From Levilactobacillus lanxiensis (GTDB taxonomy: Bacteria; Bacillota; Bacilli; Lactobacillales; Lactobacillaceae), in NCBI RefSeq assembly GCF_016861655.1, contig NZ_BOLN01000007.1, forward strand, positions 1 through 64,000: 64,000 nt of DNA, in the 5' to 3' direction. The notes under the pieces were generated by a model. That model saw nothing but the letters and a program-made list of their open reading frames with translations, was not told the origin of the DNA and made no database searches. Each line of letters starts with the position of its first letter. Position 1 is the first letter of the stretch. Shown here in pieces: positions 1 to 64,000 of this stretch. The position numbers and the translations under genes were made by a program.

Positions 1-4
1 TTAT

Positions 5-77
5 TCCGGCATAGCTCAGTTGGTAGAGCACCTGACTGTTAATCAGGTTGTCGACGGTTCGAGCCCGCCTGCCGGAG
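5..77 (+). tRNA. tRNA-Asn (GTT)
   Basis: Full 73-nt cloverleaf. Acceptor arm TCCGGCA pairs with TGCCGGA; the anticodon loop CTGTTAA carries GTT; the T-loop is TTCGAGC. No CCA is encoded, so the CCA-adding enzyme must supply it; the same holds for every tRNA gene in this window. Confidence 0.97.
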
Positions 78-86
78 CTTTATAAT

Positions 87-177
87 GGAGAGTTGTCCGA
101 GTGGCTGAAGGAGCAGCATTGGAAATGCTGTAAACGGGTACTAACCTGTTTCGAGGGTTCGAATCCCTCACTCTCCG
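87..177 (+). tRNA. tRNA-Ser (GGA)
   Basis: 91-nt class II tRNA with a long variable arm. Acceptor GGAGAGT pairs with ACTCTCC; anticodon stem CAGCA/TGCTG encloses TTGGAAA, giving anticodon GGA (reads UCC/UCU). Confidence 0.96.
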
Positions 178-189
178 TTTAAATAGTAT

Positions 190-262
190 GACCCGTTGGT
201 CAAGTGGTTTAAGACACCGCCCTTTCACGGCGGTAACATGGGTTCGAATCCCGTACGGGTCA
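190..262 (+). tRNA. tRNA-Glu (TTC)
   Basis: Acceptor GACCCGT pairs with ACGGGTC; anticodon loop CTTTCAC gives TTC. Third gene of the tRNA cluster, 12 nt after tRNA-Ser. Confidence 0.97.
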
Positions 263-267
263 TTTTT

Positions 268-340
268 GGAGGATTAGCTCAGTTGGGAGAGCGTCTGCCT
301 TACAAGCAGAGGGTCACAGGTTCGAGCCCTGTATCCTCCA
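268..340 (+). tRNA. tRNA-Val (TAC)
   Basis: Acceptor GGAGGAT pairs with ATCCTCC; anticodon loop CTTACAA gives TAC. Only five bases separate it from tRNA-Glu. Confidence 0.97.
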
Positions 341-365
341 TTAGATAACATAACACTTTAATTAT

Positions 366-439
366 GGTCCGTTGGTCCAGTTGGTTAGGACGCCTCCCTG
401 TCACGGAGGAGATCACGAGTTCGAGTCTCGTACGGACCG
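366..439 (+). tRNA. tRNA-Asp (GTC)
   Basis: Acceptor GGTCCGT pairs with ACGGACC; anticodon loop CTGTCAC gives GTC. Confidence 0.97.
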
Positions 440-493
440 TTGTTATGTTATTAACAATTTAATACACAGCAAACATATATTACATGATGGTAT

Positions 494-566
494 GGCTCGG
501 TAGCTCAGTTGGTAGAGCAATGGATTGAAGCTCCATGTGTCGGCGGTTCGATTCCGTCCCGCGCCA
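494..566 (+). tRNA. tRNA-Phe (GAA)
   Basis: Anticodon loop TTGAAGC gives GAA. The acceptor arms GGCTCGG and CCGCGCC leave a T:C mismatch at the fourth pair (497/562); all other pairs form. Otherwise canonical. Confidence 0.96.
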
Positions 567-571
567 TTCAT

Positions 572-654
572 GGTGGGGTAGCGAAGTCTGGCTAAACGCG
601 GCGGACTGTAAATCCGCTCCTTCGGGTTCGGTGGTTCGAATCCACTCCCCACCA
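572..654 (+). tRNA. tRNA-Tyr (GTA)
   Basis: 83-nt class II tRNA with a long variable arm. Acceptor GGTGGGG pairs with CCCCACC; anticodon GTA. Confidence 0.97.
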
Positions 655-658
655 TCAT

Positions 659-729
659 AGGGATATAGTTCAATGGTAGAACAACGGTCTCCAAAACCGT
701 CGATGTGGGTTCAACTCCTACTATCCCTG
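659..729 (+). tRNA. tRNA-Trp (CCA)
   Basis: 71-nt tRNA. Acceptor AGGGATA pairs with TATCCCT; anticodon loop CTCCAAA gives CCA. Confidence 0.97.
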
Positions 730-742
730 TTTGTAATGTAAT

Positions 743-816
743 GGCGGTATTGGTGAAGTGGTTAACACACCGGATTGTGGTTCCGGCACGCGTGGGTTCG
801 ATTCCCACATACCGCC
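743..816 (+). tRNA. tRNA-His (GTG)
   Basis: Anticodon GTG. The arm GCGGTAT (744-750) pairs with ATACCGC, and the preceding G743 faces C816, the genome-encoded G-1:C73 pair expected of bacterial tRNA-His. Confidence 0.96.
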
Positions 817-874
817 CTAGATTGGGGCATCTTGATTTATTCAGCTGGTCCAATCAGATTGGATAGGCGATTAT

Positions 875-945
<71 letters not shown>

Positions 946-976
946 TTGACTGGGTGTATCCAATCAGCATTTTTTT

Positions 977-1061
977 GCCGGAGTGGCGGAACTGGCAGAC
1001 GCGCTGGACTCAAAATCCAGTGACCGTTGAGGTCGTGTGGGTTCGAACCCCACCTCCGGTA
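977..1061 (+). tRNA. tRNA-Leu (CAA)
   Basis: 85-nt class II tRNA. Acceptor GCCGGAG pairs with CTCCGGT (first pair G:U); anticodon loop CTCAAAA gives CAA. Last gene of the cluster; a terminator follows 20 nt later. Confidence 0.96.
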
Positions 1062-1080
1062 TAAGAAGATTCATCTCGGG

Positions 1081-1109
1081 AGTCATCGCATTAGGCGATG
1101 GCTTTTTTT
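1081..1109 (+). terminator. Intrinsic terminator of the tRNA cluster
   Basis: AGTCATCGC pairs with GCGATGGCT and is followed by seven T. Confidence 0.85.
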
Positions 1110-1215
1110 GTGCAGTTTTTAAGGCGTTTTGCAAGGCATTCTCTGTTTGTTCCCACTTTTGATTGGCAATATCCTTAAACCTGAAGTCAAAATTCAGATG
1201 TTAGGGATGTTAGTT

Positions 1216-2148
1216 GTGCAAAAAAGATGGTGGCAAGCGGCCTTGGTTCTTGCAGGGTGTTTCGTTGGTTGGCAATTGGCTCAGGTGGGGGCTCAGGCGA
1301 GCTACAACTCCATGTTTGCCCGGGAAGGGTACTTCTCAACGCATGAGCGGTTAGATGCGACCAAGACCTATGACCGGAAGATTAGCCGCTACAAGTCCGT
1401 TTACGTGACGCAAACAGCTAAGGGTAAGATTCGTAATGCGAGCTTGATGTTCTATGCTAAACCACAAGGGAAGCATTTTACGCATTATGCGAGTCACTGG
1501 ATCAATGTCCGGACCTTACGCAATGGAAAACTTTATGCGTACAATGATCAGACCGTTTATGGCAACTACTTGGTTGCCTATCATGAGTTTGGTCGGGGAC
1601 ATGGGACGACAATCTATGCCGGTAAGCGGCCAGTGAAGCTGCATTACTCCAAGAAGGGGAATCTGCTCTTTACTTATCAGAAGCAGACGCTGACGGTTCA
1701 TATGAGCTCGGGTCAGGTAAATCTGAACGGTAAGGCAACGAGTGCGAAGGCTAACCGGACGTTTAAACGGGCTGTACCCACTAAGGGGAAGCGAACTAGT
1801 CGTCTGATTGCGGATGCTAAGCGCTATCTCGGGGTACCTTACCGGTATGCTGGTCGTGATGCCTTCGGTGGCTTAGATTGTGCGTCATTCGTTGATCAGG
1901 TCTACCTGGATGTTGAGCACCGTGACATTGGTGGCATGACTGGTGTGCAGCAGAAGTTAGGTAAACACGTTGCTGTTCGGCATGCTAAGAAGGGTGATTT
2001 GTTGTTCTGGCAGATTGCTGGGCAGAAATATACGTATCACGTTGCCATGGCCATTGGCAAGGGCAAGCTGATTGAAGAGGCTGGCAAGTCCGTTCACGTT
2101 TCAAAGATTGCGAACCGGCACCCACAGTTTGCAATTCATATGAAGTAA
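1216..2148 (+). CDS. Secreted NlpC/P60 peptidoglycan endopeptidase
   Basis: Predicted exported cysteine peptidase that cuts stem peptides in peptidoglycan. The N-terminus (positively charged QKRWW, hydrophobic stretch, AQA before SYN) is a signal peptide. An unrecognised region of about 170 residues follows, then a C-terminal NlpC/P60 domain beginning near RLIADAKRYLGVPY, with catalytic Cys in GGLDCASF and His in YHVAMAIG. I chose GTG at 1216, giving 310 aa, because AGGGA lies 9 nt upstream and the signal peptide then starts correctly; the frame stays open to a TTG at 1129 and passes ATGs at 1198 and 1207 that have no ribosome site. Monocistronic, between the tRNA cluster and its own terminator. 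Confidence 0.88.
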   Translation: MQKRWWQAALVLAGCFVGWQLAQVGAQASYNSMFAREGYFSTHERLDATKTYDRKISRYKSVYVTQTAKGKIRNASLMFYAKPQGKHFTHYASHWINVRTLRNGKLYAYNDQTVYGNYLVAYHEFGRGHGTTIYAGKRPVKLHYSKKGNLLFTYQKQTLTVHMSSGQVNLNGKATSAKANRTFKRAVPTKGKRTSRLIADAKRYLGVPYRYAGRDAFGGLDCASFVDQVYLDVEHRDIGGMTGVQQKLGKHVAVRHAKKGDLLFWQIAGQKYTYHVAMAIGKGKLIEEAGKSVHVSKIANRHPQFAIHMK

Positions 2149-2160
2149 ATAGCTAAGGGA

Positions 2161-2192
2161 ACCACGTCCGTGTCTGTTGGACGTGGTTTTTG
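2161..2192 (+). terminator. Intrinsic terminator
   Basis: ACCACGTCC pairs with GGACGTGGT, then TTTTT; it ends the NlpC/P60 gene. Confidence 0.88.
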
Positions 2193-2333
2193 CTTGTCTG
2201 AAAGTAGTAGACAGGTGTGATTGAGGTGACTATCGCACAAAATAATTTAGATGTATAATTTAAATGACGGTTTATTATTAATCGAGGAAATAAAATGATG
2301 TGCCGTTAAACTAATGAATTGGGGTTAAGTCTA

Positions 2334-3359
2334 TTGAATATACATAAGTTAAAGCCAGTCGTATTGCTAACCTTGTTGTTGGCAGCGACTACGGTTGGCA
2401 ATAGTACGGCTAGGGCGGCCAAGCGTCAGTCGGTTGCAAGTAAGGCTAAGATTAGTCGGTTGATTAAGCAGTCGCCGGATTTAAAACCGACTGGGAAAAT
2501 TCTGCGTCAGAATCACCGGACCTATCTTAAGCGTGAAGATATGATTTCCAAAAATTATAATTTGGAAAATTTTGCGGATAGTGGCGTGTTTAACCACAAG
2601 CACCAAGCAAGAATCTATGTCGCTTCGCCAGTGCTGAAATCTTACGTACGGACGGCCGTTAAGCGTTGGAACACTGCGTTGGGGCGGCAGGTCTTTAAGG
2701 TGACGACAAAACGGTCACGAGGGACGCTGCGAGTAAGTCTAAAGACTAGTGATGCTCAATGGGACGGTCTCTTTGATGGAAATCGAATCTACGTCAATCG
2801 GGCAGATTTTAATACGCCGAATACAGCACGTTATTTAGAGGACAGCCAGTACCAGGCTTATATTCAACACATGACAGACTTACAAAACGAAGCTGCTAAG
2901 AAAGTGCAAAAATTAGCAGCTGATCATGCTGTCCGACATGAGACGTTGGAAGATTCACGGGCCAGTAAAAATGGTGATGAACAGGGTGCTATTCAGGCAG
3001 AAGTAGATGCTGAGATGACACAGTACTTTCAGTCAGAGCATCAGATTCAAGATAGCTATCGGGCCAAGCTTAAAGCGTACCGGCAGAGCAAACACACTTG
3101 GCTCGTTAAATTAAAGGCGCGGTACCAGCGGATGTACTGGAACTCAGTGGTTGAACATGAGTTGGGACATGGTTTGGGGTTAGATCATACGCCTTATCTG
3201 GCCGACGTGATGTTTGCGGCATCTAACGATGAGGGCGAGTACAAGAGCTTAAACGTTAAGTATCCCTGGGTCAAGGATATCGCGGTCGCGACCCGTGATA
3301 AATTATCCGCACGGGACATTGACCGGGCAAAATTAGCGCGGAAATTAAACTATTGGTGA
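2334..3359 (+). CDS. Secreted matrixin-like zinc metalloprotease
   Basis: Predicted exported zinc protease of the metzincin/matrixin type. The C-terminal part carries HELGHGLGLDH, the HExxHxxGxxH zinc site, followed by a Met (VMF) that can serve as the Met-turn. The N-terminus has a signal peptide ending around STARA. Between them is a long insert rich in Lys, Glu and Gln (about residues 170-270) that looks helical and separates the N-terminal half of the catalytic domain from the zinc site. Start is uncertain: TTG at 2334 has GGGG 9 nt upstream; TTG at 2319 is also in frame; a good GAGGA site upstream (2284-2288) serves only a four-codon frame ending at 2309. It faces another matrixin-like protease on the opposite strand. 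Confidence 0.8.
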   Translation: MNIHKLKPVVLLTLLLAATTVGNSTARAAKRQSVASKAKISRLIKQSPDLKPTGKILRQNHRTYLKREDMISKNYNLENFADSGVFNHKHQARIYVASPVLKSYVRTAVKRWNTALGRQVFKVTTKRSRGTLRVSLKTSDAQWDGLFDGNRIYVNRADFNTPNTARYLEDSQYQAYIQHMTDLQNEAAKKVQKLAADHAVRHETLEDSRASKNGDEQGAIQAEVDAEMTQYFQSEHQIQDSYRAKLKAYRQSKHTWLVKLKARYQRMYWNSVVEHELGHGLGLDHTPYLADVMFAASNDEGEYKSLNVKYPWVKDIAVATRDKLSARDIDRAKLARKLNYW

Positions 3360-3382
3360 GTTTGAAGCAGATAAACGAAATA

Positions 3383-3424
3383 AGCGGGCTAGGATTGCGT
3401 GTTGGCAATCTTGGCTCGCTTTTC
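3383..3424 (+). terminator. Intrinsic terminator
   Basis: AGCGGGCTAGGATTGC pairs with a nearly complementary arm ending GGCTCGCT, then TTTT; it ends the upstream metalloprotease gene. Confidence 0.75.
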
Positions 3425-3491
3425 GTCTACGGATTAAGCTGGGACGTAGGGCGCTTAGACGGGCGCCTAGTGCCTTAATTTTAGTCAAAAG

Positions 3492-3524
3492 AAAAACCCT
3501 AGCTGGACCGGCGGCTAGGGTTTT
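3492..3524 (-). terminator. Intrinsic terminator, possibly bidirectional
   Basis: AAAACCCTAGC pairs with GCTAGGGTTTT. The minus strand reads into a T-run, so it ends the second metalloprotease gene; the plus strand also has TTTT. Confidence 0.8.
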
Positions 3525-3560
3525 GCAGGTATTCGTCAATGTTAAGATAGTTGCGAATGA

Positions 3561-4133
3561 TTAATCGTTGTAAGCGTCTTGTAAACCGACCTTGTCTTGG
3601 TGGTCGATGGAGGCGTAACGATCGGAAGCGTACATCACGCTGGCTTTACTTGCAGAGTGGCTTAAGCCAAGTGCATGGCCAATTTCGTGGGTGGCAACGT
3701 TCGTTCGTTGGTTCTTGGTGTAACCGTACTTGGTTAATAAGCTACGGTTCAAAGTAGACTTAGCGGAAACGATTTTGTTATCGTCGTTACCCTTGTTTAA
3801 GTAAGAGTAGTTGGTGTAACCGGCTAACTTGCCGCTCTTAGTGCTTAAGGATTGGGAAGAGGTCAAGGTGATGTCGGCCTTTTCGTCGCCCTTAGCAGCT
3901 TTTAATTGAACAACGCCAACTTTGTTCCAACGCTTAACGGCGTTCTTCCAAACACTCTTGTAGTAAGAAGACGTGTTGCTCGTTTTGTATGTAATAGTGG
4001 TTTGGTCCCAACTACCCCAAGAAGGTGTTGGTTCGCTGGTAGCTGCGGCGAAGATGGTTGAGCTGCAAGTGGCTAAGGTGACAACCAGAGTGGCGATAAC
4101 TAAGACGGTCCATTTAACAATTTTCTTTAACAT
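3561..4133 (-). CDS. Secreted matrixin family zinc metalloprotease
   Basis: 190-aa predicted exported zinc protease. It has an N-terminal signal peptide (MLKKIVKWT, hydrophobic stretch, cleavage around IFAAA), then a compact catalytic domain with HEIGHALGLSH (HExxHxxGxxH) and VMYA as the Met-turn. This is the minimal peptidase M10A-like domain, without the insert seen in the convergent protease at 2334-3359. Start ATG 4133 was chosen over an in-frame ATG at 4178 because AGCAGG lies 8 nt upstream and the signal peptide begins there. Substrate unknown; LAB proteins of this type are poorly characterised. Confidence 0.88.
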   Translation of the reverse strand: MLKKIVKWTVLVIATLVVTLATCSSTIFAAATSEPTPSWGSWDQTTITYKTSNTSSYYKSVWKNAVKRWNKVGVVQLKAAKGDEKADITLTSSQSLSTKSGKLAGYTNYSYLNKGNDDNKIVSAKSTLNRSLLTKYGYTKNQRTNVATHEIGHALGLSHSASKASVMYASDRYASIDHQDKVGLQDAYND

Positions 4134-4308
4134 TTTGAATACCTGCTTTCTTTTAAATCCGAATGATTTGCATTTCAATTGCTTACTATCTTATTGACTA
4201 TGGTTAGTATAGAACGAGAACCAAAAGAGTTGGACGGACACATCTGGTGGGGTGGACAGTTTCTAGGGGACAATATTGTTAATGTGGCTAGGACTTGTAC
4301 CATTTAGG

Positions 4309-4356
4309 CCATTGTGTGGCGACAAATGGTTACACAATGGGCTTTGTGGCCACAAA
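4309..4356. repeat. Cluster of inverted repeats
   Basis: CCATTGTGT (4309-4317) pairs with ACACAATGG (4332-4340), and the perfect palindrome TTTGTGGCCACAAA follows at 4343-4356; a third palindrome, ACAATATTGT, lies at 4270-4279. They sit in the 390-bp gap between two minus-strand genes, upstream of the metalloprotease start. No T-run follows, so they resemble operators rather than terminators; the regulator is unknown. Confidence 0.5.
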
Positions 4357-4396
4357 CGCTATTGCGATTTGGTTGGTCATTGACCGAATTGCGCGC

Positions 4397-4448
4397 AAAA
4401 AAAGAGCCCGGTAGAAGCAATCGTTTTCAACGACTGTTCTACCGGGCT
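4397..4448 (-). terminator. Intrinsic terminator
   Basis: AGCCCGGTAGAA pairs with TTCTACCGGGCT; on the minus strand it is followed by CTC and seven T. It ends the UPF0145 gene. Confidence 0.88.
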
Positions 4449-4523
4449 TTGTTGGATATCTCAACAAAAATATGGAAGTGTAACGAACATTGCGTACAAG
4501 ATAACCGTTATACTAGTCAGAAA

Positions 4524-4844
4524 TCACAAATATTTGACCGCCGTACCGTATGCTGCGACTGATTGCATATCGGTGCCAATGGACCCAGAATCAAACCGCA
4601 TCATGACCACCGCATCTGCCCCCATGTTGGCGGCATTTTGCTTTAACCGATCAACCGCGACGTTCCGTGCTTCGTCCAACATCTTCGTGTAGTCCTTGAT
4701 TTCACCACCGACCACGTTCTTCAGGGATGCCCCAATGTTACGAATTACGTTCTTGGACTGCGTGGTTAACCCAAAGACTTCGCCGATGACCTGGTACTCC
4801 TGGCCAGGGATGCGTTCCGTTGTTGTAACTAAAATATCTGCCAT
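4524..4844 (-). CDS. YbjQ/UPF0145 family protein
   Basis: 106-aa cytosolic protein of the UPF0145 (YbjQ, DUF74) family, which forms small oligomeric barrels and is often annotated as putative heavy-metal binding; no reaction is established. Family features seen: the start [29 protein letters not shown], a glycine-rich VGGEI segment, a helix with [13 protein letters not shown], then [10 protein letters not shown] and [10 protein letters not shown] at the C-terminus. ATG 4844 has GAGGAGG just upstream and is preferred over longer in-frame starts. A divergent relative ending in the same AYGTAVK motif lies at 24789-25082. Confidence 0.88.
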
Positions 4845-5164
4845 AATAAATTCCTCCTCTGTGACTGCTTTCACTATACCTAGCGGGGCACGAAAAGGCA
4901 AGGTCGATTGCTTGGATGATCTAGATGGTGGTTTGCGAGAATAAACAACTAGGTCCGGGTAAACGTGAAATAGCTAAAAACGACTGGACTCACTGGTACG
5001 ACTAGTGTTTAGACTGTTTTTCATTAAATGACAAGTCAAATTTCGAAGGATTTGGCTTAAATTACGGCTTATTAATAATAAAGACTGTTAATCTGGAAAC
5101 GCACGTGTTACATTAATAGGCGTGGAAAGCCTGTGTCTAGAGGTGCCACGGGGAGAGTAATGAT

Positions 5165-5773
5165 ATGCAATTGTTCGATGAAAATAAAGCGTCACAAAAG
5201 TACCAAGAAATTTGTGACCTCGGTAATGCCGAATTAGATTGGCCGTTGGACAACGCTAAACGTGACCTCGTTGAAACATTCTTTGTAGCACAGCACGCCT
5301 ACCAGGCAATTTCCAAGCAAATCGACAAAACCTTTCACGTTTCATTAGCCTTTTATCAACAGCATCATAGGTTCTATGTTGATATCAGCGACCTAACCCA
5401 CTACCGCATGGATTTCCTGAGCACGACGGGGCGGTTCCTCCGAGACGCGGTCGATGCGACCTACCAGTTAGAAATTTGGGACCGTGAGTCTCACAGAAAG
5501 CACGCCTATTCTAGCGACGAACTGACGCGGATGGATTGCGAAGACCTTAAAAAGGGGACCGTCGTGGAGACATTGACGTATGGTCGCTTGGATTGCCGGG
5601 TGCGACGGACGTTTAGCCTGCAAAACGGCCACCTCTTCTGGGATAAGGAGCAGTTCTACGTGGCGGGTAAGCCGGTTGAGTTGACCGATGGCCTCATGAC
5701 GTTGCAGAAACGCTTGGAAGAGGAAACGGTTTGGTTTAGTCAAAAATTATTCAGGATTCGCGACTTTACCTAA
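5165..5773 (+). CDS. Hypothetical protein, 202 aa
   Basis: I do not recognise this family. It is a soluble, acidic protein with no signal peptide or membrane segment. Aromatic and charged residues are frequent (AFYQQHHRFYVDIS, FLSTTGRFLRD, YQLEIWDRES) and the C-terminus is probably helical (LMTLQKRLEEETVWFSQKLF). Start ATG 5165 follows GGGGAGAG at 8 nt. The 320 bp before it hold no gene I can support. It stands alone, converging on the minus-strand gene at 5863. Confidence 0.7.
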   Translation: MQLFDENKASQKYQEICDLGNAELDWPLDNAKRDLVETFFVAQHAYQAISKQIDKTFHVSLAFYQQHHRFYVDISDLTHYRMDFLSTTGRFLRDAVDATYQLEIWDRESHRKHAYSSDELTRMDCEDLKKGTVVETLTYGRLDCRVRRTFSLQNGHLFWDKEQFYVAGKPVELTDGLMTLQKRLEEETVWFSQKLFRIRDFT

Positions 5774-5827
5774 TCATCAGAGCTCTGGAGAAACTTCCAG
5801 GCGCTTACATAGTAGTAGAAAGGCAAC

Positions 5828-5857
5828 AAAAAATGCCCAATCACAGGTTGTGGTTGG
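5828..5857 (-). terminator. Intrinsic terminator
   Basis: CCAATCAC pairs with GTGGTTGG; on the minus strand the hairpin is followed by GCATTTTTTG. Confidence 0.8.
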
Positions 5858-5862
5858 ACAAG

Positions 5863-6207
5863 CTAGTTTGCGGTCGAGTGTAGTGACAAACGATTGGTGA
5901 GTGCTTGCTGTGTCGCCGCGATTTGGCCCCGTAAGAGGTCCTTATGGGCGACGGCAATCACATTATTCAGGCCCCGGAGATGCGTGGTGACGGCTAAGAT
6001 TTGGTCGTCAACCAGGTAGATGGGTTCTGGCGCAATCGTGAGGTCCCAATGGTGTTCTGCGTGCACGGCAGTCTGGGACAGGCCCAAAGCCACCGCTAAG
6101 TTTTGACAAAAGTGATCAATCAGAGCTGCATCCACGATTCGGTTACCGGTGAGGGCGGGTTGAAACTTGCCACTCAGGATGTCGCCAATCACTTTGATTT
6201 CTGTCAT
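5863..6207 (-). CDS. Hypothetical protein, 114 aa
   Basis: Small soluble protein of unknown family. It has a mixed alpha/beta pattern: MTEIKVIGDILSG, a central DLTIAPEPIYLVDDQILAV, and a C-terminal helix with LLRGQIAATQQALTN. No catalytic motif is visible. ATG 6207 is preceded by TGGAGGAACC. Followed by its own terminator, so probably transcribed alone. Confidence 0.72.
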   Translation of the reverse strand: MTEIKVIGDILSGKFQPALTGNRIVDAALIDHFCQNLAVALGLSQTAVHAEHHWDLTIAPEPIYLVDDQILAVTTHLRGLNNVIAVAHKDLLRGQIAATQQALTNRLSLHSTAN

Positions 6208-6332
6208 TTTGGTTCCTCCATTACTAGATGATGCCTCATTCTAGCACGGTTTAATCGGCAAACGGTAGTGTGTTTGCTTGGGTTTAGCGAAACTTTAAAA
6301 CTCTGTGGCTAAACAGTCAAGTCAACAAACAG

Positions 6333-7040
6333 TTAACGAAGAATCAAAATGCCGGCGAGCAACTGACACAGTCCCGAGAAGACTAGCCGGTAACGTACGC
6401 TGAGGCGGGGCTGTAGCCACCAATGGGCAGCCACGATAAGAATAAGGGGCACTAGGCGCCAGGTGAAGCCGAGAACCACTAGTGAGAGCACAAAAATCAC
6501 CGGTGTAATCAGGGTCAACCGCCAATCCCGTTCGCCCGTTAAATAATAAGGCTCGAAGAAGGTCAAGTAACTGGCCATCAGGGGGATCAGTGGGGTGAGA
6601 AATTGCACGGCGAGGTAGTGGTTACGCAGGAAGAAGAGCAGAACGGGCACCCCGTAGCCGGCGAGAACACTGAAGACAATCAGGCCGTACGTCGATTGCA
6701 GGCCCAACTGGGGGATGCAGGCGAGGACTAGGAAGACGCACAACAAGAGAGCGAAGGCCTGGACCAAGTGATCGTTAGGTGCCGCTAAGATGCCCAGGGT
6801 CGCCGCGGCGACCACCAGAATTGGACCGATGTGTGACTGAAAGTGGCGTTTCAATAATAGGAAGATACCCGCAGCGACCAGAATCCCGTAGCCGGCAAGA
6901 TAGAGCTTAACATCCGTGCCCAAAGGCGTGCCGGTACTGGTGGTTGCGCCGGCTAACCACCAAAGAATATTTTGACAAATTGTGAAGCAGAACAGCTGTT
7001 GGACCGTTCGGTTTTTGAAGAAGGCCATGAGAGTGGTCAT
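6333..7040 (-). CDS. Polytopic membrane protein, 235 aa
   Basis: Integral membrane protein with about seven or eight hydrophobic segments separated by very short loops, beginning at QQLFCFTICQNILWWLAGA. The only sizeable charged loop is around FEPYYLTGERDWR near residue 170. No family motif is recognised, so transport, enzymatic and structural roles are all open. ATG 7040 has CGGAGCG upstream. Divergent from metK, from which it is separated by the riboswitch leader. Confidence 0.72.
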   Translation of the reverse strand: MTTLMAFFKNRTVQQLFCFTICQNILWWLAGATTSTGTPLGTDVKLYLAGYGILVAAGIFLLLKRHFQSHIGPILVVAAATLGILAAPNDHLVQAFALLLCVFLVLACIPQLGLQSTYGLIVFSVLAGYGVPVLLFFLRNHYLAVQFLTPLIPLMASYLTFFEPYYLTGERDWRLTLITPVIFVLSLVVLGFTWRLVPLILIVAAHWWLQPRLSVRYRLVFSGLCQLLAGILILR

Positions 7041-7182
7041 GGAATCGCTCCGTTTCGACTGGTTATAGTATTGCCTTTTATCTTAGTGATAAATGGGCCG
7101 TTGGTCAACGATTGTTTACGGATTTTTTGGCGGCTTCCTTTTAAGTCGGCCGGATTTGTGTTAAAATTCTTGAGTTATGAGT

Positions 7183-7286
7183 CAATTCCCGATAGGATTC
7201 ACGGACCTTGTGAAGCTGCCTTGTAACCGAATGGCGTCGAGATTATCGGTCAACTCGCCGTCAACACTATCTAGGGGGAATATCAA
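7183..7286 (+). promoter_or_regulatory. SMK box (SAM-III) riboswitch of metK
   Basis: Translational riboswitch that hides the ribosome site when S-adenosylmethionine is bound. The conserved parts are in order: ATTCCCGATAGGAT (7185-7198), hairpin TTCAC/GTGAA, GCCTTGTAACCGAA (7218-7231), and AGGGGGAAT (7273-7281). ATTCCC pairs with GGGGGAAT, which is also the Shine-Dalgarno sequence of the TTG start at 7287. Between the core and the anti-SD arm lies an extra hairpin (GGCG...CGCC, 7233-7260). The family and its control of metK in Lactobacillales are established; the match here is by eye. Confidence 0.93.
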
Positions 7287-8474
7287 TTGCAAGAAAGACA
7301 TTTATTTACTTCGGAATCCGTTTCTGAGGGCCATCCCGACAAAATCGCCGATCAAATCAGTGACGCTATCTTAGATGCGATGCTGCAACAAGATCCAGAT
7401 TCACGGGTTGCCTGCGAAACGTCCGTCACGACTGGCCTCGTCCTGGTCTTTGGTGAAATTTCAACCAAGGCCTACGTTGATATCCAAAAGGTGGTTCGTC
7501 AAACCATCAAGGAAATCGGCTACACGGACGGTCAATACGGGTTTGACGGCGATAACTGTGCCGTCCTCGTGGCCATCGATGAACAATCACCTGACATTGC
7601 GCAAGGGGTCGATGACTCTTTGGAAACGCGTGAAGGTGACGAAGATCCATTAGACAAGATTGGTGCCGGTGACCAGGGGTTAATGTTCGGCTATGCCGTT
7701 AACGAAACGCCTGAATTGATGCCTTTACCAATTGAACTGAGTCATGCGTTGATGCGGCGGATTGCCATGCTGCGGAAGACCAACGTCATTGACTACCTGC
7801 GGCCAGATGCCAAGGCTGAAGTGACGGTTGAATACGATGACAACGAACGCCCACTGCGGGTCGACACCGTTGTGCTGAGTACCCAACACGATCCTGACGT
7901 GACCTTGGACCAAATTCGCCAAGACGTTATCGACCAAGTCATCAAGCCAGTGATTCCAGCTGAGTTGTTGGATGACAAGACGAAGTACTTCATCAACCCA
8001 ACCGGTCGTTTCGTTATCGGGGGTCCTCAAGGGGATGCCGGGTTGACGGGTCGGAAGATCATCGTTGATACCTATGGTGGGGCTGCTCATCATGGTGGTG
8101 GGGCTTTCTCTGGGAAGGATGCCACCAAGGTTGACCGTTCAGCTAGTTACGCTGCACGGTACATTGCCAAGAACATCGTGGCTGCTGACCTAGCGACTAA
8201 GTGTGAAGTCCAGATTGCCTACGCCATTGGGGTAGCGGAACCCGTTTCCGTTTACATCAACACGTTTGGCACCGGGACCGTTGCTGAAAGCAAGCTGAAC
8301 GCTGCGGTGCGTGACTTGTTTGACCTGCGTCCAGCCGGTATCATTCGGATGCTCGACTTGAAGCGGCCAATCTACAAGCAAACCGCTGCGTACGGTCACT
8401 TTGGTCGGACGGACATTGACTTGCCATGGGAACACCTTGACAAGGTCGACGCCTTGAAGGCTGCCGTTAAATAA
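7287..8474 (+). CDS. metK: S-adenosylmethionine synthetase
   Basis: 395-aa cytosolic enzyme that makes S-adenosylmethionine from methionine and ATP; usual length for MetK. Motifs: SEGHPDK near residue 14 (ATP and Mg binding), GAGDQG around 115, the [13 protein letters not shown] segment, and the glycine-rich P-loop-like [11 protein letters not shown] near 270. It starts with TTG at 7287; the GGGGGA site 7 nt upstream is the arm sequestered by the SMK riboswitch, which fixes this start. Monocistronic, ended by a hairpin terminator. Confidence 0.97.
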
Positions 8475-8483
8475 ACCACTGAA

Positions 8484-8515
8484 GGGCTTGGGATAACTTC
8501 CTAGGCTCTTTTTTT
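8484..8515 (+). terminator. Intrinsic terminator of metK
   Basis: GGGCTTGGGA pairs with TCCTAGGCTC (some G:U pairs), then seven T. Confidence 0.82.
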
Positions 8516-8691
8516 GCGCAAATTTATGGGTGGCCAGTACCTGAGCTTTTTCGTTATTTTGAGTCGTGCCCCTTGTATTTTCAAGACGAACCCGCGATAA
8601 TTGGTGTATTACTGAAAAATCAGAAATTGGGCAGTAGCAGCAATTGGCTACGTAAAACCGTTGGTGGTGGGGCCAGCGTTAGGAGGAAATT

Positions 8692-10173
8692 ATGAATAAG
8701 AAACAAACGAACGTTGCCGTTGTGACGGGGGCTGTCTTCGTGGCAACCTTCATGTCCGCCATTGAGGGGACCATCGTCTCCACCGCAATGCCCACCATTG
8801 TCGGTGATTTACACGGGGTGGCCCTGATGAACTGGGTCTTCTCGATTTTCCTGTTGACCAGTGCACTGGCGACGCCCATCTATGGCAAATTGGCCGATAC
8901 GGTTGGCCGAAAATTGGTGTTCCTGGTCGGCCTGTTTATCTTTGTCCTGGGCTCAACGCTGTCGGGGATGTCCCACAGCATGGAAACGCTGATTGCCTGG
9001 CGCGCCTTACAGGGTATCGGGGCCGGGGCGATTATGCCCGTCTCCTTTACGATTCTAGCCGATATCTATCCCGTCGAACAACGGGCCCGGGTGATGGGCT
9101 TAAACGGCTCAGCGTGGGGCATAGCGGCCGTGGTGGCACCCCTGTTGGGTGGGTTCATCGTTGACCAGTTGAGTTGGCACTGGATTTTCTTCATTAACAT
9201 CCCAATCGGTATCATCACCATGGGACTCATTTGGTTCTACTTAAATGAATCGACCGAGCGCAAGGCCTTCTCAATGGACTGGTTTGGCTCACTCTGGCTG
9301 TCCGTTGGCTTGTTAGCGATGATGCTGACGTTCCAGCTGTTAGGTGAGGGTGAAATCAACGTTCTGTGGGTCATCACCGGTTTTGTGGTAGCGGTCGTGG
9401 CCTTCTGGCTGTTTATTCGCCAGGAAAAGCGCACGGCCGACCCGCTGATTCCCATGACGCTGTTTGCCAATCGGACCTTTGTCATCCAAAACCTGATTGC
9501 GGCGCTGTTGAGTGGCTTCATCATGGGTTTTGAAGTGTATCTGCCAACCTGGACACAAGGGTTGTTAGGCCTGTTGGCGTCCCAAGCCGGGTTTGCCATC
9601 ACGCCCAGTTCACTGATGTGGATTGTGGGGTCATTTATTGCGGGTAAACTCCTATTGAACCGTTCCCCCTATAATATCGTTAATATTGCGTTGACGCTGG
9701 TTCTGATTGGAGCGGTCACCATGGCCCTGATTCCTGCTAGCACGCCATTCTGGTGCTTCTTCGTGATTGCCGCCATCTGTGGGACCGGCTTTGGGATTAC
9801 CATTACCACCACGACCGTCACGGTGCAAAGTAAAGTGGCCGTTGACGAGGTGGGGGTCGCAACCTCATTTAACACGCTATCCCGGACGCTGGGTCAGACC
9901 ATCATGGTTTCCGTCTTCGGTATCATCATGAACCTGGAAATGGCACGTGGGGTGGCGAGTCATCCCGGCACGACCATGGGGATGATGAATAAGTTAATTA
10001 ACCCCCAAACGGCTAAAGCGTTGCCAGCGCACCTGCTGCCAACGCTACATGGTATCCTGTACCAAGGCCTCCACGTGATCTTTATCGCGGGTGCTATTCT
10101 GATTCTCGTGTCCTTTGCCGTGAACTTTTTCGACCGCAAAGACACAGAACAGGTTACCGGTCACCAGGGGTAA
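8692..10173 (+). CDS. MFS multidrug exporter, DHA2 family (14 TMS)
   Basis: 493-aa integral membrane proton antiporter of the DHA2 (EmrB/LmrB/QacA-like) group, expected to export drugs or other lipophilic compounds. The N-terminus runs into TM1 with FMSAIEGTIVSTAMPTIV, a DHA2-typical D/E-x-T motif; LADTVGRKLVF is MFS motif A; WRALQGIGAGAI is motif B; NGSAWGIAAVVAPLLGG is motif C of antiporters. About 14 hydrophobic segments can be counted. ATG 8692 has AGGAGG 6 nt upstream. No regulator is adjacent, so the substrate cannot be guessed from context. Confidence 0.93.
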   Translation: MNKKQTNVAVVTGAVFVATFMSAIEGTIVSTAMPTIVGDLHGVALMNWVFSIFLLTSALATPIYGKLADTVGRKLVFLVGLFIFVLGSTLSGMSHSMETLIAWRALQGIGAGAIMPVSFTILADIYPVEQRARVMGLNGSAWGIAAVVAPLLGGFIVDQLSWHWIFFINIPIGIITMGLIWFYLNESTERKAFSMDWFGSLWLSVGLLAMMLTFQLLGEGEINVLWVITGFVVAVVAFWLFIRQEKRTADPLIPMTLFANRTFVIQNLIAALLSGFIMGFEVYLPTWTQGLLGLLASQAGFAITPSSLMWIVGSFIAGKLLLNRSPYNIVNIALTLVLIGAVTMALIPASTPFWCFFVIAAICGTGFGITITTTTVTVQSKVAVDEVGVATSFNTLSRTLGQTIMVSVFGIIMNLEMARGVASHPGTTMGMMNKLINPQTAKALPAHLLPTLHGILYQGLHVIFIAGAILILVSFAVNFFDRKDTEQVTGHQG

Positions 10174-10239
10174 TTAGTCCCGTTTTTAATTAATTTACGG
10201 TATAATAATGCTAAACGACCAAAAAGTGGAGGCGATAAG

Positions 10240-10563
10240 ATGTTTGAAAGTAATCACGCGCGGTATGCCAGTTATGGCACAGTTGCGGCCTTGCCAGGCG
10301 ATATGATCGACGCTGTCTGGCAGATTATTGATCACGACCTCCAGGGGTTATTTCCGTTAGATAATCTGTTAACGTTTAGACTGCATAATAATCAGGGCAA
10401 CACGACCTTTGAGTACGTCCAAACGGATGATGACGATGTCACGTTGCGGGCCGGGTTCGACACGCAGTTTGGCTATACGCCGGAGTTGCCGGAGACGGTT
10501 CTGGCTTACGATGACGGCGACAGCCAAATCATTCTGTTACCATCCGAAACAAACGAACATTAG
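10240..10563 (+). CDS. DUF960 family protein
   Basis: 107-aa small cytosolic protein matching the DUF960 pattern: YASYGTVAALPGDMIDAVWQIIDHDLQGLFPLDNLLTF near the start, then NNQGNTTFEYVQ. Function unknown. ATG 10240 follows GGAGG; a TATAAT lies at 10201-10206. Its TAG stop (10561-10563) abuts the left arm of a structured repeat, which in turn precedes an intrinsic terminator at 10946, so the repeat is probably this gene's 3' UTR. Confidence 0.85.
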   Translation: MFESNHARYASYGTVAALPGDMIDAVWQIIDHDLQGLFPLDNLLTFRLHNNQGNTTFEYVQTDDDDVTLRAGFDTQFGYTPELPETVLAYDDGDSQIILLPSETNEH

Positions 10564-10859
10564 GGCTTGGGCCAAACGAGTCGTTGTCAGCGCCTCCGGG
10601 CTGGTGAAAACTGGGCCTGGTCGCGTCCGTTCCCGGCGGCGCGCTCAAGGCGCCCTGCTGTGGGGCCGGTTCCAGCCGAAGGGCGGGCTTCCGCCTCAAC
10701 TTTGAGCCAAAAAGCGGTCTCAAAGGTTGTCCCGTGCTCTAAGCTGAGAAAAATCGCTCAGCTAAGACCATCGACACAGCCGGGCACCTTGGCTCGCCTC
10801 TGGTCACTCCCACGACCGGCCCATTTTCACCAGCCCTGCGGCTGACACGGGTTTAGCCC
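10563..10859 (+). repeat. Structured repeat, type I, copy A
   Basis: About 297-bp element. Basal stem: CTGGTGAAAACTGGGCC (10601-10617) pairs with GGCCCATTTTCACCAG (10818-10833) apart from one bulged base; outside it, TGTCAGC/GGCTGACA and GGGCT/AGCCC also pair. Inside: CAACTTTGAG pairs with CTCAAAGGTTG and CTAAGCTGAG with CTCAGCTAAG. The conserved single strands CCGTTCCCGGCGG and CTCTGGTCACT are present. It starts at the DUF960 stop codon. No protein is credible inside it. Confidence 0.85.
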
Positions 10860-10945
10860 GCGTAATATTCGTTGATTGTTCGTTGGTTCCGTCAGTTAGT
10901 TGGCGGCTTGGTTAGACTGTCATAAATGTCTATCGAATTTTCATT

Positions 10946-10981
10946 GAATCTGTGGCGTTTTGCTGCAGATTCTATTTTTTT
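10946..10981 (+). terminator. Intrinsic terminator downstream of repeat copy A
   Basis: GAATCTG pairs with CAGATTC, then TATTTTTTT. Its place beyond the repeat implies that a DUF960 transcript includes copy A. Confidence 0.78.
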
Positions 10982-11010
10982 GCCATGCAGATGGCAACTG
11001 TCCGACGACA

Positions 11011-11050
11011 AAAAACACCAACACGTGTCGGCTGGCCGACGGTGCTGGTG
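11011..11050 (-). terminator. Intrinsic terminator
   Basis: On the minus strand ACCAGCACCGTCGGC pairs with CCGACACGTGTTGGT, then six T. It ends the HAD phosphatase gene. Confidence 0.82.
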
Positions 11051-11065
11051 AAGAGTTAAATGACG

Positions 11066-11836
11066 TTATTGAATTAAACCGAAGTGGCGTAGGCCGTGGA
11101 CGATGCCGTCCGTAGTGTTGCTGGTGGTGACGTAGGCTGCCTTGGCTTTTGCTTCGGGGACGCCGTTGCCCATGGAGATGGGGACGTCGACCTCGTCAAA
11201 CATTTGCAGGTCGTTGTAGCCGTCACCAAACGCGTACGTTTTAACGCCCTGTAAGCCGGCCTCGGTGATTAGTTGTTGAATCCCGGATTGCTTGCTGACG
11301 CCGTGGACCATGGTGTCTAGGCAGCGGGGATTGTTCCGAACCAAGTCGAGCTGGTTGGCAAATTTTTCTTGATACGCCTGATCCTTATCGCGGTTAAAGA
11401 CGTTAATGAAGTTAATGTCTTGGTGTTGGTACCAATCGGCGTCGACGACTGGATTCAGTCGTAACAACTGAAAGTTTTCGACCGTGTCAGCGTTGGCCTG
11501 GCTCAACCGAAAGCCTTGGCTGGTGTAGTAGGCCAGGGGGTCACCCTGAGCCTTAGCGAAGGCTGTGATGGCTGCCAGCGTGGGTTGGTCAATGACCGAA
11601 GCTGTCAGTCGCCTGCCTTCGAATTGGACGTAACTCCCGTTGGCACCGACGACGGAATCGATTCCCGTGGCGTCCAACACATATTGAATCTCAAAAATGT
11701 TTCTTCCTGTCGCAATAACTGGTAAAATATGATGTTGTTGCATTTCGTGAATGGCAGCGATACTTGCCGGCAAAACATTCTTGTGATCGTCAAATAACGT
11801 GCTATCCAAGTCAAAAAAGACGATTGCTTGATACAT
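11066..11836 (-). CDS. Cof-type HAD-IIB family phosphatase
   Basis: 256-aa cytosolic haloacid-dehalogenase-type phosphatase; this subfamily dephosphorylates sugar phosphates or flavin/pyridoxal phosphates, but the substrate is not readable from sequence. Motif I is FFDLDSTLFD with nucleophile Asp9 and acid/base Asp11; motif II is the ATGRN segment; motif IV is FGDGYNDLQMFDEV near residue 210, followed by the family's SMGNG. The large C2B cap lies between. ATG 11836 is preceded by AGGAGG at 6 nt. Monocistronic, with its own terminator. Confidence 0.9.
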   Translation of the reverse strand: MYQAIVFFDLDSTLFDDHKNVLPASIAAIHEMQQHHILPVIATGRNIFEIQYVLDATGIDSVVGANGSYVQFEGRRLTASVIDQPTLAAITAFAKAQGDPLAYYTSQGFRLSQANADTVENFQLLRLNPVVDADWYQHQDINFINVFNRDKDQAYQEKFANQLDLVRNNPRCLDTMVHGVSKQSGIQQLITEAGLQGVKTYAFGDGYNDLQMFDEVDVPISMGNGVPEAKAKAAYVTTSNTTDGIVHGLRHFGLIQ

Positions 11837-11989
11837 ATTTAGCCTCCTAAATGCTGATTCTCTACGGTTCTATTATACAGCAAGAGCCAAAGTTAGCGAA
11901 ATGAGGGAAATTTTTTTGCCGCATAAATGTAGTAGTCGCCATTTTTATGTTACACTATATCTTGTATTTTTAATTAAAGAGGGGCTATC

Positions 11990-12637
11990 ATGGTGATAAT
12001 TACAGCTGGAATGATCGGTGTCGGTAAAACGACCCTTACTGGAAAGATTGCGTCGCACTTGGAAACTCAAGCATTTTTTGAACCGGTTGGTGATAACCCG
12101 GTTTTACCACTTTACTACCGGGATCCAAAGCAATACGGATTTTTATTGCAAATTTACTTTTTAAACAAACGGTTTAGCATGATTAAGCGGGCCCTAGCCG
12201 ACGATAACAACGTCCTGGACCGTTCCATCTACGAAGATGCCCTATTTACGCGGGAAAACAACGCGGAAGGCAACATCACGGATACTGAGCTCGAAGTTTA
12301 CTTGAACTTGCTCGACAACATGATGAATGAACTGAGCGAATTGCCAAAGAAGGCCCCAGATCTGTTGGTCTACGCCGACGCTGACTTCGATACGATTTTA
12401 CACCGGATCAAGAAGCGTGGTCGTGACTACGAACAATTCGATGACAACCCAGAGTTGGAATCTTACTACAAGAAGATGTGGACTGCTTACCAAGGCTGGT
12501 TCGCCGACTACGATGTTAGTCCTAAGATCAAAATTGACTTACAAAAATATGACTTGGACGTTCCGGGCAACACGGAATTAGTTCTGGGCCAAATCGATGA
12601 CGCCTTGAAGGAAATTCGGAGCGACGCCACGGTTTAA
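11990..12637 (+). CDS. Deoxynucleoside kinase (deoxyadenosine/deoxyguanosine/deoxycytidine type)
   Basis: 215-aa cytosolic kinase that phosphorylates deoxynucleosides to 5'-monophosphates for salvage, a route important in lactobacilli. P-loop GMIGVGKTT at residues 7-15; DRSIYEDALF carries the DRS motif of the dNK family; KKRGRDYEQ supplies the Arg-rich lid. Length fits the Gram-positive dAK/dGK group, where two such subunits are often encoded in tandem; here there is only one. Start ATG 11990 follows AGAGGGGC; the neighbouring GTG is two codons in and less likely. Confidence 0.9.
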   Translation: MVIITAGMIGVGKTTLTGKIASHLETQAFFEPVGDNPVLPLYYRDPKQYGFLLQIYFLNKRFSMIKRALADDNNVLDRSIYEDALFTRENNAEGNITDTELEVYLNLLDNMMNELSELPKKAPDLLVYADADFDTILHRIKKRGRDYEQFDDNPELESYYKKMWTAYQGWFADYDVSPKIKIDLQKYDLDVPGNTELVLGQIDDALKEIRSDATV

Positions 12638-12648
12638 TGATTAATTGA

Positions 12649-12689
12649 ACGTAATGCCAACTCGTTAGGAGTGGGTGTTGCGTTTTTTT
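12649..12689 (+). terminator. Intrinsic terminator
   Basis: ACGTAATGCCAACTC pairs with GAGTGGGTGTTGCGT (with G:U pairs), then T7. It ends the deoxynucleoside kinase gene. Confidence 0.82.
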
Positions 12690-12711
12690 CGTCGCAAAAA
12701 TTGCGGGTAAT

Positions 12712-12752
12712 AAAAAAATCCAATCATCCGTAATGAAAGGGGATGATTGGAT
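12712..12752 (-). terminator. Intrinsic terminator of the GH65-pgmB transcript
   Basis: On the minus strand ATCCAATCATCC pairs with GGATGATTGGAT, then T7. No other minus-strand gene ends nearby, so it should end the pgmB transcript after repeat copy 2. Confidence 0.85.
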
Positions 12753-12842
12753 CTGAGTTTCTAGTATTAACGTATCACTAGCTGTTTTTGCCGATTGCCA
12801 GAATCCTTGGCAACAAAAACGAGCAAATCTCAATTATAGATA

Positions 12843-13073
12843 GGACTAGCGAAAGGGAACTGGCAAGGTCAGTGTGAGTGACCAGAGGCGGATCAACCTG
12901 ACCAGCTGTGTCGGTGGTCTTAACTGAGTGATTTGCTCAGTTTAGACCATGGGACAACCTTTGAGACCGTTTCTCAGGCTCAAAGTTGAGGTGGAAGACC
13001 GAACTTTGTCTGGAACCGGCCCCACAGCAGGGCAGGTTGAATCCGCCGCCGGGAACGGCAGTGACTTTAGCCC
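12843..13073 (-). repeat. Structured repeat, type I, copy 2
   Basis: Minus-strand copy directly at the pgmB stop. On that strand the left arm GGGCTAAAG contains the pgmB TAA and can pair with CTTTCGCTAGTCC at the far end; the GTGAAAA part of the basal stem is missing. Internal stems are kept: GGCGGATTCAACCTG against CAGGTTGATCCGCC, CAACTTTGAG against CTCAAAGGTTG, and CTAAACTGAG against CTCAGTTAAG. It lies between the pgmB stop and the terminator at 12712, hence probably in the pgmB 3' UTR. Confidence 0.82.
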
Positions 13074-13738
13074 AGCTTCTTTTCAATGTTGGCTAAGGTG
13101 ACTTCTGCCGTGTCTGCGAAGACCATGTCAGCGGCACCCAGTTCAGTTGAATCACCGATACCCAGTGAAACTTCGCCGGCAGCGTTGATGGCTTGGACCC
13201 CAGCAGCGGCGTCTTCAACCCCGATACACTGGTTAGCTGGCAAGTTCAGTAATTCCGCACCCTTGGTGTAGATTTCTGGGTCTGGCTTGCCGTGGGTCAA
13301 GCTGGCTGGGTCAACGATCTTAGGGAAGTAGTCGGCCAGTTCCAATTTGCCCAAGACACGAGGAGCGTTCTTGGAGGCAGAAGCTAAGGAAAGTTGGTAG
13401 CCCTTGGCGCGTAAGTCATCCAGGAAGGCCTTCATGCCGGGTAAAATGTTAGCGGGCGTCATCTTGTCCACTTCGGCCACGTAGTTCGTGTTCTTTTGGG
13501 CGGCCAATTTTTCCTTTTCGGCTTCGGTGTAGTCATTTTCCTTGCCACCGGCCTTTAAAATCATTTCCAGGGAATCCATCCGGCTAATGCCCTTTAAGCC
13601 GTTACCCAGTTCTTCGCTCCAAGCAACGCCCAGTGAGTCGGCGAGTTGGTGCCAAGCGGTCCCGTGCAAGATAGAGGTGTCGGTGATGACACCATCGAGG
13701 TCAAAGACGAATCCTTTAATATCAGCAAACTTTGTCAT
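13067..13738 (-). CDS. pgmB: Beta-phosphoglucomutase
   Basis: 223-aa cytosolic HAD enzyme converting beta-glucose 1-phosphate to glucose 6-phosphate. Motif I GFVFDLDGVITD with nucleophile Asp13 and acid/base Asp15; the helical cap carries the LKGISRMDSLE signature; SLASASKNA is the motif II region, KPDPEIY surrounds the motif III Lys, and GVEDAAAGVQAI the acidic motif IV. It is 13 bp downstream of the GH65 phosphorylase, whose product is beta-glucose 1-phosphate, so the pair forms a disaccharide-degrading operon. ATG 13738 follows AAGGAG. Its stop codon lies within the arm of repeat copy 2. Confidence 0.95.
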   Translation of the reverse strand: MTKFADIKGFVFDLDGVITDTSILHGTAWHQLADSLGVAWSEELGNGLKGISRMDSLEMILKAGGKENDYTEAEKEKLAAQKNTNYVAEVDKMTPANILPGMKAFLDDLRAKGYQLSLASASKNAPRVLGKLELADYFPKIVDPASLTHGKPDPEIYTKGAELLNLPANQCIGVEDAAAGVQAINAAGEVSLGIGDSTELGAADMVFADTAEVTLANIEKKLG

Positions 13739-13751
13739 GAAAAAACACTCC

Positions 13752-16460
13752 TTAATCGGTTATGGTTTGTGAAACGTTAGGTTTTAGTGAAACTGTTTGT
13801 TGCCCAATTTGAATGGTAGCGGCGTGGTCGGCTTGCACGGTGACGTGATGATGATCGATGTCAAAGGTGTAGCGCGTGCCACGTAACAGGTGTTGGAACT
13901 TAACGGCTTGCCAGGCCTCGGGGAGGTGCGGGTTGACCGTTAAATGGTCGCCCAGGGCATCGACCCCGGCATAGTAGCGCGTGGACATCAGGGTCACGGC
14001 GCCCATGACGCCAAGGTGAATGCCCTCGGCCGTGGTGCCGCCCTGAATGTCAAAGTAGTCGGAGAACAAGGCCTGCGAGAACAATTGCCAGGATTGGTCC
14101 ATGTTGCCGGCCATGGCGGTCAGCGCCGCGTACACGATGCGTGACAGGGTGGAGCCGTGAGTGGTCCGGTCGAGGTAGAATTGCAGGTTCTTCTGCAGCG
14201 CCTGTTGGGGCAACTCGTAACCCAGTTGCTTGAGTAACCCCAGTACTTGTGGGGCATCCAAGTTGTAAAAGGCCATGAGCGCGTCGGCTTGCTTGGCAAC
14301 CTGGTAGGCGTCAGGCGTCTTGCCCTCGGCCTTTAAAATGCGGTCCATCCGCGAGATATCGCCGTACTTAGCCCGGTACTTGGTAAAGTCGAGCTTCGGC
14401 AGCTTGAAGTATCCCTCGAACTGACCGATGATACCCTCCGAGTTGATATCCAGCTTAAGGTGGTGGCTCACATCGTTAAATTGTTGTCGGACAGCCGCGG
14501 TGACGCCCGTCTTGGCATCCACTGTTTTCAGGGTGGCGGCTGGTAAGTCTTGCCGTAACTGGTCGAGCTGGTTAAATAACCAGGTCACCATTAAATTGGT
14601 GTAGGCATTATTTGCCAGTCCAGTCGTATCGGCATTGGGATAGTTCTCGTGGAATTCATCGGGACCCATCACACGGTCGATGGTGTAGCGGTGGTCGGCG
14701 TTATCCAACTTAGTTTTGCTGAGCCAGAATTGCGCAATTTCTTGTAGCATTTCCAGCCCGTATTTCGCCATGAAATCCGTGTCACCCGTGATGCGATGAT
14801 ACATGATGACATTGTACGCGATGGCCAGGGACACGTGCCGTTGCAGAGACGAGTAGTCCGGGTCCCAGGTGTTGGTCAACGGGTTAAGGTGGGTGACTTG
14901 CGATTGCTCGTCGCCGACCTCACCGGATTGCCACGGGTACATGGCGCCAGCATAGCCCGCGTCCTTGGCGTTTTGCTTAGCGGCTGGTAGCCGACGGTAG
15001 CGGTACATCAGTAGTTGCCGTGCCAGTTGCGGGTCGTGTAAGGCAAAGACGGGGAGGTCGAACATCTCATCCCAGAAGACGTGGCCGCGGTAGGCTTCAC
15101 CGTCGAGGCCCCGGGCGTTGATTGATGCGTCAATTTGACCGGAGCGAATGGCCTGGACCGCCGAGAAGAGGTGGTAGAGGTTGACCCGCGTCAATTTTTG
15201 CGACGTGATATCGCCAGTAATCTGGAAGTCGGCGTCCGCCCAGCGCTTTTGCCAGTAGGCCGTGCTGCTAGCCAGGGTATCGGCGAAGCTGGCCCGTTGG
15301 AGGTCAGCCATCGCCGCCTGGAGCACGTTGCCGGTGGTTTCTCGGCTGGTGAACAGCACGATATTTTTCTCAAAGGTATAGGTCTGTTGCGGTTGCACGT
15401 CGACCGACCGCATCTGCCGAACCTGTTGCTCAGCGTTGGGCCGGCCGTCGCTTGGCGTGGCTAGCGCCTGACCGGGACCTGTGAGGTGCGACCCCAGGGC
15501 GAGGTCAACGTGACTAGCCCGTGTCTGGGCCTCGAGAAAAATGCTGTCGGGCTGTTGACTGGTGCCGGTCACACGCAGGTGGTGCTGATCAAAGGCGTTG
15601 TAGCGCGACACGTTGCCGTTGACGACGCTCCCGTCGATGGTGGAGTAGACCTGCAGGCTGCCCGCAAAGTTTAACGGGGTGATGCTGTAGCGAATCGCCA
15701 GGCGGTGCCAGTCCTTAAAGTTGGCGAGCTTGGTTGTCTTGATTTGCAGACTGTGACCGGTGGACAGTTGAACCAGCATGGTGGTCGTCAGCGTCCCGGT
15801 GTGGAGGTCCAGGCTCCGGTAGATGTCCTGGATGTCAGCGGCCTTAATTTGAAACGGATTCTGGTGGTCGACGCCAAAGGAGAGGGCCTGCGCATTGGGC
15901 AGGTTGACCAAATCTTCATTGGTGACGGCGCGGCCGTTTAAATTGGTCGTCAGCTGGTCATACAACCCGGCCGTATACATGCCAGGATAGTTGTCGGCAT
16001 CGGCATGGGCTTCGGTATAGGCACCCCGCAGGCCAACAAACCCGTTACCGACCGTCAGCATGGCTTCTTGCCCGTAATTGCGTTTGCCTTGATACTGGCC
16101 GTAGTAATCCAGGTGCCAGCTGAGGTAGTCGCGCTTGGCCTGTAGGGCGGCGGTCAATCCCTGTTGGGCAATCGCTTGATTGCTGACGACGGGGATGTTC
16201 AGCATGTTGGTAATGGCCAGGCCAATATCAATGCGCTGATGGTTGATGCCGACGACGGTGTCGGAGAAGGGGTAACTCAGAGCGTTATCCACGACCGCGG
16301 CGTCCACGTCGAGTCCCGCCAGCTTGAGGCGCAGGTTCTCCAGATTTTCCCCAATGGTCTGGTCAGAGTTGTAGGCAATAATAAACTGCCGCTCGCCAGC
16401 AGCGTCCGTCGGGTGGTAGCTCACTTCCAAGGAGTCATCTAAAACGTGCAATGTAATCAT
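13752..16460 (-). CDS. GH65 family disaccharide phosphorylase with N-terminal extension
   Basis: About 902-aa cytosolic glycoside hydrolase family 65 protein. Family members phosphorolyse alpha-glucosides (maltose, trehalose, kojibiose, nigerose) to beta-glucose 1-phosphate plus glucose. Seen: VGNGFVGLRG at 137-146 (start of the GH65 N-terminal domain) and RVMGPDEFHENY around residue 598 with the catalytic Glu, then LANNAYTN; a DRTTHGSTLSRIVYA phosphate-site segment follows. Typical maltose phosphorylases are about 750 aa; the roughly 100 residues before the canonical start are extra and unrecognised. The exact disaccharide is uncertain. ATG 16460 begins the recognisable protein, but its ribosome site AAAGGA is far (about 19 nt), so TTG 16466 is possible. 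A cre lies 143 bp upstream; pgmB follows. Confidence 0.85.
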   Translation of the reverse strand: MITLHVLDDSLEVSYHPTDAAGERQFIIAYNSDQTIGENLENLRLKLAGLDVDAAVVDNALSYPFSDTVVGINHQRIDIGLAITNMLNIPVVSNQAIAQQGLTAALQAKRDYLSWHLDYYGQYQGKRNYGQEAMLTVGNGFVGLRGAYTEAHADADNYPGMYTAGLYDQLTTNLNGRAVTNEDLVNLPNAQALSFGVDHQNPFQIKAADIQDIYRSLDLHTGTLTTTMLVQLSTGHSLQIKTTKLANFKDWHRLAIRYSITPLNFAGSLQVYSTIDGSVVNGNVSRYNAFDQHHLRVTGTSQQPDSIFLEAQTRASHVDLALGSHLTGPGQALATPSDGRPNAEQQVRQMRSVDVQPQQTYTFEKNIVLFTSRETTGNVLQAAMADLQRASFADTLASSTAYWQKRWADADFQITGDITSQKLTRVNLYHLFSAVQAIRSGQIDASINARGLDGEAYRGHVFWDEMFDLPVFALHDPQLARQLLMYRYRRLPAAKQNAKDAGYAGAMYPWQSGEVGDEQSQVTHLNPLTNTWDPDYSSLQRHVSLAIAYNVIMYHRITGDTDFMAKYGLEMLQEIAQFWLSKTKLDNADHRYTIDRVMGPDEFHENYPNADTTGLANNAYTNLMVTWLFNQLDQLRQDLPAATLKTVDAKTGVTAAVRQQFNDVSHHLKLDINSEGIIGQFEGYFKLPKLDFTKYRAKYGDISRMDRILKAEGKTPDAYQVAKQADALMAFYNLDAPQVLGLLKQLGYELPQQALQKNLQFYLDRTTHGSTLSRIVYAALTAMAGNMDQSWQLFSQALFSDYFDIQGGTTAEGIHLGVMGAVTLMSTRYYAGVDALGDHLTVNPHLPEAWQAVKFQHLLRGTRYTFDIDHHHVTVQADHAATIQIGQQTVSLKPNVSQTITD

Positions 16461-16602
16461 TTTCAAAGCTAGATCGTCATCCTTTCTGCTAAATGATAGC
16501 GTATTCTTCACTTTCAATCTTAGGCTAACGCTGCGCAATTAGCAATTATTTCCGTCAAAAAATGCGAAATTTGTTAGTCCGGAGAACGCCTAAATGGCGC
16601 TA

Positions 16603-16617
16603 TTGCAACCGATTGCA
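16603..16617. promoter_or_regulatory. Probable cre (CcpA) site upstream of the GH65-pgmB operon
   Basis: TTGCAACCGATTGCA fits the catabolite-responsive element pattern WTGNAANCGNWNNCW. It lies 143 bp upstream of the GH65 start, consistent with glucose repression of disaccharide use. Confidence 0.65.
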
Positions 16618-16668
16618 GTGATTGGACGTGGTTGGGTCGCCGCCCGGTCAAACTGACAAAAATGGCCC

Positions 16669-16706
16669 CAAAAACCGGCTACCCAGAAATTCCAGGTAGT
16701 CGGTTG
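16669..16706 (-). terminator. Intrinsic terminator downstream of repeat copy 3
   Basis: CCGGCTACC pairs with GGTAGTCGG; T-runs exist on both strands. On the minus strand it would end the D-2-hydroxyacid dehydrogenase transcript after repeat copy 3. Confidence 0.75.
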
Positions 16707-16800
16707 GTTTTTGAATGCATTTAATGATGTGTGCGGTCGGTCAGAATCTGGTATTAGGCTTACAACTAATCAGTGGACCAAATGTTTGAACGATTGGTTA

Positions 16801-17054
16801 GTTGCAGGGGCGGCGGAAAAGAGCCAGTGAATGCCATGTTAGTGACCAGAGGCGGATCAAAGTGACCAGCTGTGTCGGTGGTCTTGGCTGGAGTCTTGTT
16901 CCAGCCTAGTCCACGGGACAACCTTTGAGACCGCTTTTTGGCTCAAAGTTGAGGTGGAAGCCTGTTTCACAGGCTGGAACCGGCCCCACAGCAGGGGGCT
17001 TTGAATCCGCCGCCGGGAACGGACACGAATTCAACCAGGTTCATTTTTGGCCGT
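16801..17054 (-). repeat. Structured repeat, type I, copy 3
   Basis: Minus-strand copy starting immediately after the TAG of the D-2-hydroxyacid dehydrogenase. Core sequences CCGTTCCCGGCGG, the CAACTTTGAG/CTCAAAGGTTG hairpin and CTCTGGTCACT are intact; the third hairpin has changed on both sides to a GGCTGGA...TCCAGCC form. The outer arms are degraded (GGCGGAAAAGAGCC facing GGCCAAAAATGAACC). Terminator beyond at 16669. Confidence 0.78.
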
Positions 17055-18014
17055 CTAGTTGACGATGTACAGGGGGTCTTCGCCCTTGTCAACGCGAACC
17101 GCGTTCTTGGCAACAATCGAAGCCATGGCGTCCCGTGCTTCAACCGTGGCGTTCCCCACGTGAGGCGTCAGGATAACGTTCTTCAGGCCCTTGAAGCCAT
17201 CGTCAACGTTAGGTTCTGCTTCGTAAACGTCCAAGGCCGCGCCAGCTAATTCGCCGGTTTGTAAGGCTTCCAGCAGGGCAGCTTCGTCAATGACGGGGCC
17301 CCGTGCGGCGTTGATCAGGTAAGCAGACTTCTTCATCTTCTTAAATTGTTGTGCGCCGATCATGTGATGCGTTTGGTCGTTTAATGGGCAATGTAAGGTG
17401 AGAACATCGCTCTTTTCCAAGACTTCATCCAAGGTGGCGTAGGTGGCGTTCAAACTACCTTCCGTAGCGGCATCTAGGGGATGACGTTGCGTGTAGATAA
17501 TCTTCATGTCAAAGGCCGCCATCCGCTTGGCAACGGCTTGGCCAATTTGACCCATACCAACGATCCCTAAGGTCTTGCCGGCCAGTTCGTGGCCCAGGAA
17601 GAAGAGTGGGGACCACCCGTCGAAGCCCTCGGTGCGCATCAGTTTGTCACCCTCAACCATCCGGTGAGCCAACGTAATAATCAAGCCAGTCGTGACTTCA
17701 GCGGTCGAAACCGTGGAAACCTTGGGCGTGTTGGTGACGGGGATGTTCTTGGAACGGGCGTAGGCGGCGTCAATGTTGTTGAAGCCGGCCCCATAGTTGG
17801 CAATAATCTTTAACTGAGGATCGGCATCGATAACGTCCTTGTCCACCTGAGTAGAAAGGGGCGTGATCAAATAATCCTTACCGACAATCCGCTTTAACAA
17901 CTCGTCCTTCGTGATTAATCCACTGCCAGAATAGCTTTCAACGTCAAGTCCGGCATCGTTTAAAATGTCCAAAGCTGACTGGGGAATTGGTGCAGTTACT
18001 AAAACACTGGTCAT
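17055..18014 (-). CDS. D-2-hydroxyacid dehydrogenase (NAD-dependent, glyoxylate/hydroxypyruvate-reductase-like)
   Basis: 319-aa cytosolic oxidoreductase that reduces 2-oxoacids to D-2-hydroxyacids with NAD(P)H. Substrate domain at both ends; Rossmann domain with GIVGMGQIGQAVAKR around residue 150. Catalytic Arg in INAARGPVIDE, Glu in YEAEP and His in LTPHVGNAT, in the expected order. The profile resembles GyaR-type dehydrogenases more than D-lactate dehydrogenase, but the true 2-oxoacid is unknown. ATG 18014 has AAGGAG 8 nt upstream; GTG 18023 would overlap that site. A cre-like site 41 bp upstream suggests CcpA control. Confidence 0.9.
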   Translation of the reverse strand: MTSVLVTAPIPQSALDILNDAGLDVESYSGSGLITKDELLKRIVGKDYLITPLSTQVDKDVIDADPQLKIIANYGAGFNNIDAAYARSKNIPVTNTPKVSTVSTAEVTTGLIITLAHRMVEGDKLMRTEGFDGWSPLFFLGHELAGKTLGIVGMGQIGQAVAKRMAAFDMKIIYTQRHPLDAATEGSLNATYATLDEVLEKSDVLTLHCPLNDQTHHMIGAQQFKKMKKSAYLINAARGPVIDEAALLEALQTGELAGAALDVYEAEPNVDDGFKGLKNVILTPHVGNATVEARDAMASIVAKNAVRVDKGEDPLYIVN

Positions 18015-18054
18015 GAGTGTCACTCCTTCAGTAAAATTTCATTTCACACGTCCA

Positions 18055-18069
18055 TTGTAACCGTTTTCA
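18055..18069. promoter_or_regulatory. Probable cre (CcpA) site
   Basis: TTGTAACCGTTTTCA fits WTGNAANCGNWNNCW and lies 41 bp before the dehydrogenase start, overlapping its likely promoter. Confidence 0.65.
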
Positions 18070-18164
18070 TAAGAGAAAGCATCCTCTGCTGAAATTTTTT
18101 TCGAAAAACGCCGCCAAACGTGGTAAGCTGTGAAAAGTAACTGGACCTGAAAGGGGAAGCGACT

Positions 18165-18371
18165 GTGAAAGTTTTAGCAATTATGTTGATCACCACCCTG
18201 ACCGCCGGATTAGTGGGCGGCACCATCTGGTTAATGTTGACACTGGCACTGGCCGCCTGGCTGGAGGTGCTGATTGGCGCCGTGGGTTTGGTGTTGGCGA
18301 CGATGATTAATTTGGCCATCTTCTGGTTTCTCTGGCCCCACCCAGCCCCCAGCGAAGACGACGAGGACTAA
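18165..18371 (+). CDS. Small two-TM membrane protein
   Basis: 68-aa protein with two hydrophobic segments (residues about 4-30 and 34-57) and an acidic tail ending SEDDED. No family recognised. GTG 18165 follows GGGGAAG at about 6 nt. Its last codons and TAA stop form one arm of the outer stem of repeat copy D, so the repeat is fused to the end of the reading frame. The gene could be real but depends on ribosome site and hydrophobicity pattern alone. Confidence 0.6.
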   Translation: MKVLAIMLITTLTAGLVGGTIWLMLTLALAAWLEVLIGAVGLVLATMINLAIFWFLWPHPAPSEDDED

Positions 18372-18666
18372 CTAGTTTGTCCCTCCGGACTGGTGAAAAT
18401 GAGCGCTGCTACGTTGGCGTGTAAGAGCGTTCCCGACGGCGGATTCAAAGTACCCGGCTATGGGGCCGGTTCCAGCCTTAGAAGCGGGCTTCCACCTCAA
18501 CTTTGAGCCTGAGGTACGGTCTCAAAGGTTGTCCCGTGGGCTAGGCTGGAAAATGACCCCAGCCAAGGCCACCGACACAGCCGGGCACTTTGATCCGCCT
18601 CTGGTCACTGACACGGTCCGTGCTGGTGCCTTTTCACCAGTTCTGCGGCTGACACTGGTTAGCTCC
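18365..18666 (+). repeat. Structured repeat, type I, copy D
   Basis: 302-bp copy. Outer stem GGACTAAC (18365-18372, containing the stop codon of the upstream small gene) pairs with GTTAGCTCC (18658-18666) with one bulge. Basal CTGGTGAAAA (18390-18399) pairs with TTTTCACCAG (18631-18640). Internal stems GGCGGATTCAAAGT against ACTTTGATCCGCC, CCCGGCT against AGCCGGG, and CAACTTTGAG against CTCAAAGGTTG are all formed. Confidence 0.85.
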
Positions 18667-18877
18667 AGTCGGTATGCCGCTGGTCTTCGATGGAAGGTAG
18701 GGGTGGGAGCCGTTCTGGATATTTGGTTATTTTCCTTCCTAATTGTGTTGCGTGATACTCAGGCACATTAGTGAGTGGACGAATCGACACTAGTTTAAGT
18801 TGATTGTTGTAAGTATGGGTGACTAACTAGATTACCACAAAACATATGTAGAAGAATCAGACAAGTAAAGGTCGATT

Positions 18878-19093
18878 GACCAAATTTCCGCTGTGTAAGC
18901 CGATAGGTCGAGAAAAATGGACTCAGCCGGGGGATTTTCTGAGAGGAACTCTCAGAAAATGGCGACTTTGAGACTCGTTTCTCAGAGGCTCAAAGCGAGT
19001 CCGGAGACCGATCTTTGGCTCCGGGCGTCCTGCCCCCAGCGTTCCAGACCATTTTTCTCGGCCGGCAAGGCGCGGCCAACGAGAAATTTGGTC
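18878..19093 (-). repeat. Structured repeat, type II, copy 5
   Basis: 216-bp element with perfect outer arms GACCAAATTTC (18878-18888) and GAAATTTGGTC (19083-19093) and perfect inner arms CGAGAAAAATGG (18909-18920) and CCATTTTTCTCG (19049-19060). Internal hairpins read on the minus strand: CCGGAG/CTCCGG, CTTTGAG/CTCAAAG, ATTTTCTGAGAG/CTCTCAGAAAAT, with GCTGGGGG pairing CCCCCGGC. It lacks the CGTTCCCGGCGG core of type I. Not adjacent to a same-strand gene end. Confidence 0.82.
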
Positions 19094-19137
19094 AAAAAAA
19101 GACCATTACGATAAGTCGCAATGGCCAAAGAGTAAGG

Positions 19138-19202
19138 TTACAACATAATTGGGGGATTATGTTGTAAAAAATTTCATCTACTTTGGGGGAGTAAAATGAA
19201 AT
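19138..19202 (+). other. Two tandem hairpins with GGGGG loops
   Basis: TTACAACATAAT (19138-19149) pairs perfectly with ATTATGTTGTAA (19156-19167) around a TGGGGG loop. Directly after, ATTTCAT...ATGAAAT (19170-19202) forms a second hairpin whose loop also holds TTTGGGGGAG. Weaker hairpins follow at about 19219-19265 (GAGG/CCTC, GTAAGT/ACTTAC). They lie in the 320-bp gap before the CPBP protease gene; no T-run follows the first. Could be a leader structure or a small RNA. Confidence 0.5.
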
Positions 19203-19419
19203 CTGTCTGTTGAATGAGGACAGAAGCCTCACGCGTAAGTAAGGTAAATCCAAACTTACCCGCAACTCTATAGTAGCGCATTCCTCAGAAAATTGCCATT
19301 AAAATATAAATATTTTGCTAAATTGATTGGCTAACGGTTGCGGACAACGCTTTGTGGTAGGCCACTGCCGATTACCCAGTTAGTTAGGCGAATCAACAAA
19401 AGTGAGAGGATGGTTTTAC

Positions 19420-20100
19420 GTGTCAGAAAAAACGTTAAAAGTGGGTAGTTTCACGGTTTGGCTGTGGGTGATCCTACTCGTCATTATTTTAAATATCGTA
19501 CAATTGCCGTTGGTTTTCTTGGGTAACGGAACGATAGCTGTACGCCTATTGTGGTCGGTCGTTTACCTGGTTGGGTTCGCGGCAGTCATCATCTTGGGAC
19601 TGTGGGTCTACCACCGGGTTCATCCGGTTAAATATCAGCGATTGGTGGCGAAGGATTGGTGGTTGATGGTACGGGGCTACGTCTTCGTGATTGTCGCTCA
19701 GATTCTCTTGGGATTACTTAACAACCTGTTCTATCATCAAACGAGTACGGCCAATAACCAGGCAATCGCGTCCTTCATGAATCAGGGCCCCTGGACATTG
19801 GTTCTGTTGAGTTTGACGGCGGTTCTGGCGAGTCCCATCATTGAAGAGGTGACCTTCCGGGGCCTGCTGGTCGATGGCTGTTTCCCGGCCAACATGTTTT
19901 GGGTGCCTATCGTGGTCAGTGGGGTGGCCTTTTCCATCGTGCATATGAGCAGTAACCCCATCAGCTGGCTGATCTACGCGGTCATGGGCGGCACGTTTGC
20001 CTACGTTTATAAGCGGACCGGTAAGCTGCAGAGTACGATTATCCTGCACGGGTTCAACAACCTGATTGCCGTGGGCGCCATGTTGCTGTCCTTACATTAG
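19420..20100 (+). CDS. CPBP family intramembrane metalloprotease
   Basis: 226-aa polytopic membrane protein of the CPBP (Abi/CAAX protease) family. In lactobacilli such genes often accompany bacteriocin loci as immunity proteins, but no bacteriocin is near. Motif 1 EEVTFRGLL carries the Glu-Glu and Arg; motif 2 is FSIVHMSSN with His; motif 3 is ILHGFNNL. Six to eight hydrophobic segments. GTG 19420 is favoured because GAGAGGA lies 9 nt upstream, rather than in-frame GTG 19402. Preceded by the G-loop hairpins and followed by a terminator. Confidence 0.9.
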   Translation: MSEKTLKVGSFTVWLWVILLVIILNIVQLPLVFLGNGTIAVRLLWSVVYLVGFAAVIILGLWVYHRVHPVKYQRLVAKDWWLMVRGYVFVIVAQILLGLLNNLFYHQTSTANNQAIASFMNQGPWTLVLLSLTAVLASPIIEEVTFRGLLVDGCFPANMFWVPIVVSGVAFSIVHMSSNPISWLIYAVMGGTFAYVYKRTGKLQSTIILHGFNNLIAVGAMLLSLH

Positions 20101-20123
20101 ATTGCGTAAGCTAACGTAAAATT

Positions 20124-20176
20124 AAAGCCGTTCTCGTGACGAAGCTACTTGCTTTGTCGACGGGGACGGCTTTTTT
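20124..20176 (+). terminator. Intrinsic terminator
   Basis: AAAGCCGTTCTCGTGAC pairs with GTCGACGGGGACGGCTTT (with bulges), then TTTT; it ends the CPBP gene. Confidence 0.82.
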
Positions 20177-20207
20177 GGTGCATCTACAGATGGGGTTCTT
20201 CAGAGAT

Positions 20208-20248
20208 AGAAAAAATCCGGTCAACCTCGTGGGAGGATGATCCGGATT
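20208..20248 (-). terminator. Intrinsic terminator
   Basis: On the minus strand AATCCGG pairs with CCGGATT, followed by T-rich sequence; it ends the MarR gene. Confidence 0.72.
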
Positions 20249-20251
20249 CTG

Positions 20252-20731
20252 TTAAGCTTGTTTATCGACTTGCTTAGCAATCTTGCGTTCTTGGCTGACC
20301 GTATCGAGTTGACTCTTGACGGTGACCAGTTCGCTCATCATGCTATCAATTTCGTCGTTGCTCATACCCAACAACGTTTGGCATTGGCCGATACGTGCAT
20401 AGACTTCGTCACGTTTTTCTTCGGCCATTTCGGTCAGGTGGATGAGGACTTGACGTTCGTCAGTCCGACTCCGGACCCGTTCGACCCAGCCCTGCTTTTC
20501 CAATCGCTTGAGGAGGGGCGTTAACGTCCCACTATCCAGCTCGAGGCGCTCACCTAGTTGGTGGACGGTGAGCGGTGCATCTTCCCACAACACCAGCATC
20601 GCGATGTATTGCGGATAAGTTAAACCAAAGGGTGCCAAGGCGCTTTGGTAAAAATGGTTAAACTTCTTGCTGGCAGCATAAATGGAGAAACACAGCTGTT
20701 CATCCAGTAGAATTGGGGTAACTTTCGGCAT
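20252..20731 (-). CDS. MarR family regulator, OhrR-like
   Basis: 159-aa winged-helix repressor. The N-terminus [20 protein letters not shown] places a Cys at residue 14, matching the reactive Cys of OhrR-type peroxide sensors; the recognition helix region is [23 protein letters not shown] and the wing follows with [10 protein letters not shown]. OhrR usually controls an organic hydroperoxide reductase; no ohr gene is in this window, so the target may be itself or a distant gene. ATG 20731 follows AAAGGAGG. A palindromic site lies 34 bp upstream. Confidence 0.9.
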
Positions 20732-20764
20732 GGCACAGGCCTCCTTTCAATTACTTTCCAGAGT

Positions 20765-20783
20765 ATTGTATACAATTAAATTG
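20765..20783. promoter_or_regulatory. Probable OhrR-type operator
   Basis: Contains the perfect palindrome ATTGTATACAAT (20765-20776) and TACAATTAAATTG (20771-20783), close to the B. subtilis OhrR box TACAATTNAATTGTA. It lies 34 bp before the MarR gene, suiting autoregulation. Confidence 0.6.
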
Positions 20784-21331
20784 CCGCGTGCAAGTAATCG
20801 ACCTCTCATTTAAGTCAATTGTTGGTATTATCAACCAGAGAAAGTTAGATAACTTGCCCCAGGTTGACAATAACGTAACGCCTAAACAATTATATAGCAT
20901 ATCTACTGGTAAGTTCAATGATTATTGATGAAATAAGTTTTTGCTATTAGTAAATTAGAGTCTAGACAACCAGTTGGTACCAGGTCTCTCTGCCGTTACC
21001 AGTAATCAACACGTTCATGCAGAATTGTTTATTTTAAATCGGGACACTGATTTCGTCATGGTGACGAATCGGAAAAAGTGACACGTTTCTTAAATGAAAA
21101 ACTAAGTTAGTTAATCGAAAAAACTCTATCGCTAAGTATAGCAGAGAATCTGTAAAAGAAAAGTAAAATTAGTGAAATTACTAAATGTAAGCGTGATTAG
21201 CTGGGGATGATGAGACGATAAATAATCACAATGTAAACCGGTTATCAGATGATAGTTTGATTGAATATAACGGCTAGTTTATGCTGAGAATGAAACACGA
21301 CAACATTGGTTTTTCCCCTATACGGTTTACC
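20784..21331. other. AT-rich intergenic stretch, no gene seen
   Basis: About 550 bp without a supported gene or repeat copy. One perfect hairpin arm pair, GATTCGTCAC/GTGACGAATC-like, occurs at about 21050-21070 (GATTTCGTCATGGTGACGAATC region). Nothing else identifiable. Confidence 0.4.
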
Positions 21332-21359
21332 TTGATATTTACGTAGGATACGTTACAAT
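21332..21359 (+). promoter_or_regulatory. Promoter of the LPXTG surface protein
   Basis: TTGATA, 16-bp spacer, TACAAT. The resulting leader of about 180 nt begins with an AATGTGG/CCACATT hairpin (21357-21386). Confidence 0.6.
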
Positions 21360-21543
21360 GTGGGTGTAGAGTTGTTTATCCACATTAGCAGATATGTGAG
21401 GAAATGGTTTGGCACCTTTCTCAAAGCAATGGGGTAGATAACCAGAACAGTTTGCGGATGCTGTTCGGGGATTCATGGATAAGATGTGCTTACTAGGGAA
21501 GGGCAACTGCTGAGAAGCAGAAACTACAAGGAGGTAGCGAACC

Positions 21544-23940
21544 ATGAAACACGCAGTGATCGGTGAAGCTAAGGAACATTACAAGGCTTATAAGGCAGGC
21601 AAACAGTGGATTTACGCTTGTATCACAGTTGTTGCTGTCGGTTTGGGCTTGGCGGGGGCCAACGTTGGTACGGCGCAAGCGGCAACAACTCCAGAAGCTG
21701 AACCAGCTGCGAGTCAAGTGGTTGAGACACCAGCGGCGGAAACGCCAGCGGACGACGTGACGGTTCCTGAGAAGCAAAACGAGGAACCGGCGGGTGACAA
21801 GCCAGTTGTTCAAGAACCGGTGGATAAAGATGATGTCGAAAATGAAAACGATTCCAACGATGACGTGAATATGCCCAAGACTGACGTGAAGGATGACGTC
21901 AAGGCGGGTGAAGAAACTAATGGACAAACGGAACAGGAGAAACCTGCTACTGGGGAGCAGGACGTTAAGACACCTGGGACAACGGTGACTGATCCGACAA
22001 CGACTGAACCAGATAAGGTTGTAAAGACGGATGACACACATGTTGCTGTCACCCCAAACGATTCCATTAAGCCCGCGACACCGCCAGTACAAAAAAAGAT
22101 GTTTATGATGGCTCGGGCGGCGGTTGCACCGGTAATCACTCGTTGGCCTAATACCTTGCCGATTGTTCACGTTGACTATACCGCGGAATGGTGGGACAAC
22201 GTTAACGGGAAAAATGCTGCTGAATGGATGCCAGATGCGAACTTGCGGCAAGCAATTGAGGGGTCAATTAATCAAGCATACAGTCTATATGGAGACTATT
22301 TAGTAACTGACGAAAACTTATGGACGTTTGCTGGGTTTGATGGTAATGATTATTACAGCCATGGTGTCGATATTTATAACAGTCAAATTAAGGGGCCAAT
22401 TGCGACTCTTGAAGGATTGCAGTACTTTACGAACCTGAGACAAATTGAATTGAGCGATGCAGTCCCGCTATCAGGAATGATTGATTTCTCATTCGCCCCT
22501 AATTTAAATAACTTCAGAATCTATAACGAGAGCCACACACCTGCAGGTTGGAATGTGTCAGCCGACTATGTTCTGTCGCACTTCTTTAGCAAAAATCAGA
22601 ACCTACAATACCTTTGGTTGAATAATCTTAACCTTACGGGAAGTTTCCCAGACACGTCTAACAACCCAAACCTTTATTATATTAGTTTGGATGACAATCA
22701 GCTCACGGGGAGCATCCCTGATTTAAGTAATTTACGTGATTTAATGGAAGTCAATATTGATAATAATCAGATGAGCGGTCAATTGCCGGATATGACTAAT
22801 TGGACGATTGATGCCTTACATGCAGGAGGGAATCGTTTTAGCGGGGAATTACCAGATATTAGTATGTTGGGTGCTTTGGACTATTCTAATAATATGATTT
22901 CTACTGGGATTACGCCGGGGTCTTATACTGGATTCGTCGTAAGTAGCGGACAAAGTCTGGTCAATAAACACTACACATTAACCAACGGAAATAATAGTTT
23001 CGATCCCACCCAAGGAACCTTCTCTAAATTTATCAATTTCTCAACGGGTGAAACTGACAATAACGTTCAGTTAGAACCTGGAACCTTTAAGAACGGTAAT
23101 ATCGTTGTGTACTCCACTGAAGGTACTGAAGGAGTCACGGACCATAATGCCTGGGCGGCGGATAAGGTTGATGCCTCTGACTGGTTTACCATTAAGGCCA
23201 ATCCAGACAACCCAATGGGATTCCTGTTGGTTGCTAAGCCTGGTGTTAAGACTGGAAACTACGTGATTAAGGTTGTTACAAAAGGTGGAAGTAGCCGGGA
23301 CACGAGTGCCTGGATTGATTTCTCTGTAACCAATAAGATGACGAATACGGTAACGCCAGTGACACCTAATACGCCGGAACCAGATGCTAAGACCGGGACG
23401 ATTACGGTTATCAGTGTCAGTGATAAGGGTAAAGTGCTTAAGACCCAAACGATTGCAGGTAACATTGGGGACACCTTCAACATCGACGCCCCAAGTATCG
23501 CCGGCTACAAGGTCACGGGCAACGCGACCGCCACCGGGACCTACACGGCGGACGGACAGACGATTACCTTCACCTACACGAGTGATGGCACCGTCCAAAA
23601 CGGCGGGGACGCCGCCACGATTGACGACACGACGCCAACTGACAAGGTGACGGCCAAGACCACCAAGGGTGGCGCAGCCGATACGCTGACGGGGACTAAA
23701 CAGGGGACCAAACAAACCCAGCAAGCCGCCAGTCAGAAGCAAGCACCAGTGACGACGCTCAAGGCCAGTGGTCAAGCGGCCACGGTCACCCCAACGGCAA
23801 CGCCAGCCACTGACAAGCAGGTCAACAAGACCGTCTTACCACAAACGAATGAAAGCAATGGAAACTACGTCTTAGCCGGCATTGCCACCTTGATTGGTGC
23901 GCTGGGTCTCGCCGGCCTCAAGTTAAGAAAACGTGGGTAA
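21544..23940 (+). CDS. LPXTG-anchored surface protein with LRR and MucBP domains
   Basis: 798-aa cell-wall protein, probably an adhesin. Residues 13-21 carry the KxYKxGKxW signal motif (KAYKAGKQW) and cleavage is likely near AQA-AT. A Pro/Thr/Glu/Asp-rich linker runs to about residue 185. Next is a domain with leucine-rich repeats of the form LTGSIPDLSNL (LTGSFPD, LTGSIPD, MSGQLPD, FSGELPD), then an Ig-like region (NKMTNTVTP), one MucBP-like domain (about 620-680), a Thr/Gln/Ala-rich stalk and LPQTN (765-769) with a hydrophobic stretch and RKRG tail; LPQTxE is the sortase A variant common in L. plantarum-like species. AAGGAGG precedes ATG 21544. Base composition shifts from AT-rich over the LRRs to GC-rich after about 23440. 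Confidence 0.92.
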   Translation: MKHAVIGEAKEHYKAYKAGKQWIYACITVVAVGLGLAGANVGTAQAATTPEAEPAASQVVETPAAETPADDVTVPEKQNEEPAGDKPVVQEPVDKDDVENENDSNDDVNMPKTDVKDDVKAGEETNGQTEQEKPATGEQDVKTPGTTVTDPTTTEPDKVVKTDDTHVAVTPNDSIKPATPPVQKKMFMMARAAVAPVITRWPNTLPIVHVDYTAEWWDNVNGKNAAEWMPDANLRQAIEGSINQAYSLYGDYLVTDENLWTFAGFDGNDYYSHGVDIYNSQIKGPIATLEGLQYFTNLRQIELSDAVPLSGMIDFSFAPNLNNFRIYNESHTPAGWNVSADYVLSHFFSKNQNLQYLWLNNLNLTGSFPDTSNNPNLYYISLDDNQLTGSIPDLSNLRDLMEVNIDNNQMSGQLPDMTNWTIDALHAGGNRFSGELPDISMLGALDYSNNMISTGITPGSYTGFVVSSGQSLVNKHYTLTNGNNSFDPTQGTFSKFINFSTGETDNNVQLEPGTFKNGNIVVYSTEGTEGVTDHNAWAADKVDASDWFTIKANPDNPMGFLLVAKPGVKTGNYVIKVVTKGGSSRDTSAWIDFSVTNKMTNTVTPVTPNTPEPDAKTGTITVISVSDKGKVLKTQTIAGNIGDTFNIDAPSIAGYKVTGNATATGTYTADGQTITFTYTSDGTVQNGGDAATIDDTTPTDKVTAKTTKGGAADTLTGTKQGTKQTQQAASQKQAPVTTLKASGQAATVTPTATPATDKQVNKTVLPQTNESNGNYVLAGIATLIGALGLAGLKLRKRG

Positions 23941-23975
23941 GTCTCTATAGTCAAAAATGGTATCGCTTTCAAATG

Positions 23976-24005
23976 AAAGCACTGGCCGTTAAGCCGGTGC
24001 TTTTT
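23976..24005 (+). terminator. Intrinsic terminator
   Basis: AAAGCACTGGC pairs with GCCGGTGCTTT, then TT; it ends the surface protein gene. The rest of the gap to 24272 holds only the promoter listed next. Confidence 0.83.
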
Positions 24006-24218
24006 GGTATGCAGGCACAACGAATTGGGCACTGGTAAGTTAGATAAACGGTTAAACGGCCGTGAAATAGGCCTGAGTAACGCCACTAACAGTTAACTGT
24101 GATATTTTAGACTTGTTCCTAATCCTGATGGGGACGGTAATATAAGGCCACCGGCGGTAGGATTGACCGTTGGTGGTTTTGTTTCGGCCAAATTTTGACA
24201 CGAAATGGGGGATACCCA

Positions 24219-24247
24219 TTGTTCCCGTCGCAATGACCCGGTATACT
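24219..24247 (+). promoter_or_regulatory. Promoter of the VanZ-like gene
   Basis: TTGTTC, 17-bp spacer, TATACT, ending 25 bp before the ATG at 24272. Confidence 0.55.
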
Positions 24248-24271
24248 GGGATTATTGAGGAGGCCTGGTCG

Positions 24272-24775
24272 ATGGGACGTTGGATACCCTACATAGTTGT
24301 GAGTCTCATTTGGCTGGCCCTTAGTTGGCACGCCGCGGCGCAGCACCACTACCGGCGCCTGCTTTGGTGGCTGGGGTGCTGGGGCTTAGCGACACTGACC
24401 TGGACCCCCGTGGCGTTTTCGTTTGGTAGCGACACGGTGGGCCAGGTCACCACGCACTGGATTGCTGGGGGCATCTGGGTTCTCCGGCCGTTCGAGCGGG
24501 CCAGCATGGACACGTCCTTTTGGTTAAATATCGTCATGACGATGCCCCAGGGGATGTTGCTGGGCCTGAATTGGCCGCGTTTGCGTTGGCCGCAGTGGCT
24601 GTTAGCGGGACTAGCGACTGGCTTGACCCTGGAAACGGGGCAGGCCATAGGCAATTGGCTGGTGAGTCTGGGCCGGTGGGTCGACATCAATGACGTGTTG
24701 ACCAACTGTCTAGGCATCGTGTTAGGCGCCGGACTCATGTGGTGGGTGCGTCAACGCACTCAGGTTAGAAAATAA
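24272..24775 (+). CDS. VanZ-like membrane protein
   Basis: 167-aa membrane protein with four or five hydrophobic segments. The conserved VanZ-like signature is at the end: LETGQAIGNWLVSLGRWVDINDVLTNCLGIVLG, with the E-x-x-Q and D-x-x-D-x-x-x-N pattern. VanZ gives low teicoplanin resistance in enterococci, but most chromosomal VanZ-like proteins have no known role. ATG 24272 follows GAGGAGG at 9 nt; upstream in-frame starts lack such a site. The small gene at 24789 follows after 13 bp and is probably co-transcribed. Confidence 0.85.
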   Translation: MGRWIPYIVVSLIWLALSWHAAAQHHYRRLLWWLGCWGLATLTWTPVAFSFGSDTVGQVTTHWIAGGIWVLRPFERASMDTSFWLNIVMTMPQGMLLGLNWPRLRWPQWLLAGLATGLTLETGQAIGNWLVSLGRWVDINDVLTNCLGIVLGAGLMWWVRQRTQVRK

Positions 24776-24788
24776 GGGGGAGATAAAA

Positions 24789-25082
24789 GTGTTTATGACA
24801 ACTGGTGGGCTCAACCGGGCGCACGCGATTCAAGGAATCTTAACGGCGACGACGAGCACCATGCTCCGGTCGGAAAAACCGGATGAATTTTCATTGTTTG
24901 ATAAATTATTCGATGAGGCCAAGCAAAAATTAATGCAGCAGGCCCAAGACACGGATGCCGATGGCTTGATCGAGGTTCGCTTCAATACCGAGGTCGTCCG
25001 CATGAGCGTGGCCCCGAAGTTTTTGGTCGTTCACGCCTATGGAACCGCAGTAAAATTTCCAAAATCAAAAAAAGTTGAATAA
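24789..25082 (+). CDS. Divergent YbjQ/UPF0145-like protein
   Basis: 97-aa soluble protein. The first residues FMTTGGLNRAHAIQGILTATTST, a helix with FDEAKQKLMQQAQDTDADGLIEVRF, and the final VVHAYGTAVKF follow the layout of UPF0145, whose clear member lies at 4524-4844, but the family's N-terminal consensus is eroded. GTG 24789 has GGGGGAG 6 nt upstream; ATG 24795 is an alternative. Downstream of the VanZ-like gene, upstream of tRNA-Leu. Confidence 0.75.
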   Translation: MFMTTGGLNRAHAIQGILTATTSTMLRSEKPDEFSLFDKLFDEAKQKLMQQAQDTDADGLIEVRFNTEVVRMSVAPKFLVVHAYGTAVKFPKSKKVE

Positions 25083-25134
25083 AGGGGTTCCCTTTTATAC
25101 AACTTTAGTGTAATATATTATTTGTTGTTGAGTT

Positions 25135-25218
25135 GCCCCGATGGCGGAACTGGCAGACGCGCAGCGTTCAGGTCGCTGTTTGAGTGATCAAGTACAGGTT
25201 CGAATCCTGCTCGGGGCA
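25135..25218 (+). tRNA. tRNA-Leu (CAG)
   Basis: 84-nt class II tRNA. Acceptor GCCCCGA pairs with TCGGGGC; stem CAGCG/CGCTG encloses TTCAGGT, anticodon CAG. Followed by its own terminator; argS1 begins 259 bp downstream. Confidence 0.96.
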
Positions 25219-25233
25219 TCATGGATAACTTTT

Positions 25234-25266
25234 AAAAAGCAGTTCGCGAAAGCGAGCTGCTTTTTT
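25234..25266 (+). terminator. Intrinsic terminator of tRNA-Leu
   Basis: AAAAGCAGTTCGC pairs with GCGAGCTGCTTTT, loop GAAA, then T-run. Confidence 0.88.
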
Positions 25267-25476
25267 GTCGTTCAAAAGCCTAATTCGGCCCCCTAGAGTC
25301 CAGTTCACTGGTTATTAGCATAATTATACGCCCCCTGGTAGAAGCGCGCTGAGGCACAACTAGCGGGCATTCAGCATAGGTGGTTTGCGACACAACACCT
25401 TTGACGCCCTAGGGAATTAGTGTACACTGAGATTAATCATCTTGATAATTTTTGAACTACAGGGAGGAATTTTCGT

Positions 25477-27168
25477 ATGGACTATAAACAGAAGGTTATT
25501 ACGGCATTGGCAAACGCTTTAGACGGCCAATTGTCGGCGGAAGAGATTGCGTTGAAGCTTGAAAAGCCCAAGACGTCTGATCTTGGGGACATGGCGTTTC
25601 CCACGTTTGCACTAGCTAAGCTCCTGCACCGGGCACCGCAACAGATTGCCCAAGATTTGGCCGAAAAGATTGATTCAAGTGACTTTGAACGTGTCGTGGT
25701 TGCCGGTCCATACTTGAATTTCTTCTTTGATAAGGGCCAATACAGTGCCGCAACGCTGGAAAATGTGTTGAATGCCGGCGCTGCTTACGGCCAAAACGAT
25801 GATGGTAACGGTGGGAAGGTGCCCATCGACATGTCCTCACCAAACATTGCCAAGCCAATGTCCATGGGGCATTTACGGTCGACCGTGATTGGGAACTCGA
25901 TTGCTGAGATTCTGACCAAGAACGGCTATGCACCCATCAAGGACAATCACTTAGGTGACTGGGGGACCCAATTTGGGAAGCTCATCACGGCCTACAAGTT
26001 GTGGGGGAACGAAGCCGACGTTAAGGCTGACCCCATTAACAAATTAGTTGAATATTATGTTCGCTTCCATAAAGAGGACGTGGACAAGCCTGAACTGGAC
26101 GATGAAGCCCGTGAATGGTTCAGAAAGCTCGAAAATGGTGACCCTGAAGCGCACCGTCTTTGGAAATGGTTCCGGGAAGCTTCCTTGGAAGAGTTCAACG
26201 ACGTTTACAAGAAGTTGGGTGTGACGTTTGATACCTACAACGGGGAAGCCTTCTACAACGATAAGCTGGAAGAGGTCGTTCAAATCTTAAAGGACAAGCA
26301 CCTGTTGGTTGAATCACAAGGTGCCCAAGTCGTTGACCTCAGCAAGTATAACCTGAACCCAGCGCTGATTCTGAAGAGTGATGGGGCGTCCCTATACATC
26401 ACCCGGGATATTGCGACTGCACTGTACCGTGACCGCGAATATGCACCAGCCAAGAACTTATACGTTGTTGGCTCGGAACAAACGTATTACTTCCAGCAGT
26501 TAAAGGCCGTTCTGTTAGAAATGGGCCTGAAGTCAGCGCCGAACCTGCAACACGTGCCATTTGGGCTGATCACCGTTGATGGGAAGAAGTTGTCTACCCG
26601 TTCCGGCCGAATCATTCTGTTGGCCAAGGTTTTGGAAGAATCCGTTGAGCTGGCTGAAAAGGAAATCAACGAGAAGAACCCTGATCTGGCAAACAAGTCG
26701 GCGGTCGCCCAACAAGTTGGGGTCGGCGCCATCGTCTTTGGTGATTTGAAGAATGAACGGACCAACAACATTGACTTCGTTCTGGCAGACCAACTGAAGT
26801 TCGAAGGGGAAACCGGTCCTTACGTGCAATACGCCCATGCCCGGGCCGAAAGCATTCTGCGGAAAGCTAAGGCAACTACGATCACGGCGGATGCCAACCA
26901 GGTCACCGATCCCGAAGCTTGGGATACGATCAAGGCCCTGGCAGACTTCCCAGCCATGGTCAAGATGGCCTGTGACGAGTTAGAGCCTTCCGTCATTGCC
27001 AAGTACGCCATTCGCTTATCCAAGACCTTCAACAAGTACTACGCGCACTCCAAGATTCTCGCGGATGATGCCGGCTTACCAGCCCGGTTGGCTTTGGTTA
27101 AGTCCGTCTCAATCGTCGTCAAGGAAAGCCTGCGCTTGTTGGGTGTCAAGGCACCGGACGAGATGTAG
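25477..27168 (+). CDS. argS: Arginyl-tRNA synthetase, copy 1
   Basis: 563-aa class I synthetase charging tRNA-Arg. N-terminal Add-1 domain; the HIGH-like motif appears as SSPNIAKPMSMGHLRSTVIG, with Ser in place of the first His as seems usual in related Firmicutes; KLSTRSG takes the KMSKS position; C-terminal DALR anticodon domain with FNKYYAHSKIL. ATG 25477 follows AGGGAGGA. Its leader shows no T-box, unlike copy 2 at 51870, with which most residues agree by eye. It has its own terminator and lies directly before the arginine deiminase operon, so it may serve arginine-rich or catabolic conditions. Confidence 0.95.
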   Translation: MDYKQKVITALANALDGQLSAEEIALKLEKPKTSDLGDMAFPTFALAKLLHRAPQQIAQDLAEKIDSSDFERVVVAGPYLNFFFDKGQYSAATLENVLNAGAAYGQNDDGNGGKVPIDMSSPNIAKPMSMGHLRSTVIGNSIAEILTKNGYAPIKDNHLGDWGTQFGKLITAYKLWGNEADVKADPINKLVEYYVRFHKEDVDKPELDDEAREWFRKLENGDPEAHRLWKWFREASLEEFNDVYKKLGVTFDTYNGEAFYNDKLEEVVQILKDKHLLVESQGAQVVDLSKYNLNPALILKSDGASLYITRDIATALYRDREYAPAKNLYVVGSEQTYYFQQLKAVLLEMGLKSAPNLQHVPFGLITVDGKKLSTRSGRIILLAKVLEESVELAEKEINEKNPDLANKSAVAQQVGVGAIVFGDLKNERTNNIDFVLADQLKFEGETGPYVQYAHARAESILRKAKATTITADANQVTDPEAWDTIKALADFPAMVKMACDELEPSVIAKYAIRLSKTFNKYYAHSKILADDAGLPARLALVKSVSIVVKESLRLLGVKAPDEM

Positions 27169-27198
27169 TCCGTCCCTAAATAGTAGAATTAACTTAGC

Positions 27199-27236
27199 AA
27201 AGAGCGTTCAAGTCCTCGTGACTTGAACGCTCTTTT
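27199..27236 (+). terminator. Intrinsic terminator of argS copy 1
   Basis: AAAGAGCGTTCAAGTC pairs perfectly with GACTTGAACGCTCTTT around CTCGT. Confidence 0.92.
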
Positions 27237-27651
27237 ACTAGTCGTAGGAGCTGACAAACGCTGAGAAAAGAGGCCCAGCGTTTGTTTGTGATTAAATTAC
27301 TAGCAACAGGGGTGCCACGGCCGGTCTGGGACGTTTTACCTGAATAATACTCAGTTTATACATTATCTTTACAATGAAAAAGCCAAGGCCATTTTACAGG
27401 GAAAACGGACGGAAATTCCCGGAATCAGGAAAACCATGGAAGGGGCAACACGGCTGTGAACGACTCGCAAATATTTAGAAAGCCTTTAACAGCAACGTTA
27501 TAAATCGAAAAAGATTGTCTTTTCGTCAATGACGTTGTCCCTGAAAAGTGATGCAAATAAATGATCTGCAAAAAAATGTAAGAAAAAGTCAAATTAATTT
27601 TATGTAAAAAAGTCTATTTTTACTAATTTTTACCAGTCAAAATGAATGAAT

Positions 27652-27679
27652 AATGTATATTTTGGCCTGAATATACATT
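27652..27679. promoter_or_regulatory. Probable ARG box (ArgR operator) of the arc operon
   Basis: AATGTATATT (27652-27661) and AATATACATT (27670-27679) are perfect inverted arms; TGAATATACATTTCA within fits the Gram-positive ARG-box pattern NTGNATWWWWATNCANW, and a second weak box (TGAATAATGTATA) overlaps the left arm. Centred about 100 bp upstream of the likely transcription start. Confidence 0.65.
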
Positions 27680-27691
27680 TCACTCTTAAAA

Positions 27692-27707
27692 TGTGAAATT
27701 CTTCGCA
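27692..27707. promoter_or_regulatory. Candidate ArcR (Crp/Fnr) site
   Basis: TGTGAAATTCTTCGCA is one base off the TGTGA-N6-TCACA consensus. Its centre lies about 64 bp before a start inferred from the -10 at 27752, the spacing of a class I activator site. ArcR is encoded in the same cluster. Confidence 0.5.
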
Positions 27708-27728
27708 TTTTGAATGCTAACCATTTAA

Positions 27729-27757
27729 TGTTAGCGGTTTCATTTCAAGATTATACT
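27729..27757 (+). promoter_or_regulatory. cre site overlapping the arcA promoter
   Basis: TGTTAGCGGTTTCA (27729-27742) reads TGAAACCGCTAACA on the other strand, matching the cre consensus. It occupies the -35 region of a -10 TATACT (27752-27757) that has no good -35, as expected for an activator-dependent, CcpA-repressed promoter. Confidence 0.6.
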
Positions 27758-27787
27758 CTGTCTTGTAGTTAAGCAAGGGAGGAAATA

Positions 27788-29029
27788 ATGATGACAACAC
27801 CTATCCATGTAACATCTGAAATCGGTAAACTGAAAACGGTTATGCTGAAGCGTCCGGACGTTGAAGTAGAAAACTTCACGCCAGATATGATGTCACGGTT
27901 ACTGTTTGATGACATTCCATATTTACCAATCGCCCAACAAGAACACGACAACTTCGCTAAGGTTCTTCGCGAAAACGGGACTGAAGTTCTGTACTTAGAA
28001 AAATTATCCGCCGAAGCCTTAGACGATGGTGGCGAAGAAGTTAAATTAAATTTCTTGCAACAGATGTTAACTGAAAGCGGCTACATGGCCGGCACGATTC
28101 ATGATGTTCTGAAGGAATACTTACTTTCCCTCGACACACAAGCAATGGTTAACAAGATCATGGGTGGGGTTCGTAAAGACGAACTGGACTTCACACCTAG
28201 CGACCTGGTTAGTGCCGCTGAAGACAGCGACTACCCATTCTTTATGGACCCAATGCCTAACCTGTACTTCACTCGTGACCCAGCGGCTTCAATCGGGGAT
28301 GGTTTAAGCATTAACCACATGACGTTCGCTGCTCGCCAACGCGAATCACTCTTTATGGAAACCATTATCAAGTACCATCACCGGTTTGCTAACAAGGGCT
28401 TGAACGTTTGGCGCGACCGGAACCACACCACCCGTATTGAAGGTGGGGACGAACTGGTTCTGTCCGATCACGTGATGGCCATCGGAGTTTCACAACGGAC
28501 TTCTGCCAATGCCATTGAAGACATTGCCCGGAACCTGTTCAAGGACAGCAACTTTGATACTGTCATTGCTATCCGGATTCCACATAACCACGCAATGATG
28601 CATTTGGACACGGTGTTCACCATGATCAACACCGACCAATTCACGGTTCACCCAGGTATCTTAGGTGAAGGCGGTCACATCGACACCTGGACTATCACAC
28701 CTGGTAAGGGCACTGAAGACTTACACCTCGAACACAAGACGGACTTGAAGCAAGTTCTGAAAGACGCCTTAGGTTTGGATGATTTAGACTTAATCCCAAC
28801 CGGTAACGGTGACCCAATCGTCGCTGGCCGTGAACAATGGAATGATGGTTCTAACACCTTAGCCATTGCCCCTGGTGTCGTGGTTACCTACAACCGGAAC
28901 TATGTTTCTAACGAATTACTTCGTAAGCATGGCTTAAAGGTTATTGACATTCTCTCAAGTGAATTATCCCGCGGTCGTGGGGGTCCTCGTTGCATGAGTA
29001 TGCCATTGGTACGTGAAGACTTAAAGTAA
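27788..29029 (+). CDS. arcA: Arginine deiminase
   Basis: About 413-aa cytosolic enzyme that hydrolyses arginine to citrulline and ammonia, first step of the arginine deiminase pathway used for ATP and acid resistance. Motifs: [12 protein letters not shown] with the Asp/Arg substrate residues, the [10 protein letters not shown] segment, HLDTVFTMI with catalytic His, and the catalytic Cys402 in GGPRCMSMP near the end. AGGGAGGA precedes ATG 27788 (a second ATG follows at once). First gene of arcABDTC-arcR, below ARG-box, ArcR-like and cre sites. Confidence 0.97.
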
Positions 29030-29066
29030 ACAATTAATTTTTAAAATTAGAGGAGATTGATTAATC

Positions 29067-30098
29067 ATGGCACAAGATTTCAAGCAAAATGTCTTTCAAG
29101 GTCGCAGCGTTTTAGCTGAAAAGGACTTTACCGCAGAAGAACTCGAATACTTGATCGACTTCGGTTTACATTTGAAGGCTTTGAAGAAGGCCGGCGTTCC
29201 TCACCACTACTTGGAAGGCAAGAACATCGCCTTACTCTTTGAAAAGTCCTCAACTCGGACCCGTTCAGCATTCACCACTGCTGCTATCGACTTAGGTGCT
29301 CACCCAGAATACTTGGGCCAAAACGACATCCAATTAGGTAAGAAGGAATCAACTTCTGACACTGCCAAGGTCTTAGGCGGTATGTTCGATGGGATTGAAT
29401 TCCGTGGGTTCAAGCAAAGCGATGCTGAAATCTTAGCTCGCGACTCAGGTGTGCCGGTTTGGAACGGTTTAACCGACGAATGGCACCCAACCCAAATGCT
29501 GGCTGACTTCATGACCGTTAAGGAAAACTTCGGTACCTTAAAGGGCTTGACCTTAACCTTCATGGGTGATGGCCGGAACAACGTTGCCAACTCTCTGCTG
29601 GTTACTGGTGCTATCTTAGGTGTCAACGTGCACATCGTTGCCCCTAAGGAACTGTTCCCAACTAAGGAAACCCAAGACTTGGCTCAAGGCTTTGCTAAGA
29701 AGTCTGGCGCTAAGCTGCTGGTTACCGACGACTTGGATGAAGGTTTAGCAGGTTCCAACGTGGTTTACACCGACGTTTGGGTATCCATGGGCGAAAGCAA
29801 CTGGGAAGAACGGGTCAAGTTATTGAAGCCATACCAAGTTAACATGGCTGCTCTTAAGAAGACTGGTACCCCAGATGATCAACTCATCTTCCTGCACTGC
29901 TTACCAGCATTCCACAACACCGAAACCCAATACGGTCAAGATGTTGAAAAGAAGTACGGCATTACTGAAATGGAAGTTACTGAAGAAGTCTTCACTAGTA
30001 AGTATGGGCGTCAATTCGAAGAAGCTGAAAACCGGATGCACTCCATCAAAGCGATGATGGCCGCAACTTTAGGTAACTTGTTTATTCCTAAAGCTTAA
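29067..30098 (+). CDS. arcB: Ornithine carbamoyltransferase (catabolic)
   Basis: 343-aa cytosolic enzyme; in the deiminase pathway it phosphorolyses citrulline to ornithine and carbamoyl phosphate. Carbamoyl phosphate motif [10 protein letters not shown] around residue 55, the ornithine-binding segment HPTQMLADF around 140, and [10 protein letters not shown] near 270. AGAGGAG precedes ATG 29067. The operon context decides the catabolic direction. A hairpin with T-run after the gene may attenuate transcription into arcD. Confidence 0.97.
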
Positions 30099-30111
30099 CG
30101 AGTGATTAAAG

Positions 30112-30143
30112 ACGGGCTAATCAGAGCGATTAGTCCGTTTTTT
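30112..30143 (+). terminator. Terminator or attenuator between arcB and arcD
   Basis: ACGGGCTAATC pairs with GATTAGTCCGT, then TTTTT. Only 30 bp remain before arcD, so partial readthrough is likely, making arcAB more abundant than the downstream genes. Confidence 0.8.
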
Positions 30144-30172
30144 ATTGCAAACACGAGGAAAAGAGTGAGAAT

Positions 30173-31585
30173 ATGGATGAAAATAAAGGATTATCTCTGG
30201 GCGCGTTAACGGCGGCCGTCGTCACTAGTTCAATCGGTTCAGGGGTCTTTACCTTGACCAGTTCACTGGCTGGCGGCGCTGCACCTGGCCCCGTTTTGTT
30301 AGCGTGGTTAGTGGTTGGATTCGGGATTTTAATGTTAGCGTTGTCACTAAACAACTTATTGTTAAAGAAGCCCGACGCTGAAGGGATCCATGCCTATGCG
30401 CAAGAAGGATTCGGGAACTTTGCCGGGTTCGTGAGTGGCTGGGGTTACTGGCTGAGTGCTTGGCTGGGGAACGTGGCCTTTGCCACCGTCCTCATGAGTT
30501 CTCTGGGGTACTTCCTGCCAATGTTCAAGGGTGGCCAAAATGTGGCTTCCGTGATCTTGGCCAGTGTGGTTTCCTGGGTGCTGACGTTCATCGTTAACCG
30601 CGGGGTTGAATCCGCTGCGGCCGTGAACACGATTATTACGATTTGCAAATTGATTCCACTGTTTGCCTTCATCGTTGTCGGCATCTTCGTCTTCAAGGGT
30701 GGCATGTTCACCGCTCACTTCTGGACGAACGTGACCTCTGGCGTTGCCGGTGGTAGCGGTATCTGGACCCAATTTAAGTCTTGCTTAATGATCATGATGT
30801 GGGTCTTCGTTGGGGTTGAAGGGGCAAGTATGCTGTCTTCTCGTGCCAAGAGCAAGAACGATGCCGGCCGCGCAACCATCATCGGGATCATTTCCTTACT
30901 GGTTATCTACGTTTTGGCTTCCGTCTTACCTTATGGTTACCTGTCACAAAACGAATTAGCTAAAATCAACCAACCTGCCATGCTCTACATTTTCCAAGAC
31001 ATGGTCGGCAAATGGGGCGGGGCCTTCATCAGTGTTGGTTTAATCATTGCCATTTTAGGGGCATGGTTATCCTGGACGATGTTGCCAGCCGATACCACCA
31101 TGTTAATGGCTGAAGAAAAACTCTTGCCTAGTTACTTTGGTAAGAAGAATAAAAACGGTGCACCAACGTTCTCACTGGTGCTGACTGCTGCCTTAATTCA
31201 AGTCTTCCTGTTAGTGCTGTTATTCTCTGAAGAAGCTTACAACTTCGCGCTTTCCCTGTGTACCGCCGCTATCGTGGTGTGCTACATTTTCGTGGGGATG
31301 TACCAAGTGAAATTCTCTGCGCAAAATAAAGATACGAAACAGATGTGGATCGGGATCTTTGCCTTAGCCTTCCAAGTTATTGCCATTACCTTAGCTGGGT
31401 TACATTTCCTGTTACTCTGCTGTATCGGTTACATTCCAGGGCTGTACTTCTACTACCGTGCCAAGAAAGAGTTCGATATTGATGATGGGAAGCTGACCAA
31501 AGCTGAAATCATCTACTCGACCTTAATCGTCATCGGTGCAATCGCTGGGGTCGTCCTGGTTGCAATGGGACTCATCACGATTTAG
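30173..31585 (+). CDS. arcD: Arginine/ornithine antiporter
   Basis: 470-aa APC-superfamily permease of the basic amino acid antiporter group, 12 hydrophobic segments. TM1 has VVTSSIGSGVFTL, the broken helix with the GSG substrate motif of APC transporters; FWTN and the FKSCLMIMMWVFVGVEG stretch of TM6 follow. Exchanges external arginine for internal ornithine. ATG 30173 lies within the operon, 13 bp before arcT. A paralogue, arcD2, is at 34562-36031 on the opposite strand. Confidence 0.93.
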   Translation: MDENKGLSLGALTAAVVTSSIGSGVFTLTSSLAGGAAPGPVLLAWLVVGFGILMLALSLNNLLLKKPDAEGIHAYAQEGFGNFAGFVSGWGYWLSAWLGNVAFATVLMSSLGYFLPMFKGGQNVASVILASVVSWVLTFIVNRGVESAAAVNTIITICKLIPLFAFIVVGIFVFKGGMFTAHFWTNVTSGVAGGSGIWTQFKSCLMIMMWVFVGVEGASMLSSRAKSKNDAGRATIIGIISLLVIYVLASVLPYGYLSQNELAKINQPAMLYIFQDMVGKWGGAFISVGLIIAILGAWLSWTMLPADTTMLMAEEKLLPSYFGKKNKNGAPTFSLVLTAALIQVFLLVLLFSEEAYNFALSLCTAAIVVCYIFVGMYQVKFSAQNKDTKQMWIGIFALAFQVIAITLAGLHFLLLCCIGYIPGLYFYYRAKKEFDIDDGKLTKAEIIYSTLIVIGAIAGVVLVAMGLITI

Positions 31586-31597
31586 GAGGAACGGCAC

Positions 31598-32704
31598 ATG
31601 GATATCGATGGATTTGGTGTTGAGGAATGGTTGAACGTTCACGAACGCGAGGCGACCTATGATTTGGCCCAGAGCACGATCACGTCGTTTTCAATGAATG
31701 AACTGGTCAAACTGACCAAAGATAACACCTATGATGCATTAGACCAACAAAAAATGAATTACGGCTGGATCGAAGGCTCACCGACCTTTAAAAAAGAGGT
31801 CAGCAAGCTGTACGATCACGTTGATGCCGATAACATCCTGCAAACGAATGGGGCCACCGGGGCGAACTTGTTAGCGCTGTACGCCTTGATCAAACCGGGC
31901 GACCACGTCATCAGTGTTTACCCAAGTTACCAACAACTGTACGATATTCCGCGGTCACTGGGTGCGGACGTCAGCTTCTGGAAGTTACAGGAAAGTGAAA
32001 ACTGGTATCCGGACATTGAAGAGCTGAAACGCTTGATTCGCCCTGACACCAAGATGATCTGTATCAACAACGCCAACAACCCGACCGGGACGATTCTGAA
32101 CCGGGACTTCATGGAACAGGTCGTTGCCATTGCCCGTGAAGTGGGCGCCTACGTGCTGGTGGATGAGGTTTACCTGCCATTCGATGAAAGCGTTGACTTC
32201 GCGCCAATCGCGGACCTCTATGAAAAGGGGATTTCCACCAATTCGTTGTCAAAGACCTACTCGATGCCGGGTATCCGGGTCGGCTGGACGGCCACCAATG
32301 CCGAACTAGCCGAAACGTTCCGCAAGTACCGGGACTACACCATGATTTGTGCCGGGGTCTTCAGTGATCAGGCGGCTTGCCTGGTGCTCCAGAACCGCGA
32401 CAAGGTGTTGGCTCGGAACCGTGAGATTGTTCAAAACAACCTGAAGATTTTCAAGGATTGGGTTGCCAAGACGCCTAATGTGAGTTGTGTCTTTCCGAAT
32501 GGGGTCTCAACCTCATTTGTTAAGCTCGAAACCAAGACGTCTAGCCTGGAATTTTGTCAAAACTTACTTCGGGATACCGGTGTTCTGCTGGTTCCTGGGG
32601 AAGCCTTCGATGTGCCGGGTCACGCCCGCTTAGGGTACTGTGCCCCAACGGAAACGTTGAAGAAGGGCTTGGCTGTTTTAGCGGATTACTTGAATAAAGA
32701 TTAA
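31598..32704 (+). CDS. arcT: PLP-dependent aminotransferase of the arc operon
   Basis: 368-aa fold-type I aminotransferase, class I/II. Pyridoxal-phosphate Lys in [18 protein letters not shown] near residue 220; [11 protein letters not shown] precedes it and the Asp/Tyr pair is in [10 protein letters not shown] homologous gene, arcT, is found in arc operons of several lactic acid bacteria; its substrate is not settled, though a role in ornithine or aspartate/arginine nitrogen handling is often assumed. AGGAGGA precedes ATG 31598. Sits between arcD and arcC. Confidence 0.9.
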
Positions 32705-32726
32705 ACAAAGACGAGGAGAATTGATT

Positions 32727-33671
32727 ATGACAAAGCGTAAAATTGTTGTCGCACTTGGCGGTAACGCCATCTTATCAAAGGATGCTTCTTCGGAAGCCCA
32801 ACAAGCTGCTCTGCGGACGACTGCAAAGTACTTGGTGAAGTTCGTTGAACAAGGGGATGACTTGATCATTTCCCACGGGAATGGTCCCCAAGTTGGGAAC
32901 TTGTTGTTGCAACAGGCTGCTGGTAGTACTGAAAAGAACCCAGCAATGCCACTGGATACGGCCGTTGCCATGACGCAAGGGAGCATCGGTTACTGGATGC
33001 AAAACGCGTTGGACGAAGAACTGGCCGCAGCCGGGATCACCAAGGATGTTGCCACGGTGGTTACCCAAGTTGAGGTTGACCCTAAGGATGGCGCATTCAC
33101 GTCACCAACTAAGCCAATCGGCCCCTTCTACAACCAAGCCGAAGCTGAAAAGTTACAAAAGGATCACCCGGAATACACCTACGTTGAAGATGCAGGCCGG
33201 GGTTACCGTCGCGTTGTGCCATCACCAAAGCCAATCGGTGTGAACGAATACCGGGTCGTGGACACCTTAGTTGGCGCCGGCGTCATTCCTATCTCCGTTG
33301 GGGGTGGTGGAGTTCCCGTTGTCCGTGAAGGCAACCGCCTCGTCGGTCGCGAAGCCGTTATCGACAAAGACTTTGCCTCAGAAAAATTAGCTGAATTGGT
33401 TCACGCCGACCTGCTGATCATCCTGACGGCCGTTGATAACATTTACGTGAACTTCAACAAGCCAGATCAAAAGAAGCTGGAACATGTCAGCATCCAAGAA
33501 CTGGAAGACTACGAAAAGGATAACCAATTTGCCAAGGGGAGCATGCTACCTAAGGTCCAAGCCGCTGTCGACTTTGTTAAGAACAGCAGCCATGGCCAAG
33601 CGGTTGTGACCTCACTGGAAAATATCGGTGAATTCCTCGAAAACGGTCAAGGGACCATTATTTCTAAATAG
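32727..33671 (+). CDS. arcC: Carbamate kinase
   Basis: 314-aa cytosolic enzyme making ATP from carbamoyl phosphate and ADP, the energy-yielding last step of the pathway. [12 protein letters not shown] at the N-terminus, [11 protein letters not shown] near 50, and the GGGGVPVV and [10 protein letters not shown] segments of the amino-acid kinase fold. ATG 32727 has GAGGAG 8 nt upstream and is preferred over TTG 32721. Last metabolic gene of the operon, followed by arcR. Confidence 0.97.
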
Positions 33672-33779
33672 TTAGCGCACGTCGGTGGTCAAACTAGAAA
33701 TTTTTTGATCATCAGTGCTGATAATCCGCTCAAATTACGTTATGATGAAATAAGTCGTAATGCGTTTGGGAGGATTATT

Positions 33780-34463
33780 TTGATTATACGAAAGAATGAA
33801 TATCCACAATATTTACAGCTTTTGAAAAAAAATCCCGAGTTTAAAGATTTTACCAGTGAAGAGTTTGCGGTGATCCAGGCAAAAATGCGGGTTCGCAGCT
33901 ATCCCAAGGGTCAGTTGTTGTTCAATCAGGCCGATCCGCGCGCAAACTTCTATTTTTTGGCGAAAGGCTTGTTGAAGACTGAGCGAACCGATGAATCTGG
34001 GAATGAGTTTTTCTACGAATTCATCAATGAAACGAAGGGCTTTCCCTACCGGGGGATGTTCCACGACCATGACTATTCCTATTCGGTCACGGGTATGACG
34101 GCCACTGAAATCATTTCGATTCCCATGGCAGACTTCGAAAGTCTGTTACTGAAGAATAAGAAAATGATGCGAAACGTCATCCTGGAAATGGGCCAGATCA
34201 TCAATGAAAACGAAAATCAGCTACAGTTAATGGTGAACTCCAGTGCCAGCAGTCGCGTGCGTAACGGGCTTAAGGTTCTCGGCCAGTCCATTGGTAAGCC
34301 GGGGGCTGACGGGACGCGCCTGATTCCCTATCCCATTACGTTGATTGAACTCTCCCAAATTTCTGGGACCACCCGCGAGACCGCCAGCCAGGTGGTCAAA
34401 GAACTGGTTGCCGGTGGGCAAATTACCTATGAGCGCAAGTATTTCACCTTATTGAATAATTAA
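33780..34463 (+). CDS. arcR: ArcR, Crp/Fnr-family regulator of the arc operon
   Basis: About 227-aa regulator with an N-terminal cyclic-nucleotide-binding-like beta-roll (SYPKGQLLFNQADPRANFYFLAKG), a long dimer helix and a C-terminal helix-turn-helix, LIELSQISGTTRETASQVVKELVAGG. No Fe-S cysteine cluster is visible. ArcR homologues activate arc genes. TTG 33780 is chosen because GGGAGGA ends 5 nt upstream; the frame stays open to 33705 but includes no ribosome site. A possible promoter, CTGATA-17-TATGAT at 33718-33746, lies in the gap after arcC. Confidence 0.88.
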   Translation: MIIRKNEYPQYLQLLKKNPEFKDFTSEEFAVIQAKMRVRSYPKGQLLFNQADPRANFYFLAKGLLKTERTDESGNEFFYEFINETKGFPYRGMFHDHDYSYSVTGMTATEIISIPMADFESLLLKNKKMMRNVILEMGQIINENENQLQLMVNSSASSRVRNGLKVLGQSIGKPGADGTRLIPYPITLIELSQISGTTRETASQVVKELVAGGQITYERKYFTLLNN

Positions 34464-34495
34464 AGCCATTATTGGCAACACAATTGTTGCTAGCA

Positions 34496-34545
34496 AAAAG
34501 CGCTGCCACATCAACCTTTAAACGGTTAATGTGACAGCGCTTTGT
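34496..34545. terminator. Bidirectional terminator between arcR and arcD2
   Basis: AAAGCGCTGCCACAT pairs with ATGTGACAGCGCTTT (one mismatch); T-runs on both strands. It serves the two convergent genes. Confidence 0.85.
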
Positions 34546-34561
34546 TTTATATTCGATTAGA

Positions 34562-36031
34562 CTAGAGGCGAAGAGACCCATTGAAGAGGCTGATTAAGGC
34601 CAATACGGCACAGCCCAGGATGATGGCCATCCCGGCCCATTCCTTGTGGGAGAGCATTTTGCCGCCCTGGGTGCGGTGTTTACGCGCCATCAGGAAGAGG
34701 ATGCTCCCGGGGATGTAGGCGATGGAACAGAAGATTAAATATTTGATTCCAGAGAAGTAGACGGCCGTGCTTTCGAAGAGCAGGGCGCCAATCCCAATCC
34801 ACAACTGTAACTTGCTGCCAGCTTCCTGCCGGTGATGCCAGGAAAACTTGATTTGATAAGCCGCCACCAGAATGTAGCAGATGGTGATGGCAACGGTACA
34901 CATCGAGTAGGCGATTTGGTAAGCGCGGTCCGTGAAGATTAAGGTTAAGAGGAAGAATTGAATCAGGGCACTACTGGTAATCAAGGAAATAGTTGCGGTG
35001 CCGTTTTTGTTCTTGCGACTGAAAATTTTGGGTAAGAGTTCTTGTCGGGACATTAAGCGAATCGTTTCTGCGGGGAGCATGGTCCAGGATAACCAGGAGC
35101 CCAGGGTTGAAATAATCAGACCTAAGCTGATCATCGCGCCACCCCAGGAGCCAACCATGTCCCTGAAAATGTAAACCATGGCGGGTTGCTTCATGGCGGC
35201 CAACGTTTGCCGGTCGAAGTAGCCGTAGGGGAGAACGGAAGCTAGGATGTAAATGACTACCAGGCCACACAGCCCAATCAACGTGGCCTTACCAGCATCG
35301 GATTTTTTATTTGCTCGGGAGGAGAGCATTGTGGCGCCCTCAATTCCGACGAAGACCCACATCATGATGATGAAGCAGCTCTTGATCTGTGACCCGATGG
35401 AACTGGGGGCGATGGCGCCCTGAACGTTGGACTGCACGTTACCCCAGAAGTTCACCGTGAAAATTTGGCCTTTGAACAGGATAATGGCAATCACGATGAA
35501 GACAAACAGGGGAATCAGCTTGCAGACGGTAATCAGAGAATTAATGACGGCGGCACTTTCAATCCCGTGATTGACCAGCAGCGTCAGTAACCAGAGGATA
35601 ATACTGGTGACAATGACGGATGGAATCTTATTGCTGCTGTTAAACAGGGGGATGAAGTAGCCGACCGCGTTCATCATCACGGTGGCAAAGGCCACGTTAC
35701 CCATCCAGGCAGAAATCCAGTAGCCCCAGCCACTAACGAATCCCGTGTATTTACCAAACCCCTCCTCGGCGTAAGAGAAGATGCCTTCGAGGTCGGGGCG
35801 TTTAGTAACGAGGTTGTTGAGTGAGAGGGCCAGCATCAGGGTTCCAAAACCCACGATTCCCCAGGCAATGAGGGCGGGTCCAGGTGAAGCAGCGACCGCC
35901 AAGTCAGAAGTTAGGGCGAAGATTCCCCCACCAATTGAAGAGGAGATAACGGTTGAGATTAGTGCAGTGAGGCCTAGTCCGTGACTCGGCCTGGCAGGGG
36001 ATTCAGGTTCTGACAGCGTTGACATTTTCAT
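34562..36031 (-). CDS. arcD: Basic amino acid antiporter, second ArcD-like permease
   Basis: 489-aa APC-family permease, 12 hydrophobic segments, plainly related along its length to ArcD at 30173 (shared GxGxF TM1 motif ISSSIGGGIFAL, LMLALSLNN, SGWGYW and MMWVFVG-EGA). Likely exchanges arginine, ornithine or citrulline; which member carries which substrate cannot be told. ATG 36031 has GAAAGGA upstream; the in-frame ATG at 36094 lacks one. Convergent with arcR, sharing a terminator, and separated from the arc operon promoter, so independently regulated. Confidence 0.9.
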   Translation of the reverse strand: MKMSTLSEPESPARPSHGLGLTALISTVISSSIGGGIFALTSDLAVAASPGPALIAWGIVGFGTLMLALSLNNLVTKRPDLEGIFSYAEEGFGKYTGFVSGWGYWISAWMGNVAFATVMMNAVGYFIPLFNSSNKIPSVIVTSIILWLLTLLVNHGIESAAVINSLITVCKLIPLFVFIVIAIILFKGQIFTVNFWGNVQSNVQGAIAPSSIGSQIKSCFIIMMWVFVGIEGATMLSSRANKKSDAGKATLIGLCGLVVIYILASVLPYGYFDRQTLAAMKQPAMVYIFRDMVGSWGGAMISLGLIISTLGSWLSWTMLPAETIRLMSRQELLPKIFSRKNKNGTATISLITSSALIQFFLLTLIFTDRAYQIAYSMCTVAITICYILVAAYQIKFSWHHRQEAGSKLQLWIGIGALLFESTAVYFSGIKYLIFCSIAYIPGSILFLMARKHRTQGGKMLSHKEWAGMAIILGCAVLALISLFNGSLRL

Positions 36032-36165
36032 AATAGAAACGATCCTTTCAGCCCGACGAGACTCTCGCCAGACTCCTATGGGGAATAAAGACACTTACGA
36101 TAAATAATGCGCTTACATTTTCGTTGAAGCAGGTGCCGGATTGGCTGCCGGTCGTTGTGGACAGT

Positions 36166-36879
36166 CTAGTCGGCGAACGTGATGGTCGGGTGTTCCTTGG
36201 TGACCAACGTATAGGTCGTGTCCAACCCGAGGTAGTCCTTCAGCCGTTGTTGCAGGGCTTGGACGGCTTGGGCGTGATCGTCTTGTCGTTCAGGATTGAC
36301 ATTTTCCATGTAGAACAAGAGGTTCTTGGAGTCCTCGGTGGCTTCAACCCGGGCACTATCGCGCCAAGCCCAGCAACGAGAAATGACATCGTGGGCGTCA
36401 TGGTAGATGACTTCGCCGGGCAGGGCGGTTTCAACCTCATCCTCACCGATTGGCCGGAAGGGTTCGCCACCTTGCGCGACCGTCAAGTGGATGTTGCCTT
36501 GAATCTGGTCCATATCCTCCGCCGCAACGGGGAAGGCCCATTCGAGCGAAACGGAATTGTAGATGTCCACAACCGGATTGATGTTACCAACGCCCTTACC
36601 GTTTTTGGCCCGCTTCAACAGGCTTTCAACGGCACAGCGCGCCCCTTTTTTCGTCTTGAATTGTTGAAAGGCGTTACGCCAGTCTTGAATCACGGCATTC
36701 TTACTGATGGGATCATTGGGAACCCAATGGTTGGCAGCCGTTTCATTGGCAGTCGATAAGAGTGTTGCCGGAACTTGACCGGTATCGTGGTTATCCACAT
36801 TGTGCGCCGTTAAAAAAGCAATTTTAACTTCGGGAAAGATTTCCCAAAACGAGTCGTCAACAATAAATTTTTGTGACAT
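36166..36879 (-). CDS. Free-standing B3/B4 tRNA-binding-domain protein
   Basis: 237-aa soluble protein matching the B3/B4 domain, the editing-like module of the phenylalanyl-tRNA synthetase beta subunit. Seen: the N-terminal FWEIFPEVKIAFLTAHNVDNH, then KTKKGARCAVESLLKRAKNGKGVGNINPVVDIYNSVSLEW, the B3/4 core with its N-P-V-x-D-x-x-N motif, and GEVIYHDAHDVISRCWAWRDS near the end. Free-standing members are suspected trans-editing factors, not proved for this one. AGGAGG precedes ATG 36879. Lies between arcD2 and argR1, divergent from argR1. Confidence 0.87.
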   Translation of the reverse strand: MSQKFIVDDSFWEIFPEVKIAFLTAHNVDNHDTGQVPATLLSTANETAANHWVPNDPISKNAVIQDWRNAFQQFKTKKGARCAVESLLKRAKNGKGVGNINPVVDIYNSVSLEWAFPVAAEDMDQIQGNIHLTVAQGGEPFRPIGEDEVETALPGEVIYHDAHDVISRCWAWRDSARVEATEDSKNLLFYMENVNPERQDDHAQAVQALQQRLKDYLGLDTTYTLVTKEHPTITFAD

Positions 36880-37046
36880 CCTGAATGCCTCCTAAACATG
36901 AATAAATTACACTTCTAAGTATACAGTTTTTACCCGGCGGTACCAGTGATTTCGGCGATTTTTCCAAAATTTAATTTTTCTTTTCTACTACTATAATTCA
37001 TTAAAAATGTTATTTAAAAATGAAGCCGTTTGGGTGGTAAATAATT

Positions 37047-37115
37047 TTGCGTTTACCCCCGTTTTTTGCTACAATGTGGCTAATCATTATGCATAAAAAC
37101 CGGTAGTTTATACAT
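37047..37115 (+). promoter_or_regulatory. argR1 promoter and ARG-box-like operator
   Basis: TTGCGT, 17-bp spacer, TACAAT (37070-37075). Just downstream, ATGCATAAA (37089-37097) and TTTATACAT (37107-37115) form an imperfect inverted pair of ARG-box type, placed where ArgR could block elongation: probable autoregulation. Confidence 0.6.
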
Positions 37116-37160
37116 TTATTTCTAGTGCAAGGTAACGTTTATACAATGGGGGCGGATTTA

Positions 37161-37634
37161 GTGAAAAAGAGCATGCGACAGGCACACATTGAACGATTAA
37201 TTAATCAGTATCCAATTGGGACGCAAGAAGAACTAATGACCCGTTTGGAAGAGGTGGGCATTCAAGCCACCCAAACCACTATTTCCCGAGATATTCGGGA
37301 GATGCAGATCGTTAAATCACAGGATGGTCACGGTCATTTGCGCTACACCATTTTTAAGGCCGGCAATCGGAGTGAGGAAGAGCACCTGCGAGAAACCATC
37401 AACGAAGTCGTTGTTGGTATCACGCGGGTAGAATTTGTGAACGTGATCAAGACGCAACCCAGCAATGGGAATCTGCTGGCCGCCATTTTTGACGACCTCG
37501 ACCTGCCGGAAATTACGGGGACCTTGGCGGGGCACGATACCATTTTCATTATTAGTCCGACTGAGGACGTGGCAAAAAAATTGCATGAGCAGATTTTAAA
37601 GGACGTCAATCCGGACATCATTAGTCATTTGTGA
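37161..37634 (+). CDS. argR: Arginine repressor ArgR, copy 1
   Basis: 157-aa hexameric arginine-responsive regulator. N-terminal winged helix: RQAHIERLINQYPIGTQEELMTRL, with recognition helix TQTTISRDIREMQIVK; C-terminal oligomerisation and arginine-binding domain with AGHDTIFIISPT. GTG 37161 is chosen because the paralogue at 63807 begins with MKKSIRQAR at the same point; the frame stays open upstream to ATG 37146 and further. L. plantarum needs two ArgR proteins together, and two are encoded here. Confidence 0.92.
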   Translation: MKKSMRQAHIERLINQYPIGTQEELMTRLEEVGIQATQTTISRDIREMQIVKSQDGHGHLRYTIFKAGNRSEEEHLRETINEVVVGITRVEFVNVIKTQPSNGNLLAAIFDDLDLPEITGTLAGHDTIFIISPTEDVAKKLHEQILKDVNPDIISHL

Positions 37635-37737
37635 GTGTGAGGGTTGTGTGACAGCAATTGGTAAGTGGCTGAACCAACGGAATTCCGATGATAATGGTAT
37701 AGTGAAATCAGAGTCCATTTTCAGAAAGGAGTTTTCC

Positions 37738-40242
37738 ATGCCAACTAATTTACCAACACACATCAAGGTCCGCGGCGCCAAGGTCAACAATCTTAAGGAC
37801 CTAGACGTCGACATCCCTTTGAACCAATTCGTCGCCATTACCGGGCGGAGTGGGTCCGGCAAGTCATCACTGGCGATGGGCGTGCTCTACGCAGAAGGGG
37901 CCCGGCGCTACTTGAATGCGCTCTCGACCTTTACGCGGCGACGCATCAACCAAATGGGAAAGGCCGCGGTCGAATCCGTGGAGTACCTGCCCTCGGCCTT
38001 AGCATTGCGGCAACGGCCGCAGGTGCCCGGGGTCCGTTCGACCGTCGGCACCATGTCCGAGAGCCTCAACATTTTACGGTTAGTCTTTTCTCGCCTGGGG
38101 TCGCCAGTTTGTCCCAACGGCCATCAGGTACCGTCCACACTGGCGGTTGCGGAAAATGATGGCTACGTGACCTGTCCGACCTGTGGCGTCACGTTCCGAG
38201 CACCTGGCGCGGAAGACTTTGCGTTTAACTCCGGTGGCGCTTGTCCCACCTGCGAGGGCCTCGGTGAGGTCCGGCAACTGGATGCGTCCCTGATTATTGG
38301 CAACGAGGATCAGACGCTGCAAGAGGGGGCCGTGGCTTCCTGGCATCTGCCCGGCCGAAACTTCATGCCCATCGTGGCCAACGCCATTGGCATTCCCATT
38401 GACGTGCCCTATAAGGACCTGAGCGACGCGGATAAACAGCGTGTGCTCCATGGAAAGAAACAGTTTGTGGCCATCGACATCCCCAGCAGCAAGGGAAAAA
38501 TCTTCCACATGGACAAGGCCGTTTATGAAAACGCCTTTGCCGCGGTGGAGGACAGCATGGCCACCAGTAAGAATGAACGGACGATTGCCAAATTAAATAA
38601 ATTTTACACGTTCGATACCTGCCCGACCTGTCACGGCACCCGGCTGAATCCGGCACTGCTCAAGCAGAAATTAGTCGGCAAGACTATCGCCGAAGTGTGC
38701 GACCTGCCCGTCAATGAGCTGCGGCAATTTGCTGGGACCATTGTGGACTGGTTGCCCGCTAAGATGCAGGGTATCGGCCAGAACCTGGTCGATGAATTAC
38801 TGTTGAGCCTGCAGCCAATGGTGGATTTGGGCTTGGATTACCTCACCCTGAGTCGGCCCGGCGCTACCTTGTCGACCGGGGAACTCCAACGAATTCAACT
38901 GGGACGCACGCTGCGGAGTGCTACGACCGGCGTGCTCTACGTGTTGGACGAACCCTCCGTGGGGTTGCATCCCGCCAACGTCACCGGATTGATCAAAGCC
39001 TTCCGGGGGTTGGTGGCCCAAGGCAACTCCGTGGTCGTGGTTGACCATGATACGCGGATCATTGGCGCAGCCGATTACGTGATTGAAATTGGCCCCGGTG
39101 CCGGCAAAACGGGTGGGACCGTCGTTGACCAGGGGACCGTGGCCGAGGTCGCCCACAGTCAGCAGTCACTGATTGCGCCATTTCTAAACGGGACCGCGCA
39201 ACTGCGGGAGCGGCCACAGCTCGATGACCAGGCACTCTGGCAAAAGGGCAGTCTGAGCCTCGAGGTGCAGCACCGGTTCAACATTGACGATGTTGCCGTG
39301 AAGTTCCCGAAGAACCGCTTGACCACGGTCACGGGGATGAGTGGGGCCGGCAAGACGACGTTGGTGCTCGACAGCCTGATTCCCGCCATTGAGGCGGACG
39401 TGGCCCATCGCACGTTGCCCAAGCACGTCACCCAGTTAGACCGTGCGGGCATTCGTCACGTGGTCAAGGTGGATTCCGTCCCCGTTGGCAAGAATGTGCG
39501 GTCGACGGTGGCCACCTATACCGATATTTTGGATCGGTTGCGGAAGCTGTTCGCGGCGACGCCAGCGGCGAAGGAGCAGGGATATACCAACAGTCGCTTC
39601 TCGTATAACGTTAAGGCGGGGGCTTGTCCCACGTGTAACGGGACCGGTCAGATTTCCCTCGATGTCCAGTATTTGCCAGACATCACGGAGGTTTGTCCCC
39701 AGTGCCACGGGCAACGCTACAATCCAGAAACGCTGGCCGTGACCTGGAATGGGTACAGCATTGCGGACATTTTAGACCTGTCCGTCGATGAGGCGTTACC
39801 GATCTTTGCGACGGAGAGTGGGATTGCACAAACCCTGCAGACGCTACATGACATGGGACTGGGCTACCTCCTGTTAGGGGAGAGCACGCCCGCGTTATCC
39901 GGGGGTGAGGCGCAGCGGTTGAAGCTGGTCTCGCGGATTGGCAAGCGTCAGACCGGGACGCTGTTTATCTTCGATGAACCCACGGTCGGCCTGCACCCGT
40001 TAGACATCCAACAGCTGGTCAAGGTCTTTGACCAATTGCTTCAGCAAGGCGCCACGGTCATTGCGATTGAACATGACCTGGACCTGATTGCCAACGCGGA
40101 TTACGTGATTGACATGGGACCCGGTGGCGGTATCAATGGAGGCCACTTGGTCGCAACCGGTACACCCGCGGATATTAGTCAGGCGGCAGATAGTGTGACC
40201 GGTAAATATCTAAAGGATCAATTAAACTTATTTGAAAAATAG
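37738..40242 (+). CDS. UvrA-like ABC ATPase (class II UvrA)
   Basis: 834-aa cytosolic protein with two ABC ATPase halves: Walker A GRSGSGKSS near residue 40 and GMSGAGKTT near 540; signatures LSTGELQR and LSGGEAQRL; Walker B VLYVLDEPSVGLHP and FIFDEPTVGLHP. Zinc-finger Cys pairs CPTC...CPTC follow each half. It is about 100 residues shorter than housekeeping UvrA (about 940), lacking much of the UvrB-binding insertion, as in UvrA2/DrrC-like proteins linked to tolerance of DNA-acting drugs. ATG 37738 has AAAGGAG 7 nt upstream. Stands alone after argR1. Confidence 0.9.
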   Translation: MPTNLPTHIKVRGAKVNNLKDLDVDIPLNQFVAITGRSGSGKSSLAMGVLYAEGARRYLNALSTFTRRRINQMGKAAVESVEYLPSALALRQRPQVPGVRSTVGTMSESLNILRLVFSRLGSPVCPNGHQVPSTLAVAENDGYVTCPTCGVTFRAPGAEDFAFNSGGACPTCEGLGEVRQLDASLIIGNEDQTLQEGAVASWHLPGRNFMPIVANAIGIPIDVPYKDLSDADKQRVLHGKKQFVAIDIPSSKGKIFHMDKAVYENAFAAVEDSMATSKNERTIAKLNKFYTFDTCPTCHGTRLNPALLKQKLVGKTIAEVCDLPVNELRQFAGTIVDWLPAKMQGIGQNLVDELLLSLQPMVDLGLDYLTLSRPGATLSTGELQRIQLGRTLRSATTGVLYVLDEPSVGLHPANVTGLIKAFRGLVAQGNSVVVVDHDTRIIGAADYVIEIGPGAGKTGGTVVDQGTVAEVAHSQQSLIAPFLNGTAQLRERPQLDDQALWQKGSLSLEVQHRFNIDDVAVKFPKNRLTTVTGMSGAGKTTLVLDSLIPAIEADVAHRTLPKHVTQLDRAGIRHVVKVDSVPVGKNVRSTVATYTDILDRLRKLFAATPAAKEQGYTNSRFSYNVKAGACPTCNGTGQISLDVQYLPDITEVCPQCHGQRYNPETLAVTWNGYSIADILDLSVDEALPIFATESGIAQTLQTLHDMGLGYLLLGESTPALSGGEAQRLKLVSRIGKRQTGTLFIFDEPTVGLHPLDIQQLVKVFDQLLQQGATVIAIEHDLDLIANADYVIDMGPGGGINGGHLVATGTPADISQAADSVTGKYLKDQLNLFEK

Positions 40243-40247
40243 ACCGC

Positions 40248-40289
40248 AAAAAAGCGCATCGCCAGAACTCTTGGCGGTGCGCTTATTTT
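40248..40289. terminator. Bidirectional terminator
   Basis: AAGCGCATCGCCA pairs with TGGCGGTGCGCTT; T-rich on both strands, serving the UvrA-like gene and the convergent small gene. Confidence 0.82.
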
Positions 40290-40295
40290 AGCAAA

Positions 40296-40532
40296 TTAAA
40301 GTTTTTTTGAAACGGTGTAACGTTTAGTCGTTGACGGTTCTGTTCGATCAGTCAACTGTTGTTCCGCCAAAAAGATATCGAACGATGGCTCCCCGTGTTC
40401 GCTCTTGACGACCAGGACGTGACCGGACTCATCATGCCGTTCCTGGTAAATCTGGGCCGTTTGCACGGCTTCGTGATAATCGTGAAAATTACCAATTGAA
40501 TCTCCTGGGTTGAAAAGGACTACTTCATCCAT
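40296..40532 (-). CDS. Hypothetical protein, 78 aa
   Basis: Small soluble protein of unknown family, starting MDEVVLFNPGDSIGNFHDYHEAVQTAQIYQ and ending with a basic tail TTKRYTVSKKL. AAAGGAATG lies before ATG 40532. Shares the terminator with the convergent UvrA-like gene. 68 bp downstream of the pepD stop on the same strand, so co-transcription with pepD is possible. Confidence 0.72.
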   Translation of the reverse strand: MDEVVLFNPGDSIGNFHDYHEAVQTAQIYQERHDESGHVLVVKSEHGEPSFDIFLAEQQLTDRTEPSTTKRYTVSKKL

Positions 40533-40600
40533 CTAATCATTCCTTTCGAGGCTAGCTGCTAATTTCATTATAGCGCATTCCCTCTGAAAACGATACCAAT

Positions 40601-42010
40601 TTACAAGCCGGCATCCATGGTAAAGGTCAGGGCTGAGAGGTCGGCGTTGGCCTGGACTAATTTGCCGGTCTGGACTTGAATGGCTTGGGCCAAGGCATCG
40701 GCCGTTTCGGCGTTGAACTGACCGAGCGAGGCGGCTGAGACGGTGGCCTGTTGGTCGCCTAAATGTAAGCGTTGGTAGCCAGCCGCTTGCGTTTCGTTAA
40801 GGAAGTTGGCAAGTAATTTCCGGTTTTGGTGGTAGTGGGCCTCACTCAAAACATCGAGCAACTTGTTGGCCCAGTAAGGGTTCTCCCCATTGTAGGCGGC
40901 GTTGTCCTCGCCATAGGCCAGACCCACTTGATCACCCTGTGCATAGAAAGGTAGGTAGGGACTGAAGGCGGGGTTGCCGAGACACTGCCAAACGACACCG
41001 GCCAGGACGGGCGCCACGTTGCGGCGAATCTGCAGAATGTGTGAGTTCTGGGTCCGTGACAGGCCGACCGCTCGGAATTGGTGCTTGGCCTCGTCACTAC
41101 CGGAGCCCAACGGATCAAAGGGCGTTTCTTGGTAGTGGGAACCGAGAAATTCTTCAACGGCACCGACGCTGATCTTACGTTCGGCGTGCCGGATGAAGGG
41201 GAGATCTTGACTGCTGGGGTTTTCCAGGGCACTCGGGGTGAACAGCTTGTGGCCGTACCAGACCCGCGGTGTGTTGTAGTGGGCGTCGTCAATCGTTTGC
41301 GTGCCAAAGATGTGGCGGGAGTTGAAGCGATTGCCGTCGGGGTTCAAGCGATTTTCCTGAACAAATTGGCGGATACCAGGGGAGGTCAAGAAATTCTTGG
41401 TGTCAATGAAGTCGACGTCCTCGATGGCCAATTGGTTGGCCACCACGGCGTAGGCGTCATCGGGGATGCGCTGGGCGACCCAGTGATGTCCACTGACGAT
41501 TTCCATGTACCAAACTTCTTCGGCATCACTGAAGAGGACCCCGTTGGTTTCGGCGGCCCCGTTTTCCGTGACCAGTTGGCCCAACCGTTGGATACCGGCC
41601 TGAGCGGAGTCGACGTAAGGCAGGACGACCGTTAACATGGCGTCTTCAGCGATACCGTCCGTGACCAGTGGATCAATGCCTAAGACGCGGCTATTGGTAT
41701 AGGCGCTTTCAGTCGCGCTCATGGCCACGTTTTGATTGTTGATGCCGCTCTCTTCAAAGTAGCCCTCGCTAGGATCAGTGTCGGGCATGGCTGTGTAGTG
41801 GTAAGCCTGTTCCGGCAACGTCGTGGTAAACGCGTTACCTTTCGAAACAAAGTGGCGGTCGCGGTCCTCGTTAGCGGGATGGACGATGGCCCGTTTTGGC
41901 CAGATGGCCACGAAGTTATCTTCGTTGCGGGCAATCAGTGTGCTACCATCCAAGGTGGCGAGTTTACCGGCTAAAAATGAGGTGCAAGCCTGATGGGTAT
42001 GACGGTTCAT
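40601..42010 (-). CDS. pepD: C69 family dipeptidase PepD
   Basis: 469-aa cytosolic Ntn-hydrolase-type dipeptidase of peptidase family C69, which supplies amino acids from dipeptides. The catalytic Cys is Cys9 in QACTSFLAGK; LDGSTLIARNEDN follows, the family's D-x-S-x-x-x-x-R-x-x-D block. AEDAMLTVVLPYVDSAQAGIQRLG and EVWYMEIVSGHHWVAQRIPDD are further C69 signatures. ATG 42010 follows GAGGAGG; starts further upstream would displace Cys9 and lack a ribosome site. Its 5' side faces the repeat-rich 1.1-kb gap. Confidence 0.93.
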   Translation of the reverse strand: MNRHTHQACTSFLAGKLATLDGSTLIARNEDNFVAIWPKRAIVHPANEDRDRHFVSKGNAFTTTLPEQAYHYTAMPDTDPSEGYFEESGINNQNVAMSATESAYTNSRVLGIDPLVTDGIAEDAMLTVVLPYVDSAQAGIQRLGQLVTENGAAETNGVLFSDAEEVWYMEIVSGHHWVAQRIPDDAYAVVANQLAIEDVDFIDTKNFLTSPGIRQFVQENRLNPDGNRFNSRHIFGTQTIDDAHYNTPRVWYGHKLFTPSALENPSSQDLPFIRHAERKISVGAVEEFLGSHYQETPFDPLGSGSDEAKHQFRAVGLSRTQNSHILQIRRNVAPVLAGVVWQCLGNPAFSPYLPFYAQGDQVGLAYGEDNAAYNGENPYWANKLLDVLSEAHYHQNRKLLANFLNETQAAGYQRLHLGDQQATVSAASLGQFNAETADALAQAIQVQTGKLVQANADLSALTFTMDAGL

Positions 42011-42154
42011 AATAATTCCTCCTCTTAGAGTATCGTTAAGCACACTATAACACACGCGTGGCGCGGGATAAACCGCTATCATTGTGAAAGAGATGGGGCA
42101 TTTCGCCAAGAGTGAGGCGTCAGCCACCGGTAACCGCGGATAGTTTGATAGAAT

Positions 42155-42372
42155 GGACTTAACATTGCCGTTGGTTTCGCCTCCGGGCTGGTGAAAACTG
42201 AGCCGGGACGCTGTGGGCGCGCGCCTGGAGCCAAAGAGCGGTCTCCAGACTTACTTTGAGCCTCTGAGATACGAGTCTCAAAGATAGCAGTTGCCTAAGC
42301 GGGAAACCCGCTAAGGTAACTCCCACGGCTGAGCTCATTTTCACCAGCCCTGCGGCTGACACTGGTTTAGCC
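42155..42372 (+). repeat. Structured repeat, type II, copy E
   Basis: Basal stem CTGGTGAAAACTGAGC (42188-42203) pairs with GCTCATTTTCACCAG (42333-42347), one bulge. Internal type II hairpins: CTGGAG/CTCCAG, CTTTGAG/CTCAAAG, CTAAGCGGG/CCCGCTAAG, and GCTGTGGG pairing CCCACGGC. Compared with copy 5 the bases differ but the pairs hold. The outermost left arm GGACTTAAC (42155-42163) pairs with the far arm of the next copy, not with its own. Confidence 0.82.
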
Positions 42373-42413
42373 CATGATCAAACGGATTATCAGCGGTTGC
42401 TGGTGGCTGACAG
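42373..42413. repeat. Direct repeat after copy E (partner at 42667-42706)
   Basis: ATGATCAAACGGATTATCA plus GGTGGCTGACAG recurs after copy F as ATGATCAAACGGGTTATCA plus GGTGGCTGACAG, 294 bp away. The pair shows that an element together with its flank was duplicated in tandem. Confidence 0.75.
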
Positions 42414-42426
42414 TGGGGGTAATCGA

Positions 42427-42666
42427 TCCGTTCCCGGCGGCAGATTCAAAGTGCCCGGCTATGGGGTCGGTTACAGCCAAAGGACGGGCTTCCACCTCAA
42501 CTTTGCGCCTGAGAAGCGGTCGCAAAGGTTGTCCCATGGGCTAGGCTGGAAAAGAACTCCAGCCAAGACCATCGACACAGCCGGGGTGGTTGATCTGCCT
42601 CTGGTCACTAACACTGTCCTCGCTGGCTCATTTTCACCAGCCCTGCGGCTGACACTGGTTAAGTCC
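42427..42666 (+). repeat. Structured repeat, type I, copy F (left arm missing)
   Basis: Begins at the CCGTTCCCGGCGG core and ends TTTTCACCAG...GTTAAGTCC. Internal stems intact: CAAAGTGCCCGGCT against AGCCGGG plus TTG, CAACTTTGCG against CGCAAAGGTTG (paired change of A:T to C:G relative to other copies), GGCTGGA/TCCAGCC. Its right outer arm GTTAAGTCC (42658-42666) pairs perfectly with GGACTTAAC at 42155, left of copy E. Confidence 0.8.
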
Positions 42667-42877
42667 ATGATCAAACGGGTTATCATTGTTTGTCGGTGGC
42701 TGACAGGTTGGCAGTGGAGTGGTTGGGTAATTTGTCCGCGACGACTTATTCTCGCTAGATTTGCAGGTAACACACAGCGGGGCACGGTATTAGTAACTTT
42801 CGGTAATTTGTAATTGTGAGAATTAGCAATAATGCAGCATGTAAAGTATGGTGTCATTCCAGACCAGACGGATTGGC

Positions 42878-43128
42878 ATTGGTCTAGTGAAAAATGGTGA
42901 TCAATGTCAGTGACCAGAGGCGGGCCAAGGTGGCCAGCTGTGTCGGTGCTCTTAGCTGAGTGATTTTCTCAGGTTAGAGCACGGGACGACCTTGGAAACT
43001 CGCGGTTTTAGCGAGGTTTCAAGGCGAGGCGGAGGACCGCTCCACAGGCCGGAGCCGTTCCCAACAGCAGGGCACCTTGAAGCCCGCCGCCGGGAACGGA
43101 ATCATCCGCCATTTTTCACTAGACCAAT
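42878..43128 (-). repeat. Structured repeat, type I, copy G
   Basis: 251-bp copy with perfect 20-bp inverted ends, ATTGGTCTAGTGAAAAATGG (42878-42897) and its complement (43109-43128). The arm sequence differs from other copies while pairing stays complete. Internal stems on the minus strand: GGCGGGC against GGCCCGCC and CAAGGTG against CACCTTG, both compensated relative to other copies. It lies antisense, 24 bp before the FLP start codon. Confidence 0.88.
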
Positions 43129-43152
43129 AGAAAAAATTAAGGAGATGCCGAA

Positions 43153-43851
43153 ATGGTACATGAACATCATCATGAATCAATCGAACAAGAACTGGAATGT
43201 GTTTCCCAGGTGCCCATTTTTCAGCGCTTGTCGGCGGATCAACTGACGTCGGTGGCCCAGGTGACCCGGCCCGTCATGGCCAAAAAGGGCGGGACGGTAT
43301 TTAGTACGGGGGAAGTTTCACAAACCCTGTACATCGTCAACGTGGGTCAGGTGCGGCTGTACCATTTGGGCGAGGACGGGCGCGAACAGGTCTTGCGGGT
43401 GCTGAATCCGGGAGACTTCATTGGTGAAATCGCGCTGTTTACGGATGAAATTCACAGTTCATACGCCGAAGCCACCAAGGACAGCGAACTGTGTACCATT
43501 TCGCGAGTCTCTCTGACGGCCTTGATCAAGCAGATGCCACCGCTGTCCATGGCCTTGCTGGGAGCGCTGGCGGACCGGCTGAAGACGGCGGAACGGCAGG
43601 CAACCTTGCTGGCCATTCCGGACGCGCTGCCACGGCTAGCCGGCTATTTACAAGAAATTAGCGGGCACCAATCCGGCGTCATTGATTTACCGATGAGCAA
43701 GCAGGACCTGGCCGCCTACCTGGGTATGACGCCAGAGTCCTTGAGCCGCAAGCTGCGACAGCTGGTCAAGGACGGCGTGATCGAGACAATTGGTCGTCGT
43801 CAGGTCAAAGTGATCAACACGGATCAATTGGCTGAAGTGGCGCCAGAGTAA
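43153..43851 (+). CDS. flp: FNR-like protein FLP (Crp/Fnr family)
   Basis: 232-aa regulator. The N-terminal region has a His-rich start and Cys16 in ELECVSQVPIFQRL; the effector domain has LRVLNPGDFIGEIALF; Cys114 is in SELCTISR; the HTH is MSKQDLAAYLGMTPESLSRKLRQLVKDG. Two cysteines in these places match the redox disulfide pair of Lactobacillus casei FLP rather than the Fe-S cluster of FNR. Such proteins respond to oxidation. AAGGAGATG precedes ATG 43153. Repeat copy G occupies its 5' region, and asnB follows after 146 bp. Confidence 0.9.
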   Translation: MVHEHHHESIEQELECVSQVPIFQRLSADQLTSVAQVTRPVMAKKGGTVFSTGEVSQTLYIVNVGQVRLYHLGEDGREQVLRVLNPGDFIGEIALFTDEIHSSYAEATKDSELCTISRVSLTALIKQMPPLSMALLGALADRLKTAERQATLLAIPDALPRLAGYLQEISGHQSGVIDLPMSKQDLAAYLGMTPESLSRKLRQLVKDGVIETIGRRQVKVINTDQLAEVAPE

Positions 43852-43997
43852 CCGGAGTTTTAGCTATCCATTAAGAATCCTTAATATTATGGTATTCCCG
43901 AAATAAATTTGCTAAAATGATGGGTGTTGTGTTTCATTTAATTTTTAATGAACGACTAAATTAGGCGATAAGAATAAAGGAAAAAGGGGATACGCAC

Positions 43998-45881
43998 ATG
44001 TGTGGATTCGTTGGCTATGTGAATCAAAAAGATGTTCCGACTAATACCATCAACAGTATGGCAGATCGGATTAAGCACCGGGGGCCGGATGACGAGGCTT
44101 TCTTCCACGACGAACAAGCCGTGATGGGGTTCCGCCGGCTGTCGATCATCGACTTAGCCCATGGTAAACAACCCATGTATAACCGGGATCAAACCAAGGT
44201 TTTGACCTTTAACGGTGAAATTTATAACTATCAAGAAATTCGGGCCGACTTACAAAAGTTGGGTTACGAATTCCAAACTGACGTGGACTCAGAAGTCTTG
44301 ATCCACGGGTACGATGCTTGGGGTCCTAAGCTGTTGGACCGCCTGCGGGGGATGTACGCCTTCGCCATTTATGACAAGACGAAGAACGAAGTCTTTGGCG
44401 CACGGGACCACTTTGGTATCAAGCCAATGTACTACTACGATGACGGTGAGACCTTCCTGTGGGCCTCTGAAATTAAGGCGTTTCTCGAACACCCTAACTT
44501 CAAGAAGGAATTCAACGAAGCCCTCTTACCCATCCATTTGAGTTTTGAATTTATCCCATCACGGGACACGATGTTCAAGAACGTCTACAAGGTATTGCCT
44601 GGGCAATACTTCATTCACCATGCCAATGGCGAGACGGAAACGCACCGTTACTACAAGTTTAACTATGATCACATCGACAACAGTCAGACGGTTGAAGAGG
44701 ATGCCAAGAAGATTCGCGGTATCGTTGATGAATCCGTTAAGACCCACATGATTGCCGACGTTGAAGTTGGGAGCTTCCTGTCCAGTGGGATTGATTCTTC
44801 CTACGTGTTGAACGAAGCTTCTAAATTAAAGCCAATCCAATCCTTCTCCTTAGGGTTCAAGAACTCTAAGTACAGTGAATTGAGCTGGTCAACCGAATTT
44901 GCCAAGGAAATCAAGCAAAAGAACACGCCACTCTACATGACGGGTGACGATTACTTTGACATTTTGCCAACGATTATGTACTACATGGATGAACCTTTAT
45001 CCAACCCATCTGCGATGCAACTGTACTACCTGTCCAAGGGGACGCGTGAATCCGTTAAGGTGGCGCTGTCTGGTGAAGGGGCCGACGAATTCTTCGGTGG
45101 CTACAACACTTACTTGGAAGCTATTCCATTCGAACGTTACCAGAAGTGGGTGCCTAAGGGCATTCGGAAGATGCTGGGTGGCATCGCTGAAAAATTCCCT
45201 CGCTTCCATGGTCGGCGGTTCCTGGTCCGTGGGGCACAGCCATTGAGCGAACGCTACTACCGGGTCAACTACGTCTTCGATTACCATGACCGGAACAAGA
45301 TTCTGAAGAACCCAAGTCTGAACCAAGATGCTGGGGCTTACACCAAGCACTTCTTCGATGACGTTAAGGGCCTGGATGAAATGACGCAGATGCAGTACTT
45401 TGATATCAACACCTGGTTACCTTATGACATTCTGCACAAGGCTGACCGGATGAGTATGGCGAACTCACTTGAAGTGCGGACACCATTGGTTGATAAGGAA
45501 GTTGCGAAGTTTGCCGCAACCATGCCAGTGAAGACGCGGATCCATACGGATGAGACCAAGGTTTCTCTGCGGGCCGCTGCCGAGGCTGAATTGCCAGAAC
45601 GGGTGGCTAAGAAGGAAAAGATGGGCTTCCCATCTCCAATCGCTACCTGGATCAAGACGGAACCTTACAAGTCACGGATCATCGAAGCATTTAACTCCGA
45701 CGTGGCCCAAAAGTTCTTTAACACGGACGCCCTGATGGATATCTTACACGAACACATCAACGGTAAGTCCAGCATGCAAAAGATCTTCACCATTTACACG
45801 TTTATCTTGTGGTACGAAGTTTACTTCCCAGAAGACACGACGGCTAAGACGGTGGACCTGGTTCACCGCACGCAAATTTAA
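43998..45881 (+). CDS. asnB: Asparagine synthase (glutamine-hydrolysing), AsnB/AsnH type
   Basis: 627-aa enzyme with an N-terminal glutaminase domain starting at catalytic Cys2 (MCGFVGYV) and a C-terminal synthetase domain whose ATP loop is SSGIDSS near residue 263. The textbook reaction amidates aspartate. Here it is followed by D-aspartate ligase and aspartate racemase genes, the set used in L. lactis and E. faecium for the D-Asp cross-bridge, so it may act as AsnH, which amidates that D-Asp to D-Asn. ATG 43998 is preceded by AAAAGGGGAT. A weak hairpin and repeat copy H follow. Confidence 0.92.
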   Translation: MCGFVGYVNQKDVPTNTINSMADRIKHRGPDDEAFFHDEQAVMGFRRLSIIDLAHGKQPMYNRDQTKVLTFNGEIYNYQEIRADLQKLGYEFQTDVDSEVLIHGYDAWGPKLLDRLRGMYAFAIYDKTKNEVFGARDHFGIKPMYYYDDGETFLWASEIKAFLEHPNFKKEFNEALLPIHLSFEFIPSRDTMFKNVYKVLPGQYFIHHANGETETHRYYKFNYDHIDNSQTVEEDAKKIRGIVDESVKTHMIADVEVGSFLSSGIDSSYVLNEASKLKPIQSFSLGFKNSKYSELSWSTEFAKEIKQKNTPLYMTGDDYFDILPTIMYYMDEPLSNPSAMQLYYLSKGTRESVKVALSGEGADEFFGGYNTYLEAIPFERYQKWVPKGIRKMLGGIAEKFPRFHGRRFLVRGAQPLSERYYRVNYVFDYHDRNKILKNPSLNQDAGAYTKHFFDDVKGLDEMTQMQYFDINTWLPYDILHKADRMSMANSLEVRTPLVDKEVAKFAATMPVKTRIHTDETKVSLRAAAEAELPERVAKKEKMGFPSPIATWIKTEPYKSRIIEAFNSDVAQKFFNTDALMDILHEHINGKSSMQKIFTIYTFILWYEVYFPEDTTAKTVDLVHRTQI

Positions 45882-45916
45882 TTTAGAACGGCATAGCTTT
45901 TTGGCTGGCCGATAAC

Positions 45917-45958
45917 GATCAAGGTTGCTATTGGACTCGTCCGCTAACAACCTTGATT
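45917..45958 (+). terminator. Hairpin after asnB
   Basis: GATCAAGGTTG pairs with CAACCTTGATT; only TGTGTTT follows, so termination may be weak and readthrough into repeat copy H is plausible. Confidence 0.5.
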
Positions 45959-45977
45959 GTGTTTACTTAGCTTTTTT

Positions 45978-46283
45978 CCGGTCCGGCAACTCGTTTGCCC
46001 CGGTCTGGTGAAAATGGACCGGAACGCTGTGGGCAGTTGCCGTTTCCGGCGGCGGATTCAAGATACCCTGCTGTGGGGTCGGTTCCAGCCGAAGGGCAGG
46101 CTTCCACCTCAACTTTGAGCCTGAAAAGCGGTCTCAAAGGTTGCCCCATGCTCTAAGCTGAGAAAAATCTCTCAGCTAAGACCATCGACACAGCTGGTCA
46201 TCTTGATCCGCCTCTGGTCACTGAGACTGACCACGTTTGGTCCATTTTCACCAGCCCTGCGGCTGACACTAGTTGCGGACCGG
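45978..46283 (+). repeat. Structured repeat, type I, copy H
   Basis: 306-bp, the most complete copy. Outer arms CCGGTCCGGCAACT (45978-45991) and AGTTGCGGACCGG (46271-46283) pair with one bulge; basal CTGGTGAAAATGGACC (46005-46020) pairs perfectly with GGTCCATTTTCACCAG (46239-46254). Internal: GGCGGATTCAAGAT against ATCTTGATCCGCC, CTGCTGTG with CACAGC, CAACTTTGAG/CTCAAAGGTTG, CTAAGCTGAG/CTCAGCTAAG. Between asnB and the D-aspartate ligase gene, same strand. Confidence 0.88.
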
Positions 46284-46296
46284 GAATCGCCTGTAA

Positions 46297-46332
46297 CACG
46301 GGTGTTCATGGCGGTAATTGTGAACACCCGTG
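46297..46332. repeat. Perfect inverted repeat upstream of the D-aspartate ligase gene
   Basis: CACGGGTGTTCA and TGAACACCCGTG, separated by 12 bp, without a T-run. About 100 bp before the ATG at 46434; operator or RNA hairpin. Confidence 0.55.
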
Positions 46333-46433
46333 GTGCTGGCTGGAATAATTATTGCCAGAAATTGTGTAATAAAATAAATAGTTGAACATTCAATGAGAGA
46401 TATAAGTACGTTGTGAAGGGACTTTAATTTGTT

Positions 46434-47690
46434 ATGGAAACCAATGGAGCAAAATTCACGCCCGTTCTGTTAGGGAGCGATTTTAACGTATACGGGATGG
46501 CCCGGTCGTTTTATCAGCTGTACCATGAACCCGTTCAGGCCTTTGCCAGCATTCAGTTGGCACCGACCCGTTACACCAAAGTCGTCAACTTGGAATTGAT
46601 TCCAGGATTTGATGAGGATCCCGTTTGGATTGAAACCATGCGGAAACTGAAGGAACGTTACGCGGATCATCCAGAACCCGTGATTTTGATCGGGTGTGGG
46701 GATGGTTATGCGGAACTGATCAGTAAGCATAAGGCTGAACTGGAAGATGTGTTCATTTGCCCATACATCGATTACGATAAGCTGCGGCACCTGAACAACA
46801 AGGAAAACTTCTACAAGGTCTGTGACCAGTACGGGTTACCTTACCCCGCAACGCGGATCATCACCAAGGCCGATGCCACGGCGGCGGAACCCGTTGAACA
46901 ACCGTTTGATTACCCGGTAGCCCTGAAGCCGGCCAACAGTGTGGAATGGTTAGACGTCCACTTTGAAGGTCGGAAGAAGGCCTTTCGGATTCAGTCCGAG
47001 GCAGAATTCCGCGACATTTTACAGAAAATCTACGCTAACGGGTACCAATCTGACCTGATTTTACAGGACTTTGTGCCCGGCGATGACAGTAACATGCGGG
47101 TGTTGAACGCCTACGTGGACCGCAACCATCACGTTAAAATGATGTGCCTGGGTCACCCCTTACTGGAAGACCCAGCGCCATCCGCGATTGGCAATTACGT
47201 GGCCATCATTCCGGAATACAACGAAACGATTTACCACAACATCCAGAAGTTCCTGGAAGCCATTGAATTTACTGGTTACGCCAACTTTGATATGAAGTAT
47301 GACGTGCGGGACCAATCCTTCAAGCTGTTTGAAATCAACTTGCGGCAGGGTCGGAGCAGTTTCTTTGTTACCTTAAACGGCTACAACTTGGCCGATTGGG
47401 TGGTCAAGGATTACGTTCAGGATAGCTTAGCAGATGCCCCAACGGTGTACGGCAACAAGGACGAAAGCCAACACGCGCTCTGGTTAGGCGTGCCGGTCAA
47501 GGTCTTCAAGCAATATACCCGGGAAAATGCCGACAAGGACCGTGCGCTGAAGCTGATTGCGGCGGGCAAGTACGGGACCACCTACCGTTACGACGAGGAC
47601 ATGAACCTGAAGCGGTGGGCGTTGATTCAATGGATGCAACACAATTACACGGTTAACTTTAAGAAGTATTTCGCAGAAAATAAGGGGTAA
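46434..47690 (+). CDS. ATP-grasp ligase, probable D-aspartate ligase
   Basis: 418-aa cytosolic ATP-grasp enzyme. The N-terminal part (FTPVLLGSDFNVYGMARSF) and the ILIGCGDGYAELISK block match the Aslfm type; the ATP-grasp core has YPVALKPANSVEWL, LQDFVPGDDSNMRVLNAYVD and a metal-binding KLFEINLRQGRSS. Aslfm attaches beta-activated D-aspartate to the Lys of the peptidoglycan precursor. The assignment rests on motif order plus the adjacent aspartate racemase and asnB. ATG 46434 has only AAGGGA at 13 nt. The racD gene follows after 5 bp, clearly one operon. Confidence 0.88.
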   Translation: METNGAKFTPVLLGSDFNVYGMARSFYQLYHEPVQAFASIQLAPTRYTKVVNLELIPGFDEDPVWIETMRKLKERYADHPEPVILIGCGDGYAELISKHKAELEDVFICPYIDYDKLRHLNNKENFYKVCDQYGLPYPATRIITKADATAAEPVEQPFDYPVALKPANSVEWLDVHFEGRKKAFRIQSEAEFRDILQKIYANGYQSDLILQDFVPGDDSNMRVLNAYVDRNHHVKMMCLGHPLLEDPAPSAIGNYVAIIPEYNETIYHNIQKFLEAIEFTGYANFDMKYDVRDQSFKLFEINLRQGRSSFFVTLNGYNLADWVVKDYVQDSLADAPTVYGNKDESQHALWLGVPVKVFKQYTRENADKDRALKLIAAGKYGTTYRYDEDMNLKRWALIQWMQHNYTVNFKKYFAENKG

Positions 47691-47695
47691 CCACC

Positions 47696-48412
47696 ATGAA
47701 AAAATTCTTTACGATTATTGGCGGCATGGGGACCATGGCAACCGAGAGCTATCTTCATTTGTTAAATGCTCGGACGCCCGCCCACGCCGATCAAGATTAT
47801 TTGAATTATATTTTGGTCAACCACGCGACGGTACCGGATCGGACAGCCTACATTTTGGATCACAGTCAGCCCAATCCGTTACCCAGTCTGCTAGATGATA
47901 TTCGGCAGCAGAGTCAACTGGGCCCAGCCTTTTTCACGTTGCCATGTAACACGGCGCATTACTTTTACGATGACCTGAAGGCGGCAACCGATGTGCCCAT
48001 CCTACACATGCCGTGGGAAACGGTGAATGAAATCAAGCGCAAGTACCCGAATGCCAAGCGCATTGGGATTACTGGAACGCAGGGAACCATCACCGATAAG
48101 GTCTACGAAGATGAGGTTAACGCGGCCGGGTTGACGCCCGTGCTGCCAACGCCGGAAATCGAAGCGGAAACGATGACGCTGATCTACGACCACATTAAGC
48201 AAAATAATGACGTGGATGCCGATTTATTCCATCGCATTATTCGCGAAATGATTGAAGACCAACACGCCGATGTCGTGATTCTGGGCTGCACGGAATTGTC
48301 CTTAGCCCAGGAACGCGAACCGGAAAAGACGTACCCAATCGTCGACAGCCAATCCGTTTTGGTTGACCGGACGATTGAGATGGCCTTGTCCAAGCTACGC
48401 AATAAAGACTAA
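47696..48412 (+). CDS. racD: Aspartate racemase
   Basis: 238-aa cofactor-independent Asp/Glu racemase that makes D-aspartate from L-aspartate. The two-base catalytic cysteines are Cys84 in LPCNTAHYF and Cys197 in ILGCTELSLA; GGMGTMATESY at the N-terminus contacts substrate. AAGGGG lies before ATG 47696. Encoded with D-aspartate ligase, it supplies the D-Asp for the cross-bridge. A strong terminator ends the operon. Confidence 0.93.
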   Translation: MKKFFTIIGGMGTMATESYLHLLNARTPAHADQDYLNYILVNHATVPDRTAYILDHSQPNPLPSLLDDIRQQSQLGPAFFTLPCNTAHYFYDDLKAATDVPILHMPWETVNEIKRKYPNAKRIGITGTQGTITDKVYEDEVNAAGLTPVLPTPEIEAETMTLIYDHIKQNNDVDADLFHRIIREMIEDQHADVVILGCTELSLAQEREPEKTYPIVDSQSVLVDRTIEMALSKLRNKD

Positions 48413-48421
48413 GCCATTTGA

Positions 48422-48470
48422 AAAGGAATCACTCAGCTTCTCCGCATGGAGGGTGAGTGATTCCTTTTTT
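48422..48470 (+). terminator. Intrinsic terminator of the ligase-racD operon
   Basis: AAAGGAATCACTC pairs perfectly with GAGTGATTCCTTT, then TTT. Confidence 0.9.
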
Positions 48471-48502
48471 AGTGGCGCTAATGGAAAAAGCAAACAACGA
48501 CC

Positions 48503-48531
48503 AAAAAGGACCCAGCCAGTCGGCCAGGTCC
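48503..48531 (-). terminator. Intrinsic terminator
   Basis: On the minus strand GGACCTGGCC pairs with GGCTGGGTCC, then TTTTT; it ends the YisL-like gene. Confidence 0.8.
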
Positions 48532-48550
48532 CAAACGTTAACAGTTAAAT

Positions 48551-48892
48551 TTAGTGAAGGCCCAGTGTGAGTCCCAGACCAATCGTTGCGAGGGCAACTA
48601 CGCCCAGAATCCAATAGACTAAGTGGGGGGTGTTACGCTCCATCTTCCGGCCGAAGCTGATTTCAATGAGGGCAATCGTGCCGATGCCCAGCAGAAACTT
48701 CAGGCTGATGAGCAAGGGGGCGTGGCTAAAGGTCCGAATGCTTAAGACGACCCCACTGATGATCATGACTAAGTACGCAATCCGCGCCAAAATCAAGAAT
48801 TGCGTGGCCCGTTTCTCTGAATGGCGGGTCAAGCCACCGACAACTAAAATTGTTAAAACTATCCAGGTCCAAAAATGTAGGCCTAACCACAT
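48551..48892 (-). CDS. YisL/DUF1516 family membrane protein
   Basis: 113-aa membrane protein with four hydrophobic segments. MWLGLHFWTWIVLTIL at the start, LILARIAYLVMIISGVVL, LLISLKFLLGIGTIALIEI and a last helix LGVVALATIGLGLTLGLH follow the DUF1516 (B. subtilis YisL) layout. Function unknown. GAAGGAGCGG precedes ATG 48892. Probably transcribed alone. Confidence 0.85.
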   Translation of the reverse strand: MWLGLHFWTWIVLTILVVGGLTRHSEKRATQFLILARIAYLVMIISGVVLSIRTFSHAPLLISLKFLLGIGTIALIEISFGRKMERNTPHLVYWILGVVALATIGLGLTLGLH

Positions 48893-48954
48893 ACCGACCG
48901 CTCCTTCGCGTAAAAACTAAATTAAGCGTACCATACTCGCGCGGTCAAGCGTTA

Positions 48955-49485
48955 CTAATTTCTGCGTTGATAGACCAATTCGGCCAGTGGCCCGAGCGTG
49001 TGGGCCTGCATCAAGGTGAATTGATGGGGCGCCGCGAGTTCTCCCCACAGACGTTTACCCTGGCCCAATACGATGGGGGCGAGCTGTAGGTAGAGTTCAT
49101 CGACGAGGTCGGCAGCTAGTAAGGGGGTCAAAACGCTGGAACCGCCCACAATCCACACATTGCCATCCGCATGCTTGAGCTGGCGGGCAAGGGTGACCAC
49201 GTCAGTATCGGTGAAGGTCGTTAACGGCAAATTCTGCCGGTTTTCCCGGGTTAAAACGTAATTGTGCATTCCTGGGTTGGCAGGGTTAAACGGGGCGTCA
49301 GGCGCCATTTTAGCCACGAAATCGTAGGTCACGCGACCCATGATGGCGCTGGTCATCTGAGAAAGCACCTGGACACCGGCATCGGCGGGGATGTCAGGTA
49401 ATTGGGTGAGCCAGTCGATATTGTCCTCGGGGGTGGCCAGATAGCCGTCGAGGGAGGTGGCACCGTAGAAAATAATTTTATTCAT
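48955..49485 (-). CDS. Dihydrofolate-reductase-like (RibD C-terminal family) protein
   Basis: 176-aa cytosolic reductase-fold protein. MNKIIFYGATSLDGYLA matches the family's SLDGxIA start, IMGRVTYDF the M-G-R/K-x-T-Y motif, DGNVWIVGGSSVL the NADPH-binding GG, and LAPIVLGQGKRLW the C-terminal block. Members of this RibD_C group are often annotated as dihydrofolate reductases but rarely tested; folate activity is uncertain. ATG 49485 has GAAAGGA 8 nt upstream, preferred over an earlier in-frame ATG at 49503. Confidence 0.87.
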   Translation of the reverse strand: MNKIIFYGATSLDGYLATPEDNIDWLTQLPDIPADAGVQVLSQMTSAIMGRVTYDFVAKMAPDAPFNPANPGMHNYVLTRENRQNLPLTTFTDTDVVTLARQLKHADGNVWIVGGSSVLTPLLAADLVDELYLQLAPIVLGQGKRLWGELAAPHQFTLMQAHTLGPLAELVYQRRN

Positions 49486-49501
49486 CGGGAACGATCCTTT
49501 C

Positions 49502-49535
49502 AAAAAAGGCGCGGAACAGATGCGTTCCGCGCCTT
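49502..49535 (-). terminator. Intrinsic terminator of the amidase gene
   Basis: AAGGCGCGGAAC pairs perfectly with GTTCCGCGCCTT; minus-strand T-run (complement of 49502-49507). Confidence 0.9.
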
Positions 49536-49542
49536 AGGTAAG

Positions 49543-50799
49543 TTAAGCGTTGCCGTTCAAGCCGGCTGCTGGAATCCAGTAAGCTTTATCGTTTAAGGTG
49601 ACGCGGTACCAGGTCGAACCGTCGCTGGCCTTAAGACCAGACTTGTTCACTTTAACCTTGGTGCCAGCAGGGAAGTCCTGCGTGTACGCCGTCGTCTTGG
49701 ACAGGTAATTTGAGTTTAACACGTGATTGGTCATCTTGTAGTTGGTGTCGGTGTTCAGGGTGTAAGTCCCGCTGGCATCACTGTAGGTGACCTTTGGGAA
49801 GTTCAAGGTCTTACTGTAGACCCAGTATTTCGCTGTTGAATTCTTGCCAAAGCGAATCCGGTACCAGGTACCACTCCAGCCGCCTTTTTTCACGCCACGA
49901 GAGTCAACGTAGACCTTCGCGCCACGGTGGTCCGCACTCAGGCGACCCCAACCGATCTTGTAGGCACCGCTCGTGCCCTTGACGTGATTGTAGACGGTCC
50001 ACTTGGTGTAGTTGTTAGCCAGGGTAGCCGTTTCATTGTTGCCACCGTGGTTGTACTTGACCGTCTTCTTAGGCGTCGTCACGGTATGATCCGTCGAGGT
50101 GTCAGTCGTATCGGTCGTATCCGTGCTGTCAGTGGTCGTGCCACCGAGGTTAGCGTATTGGGTGTTGACCAGCGTCATGAAGTCATTCATGGTGTAGGTC
50201 GTGCCGAAGTAGGCGCTGGCATTGGCCTTCCAGTAACCATCAGGGTCGGTATGGTTCGTGCCACCGAGGTTATTGGAAACATCGTGGTGGGAGAGAACCG
50301 TCACGTTACGCTTTGGTGACAGGCCGTACTGGTTAAGGATGTAAGCCGTGTAGTAGGCGGCGTTGTTCAATTCAGATGCGAAGGCCGCCTTGCTGTGGAC
50401 TTCTACTTGTTCGAATTGGACGTAGCGGGCGTTGGCAATGGGGCCAGCTCCCCAGCATAAGTAATTTGTGTTGGCGATGTTGATGATACTGCTAGCATCC
50501 ACGAAGGTGTGGACGAAAGCCGATTGATAATTATTCTTCATATAAGAAATTTCACCGTAAATCGTCGAGTTGGGGTTGGCCGTTTCGTGGACCACGACCC
50601 CTTCAGGCTTTCCGTTCCGGTAGCTATTCTTAGGAAAAGTCGGCCAGATATTCTTCGTGATTTTGGGTGTTGCATATTGCTGATTGGCAATATAAGTATT
50701 AATTGCATTGGCGCTGGCCGTTGTTGTTGACCAGAAAAGGCCTAAACAGCCCGCCGTAAGAGCGATTCCCCGAACCGCCCAACGTTGCCATTTCTTCAT
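49543..50799 (-). CDS. Secreted N-acetylmuramoyl-L-alanine amidase with SH3-like repeats
   Basis: 418-aa exported autolysin that cuts the glycan-peptide amide bond. Signal peptide MKKWQRWAVRG plus hydrophobic stretch ending ASA. The Amidase_2 domain (about 50-205) has zinc ligands in GVVVHETAN and the HTDPDGYW segment, with HSKAAFASEL and LSHHDVSNN between. A Thr/Asp linker (TDSTDTTDTTDTSTD) follows, then two or three GW/SH3_8-like wall-binding units with GTWYRIRFGK and STWYRVTLNDKAYWIPA. Gives cell separation or lysis. AGGAGGAGA precedes ATG 50799. Confidence 0.93.
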   Translation of the reverse strand: MKKWQRWAVRGIALTAGCLGLFWSTTTASANAINTYIANQQYATPKITKNIWPTFPKNSYRNGKPEGVVVHETANPNSTIYGEISYMKNNYQSAFVHTFVDASSIINIANTNYLCWGAGPIANARYVQFEQVEVHSKAAFASELNNAAYYTAYILNQYGLSPKRNVTVLSHHDVSNNLGGTNHTDPDGYWKANASAYFGTTYTMNDFMTLVNTQYANLGGTTTDSTDTTDTTDTSTDHTVTTPKKTVKYNHGGNNETATLANNYTKWTVYNHVKGTSGAYKIGWGRLSADHRGAKVYVDSRGVKKGGWSGTWYRIRFGKNSTAKYWVYSKTLNFPKVTYSDASGTYTLNTDTNYKMTNHVLNSNYLSKTTAYTQDFPAGTKVKVNKSGLKASDGSTWYRVTLNDKAYWIPAAGLNGNA

Positions 50800-51124
50800 A
50801 ATGTCTTCTCCTCCTATGAAAATTTCCTACTGAATAAAAACGAACTAACACAACGACTAGATTATAACTTATTTAGACCAATTTGAGTATGGTTTAGGAA
50901 TTCGCCGAAATATCCTGTTGTTCGGCAATTTGTGGTTGAAAATGACATTGGAGTTAAAAATGAAATTATTGTTCGTTCTTTAACGAATACATTTGCTAAA
51001 TAACAGATAAAGTTCGGCTTTCTCATTTTGTTTCAATCACCTTACAATTAGATTGCAAGCCACGAGAAAGCGGGCGTAAACAGTGGCACTAGGGGAAATC
51101 CTCAGGCCTGGGAGGGAACTTTAC
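50800..51124. other. Intergenic stretch before the DUF2187 gene
   Basis: No gene or repeat copy. One perfect inverted repeat, TTCGTT (50972-50977) with AACGAA (50982-50987), and otherwise AT-rich sequence. Confidence 0.4.
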
Positions 51125-51153
51125 TTGCTTCACTGCTTAAACATGGCTATAAT
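51125..51153 (+). promoter_or_regulatory. Promoter of the DUF2187 gene
   Basis: TTGCTT, 17-bp spacer, TATAAT, 32 bp before the ATG at 51185. Confidence 0.7.
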
Positions 51154-51184
51154 ATTACTTTGCATACGAAAGGAGCGACGAACA

Positions 51185-51415
51185 ATGGCTGAGACTCAAG
51201 AGATTAAGATTGGCGATTACGTTGCGGCGAAAAAATTTGGTCCTCTGGAACACGATTTCACTGGGGAAGTTACCAAAGTGTATGATAATTCAGTTTTAGT
51301 TGAGATTCGGGACTACGATCCTGCCGATAAAACTGCCGTTGGCGACATGAACAACCGCGCTGTTGTGCGGAAGTCTGCTGCTAAAATTACGGGAAACAGT
51401 GCGGATGAAAATTAG
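51185..51415 (+). CDS. DUF2187 family protein
   Basis: 76-aa cytosolic protein of the DUF2187 (B. subtilis YkvS) family: IKIGDYVAAKKFGPLEHDFTGEVTKVYDNSVLVEIRDY matches the small KOW/SH3-like barrel with G-D-x-V and the D/E-N-S-V-x-V-E/D-I strand; the C-terminus RAVVRKSAAKI is basic. Role unknown, perhaps nucleic-acid or ribosome related. AAAGGAGCG precedes ATG 51185. Followed after 78 bp by tRNA-Gly. Confidence 0.85.
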   Translation: MAETQEIKIGDYVAAKKFGPLEHDFTGEVTKVYDNSVLVEIRDYDPADKTAVGDMNNRAVVRKSAAKITGNSADEN

Positions 51416-51493
51416 TTTTTCAAAACTTTTTTGAATTTATTTGCAAAAAACGATGACAACTCACAAATGGTATGCTATACTCATTTGTGTTGT

Positions 51494-51564
51494 GCGGGTG
51501 TAGTTTAGTGGTAAAATTCAAGCTTCCCAAGCTTGCGTCGCGGGTCCGATTCCCGTCACCCGCT
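51494..51564 (+). tRNA. tRNA-Gly (CCC)
   Basis: 71-nt tRNA. Acceptor GCGGGTG pairs with CACCCGC; stem CAAGC/GCTTG encloses TTCCCAA, anticodon CCC. The T-box leader begins about 40 bp later on the same strand. Confidence 0.95.
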
Positions 51565-51604
51565 TTCGAATGTTGGGCGGCCAGTCTTGGTCGTCTTTCT
51601 TATT

Positions 51605-51811
51605 ATTCGAAGGCATTTATCGCCATTGAAATAGTACGTTGTGGAAATCCTTTTCAGCGAGTCCGGAGTGCTGCGAGCCGGACAAGGACCCTAACGGAAC
51701 GGAGCAATTGGTGTCATTTAAACAGAATTTTAAAGTGGACTTTAAAGTCAATCAGAGTGGTACCGCGGGTCATCTCGTCTCTTACAATTTATTTTGTAGG
51801 GGACTTTTTTT
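51605..51811 (+). promoter_or_regulatory. T-box riboswitch, arginine specific (specifier CGG)
   Basis: Leader that senses uncharged tRNA-Arg and prevents termination. Stem I has the S-turn AGTA (51633-51636) on the 5' side and GAA followed by CGG-A (specifier 51700-51702) on the 3' side; the apical hairpin GTCCGG/CCGGAC with AGTG and GCGAG loops is at 51661-51683; the T-box AGAGTGGTACCGCGG is at 51754-51768; the terminator GTCTCTTACAA/TTGTAGGGGAC plus T7 ends at 51811. CGG encodes Arg, matching argS downstream. Confidence 0.93.
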
Positions 51812-51869
51812 ATCCCGTGAATCGCCTGAGATTGACGATGCTCTTGAGAAGAATACGAGGAGGAACTAG

Positions 51870-53562
51870 TGTGGATTACAAACAAACAGTTACCAATGCC
51901 TTAGCTACCGCGTTGGACGGCCAATTATCCGCAGAAGATATTGCGGCTAAGTTAGAACGTCCTAAGACGTCAGACAAAGGGGACATGGCGTTCCCAACCT
52001 TTACCTTGGCTAAGTTGTTGCACCAAGCACCCCAACAAATTGCCCAGGATTTGGCGGACAAGCTAGATAAGACGGGCTTTGAAAAGGTTGAAGTCGTGGG
52101 TCCTTACCTGAACTTCTTCTTTGATAAGAGCGCTTATAGTGAAGAAACGTTGAACACGGTCTTAACGGCCGGCGCCAGCTACGGTCAGAACGATGATGGT
52201 AACGGTGGTAACGTGCCAATCGATATGTCCTCACCAAACATTGCTAAGCCAATGTCCATGGGTCACTTGCGGTCAACGGTGATTGGGAACTCCATCGCTG
52301 AAATTTTGACCAAGAACGGTTACAACCCGATCAAAGACAATCACTTGGGTGACTGGGGAACACAATTCGGGAAGCTCATCACGGCCTACAAGCTGTGGGG
52401 GAACGAAGCCGACGTTAAAGCTGACCCAATTAACAAATTAGTCGAATACTACGTTCGTTTCCATAAAGAAGACGTGGACAAGCCAGAACTGGACGATGAA
52501 GCCCGGGAATGGTTCAGAAAGCTAGAAAATGGCGATCCTGAAGCCCACCGTCTCTGGGATTGGTTCCGGAAGGCCTCATTGCAAGAATTCAACGACGTTT
52601 ATGACAAGTTGGGTGTTACCTTTGATACCTACAATGGGGAAGCCTTCTACAACGACAAGTTAGCAGAAGTCGTTCAAATTTTGAAGGACAAGCATTTACT
52701 GGTTGAATCACAAGGTGCGCAAGTGGTTGACCTGAGCAAGCACGACTTGAACCCAGCCTTGATCCTGAAGAGTGATGGCGCTTCACTGTACATCACCCGG
52801 GACATCGCCACGGCCCTGTACCGTGACCGGACTTACAAGCCAGCCAAGAACTTGTACGTGGTCGGTTCAGAACAGACCTACTACTTCAAGCAATTGAAGG
52901 CTGTCTTGCAAGAAATGGGCGTGCCATCTGCTGATGCCGTTCAACACGTGCCATTTGGGCTGATCACCGTTGATGGGAAGAAACTTTCCACGCGTTCTGG
53001 TCGGATCATCTTGCTGGACAAGGTTCTTGAAGAATCTGTTAAGCTGGCCGGCGAAGAAATCAACGAAAAGAACCCTAACTTGGCTAACAAGGAAGAAGTT
53101 GCCAAGCAGGTTGGGGTTGGGGCCATCGTCTTCGGTGATTTGAAGAACGAACGGACCAACAACATTGACTTCGTGCTCGCTGATCAATTGAAGTTCGAAG
53201 GGGAAACCGGTCCTTACGTCCAATACTCACGGGTACGGGCCGAAAGTATCTTACGTAAGGCTGGCAACGTGGCAGTCAAGGCTGATGGCAACCAAGTTTC
53301 TGATCCAGAAGCCTGGGATACGATCAAGACCTTGGCCGACTTCCCAGCCATGGTTAAGATGGCTTGCGATGAATTGGAACCATCTGTCATTGCTAAATAC
53401 GCGATTCGTTTAGCCAAGACCTTCAACAAGTACTATGCTCACTCCAAGATTTTGGCGGACGATGCGGGCTTGCCAGCACGTTTAGCTCTGGTCAAGGCAG
53501 TGTCAACGGTCTTGAAGGAAAGCTTACGTCTGTTAGGGGTTCAAGCACCTGACGAAATGTAA
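51870..53562 (+). CDS. argS: Arginyl-tRNA synthetase, copy 2 (T-box controlled)
   Basis: 564-aa class I synthetase, nearly collinear with copy 1 at 25477 (one residue longer) and with the same SSPNIAKPMSMGHLRSTVIG and KLSTRSG motifs. Start GTG 51870 follows AGGAGGA; the frame stays open far upstream, but that stretch is the tRNA-Gly gene and T-box, so it is not coding. Controlled by tRNA-Arg charging, it is probably the copy that rescues translation under arginine shortage. A hairpin terminator follows; the pur operon begins 258 bp downstream. Confidence 0.95.
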
Positions 53563-53573
53563 TTAACGGTTTT

Positions 53574-53605
53574 AAAAAGAGATGCCTGCGGGTGTCTCTT
53601 TTTTT
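53574..53605 (+). terminator. Intrinsic terminator of argS copy 2
   Basis: AAAGAGATGCC pairs with GGTGTCTCTTT, then T-run. Confidence 0.82.
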
Positions 53606-53757
53606 ATGGAAAAATCTTAGGAAAATTAAATTAGTCCCATCTTAAGAAAAGTTCGCGATTAATAAATATTTAAATAGACAAATGAATTAATTAAGAATAT
53701 AGTTCCAGTAAAAACGAATATTAAAATAATTATATCGCCTAATTGTTAGTCTTTTAG

Positions 53758-53786
53758 TTGACAGTCAGGTGGTGAATTGCTAAACT
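53758..53786 (+). promoter_or_regulatory. Promoter of the pur operon
   Basis: TTGACA, 17-bp spacer, TAAACT, 33 bp before purE. The leader is too short for a purine riboswitch. AAAAACGAATATT (53710-53722) lies 35 bp upstream of the -35 and recurs at 63700; its CGAA core resembles half of a PurR box. Confidence 0.75.
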
Positions 53787-53819
53787 TAGCGAATAAATAG
53801 ACTAGCAGGAGGAATAGAC

Positions 53820-54302
53820 ATGGTGCAGGTTGGTTTAGTCATGGGGTCCATTTCGGATTGGCCCACGATGCAGTTAGCGGCGCAGCAATTGACAACCTTG
53901 GGGGTCGACTACGAACGACGCATCATCTCAGCACACCGAATGCCCGATGTCCTGCAAGACTACGGTCAACAGGCGCGGGACCGGGGCCTGCAGGTCATTA
54001 TTGCCGGTGCTGGCGGGGCAGCGCACTTACCGGGGATGCTCGCAGCTAATACGGTACTCCCGGTTATTGGCGTGCCCATGCAGTCGCACGTGCTGAATGG
54101 TATGGATTCGCTCCTGTCCATCGTCCAAATGCCAGCTGGTGTGTCGGTAGCCACCATGGCAATTGGTGCGGCTGGGGCCAAGAACGCGGCGTTATTGGCC
54201 GCCCAAATTTTAGGCTTACAGGATCAGCGAATCCAGACGCAGGTCCAGGCCTTTCGACAACGTCAACGGGAGGAGGCGGCGCAAAGTGAACAGCAATTCT
54301 GA
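53820..54302 (+). CDS. purE: N5-carboxyaminoimidazole ribonucleotide mutase
   Basis: 160-aa class I PurE that moves the carboxyl group of N5-CAIR to give CAIR in IMP synthesis. The active-site motifs [18 protein letters not shown] with the catalytic His, and [11 protein letters not shown] are all present, as is GVPMQS. Class I pairs with PurK, which is encoded next and overlaps it by 17 bp. AGGAGGA precedes ATG 53820. First gene of purEKCSQLFMND. Confidence 0.96.
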
Positions 54303-55416
54303 GACACCGATTTTACCGCCAGCAACAATCGGCATCGTTGGCGGCGGCCAGTTGGGTCAAATGCTAGCGCTGAGTGCGAAAGCCATGGGTTATCACGTGG
54401 GCATTCTAGACCCCACGCCTCAGTCACCGGCGGGGCAGGTCGCCGACTTTCAAATCGTCGCGGACTATCAGGAGGCCACAGCGCTGGAGCAATTAGCTCA
54501 GCGAAGTGATGTGCTGACCTACGAGTTTGAAAATGTTGATGTGGTGGCTCTAGATAGCGTTCAGTCGCTGACCCGACTCCCCCAGGGGACGGACCTGTTG
54601 CGGTTAACCCGCAATCGTTTGGCGGAAAAGCAATTTTTACATAGTCAAGGGATTCCGGTCACACCGTTCGCAGCGGTTCAGGGAACGGTCGCGTTAGAAA
54701 CGGCCGTTGAACAGTTGGGGACACCAGCAATTTTGAAAACGTTAGAAGGCGGCTACGACGGGCACGGCCAGGTCGATATCAACCAGCCAGAATTGTCGGC
54801 AGCTAGTCGGGAACTTTGCCAACAGCCTTGTATCCTAGAGCGCCGACAGGATTTTAAATTAGAGGTCGCCATGATGGTGACCCGTGATGCGACGGGAAAC
54901 GTGGTGGCCTTTCCACTGGTGGAGAATCGTCATCAAAACCATATTTTGCATACCACGATAGCACCAGCCCAGGTTGCGTCGGCTGTGCATCAGCGCGCAA
55001 AAATATTGGCCACAAAGATTGCGGCGGCATTGCATTTACGCGGGGTCTTGGGGATTGAATTCTTTGTCTTGCCAGATGGCGAGCTCTTAGTGAATGAATT
55101 AGCACCGCGACCGCACAATTCTGGGCATTACAGCATTGAGGCGTGCAACATTTCACAATTCGAGGCGCACATCCGCAGTATTTGTGGGTTGCCAATCCCC
55201 CAGATTACGCAGACGACCCCAGCGGTCATGCGGAATCTATTGGGGGCAGACCTTCAGGTTGCGCGCGACTTGCTCAGTCAACATCCGGAGTGGCATTTTC
55301 ATGATTACGGCAAGGCAGAAATTAAAAAGCAACGCAAGATGGGGCACGTAACGGTTTTAGATGCGGATATACAGGCTGCCTTAGCAGCTGTAGCGGCGTT
55401 GAAAGGGGAACAATAA
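54286..55416 (+). CDS. purK: N5-carboxyaminoimidazole ribonucleotide synthase
   Basis: 376-aa ATP-grasp enzyme that carboxylates AIR with bicarbonate and ATP to N5-[22 protein letters not shown] at the N-terminus, [13 protein letters not shown] in the ATP-grasp lid, and [18 protein letters not shown] near 275 with metal ligands. GTG 54286, inside the end of purE, follows GGGAGGAGG. Confidence 0.96.
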
Positions 55417-55419
55417 CCG

Positions 55420-56160
55420 ATGACAGAGATTACCAAGCAAGGTCTGATTTACACGGGGAAGGCCAAGGCCATGTACGAAACTAACGACCCAGAAGTGTTG
55501 TGGGTGGAGTATTTAGATCAAGCAACGGCCTTAAATGGCAAGCGCAAAGTCGCCATTGCCCAAAAGGGCCTGCTCAACAATCGGATTGCCAGCCTAATCT
55601 TCCAAGACCTAGCAAAACATGGGATTGCCAATCACTTTATCACACAGCAGTCGGCATACGTTCAGCTGGTTCGCCGAGTGACCATGATTCCCTTGGAAAC
55701 GGTGGTTCGGAACGCGGCATCCGGGAGTTTTGAACGAAAATTTGGGGTTGATCATTTGAGGCTTTTTAAAGAACCAGTCATGGAATTTTTCTATAAAAGT
55801 GATCAGTTAGATGATCCATTCATCAATGACTCCCAAATTGTGGCGTTGAACGTGGCTAGTGCTGACACGTTAGCTGAAATGCGACGGCAAGCGCAATTGG
55901 TCAATCATCGGTTGCAAGAAATCTTTGGGGCGATGCAGGTCCAGCTAGTCGATTTTAAAATTGAATTTGGCGTAACGACAGATGGAAAGATTCTATTAGC
56001 CGATGAAATCTCACCGGATAGTTGTCGACTGGTTGATCAAACAACTCATGAGTCATTGGACAAAGATGTCTTCCGCAAAAGTTCTGGGGATTTGACCCAG
56101 GTCTACACAGAGGTGCTCAAGCGATTGGCTGCGGTGGAGGAGGAGAAACCATGTATTTAG
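55420..56160 (+). CDS. purC: SAICAR synthase
   Basis: 246-aa enzyme joining CAIR and aspartate with ATP to make SAICAR. YTGKAKAMYET at the N-terminus binds ATP; EFKIEFG-like block VDFKIEFGVTTDGKILLADEISPDSCRL carries the substrate site. ATG 55420 lies 3 bp after purK; it overlaps purS by 10 bp. Confidence 0.96.
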   Translation: MTEITKQGLIYTGKAKAMYETNDPEVLWVEYLDQATALNGKRKVAIAQKGLLNNRIASLIFQDLAKHGIANHFITQQSAYVQLVRRVTMIPLETVVRNAASGSFERKFGVDHLRLFKEPVMEFFYKSDQLDDPFINDSQIVALNVASADTLAEMRRQAQLVNHRLQEIFGAMQVQLVDFKIEFGVTTDGKILLADEISPDSCRLVDQTTHESLDKDVFRKSSGDLTQVYTEVLKRLAAVEEEKPCI

Positions 56161-56402
56161 CAAAGGTCTACGTGACGTATAAACCATCGATTTTAGATCC
56201 GAAGGGTGAGGCCATCAAGGACGCGCTTCATCGGCTAGATTATGAAAATGTGGCGGCGGTTACCCTGGGGAAATACTTTGAAATTAAATTGACTCCCGGA
56301 GAAAAGCCATTAGCCGAACAGGTCGATGAAATGTGCGACCGCTTACTGGCTAACGTGAACATGGAGACTTATCGTTACGAAATCACAGAGTTGGAGGCTT
56401 AA
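56151..56402 (+). CDS. purS: FGAM synthase subunit PurS
   Basis: 83-aa small subunit of formylglycinamidine ribonucleotide synthase, which couples PurQ to PurL. AKVYVTYKPSILDPKGEAIKDALHRLDY and VAAVTLGKYFEIKL follow the ferredoxin-like fold of PurS. The GAGGAGGAG site lies inside the end of purC. Confidence 0.95.
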   Translation: MYLAKVYVTYKPSILDPKGEAIKDALHRLDYENVAAVTLGKYFEIKLTPGEKPLAEQVDEMCDRLLANVNMETYRYEITELEA

Positions 56403-56405
56403 ACC

Positions 56406-57095
56406 ATGAAGTTTGCCATCCCCGTTTTTCCGGGTTCTAATTGTGACTATGATTTATTGAATGCCCTGCGTGATTGTTTACACACGCCGGCCGATTTAGT
56501 GCCCGCAACCACCACTGATTTGAGCGGCTATGATGCGGTCATTCTACCTGGCGGATTTTCATATGGGGATTACCTTCGGAGCGGGGCGATTGCCCGCTTT
56601 GCACCAGTGATGACGGCGGTAAAAGAATTTGCCAATGCCGGCAAGCCAGTGATGGGAATCTGCAATGGCTTTCAAATTTTGACGGAGGCGGGCCTGCTAC
56701 CAGGTGCCCTACAGGCAAATGAATCATCCAAGTTTATTTGCCAGGTCAGCCCCCTTCACGTCAGCAACACCCAGACCCGGTTCACTACCGCGTATGCGCG
56801 TCATCAAGACATCAAATTACCGATTGCGCATGGCGAAGGGAACTATTATTGCGATGCCGCTACGTTGGCCGAACTAAAAGCACACAATCAGATTGTCTTT
56901 GAATATGTCGATAATCCTAACGGTAGTGTGGCGAATATTGCTGGGATTGTGAATCGTCGCGGCAACGTGCTGGGGATGATGCCCCATCCAGAACGGGCAG
57001 TTGAAACAATTTTGGGTTCCGTTGATGGGTTGGGTATCTTTGACTCATTGTTAATGAATCATGTACAGGGGGATGCGCATGTTGAAAACCGCTAA
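56406..57095 (+). CDS. purQ: FGAM synthase subunit PurQ (glutaminase)
   Basis: 229-aa class I glutamine amidotransferase subunit supplying ammonia to Pur[15 protein letters not shown] at the N-terminus; nucleophile Cys in GICNGFQIL around residue 87; catalytic His/Glu in [10 protein letters not shown] near 195. Start 3 bp after purS. It overlaps purL by 17 bp, consistent with translational coupling of the complex. Confidence 0.96.
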
Positions 57096-59298
57096 ATTAA
57101 CGCCGGAAGCCATCCGGGATACGCAAGCCTACCAGCAGCTGGGCCTCACGGCGGATGAGTATCACCTCATTTGTGAACAAGTCCTCCATCGATTACCCAA
57201 CTATACTGAAGTCGGTCTTTTCTCGGGGATGTGGAGTGAACACTGTTCCTACAAAAATTCTAAGCCAGTGCTGAAAAAGTTTTGGACCCAGGGAGATCAC
57301 GTCCTAGCGGGCCCGGGCGAAGGCGCCGGCATCATTGATATTGGTGATGGCCAGGCCGTGGTCTTTAAGGCAGAAAGTCATAACCATCCGTCGGCGGTAG
57401 AGCCTTATGAGGGGGCCGCAACCGGCGTGGGGGGCATCATCCGCGATATCTTCTCAATGGGGGCCAAGCCAGTCGCGCTGCTCGATAGCCTACGTTTCGG
57501 CGAGCCCACGGATTCGGCAACGACCTATTTGATTTCACAAGTAGTGGCCGGAATTGGGGGCTATGGCAACTGTATTGGGATTCCCACAATTGGTGGGGAT
57601 ATGGCATTTGATGCGTGTTACCAGAAGAATCCGCTAGTGAATGCGATGTGCATTGGCCTCCTAAATCATTCAGATATGCAGAAGGGTCAGGCGACCGGGG
57701 TCGGCAACCAGATTATCTATGTGGGCGCCAAGACCGGGCGGGATGGTATCAACGGCGCATCCTTTGCGTCGGCAGAATTCAACGATGCCAAGGAAACGCA
57801 GCGTTCGGCGGTGCAGGTTGGTGATCCATTCATGGAAAAACTGTTGATGGATGCCTGCCTAGAAGTGATTCACGAACATCATGCTAGCCTAGTGGGTATT
57901 CAGGATATGGGCGCGGCTGGCTTGGTTTCGTCTTCGGCGGAAATGGCGTCCAAAGCGGGAAGTGGTCTTAAGCTCAATTTGGATTTAGTTCCCCAACGTG
58001 AAGCCGATATGACAGCGTTTGAGTTAATGCTTTCGGAATCACAAGAACGCATGCTGTTATGTATTAAGCAAGGATCAGCGGCGGAAATTCGTGAAGTCTT
58101 TGATAAATACGGGTTGGATGCGGTGGTCATTGGTGAAGTAATCCCGGGACATCAATACCAGTTGGTGCATCACGGGGTGATGGAAGCTGATGTACCAGTA
58201 GATGCGTTGGCGACGCAAGCACCGGTCTATCAACGAGAAAAGCGCCGCCCACAGCGACTGGACCAACAGTCCGCCACACAATTTGTGCCGGCAATCACGG
58301 ATGTGACGGCAACACTAAAGCAGTTATTACAGCAGCCCACAATCGCTTCCAAGCGCTCGCTGTTTGAAACGTACGATTCCCAAGTTCAGACTAACACGGT
58401 TGTTCGACCGGGTTCAGATGCTGGAGTGATTCGAATTCGCCAAACAGACAAGGCACTTGCCATGACGACGGATGTGAATGGGCGTTACCTTCATCTCAAT
58501 CCGCGTGTCGGTGGTGAAATGGCCGTGGCAGAGGCCGCTAGAAATATCGTCGCCTCAGGGGGCTTACCCCTGGGAATCACGGACTGCTTGAACTTTGGTA
58601 ATCCAGAAAAGCCCGAACAGTTTTATGACTTGGATGAAGCCGCTCAAGGAATTAGTCGGGCATGTCAGTTGTTTAATACGCCAGTCATTTCGGGAAACGT
58701 GTCGTTGAACAATGAGTCAAATGGTGAACCGATTTATCCAACCCCGATGATTGGGATGGTCGGGTTGATTAAGCATTTACGTGATGTGACAACGCAAGAC
58801 TTCAAGCAGGCTGGCGATAAGGTTTATGTGGTGGGGGCGACGCATGCTGATTTCAATGGAAGTGAGTGCCAGAAGATGTTGACGGGCCAAGTCAGCGGCA
58901 ATCTGTTTGACTTTGACCTGGCGACGGAGCATCACCATCAAAAGCTTGTCCTGGAAGCTATCCAAGCAGGGCTAGTTGCCAGTGCCCACGATGTCTCTGA
59001 GGGGGGACTGATCACGACGATTGCCGAATCATGTTTTGGCGGCGACTTAGGAGTGGCATTGACCAGTCAATTACCAGCCGTTCAGTTCTTTGCGGAAACG
59101 CAATCACGCTTTGTGGTTTCGGTAGAACCGGAACATCAGGCGGCGTTTGAGGCCTTGATGCAAGAGACAGTCACTTATTTGGGTGTCACCACAGTGGCAG
59201 ACCGGCTATGGGTCAAGACGGCTGATCAGACCTTTGATTTGCCCGTCAGTGAAGCGAAAAAGTTATGGGAAGGAGCGTTACCGTGTCTGTTGAAATAA
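57079..59298 (+). CDS. purL: FGAM synthase subunit PurL (small type)
   Basis: 739-aa synthetase subunit using ATP and ammonia to convert FGAR to FGAM. Being of the small type it needs separate PurS and PurQ, both encoded upstream. Seen: [11 protein letters not shown] near residue 50, [22 protein letters not shown] with metal and ATP ligands, IGGDMAFD, and HDVSEGG in the second half. ATG 57079 follows AGGGGGATG inside purQ; the frame opens a few codons earlier without a better site. Confidence 0.95.
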
Positions 59299-60716
59299 AA
59301 GGCCTGAATGAAGAGTGCGGCGTCTTTGGCGTCTGGGGCTCACCGGATGCGGCCAAGCTCACTTACTTTGGGCTACATGCGCTACAGCATCGAGGGCAAG
59401 AAGGGGCTGGCATTACCGCAAATAATGGGGGCCAGCTCCGGTCGGAACGGGGATTAGGTTTGCTAGCTGATGTTTTTCGGGAACCACGGCGCTTAGAGCA
59501 GTTGACTGGAACGGCTGCGGTTGGCCATGTGCGGTACGCCACTGCCGGCAACCATGGCATTGAAAACATCCAGCCACTGGAATTCAATTTCAGCGACGCC
59601 CAGTTTGCTTTAGCGCACAATGGTAATTTAACCAATGCCAAGACGTTACGGCATCGTTTAGAGGCTGCCGGGGCAATCTTTCATGCGAGTTCTGATAGTG
59701 AAATTCTCATGCATCTAGTTCGCCGGAGCCAATCACCAACCCTGACTGGCCAGTTAAAAGAGGCATTACGCCAGGTCCATGGCGGCTTTGCTTACCTGCT
59801 ATTAACAAATGATCGGTTGTTTGCGGCGTTAGATCCGAATGGTTTGCGGCCATTGGTCGTGGGGCAATTGCCTACCGGAGGCTACGTAGTTTGTAGCGAG
59901 ACGTGTGCGCTGGATGCCGTGGGTGCCAAGTTCATCCAGGATGTCCATCCGGGTGAGCTCCTAACGATTGATGATCAGGGACTGACCGTTGATCACTACA
60001 CCACAGCAGGAAATTTAGCCATTTGTTCAATGGAATTCGTTTACTTTGCGCGCCCGGATTCTAATATTTATGGGGTCAACGTGCACTCGGCCCGGAAACG
60101 CATGGGCGCTCAACTAGCTAAAGAGCAACCAGTCGATGCGGATATTGTGGTGGGGGTGCCTAATTCTTCGCTGTCCGCCGCAACGGGGTACGCAGAAGCT
60201 AGTGGGTTGCCATACGAAATGGGCTTGATCAAAAACCAATATTCTTCGCGGACCTTCATTCAGCCGACCCAAGCACTGCGAGAACAGGGGGTCCGGATGA
60301 AGTTGTCCGCCGTCCAAGGGGTGGTAGCCGGGAAACGGGTCGTTTTAATTGATGATTCCATTGTTCGTGGGACCACTTGTCGGCGAATTGTGAAGTTATT
60401 GAAGGATGCTGGGGCAAGCGCCGTGCACTTGCGGATTGCGTCACCGCCACTACGTTTCCCTTGTTTCTATGGGATTGATATTCAGACAACCAAGGAATTA
60501 GTGGCAGCACAGAAGACGATTCCTGAGATGTGTACCTCATTTGGGGCAGATTCCCTGAGCTTCTTGAGTGAACAGGGTGTGATTGATTCAGTGGGTCTGG
60601 ACGTGGCTGCCCCCTATGGTGGGCTGTGTATGGCCTACTTCAACGGGGACTATCCGACACCCTTGTACGATTACCAGGCGGAATTTGACGAAGAAATGCA
60701 GTGGCTAAAGAAGTAA
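59283..60716 (+). CDS. purF: Amidophosphoribosyltransferase
   Basis: 477-aa first committed enzyme of purine synthesis, making phosphoribosylamine from PRPP and glutamine. The N-terminal propeptide of 11 residues ends at NEE; the glutaminase nucleophile is Cys12 in [11 protein letters not shown]. The PRPP-binding loop is [26 protein letters not shown] near 355. GTG 59283 follows GGAAGGAGCG within the end of purL; the overlap with purL is 16 bp. Confidence 0.96.
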
Positions 60717-60729
60717 GGAGGAAGCAGGC

Positions 60730-61755
60730 ATGAGTGAGGCCTACAAAAAGGCAGGTGTGGATCTAAATGCTGGCTATGAAGTGCTGAAGACCGTGAAGGC
60801 ATTAAGTGGTAATCGCCAACTGGGGGCCTTTGGGGGTCTCTTTCCGTTGGCTGCCGAGACCGTCATGAACGAGCCAGTGCTGGTTGCTGGCACGGATGGC
60901 GTGGGAACCAAATTACTGGTGGCAATTGCTGCCCAGCAGCACGAGACCATTGGCATCGATTTAGTCGCGATGTGTGTGAATGATATTCTTGCTCAGGGCG
61001 CGCAACCCCAATTTTTCTTGGATTATTTGGGCTTGGGTCATACTGATCAAGATCAGGTAGCAGCCATCATGAAGGGCGTGGTCGCGGGGTGTCAGGAGGC
61101 TGGCGTCGCACTGATTGGCGGCGAGACAGCAGAAATGCCGGACATGTATGCGCATGGTCATTACGACCTCGCGGGTTTTGCGGTTGGAATTGCGGACCGG
61201 TCGGCCTTGCTCGATTCGAGTCAAGTTCGGGCAGGTGATGTGTTGATTGGGTTGCCAGCCAATGGCTTACACGCCAACGGGTTCAGTCTGGTGCGGGACA
61301 TCTTATTTAAACAGCATCATTTTTCACTCGACCATGTCTTTCCGACGGTGGGTCATCCCCTTGGTGAAGAATTGTTACGGCCAACTAAAATCTATGTCAG
61401 CAGCGTCTTACCGCTGTTACAACAAAAACTGGTTGCCAGCATCGCCCACATTACGGGCGGGGGGCTGATTGAAAACGTGGCCCGAGCGCTGCCGGAGAAG
61501 TTAAGCGCCCAATTTGAGGTGGGAAGCTGGCCAGTGCCGCCAATCATGACCGTCTTAGCTGATTTGGGACAACTGACGCCTACGGATGTCCGCTCGACGT
61601 TTAACCTAGGTCTGGGGATGGTCCTGGTCGTTCATCCAGAACAGGTTGCACCAGTTCTTGCCAGCTTGGCCGCGGTTGATCAAGTCGCCTACCAAGTTGG
61701 GCAGGTCGTCACCGGTGAAAAGCCAGTGACTTTTCGGGAGGCGACGGATGGTTAA
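60730..61755 (+). CDS. purM: AIR synthetase
   Basis: 341-aa ATP-dependent cyclo-ligase closing FGAM to AIR. VAGTDGVGTKLLVA near 60, GGETAEMPDMY near 135 and the glycine-rich ITGGGLIENVARALP near 240 are family motifs. AAGGAGGAAGC precedes ATG 60730. Overlaps purN by 8 bp. Confidence 0.96.
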   Translation: MSEAYKKAGVDLNAGYEVLKTVKALSGNRQLGAFGGLFPLAAETVMNEPVLVAGTDGVGTKLLVAIAAQQHETIGIDLVAMCVNDILAQGAQPQFFLDYLGLGHTDQDQVAAIMKGVVAGCQEAGVALIGGETAEMPDMYAHGHYDLAGFAVGIADRSALLDSSQVRAGDVLIGLPANGLHANGFSLVRDILFKQHHFSLDHVFPTVGHPLGEELLRPTKIYVSSVLPLLQQKLVASIAHITGGGLIENVARALPEKLSAQFEVGSWPVPPIMTVLADLGQLTPTDVRSTFNLGLGMVLVVHPEQVAPVLASLAAVDQVAYQVGQVVTGEKPVTFREATDG

Positions 61756-62326
61756 ACGACTTGCCATTTTTGCCTCAGGAACGGGGACCAACTTCAGTGC
61801 GCTCCAGTCAGCCATCGGGCAACGGAAAATTCCAGCAGAAATCGTGCTACTGGTTTGTGATCAGGCCAATGCCCCAGTTATTGAGCGGGCCGAAGCGGTC
61901 GGCGTCCCAGTGTTTATGATTAACTACAAGGATTTTGCCACGAAGGCGGCTGCCGAGACGGCTATTTTAACCAGTTTACGTGCGCACCAGGTAGCGGCCA
62001 TTTTGCTGGCGGGCTACATGCGTATCGTGGGGAAGACACTGCTGACGGCGTATCCGCACCGCATTATTAATCTACATCCGGCATTATTACCCAAGTTTCC
62101 GGGCAGACAGGGAATCGCGGATGCCTTTGCGGCTGGCGTACCAGAGACCGGGGTGACGGTCCATTTTATTGATGCGGGAATCGACACGGGGCAAATTATC
62201 CGCCAACGGCGGGTTTCCGTGGCGTCCAATGACACCTTGGCTAGCCTAACCGAACGTATTCATCAGGCCGAACATGACCTGTACCCAGAGGTTTTAGCAG
62301 AGTTGATTGCCACGAAGAAAATCTAA
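61748..62326 (+). CDS. purN: GAR transformylase
   Basis: 192-aa enzyme transferring a formyl group from 10-formyltetrahydrofolate to [17 protein letters not shown] at the N-terminus, [13 protein letters not shown] with the catalytic Asn/His, and [14 protein letters not shown] with the Asp. ATG 61748 lies in the end of purM and is preceded by CGGGAGGCG. In most Firmicutes pur operons purH follows purN; here purD comes 23 bp later. Confidence 0.95.
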
Positions 62327-62349
62327 GTAAAGATGGAGGAGAGTCAACT

Positions 62350-63588
62350 ATGGCAGAAGTTTTCGTAATCGGTAGCGGTGGCCGCGAGCATGCCATTGCC
62401 AAGGCACTGTTGCGGAGTCCCCAGGTCACGACTGTTTTTTGTGCACCGGGCAATCCGGGGATGCGATTGGACCAGATTGAAACGGTTGCCATTGCTGAAC
62501 TTGATTTTGCCAAATTGGTTGCCTTTGCCCAGCAACATCAGGTTGCGTTAACGGTCGTGGGTCCGGAAGTCCCGCTGGCCGCGGGTATTGTGGATTATTT
62601 CCAGGCGGCGAGGCTCCAAGTGTTTGGGCCCAAACAGCAAACGGCACGGTTAGAGAGCTCCAAAGTCTTTGCCAAGACGTTTATGCGGCGCCACGGGATT
62701 CCGACCGCTGATTACCAGTTGTTTGAGGACGTGGCGACCGCAATCACTTACAGTGATCAGGCCAGTTTGCCTCAGGTCATTAAGGTGGATGGCTTGGCGG
62801 CGGGCAAGGGTGTCACGGTGGCGACAACGCATCAGATGGCGCAACAAGCCTTGCAAGCGGCCTTTTCAGCTGGTGGGCCGGTATTGATTGAAGCCCATTT
62901 GACGGGTTTTGAATTCTCTCAGATGGTGTTTGTCGGGGGCGACCAGTACGGTCTATTGCCGACTGCGCAAGACCATAAACGCCTGTTGAATCAGGATAAA
63001 GGACCCAATACCGGGGGCATGGGGGCGTATTCGCCAGTGCCCCAAGTGACCGCCGATATCCTTCAAGAAACGGTTGAGAAGATTATTCAGCCAACAATTG
63101 ATGGGCTGATTGCTGATGGCTTGGCATTTGCTGGAATTCTGTACGTCGGCGGTATCGTGACGCCAACGGGGGTGCAGGTCATTGAATATAATTTGCGACT
63201 AGGCGACCCAGAAACTCAAATTTTACTCCCGCAATTACAAAGTGACTTCTACCAGGTCATCGTTGACCTCTTACAGGGCAAACAACCGACCTTAGACTGG
63301 CAAACGACGGACACGTATCTAGGTGTGGTCTTAGCGGCACCAGGCTATCCTAGCAAGCCACAGCTTGGCGTACCCGTGCCAACAGTAGCCGGGGCAGATT
63401 ATGCCAGCGTGGGTGGGACGCCCGACCAACTGACCAGCACCGGTGGTCGGGTCATGCTGGTAGCTGATCACGCCGCCGATTTAAAGACGGCACAACAACG
63501 TGTCTACCACCAGCTTGATCAGTTAGCACTGGGCGCTTTGATCTACCGCACTGACATTGGTGACCATGGGTTGAAGGCGTCAGATTAG
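62350..63588 (+). CDS. purD: GAR synthetase
   Basis: 412-aa ATP-grasp enzyme joining phosphoribosylamine to glycine. [15 protein letters not shown] at the start; [14 protein letters not shown] in the ATP-grasp lid; [14 protein letters not shown] near 220; and [12 protein letters not shown] with metal ligands near 280. TGGAGGAGAG precedes ATG 62350. Last pur gene; a terminator follows. Confidence 0.96.
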
Positions 63589-63615
63589 GGGCAACATTAT
63601 GATAGAGAGCATGCG

Positions 63616-63652
63616 AAGTTCCGGGTCGGCTAATAGCGGCCCGAAACTTTTT
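63616..63652 (+). terminator. Intrinsic terminator of the pur operon
   Basis: AAGTTCCGGG pairs with CCCGAAACTT (one mismatch), then T-run. The remaining gap to 63807 carries the AAAAACGAATATT motif (63700-63712) and a possible -10 TATACT (63770-63775). Confidence 0.78.
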
Positions 63653-63806
63653 CGTTTACCCAAAAGTCGGCAAATGAAATAAGCAAGGTTCTTTGCGTTA
63701 AAAACGAATATTTGGTACACTTACTTTATAAATATGCAGAGACATGTGGCTAAATTCCGCATCCTTTGTTATACTTAATGCAATTTTATGCGGGAGGGTC
63801 GTCGCC

Positions 63807-64000
63807 ATGAAAAAAAGTATTCGCCAAGCGCGCATCGAGCAACTCATCAATCAGTATCCCATTGGGACTCAAGAAGAATTAATGGAACACCTGGAAGAGG
63901 TGGGTATTCAGGCGACTCAGGCCACCATCTCGCGGGATATCCGGGAAATGCAAATTGTTAAGGCCCAAGATGGGCACGGTCATTTGCGTTACACCATCTT
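63807..64000 (+). CDS. argR: Arginine repressor ArgR, copy 2 (partial, cut by window end)
   Basis: First 64 or so residues of a second ArgR. MKKSIRQARIEQLINQYPIGTQEELMEHLEEVGIQATQATISRDIREMQIVK is the winged-helix DNA-binding domain, differing at few positions from copy 1 at 37161. GGGAGGG precedes ATG 63807. The C-terminal oligomerisation domain lies beyond the window. Confidence 0.93.
   Translation, partial: MKKSIRQARIEQLINQYPIGTQEELMEHLEEVGIQATQATISRDIREMQIVKAQDGHGHLRYTI

Follow-up and report, generated by a model that had tools for sequence, protein, structure and literature searches.

A family of structured repeats at the locus

The window, the whole 64,000-nucleotide stretch of Levilactobacillus lanxiensis DNA that was analysed, contains nine copies of a structured non-coding element (Table 1). 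All nine places assigned to the family by a first-pass annotation were confirmed. For the 143-nt core we built a covariance model (R1), trained on an alignment (A1) that included seven of the window copies, and it matched every core when the window was scanned. The two copies outside the training set, copies 5 and 6, are independent matches (38 bits, E 9e-8, and 56 bits, E 3e-12, respectively). The motif GCCTCTGGTCACT, with one mismatch allowed, occurred seven times against 0.04 expected, a number reached in none of 100 shuffles.

Table 1. Copies of the element in the window, with the extent of the core in each.
Copy	Extent	Strand	Core	Remarks
1	10563..10865	+	10650-10787 (+)	Full-length type, long arms
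2	12843..13073	-	12898-13035 (-)	
3	16801..17047	-	16862-16999 (-)	
4	18365..18668	+	18450-18588 (+)	
5	18878..19080	-	18919-19047 (-)	Divergent A-type
6	42155..42367	+	42203-42336 (+)	Divergent A-type
7	42427..42660	+	42451-42588 (+)	Tandem with copy 6
8	42878..43130	-	42930-43075 (-)	
9	45978..46283	+	46063-46201 (+)	

Several of the copies lie directly against genes. The stop codon of a plus-strand open reading frame ending at 10563 marks the start of copy 1, as that of a small plus-strand frame does, by eye, for copy 4, and copy 3 is found directly after the stop codon of a 2-hydroxyacid dehydrogenase gene (17055-18023, minus strand). An arm of copy 2 extends into the 3' end of a beta-phosphoglucomutase gene (13067-13738, minus strand), while copy 8 ends just ahead of the ribosome-binding site, as recognized by eye, of a CRP/FNR-like gene at 43153. 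Copies 4 and 5 form a pair that point towards each other (-> <-).

Family size and distribution

The expectation that the genome holds very many copies was borne out, as R1 matches numbered 40 in 184 kb; by extrapolation, the genome total is about 430-780 copies. At least 150 copies were matched by R1 in the genome itself, and within the genus the model had matches in at least 34 of 35 genomes (its own included) and in at least 76 of 301 genomes of the family Lactobacillaceae, spanning 11 genera; these genome counts are lower bounds, since the candidates scored per genome numbered at most 91 (genus), 10 (family) or 16 (order). Three blastn probes against plasmids and one against phages gave no match for the element, and a plasmid- or phage-borne element was dropped from consideration on this basis.

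A conserved multibranched core

The core of about 140 nt folds such that stem P1 encloses a three-way junction (P2, P3 and P4) and a hairpin, P5. The stem variants originally quoted for the copies are legible in the sequence, and the proposal that base pairing has been kept is supported by two alignments. In A1, a MAFFT alignment of 45 of the 59 extracted cores that was not fitted to the model structure, 92.1% of the cells in 43 pairs are paired and 28 of the 43 pairs have changes on both sides, compared to 6-9 two-sided pairs and 32-49% paired cells when the partners were slid. Four of five measures were reached in none of 500 shuffles of A1, and the fifth (further pair types) in seven. The second alignment, A2, consists of the best 150 of 172 matches (147 distinct sequences) and is fitted to, and hence biased towards, the model structure. 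Its tree has 258 branches on which one Watson-Crick pair changed to another at both positions, while a null with re-paired columns gave a mean of 2.8 and a maximum of 11 in 300 runs. These double changes were counted by Fitch parsimony on a FastTree tree, which recombination between copies disturbs, and the control is a comparison with wrong partners: in P3 to P5, the frequency of joint changes between true partners was about five times that between wrong partners in the same helix.

The copies also fold stably. The minimum free energy of copy 9 (306 nt) is -160.8 kcal/mol, with a z-score of -9.7 on the R1 strand and -8.7 on the complement, and for 40 copies the mean z-scores are -6.0 and -6.8, respectively. 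Among the unpaired residues, CC/GT in P4 (97-99%), an A in P5 (100%) and T60 (99%) are nearly fixed, and the hairpin loops on the R1 strand are 46% A and 9% T. It is this fixation of specific unpaired residues, together with the A-rich loops, that makes the core a stronger argument for a selected fold than the arms.

Columns with at least 95% of one base among the 147 sequences make up 7 of 22 in the junction and internal loops, 23 of 82 in the paired positions and 1 of 13 in the hairpin loops. The near-invariant share in junction and internal-loop columns is therefore not clearly above that in paired columns, which counts against reading the fold as selected.

As to which strand would be the RNA strand, wobble counts, folding energies on both strands and loop composition disagree. 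Core mismatches comprise 99 A.C and 55 G.U, and in 33 of 40 copies it is the complement that folds better. Arm mismatches favour the R1 strand and the A-rich loops fall on it as well, unlike the core-mismatch and folding signals.

Basal arms and position relative to genes

Outside the core, copies tend to have a basal stem of their own, which is long in many of them. The median own-arm pairing score was 67.3 (n=92, rows not de-duplicated), compared to 42.7 for arms taken from different copies, a control in which flanks were re-used, and 36.9 for shuffled arms; 45 of the 92 copies do not surpass the 95th percentile of mismatched arms. At 158273 both arms differ in the sister species G026 with pairing kept, as is the case more weakly at 148367, while in G012 the arms at 158273 are unpaired (score 21). 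Many full-length copies have in common the imperfect arms GGGCTAAAC...GGGCTGGTGAAAAT / ATTTTCACCAGCCC...GTTTAGCCC, but others (L010, L014, L026 and copies 2, 3 and 8) have arms that are unrelated yet paired, so that identical terminal inverted repeats are not present throughout the family. On reading, the arms often take the form of an A-run, GC stem, core, GC stem and T-run (AAAATGGGCC...GGCCCATTTT). Some copy-specific arms, also on reading, take in the ends of genes.

We consider that the copy-specific arms were probably made by template switching, a DNA-level process that can build and re-match hairpin stems in a single event, according to PMC8794818. The statement in the first-pass annotation that simple copying cannot give such compensated stems was thus too strong, because template switching can re-match both sides at once.

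None of 135 copies overlapped a predicted gene, the genes being those predicted by a hexamer-based caller of our own, which was trained on G000 and may miss small genes. The 135 were kept from 150 rows after identical cores and copies lacking predicted genes on both sides were dropped. High in copy number (at least 150), non-coding and extragenic, the element has the properties of a small interspersed repeat. One given end is directed towards the nearer gene in 123 of the 135 copies (80/86 and 43/49 in the two subsets), and of the 80 G000 copies with the R1 5' side towards the nearer gene, 40 are at gene starts. To account for this orientation we considered selection against terminators and selection against direct repeats and rejected each, since by our reasoning neither would hold at gene starts and gene ends alike. 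Downstream of the element, a terminator-like hairpin persists at 10650 and 78592, as judged by reading. At the place of core 16862, relatives have terminator-like hairpins nearby.

Orthologous sites and spread

The copies are interspersed additions: other species have empty sites at the orthologous positions. Empty and filled sites were found in both directions, and copy number changes in steps among sister species; 16 of 18 comparable clusters are common to two sister species. In the window, the places of copies 1 and 3 gave no match in G020, G030 and G003. That of copy 4 is empty in G020 and G030 and has two copies in G003, and that of copy 2 has a divergent copy in G020 and two copies in G003. 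G026 is one copy short in the region of copy 6, 3 of 14 relatives carry a copy between the two genes flanking copy 8, and an R1 match at the place of copy 9 was absent from all 12 relatives in which the stretch was compared. No target duplication was recognized at the sites read, for which the relatives are too distant to give exact junctions. A search for a mover, restricted to the Y1_Tnp family, gave two matches in the genome, the frames concerned being 140 and 145 aa long.

Patchy divergence suggests that cores have been exchanged between copies by ectopic conversion. At 181290, the core in G012 is 78% identical to that in G000, with identities of 100% and 93% in the 60-nt arms next to it.

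The block of genes at 11066-12637 is inverted in G028, G016 and G013, which led us to consider an inversion through recombination of copy 1 with copy 2. The order in G020, G003 and G030, however, is that of G000, which left the event unplaced.

Comparison with known families

The element was initially described as a family that was not recognized, and this still holds. The covariance models of Rfam gave no match above the gathering threshold in the window and 13 loci. A search of 42000-43200 with E values up to 5 returned one match, sR53 (E 3), far below its gathering score, and a known RNA family was dropped as an explanation. No description of the repeat family was found in the literature searched, a search whose reach excluded most subscription journals.

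The pneumococcal repeats have hosts of the same bacterial order as those of the element, and BOX elements are modular, being composed of boxA, boxB and boxC sequence modules. REPs are short simple hairpins, whereas the element has a multibranched core of about 140 nt and long arms. Like the pneumococcal BOX, RUP and SPRITE repeats, for which PMC3049150 reports slow transposition and some expression, the element is small, interspersed, structured and chromosomal. By description it is set apart from them by its multibranched covarying core, its copy-specific basal stems, its strict orientation to gene edges and its occurrence in 11 genera of one family. REP/BIME sequences are likewise high-copy, extragenic and palindromic, often in alternating or inverted arrangement, and movement in trans by RAYT transposases has been proposed for them (PMC2817692); the genome with the element has two Y1_Tnp matches at the family level. 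ERIC/YPAL and other stem-loop families are also foldable, with repeats of roughly 100-170 bp, and Lac-1 of L. johnsonii differs by description in being inside coding regions, where the element is not (PMC2267715). Lacto-usp, Lacto-rpoB and Lacto-int are, similarly, candidate structured motifs of Lactobacillales (PMC2864571), but no Rfam model matches the element; Lacto-int has no Rfam number in the passage on it.

Origin of the family

The suggestion that this is a mobile non-coding element, MITE- or REP-like, stands in that the empty and filled sites give it a mobile appearance, but it does not resemble a classic MITE, as its arms vary and no target duplication was recognized at the sites read. 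On balance we lean, with modest confidence, towards a new REP/BOX/ERIC-like family of non-autonomous repeats in the Lactobacillaceae, with a selected fold, template-switched arms and exchanged cores. The core would act as a folded single strand, either as RNA in untranslated regions or as single-stranded DNA while the element spreads, and would be recognized by a putative protein. Spread may proceed in trans or through copying from one locus to another, with ectopic conversion swapping cores between copies. Template switching would both make the arms and re-match them, a gene edge being copied in inverted form to the far side of the core.

We think it unlikely that the copies are instead cis-acting RNAs used by the host, that is, UTR elements that stabilize, attenuate or terminate mRNAs and are selected gene by gene. 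Their position near gene ends or starts, within likely UTRs, the fixed unpaired residues and A-rich loops, and the clusters common to sister species are consistent with such a role. However, empty sites are found in other species of the genus, the terminator-like hairpin is still downstream at 10650 and 78592, and the 15 distinct window proteins examined had no common theme on reading. The mismatch spectrum, moreover, does not depend on R1 being in the mRNA sense (65 copies at 3' edges and 39 at 5' edges), and selection in the mRNA sense was therefore dropped.

It is less probable still that the fold is mostly mutational, with quasi-palindromes perfected and extended by replication template switching and no selected function. 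In several pairs nearly all changes are two-sided on the same branch (at columns 110/176, 24 shared-branch changes out of 26 and 25), gene ends are included in copy-specific arms, near-invariance is not clearly commoner in junction than in paired columns, and the mechanism itself has been described (PMC8794818). Alone, however, it does not predict the fixed residues of P4 and P5, A-rich loops on one strand or a single architecture across 11 genera.

It appears very unlikely that the family is a classic MITE whose terminal inverted repeats are acted on in trans by a DDE transposase and whose varied arms are decayed ends. The imperfect arms common to many full-length copies fit this explanation, but the unrelated paired arms and copy-specific arm pairing argue against it because decay should break pairing, and target duplication was not recognized at the sites read. 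Equally doubtful is a SINE-like element, in which the 3' end of a structured RNA or single strand folds back on the core and primes copying of the gene edge. The arms of a new copy would then be complementary to the gene it abuts, and this would jointly explain the copy-specific arms drawn from gene edges, an orientation to those edges that stays fixed regardless of which way transcription runs, and the conserved multibranched core, as well as the absence of uniform ends or a recognized target duplication. Finally, it is most improbable that the element inserts into an intrinsic terminator or is one itself, its basal stem then serving as the terminator stem of the gene next to it: the A-run to T-run arms and the hairpins of relatives near the 16862 place agree with it, but a terminator-like hairpin is left downstream at 10650 and 78592 and half of the 80 copies noted above are at gene starts.

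Significance

Assuming about 660 copies, each about 250 nt long, the element may make up roughly 5% of the genome. It is a large non-coding family, present in nearly all genomes of the genus that were scanned, without an Rfam family and apparently undescribed. As one fold is present in hundreds of natural replicates, selection and template switching can be separated as sources of compensatory change, a question raised in PMC8794818. If the copies are transcribed, there would be large folds in many untranslated regions of the Lactobacillaceae, a family that matters in food fermentation.

Presence, structure and extent of the repeat family

All nine copies of the dispersed repeat that the first-pass annotation had placed in the window were found when the sequences were read at those positions. 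We aligned 45 of 59 extracted cores with MAFFT (alignment A1; seven cores from the window, the others from the same and related genomes), and the hand-written core structure of this alignment was used to build a covariance model, R1. This model recovered 9/9 window copies, including copies 5 and 6, which were outside the training alignment. The core stems are P1 (GCTGTG/CACAGC), P2 (GGG/CCC), P3 (centred on AGCC..GGCT), P4 (CGACTTTGAG/CTCAAAGGTCG) and P5 (ATGCTCTAAGCTGA/TCAGCTAAGACCAT, interrupted by a conserved A.A mismatch). The first-pass annotation did not recognise the family, and a scan of Rfam gave no family matching the element.

The expectation of very many copies per genome was borne out, as R1 matched at least 150 copies in the genome carrying the window (G000), a lower bound since 150 of 1177 candidates were scored and all 150 matched. 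Forty copies lie across 184 kb of one contig (C7), from which we extrapolate to ~660 copies in the whole genome (range 426-783 across alternative stretches). Matches occurred in 34/35 genomes of the genus, its own counted (the exception being G021), and in 76/301 genomes and 11/40 genera of the family. Five of 198 genomes sampled from the order matched, and the only one of these beyond the family had one match (E 1.8e-6). R1 also matched L050, a public-collection contig titled uncultured Lactobacillus sp., and the element was not found in plasmids and phages with the probes used.

Covariation and its possible sources

The claim that paired strands covary stood in both alignments; the pattern fits a selected fold, but template switching fits too. 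In A1, standard pairs filled 92.1% of 1872 cells, and two-sided change was seen in 28 of 43 pairs, compared with 16.8 for shuffled alignments and 6-9 for slid partners. Further pair types proved the weakest measure, with 7 of 500 shuffles reaching it. A second alignment (A2) held the best 150 of 172 R1 matches, 147 of them distinct. On a FastTree tree of these 147 sequences, 42 true pairs gave 258 branches with Watson-Crick to Watson-Crick double changes, against a mean of 2.8 and a maximum of 11 in re-paired controls (n=300). Columns 110 and 176 shared 24 changes out of 26 and 25, with few one-sided intermediates. Such simultaneous changes are compatible with strong selection and also with DNA template switching, by which compensatory changes can arise in a single event (PMC8794818). 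Block exchange alone is insufficient, because wrong partners inside the same helix (P3-P5) co-change at only ~1/5 of the true-partner value.

The unpaired residues bear on template switching as well. Among 147 sequences, 7 of 22 junction or internal-loop columns were near-invariant (>=95% one base), about the same share as among paired columns (23/82), and only one of 13 hairpin-loop columns was; the seven are P4 CC/GT (97-99%), the P5 A (100%), T60 (99%) and C22 (97%). Hairpin loops on the R1 strand are 46% A and 9% T. Fixed unpaired residues and one-sided A-richness are not obviously predicted by template switching alone.

The arms pair within their own copy, with a median score of 67.3 compared with 42.7 for arms of different copies and 36.9 for shuffled arms (n=92; p about 1e-24), and 47/92 copies exceeded the 95th percentile of the mismatched control. 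At site 158273, own-arm scores are 81 in G000 and 93 in its sister species G026, with arm identity of 28% and 27%; both arms can differ between sister species with pairing kept, and these two copies may have inserted separately at the same position. In a third sister, G012, the 5' arm is kept there (95%) and the 3' arm is not (27%), and the pairing score of 21 counts against kept pairing. Read by eye, an arm of copy 2, L010 and L026 takes in the final codons of the adjoining gene together with its stop codon.

Position, orientation and strand

All 135 copies analysed lay clear of predicted genes. The R1 5' end faced the nearer gene in 80/86 copies in G000 (40 at gene starts, 40 at gene ends) and in 43/49 copies in other species (10 and 33, respectively). 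Within the 184 kb of C7, twelve intergenic regions hold several copies, in both orientations in 11 and ++ in one, and + copies always precede - copies.

The indicators of strand disagree. Core mismatches over 36 pairs comprise 99 A.C and 55 G.U, a ratio that reverses in the arms (755 and 1172). Composition-corrected folding was better for the complement in 33/40 copies. The A-rich hairpin loops point to R1 as the strand, and gene-end and gene-start copies did not differ in mismatch spectrum.

Presence and possible exchange at orthologous sites

The first-pass annotation had proposed comparing empty and filled sites; across species both were found, with filled sites on both sides. In G000, copies occupy sites 10650, 16862, 18450+18919, 78592 and 135955+136363, all of which are empty in the related genome G020; at 12898 G020 has a divergent copy. 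Conversely, a copy in G020 (L161:6505-6658) corresponds to a 94-nt interval between aligned blocks in G000. The 18.4-19.0 kb and 12.9 kb sites each carry two copies in another relative, G003, and the divergent site 42127-43153 holds copies in 3/14 relatives. Copy 9, whose insert extends ~100 nt beyond the arms by eye, had no R1 match at the orthologous place in 12/12 relatives fetched, six of them sequence-read. No target duplication was recognised at the sites read.

Of 18 clusters comparable among the sisters G000, G012 and G026, 16 contain copies in every one of these genomes (another four were not comparable), and differences are chiefly in copy number inside clusters. At 181290, G012 and G000 share 78% identity in the core but 100% and 93% in the adjoining arms, and this divergent core between near-identical arms suggests conversion between copies.

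Other features of the window, its contig and related loci
Feature	Location	Observation
SAM-III (SMK box) riboswitch	window 7170-7289	Precedes open frame at 7287
Two-gene block, HAD hydrolase and deoxynucleoside kinase	window 11066-12637	Orientation in G028, G016 and G013 opposite to that in G000, G020, G003 and G030; inverted copies of the repeat on either side in G000
Conserved block (GACCATTACGATAAGTCGCAATGGCC...)	window 19090-19170	Upstream of CPBP-family gene at 19402; kept in G030, G028, G016 and G020
Arginyl-tRNA synthetase gene, one of two in the 64 kb window	window 25477-27168	
Arginyl-tRNA synthetase gene, the other of the two	window 51472-53562	Open frame longer at N end than 25477-27168
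Hairpin-forming stretch, likely a conserved leader or binding element	window 45910-45975	Upstream of gene at 46434 (418 aa, no Pfam/NCBIfam match at limits used); near-identical in six other species, where neighbouring DNA aligns at roughly 79-86%
Dense internal direct repeats	C7, about 92-98 kb, outside window	Extent varies among sister species
Highly divergent sequence that may be related to the element, by eye	L151 (G028), about 5110-5250	Beyond R1 reach

Overall reading

The mode of spread of the element and its presumed partner are inferences. It behaves like REP/BOX-type repeats but is set apart by a core that is multibranched and covarying, by arms particular to each copy and by its orientation towards gene edges. 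The family is real and very large, and is apparently undescribed.
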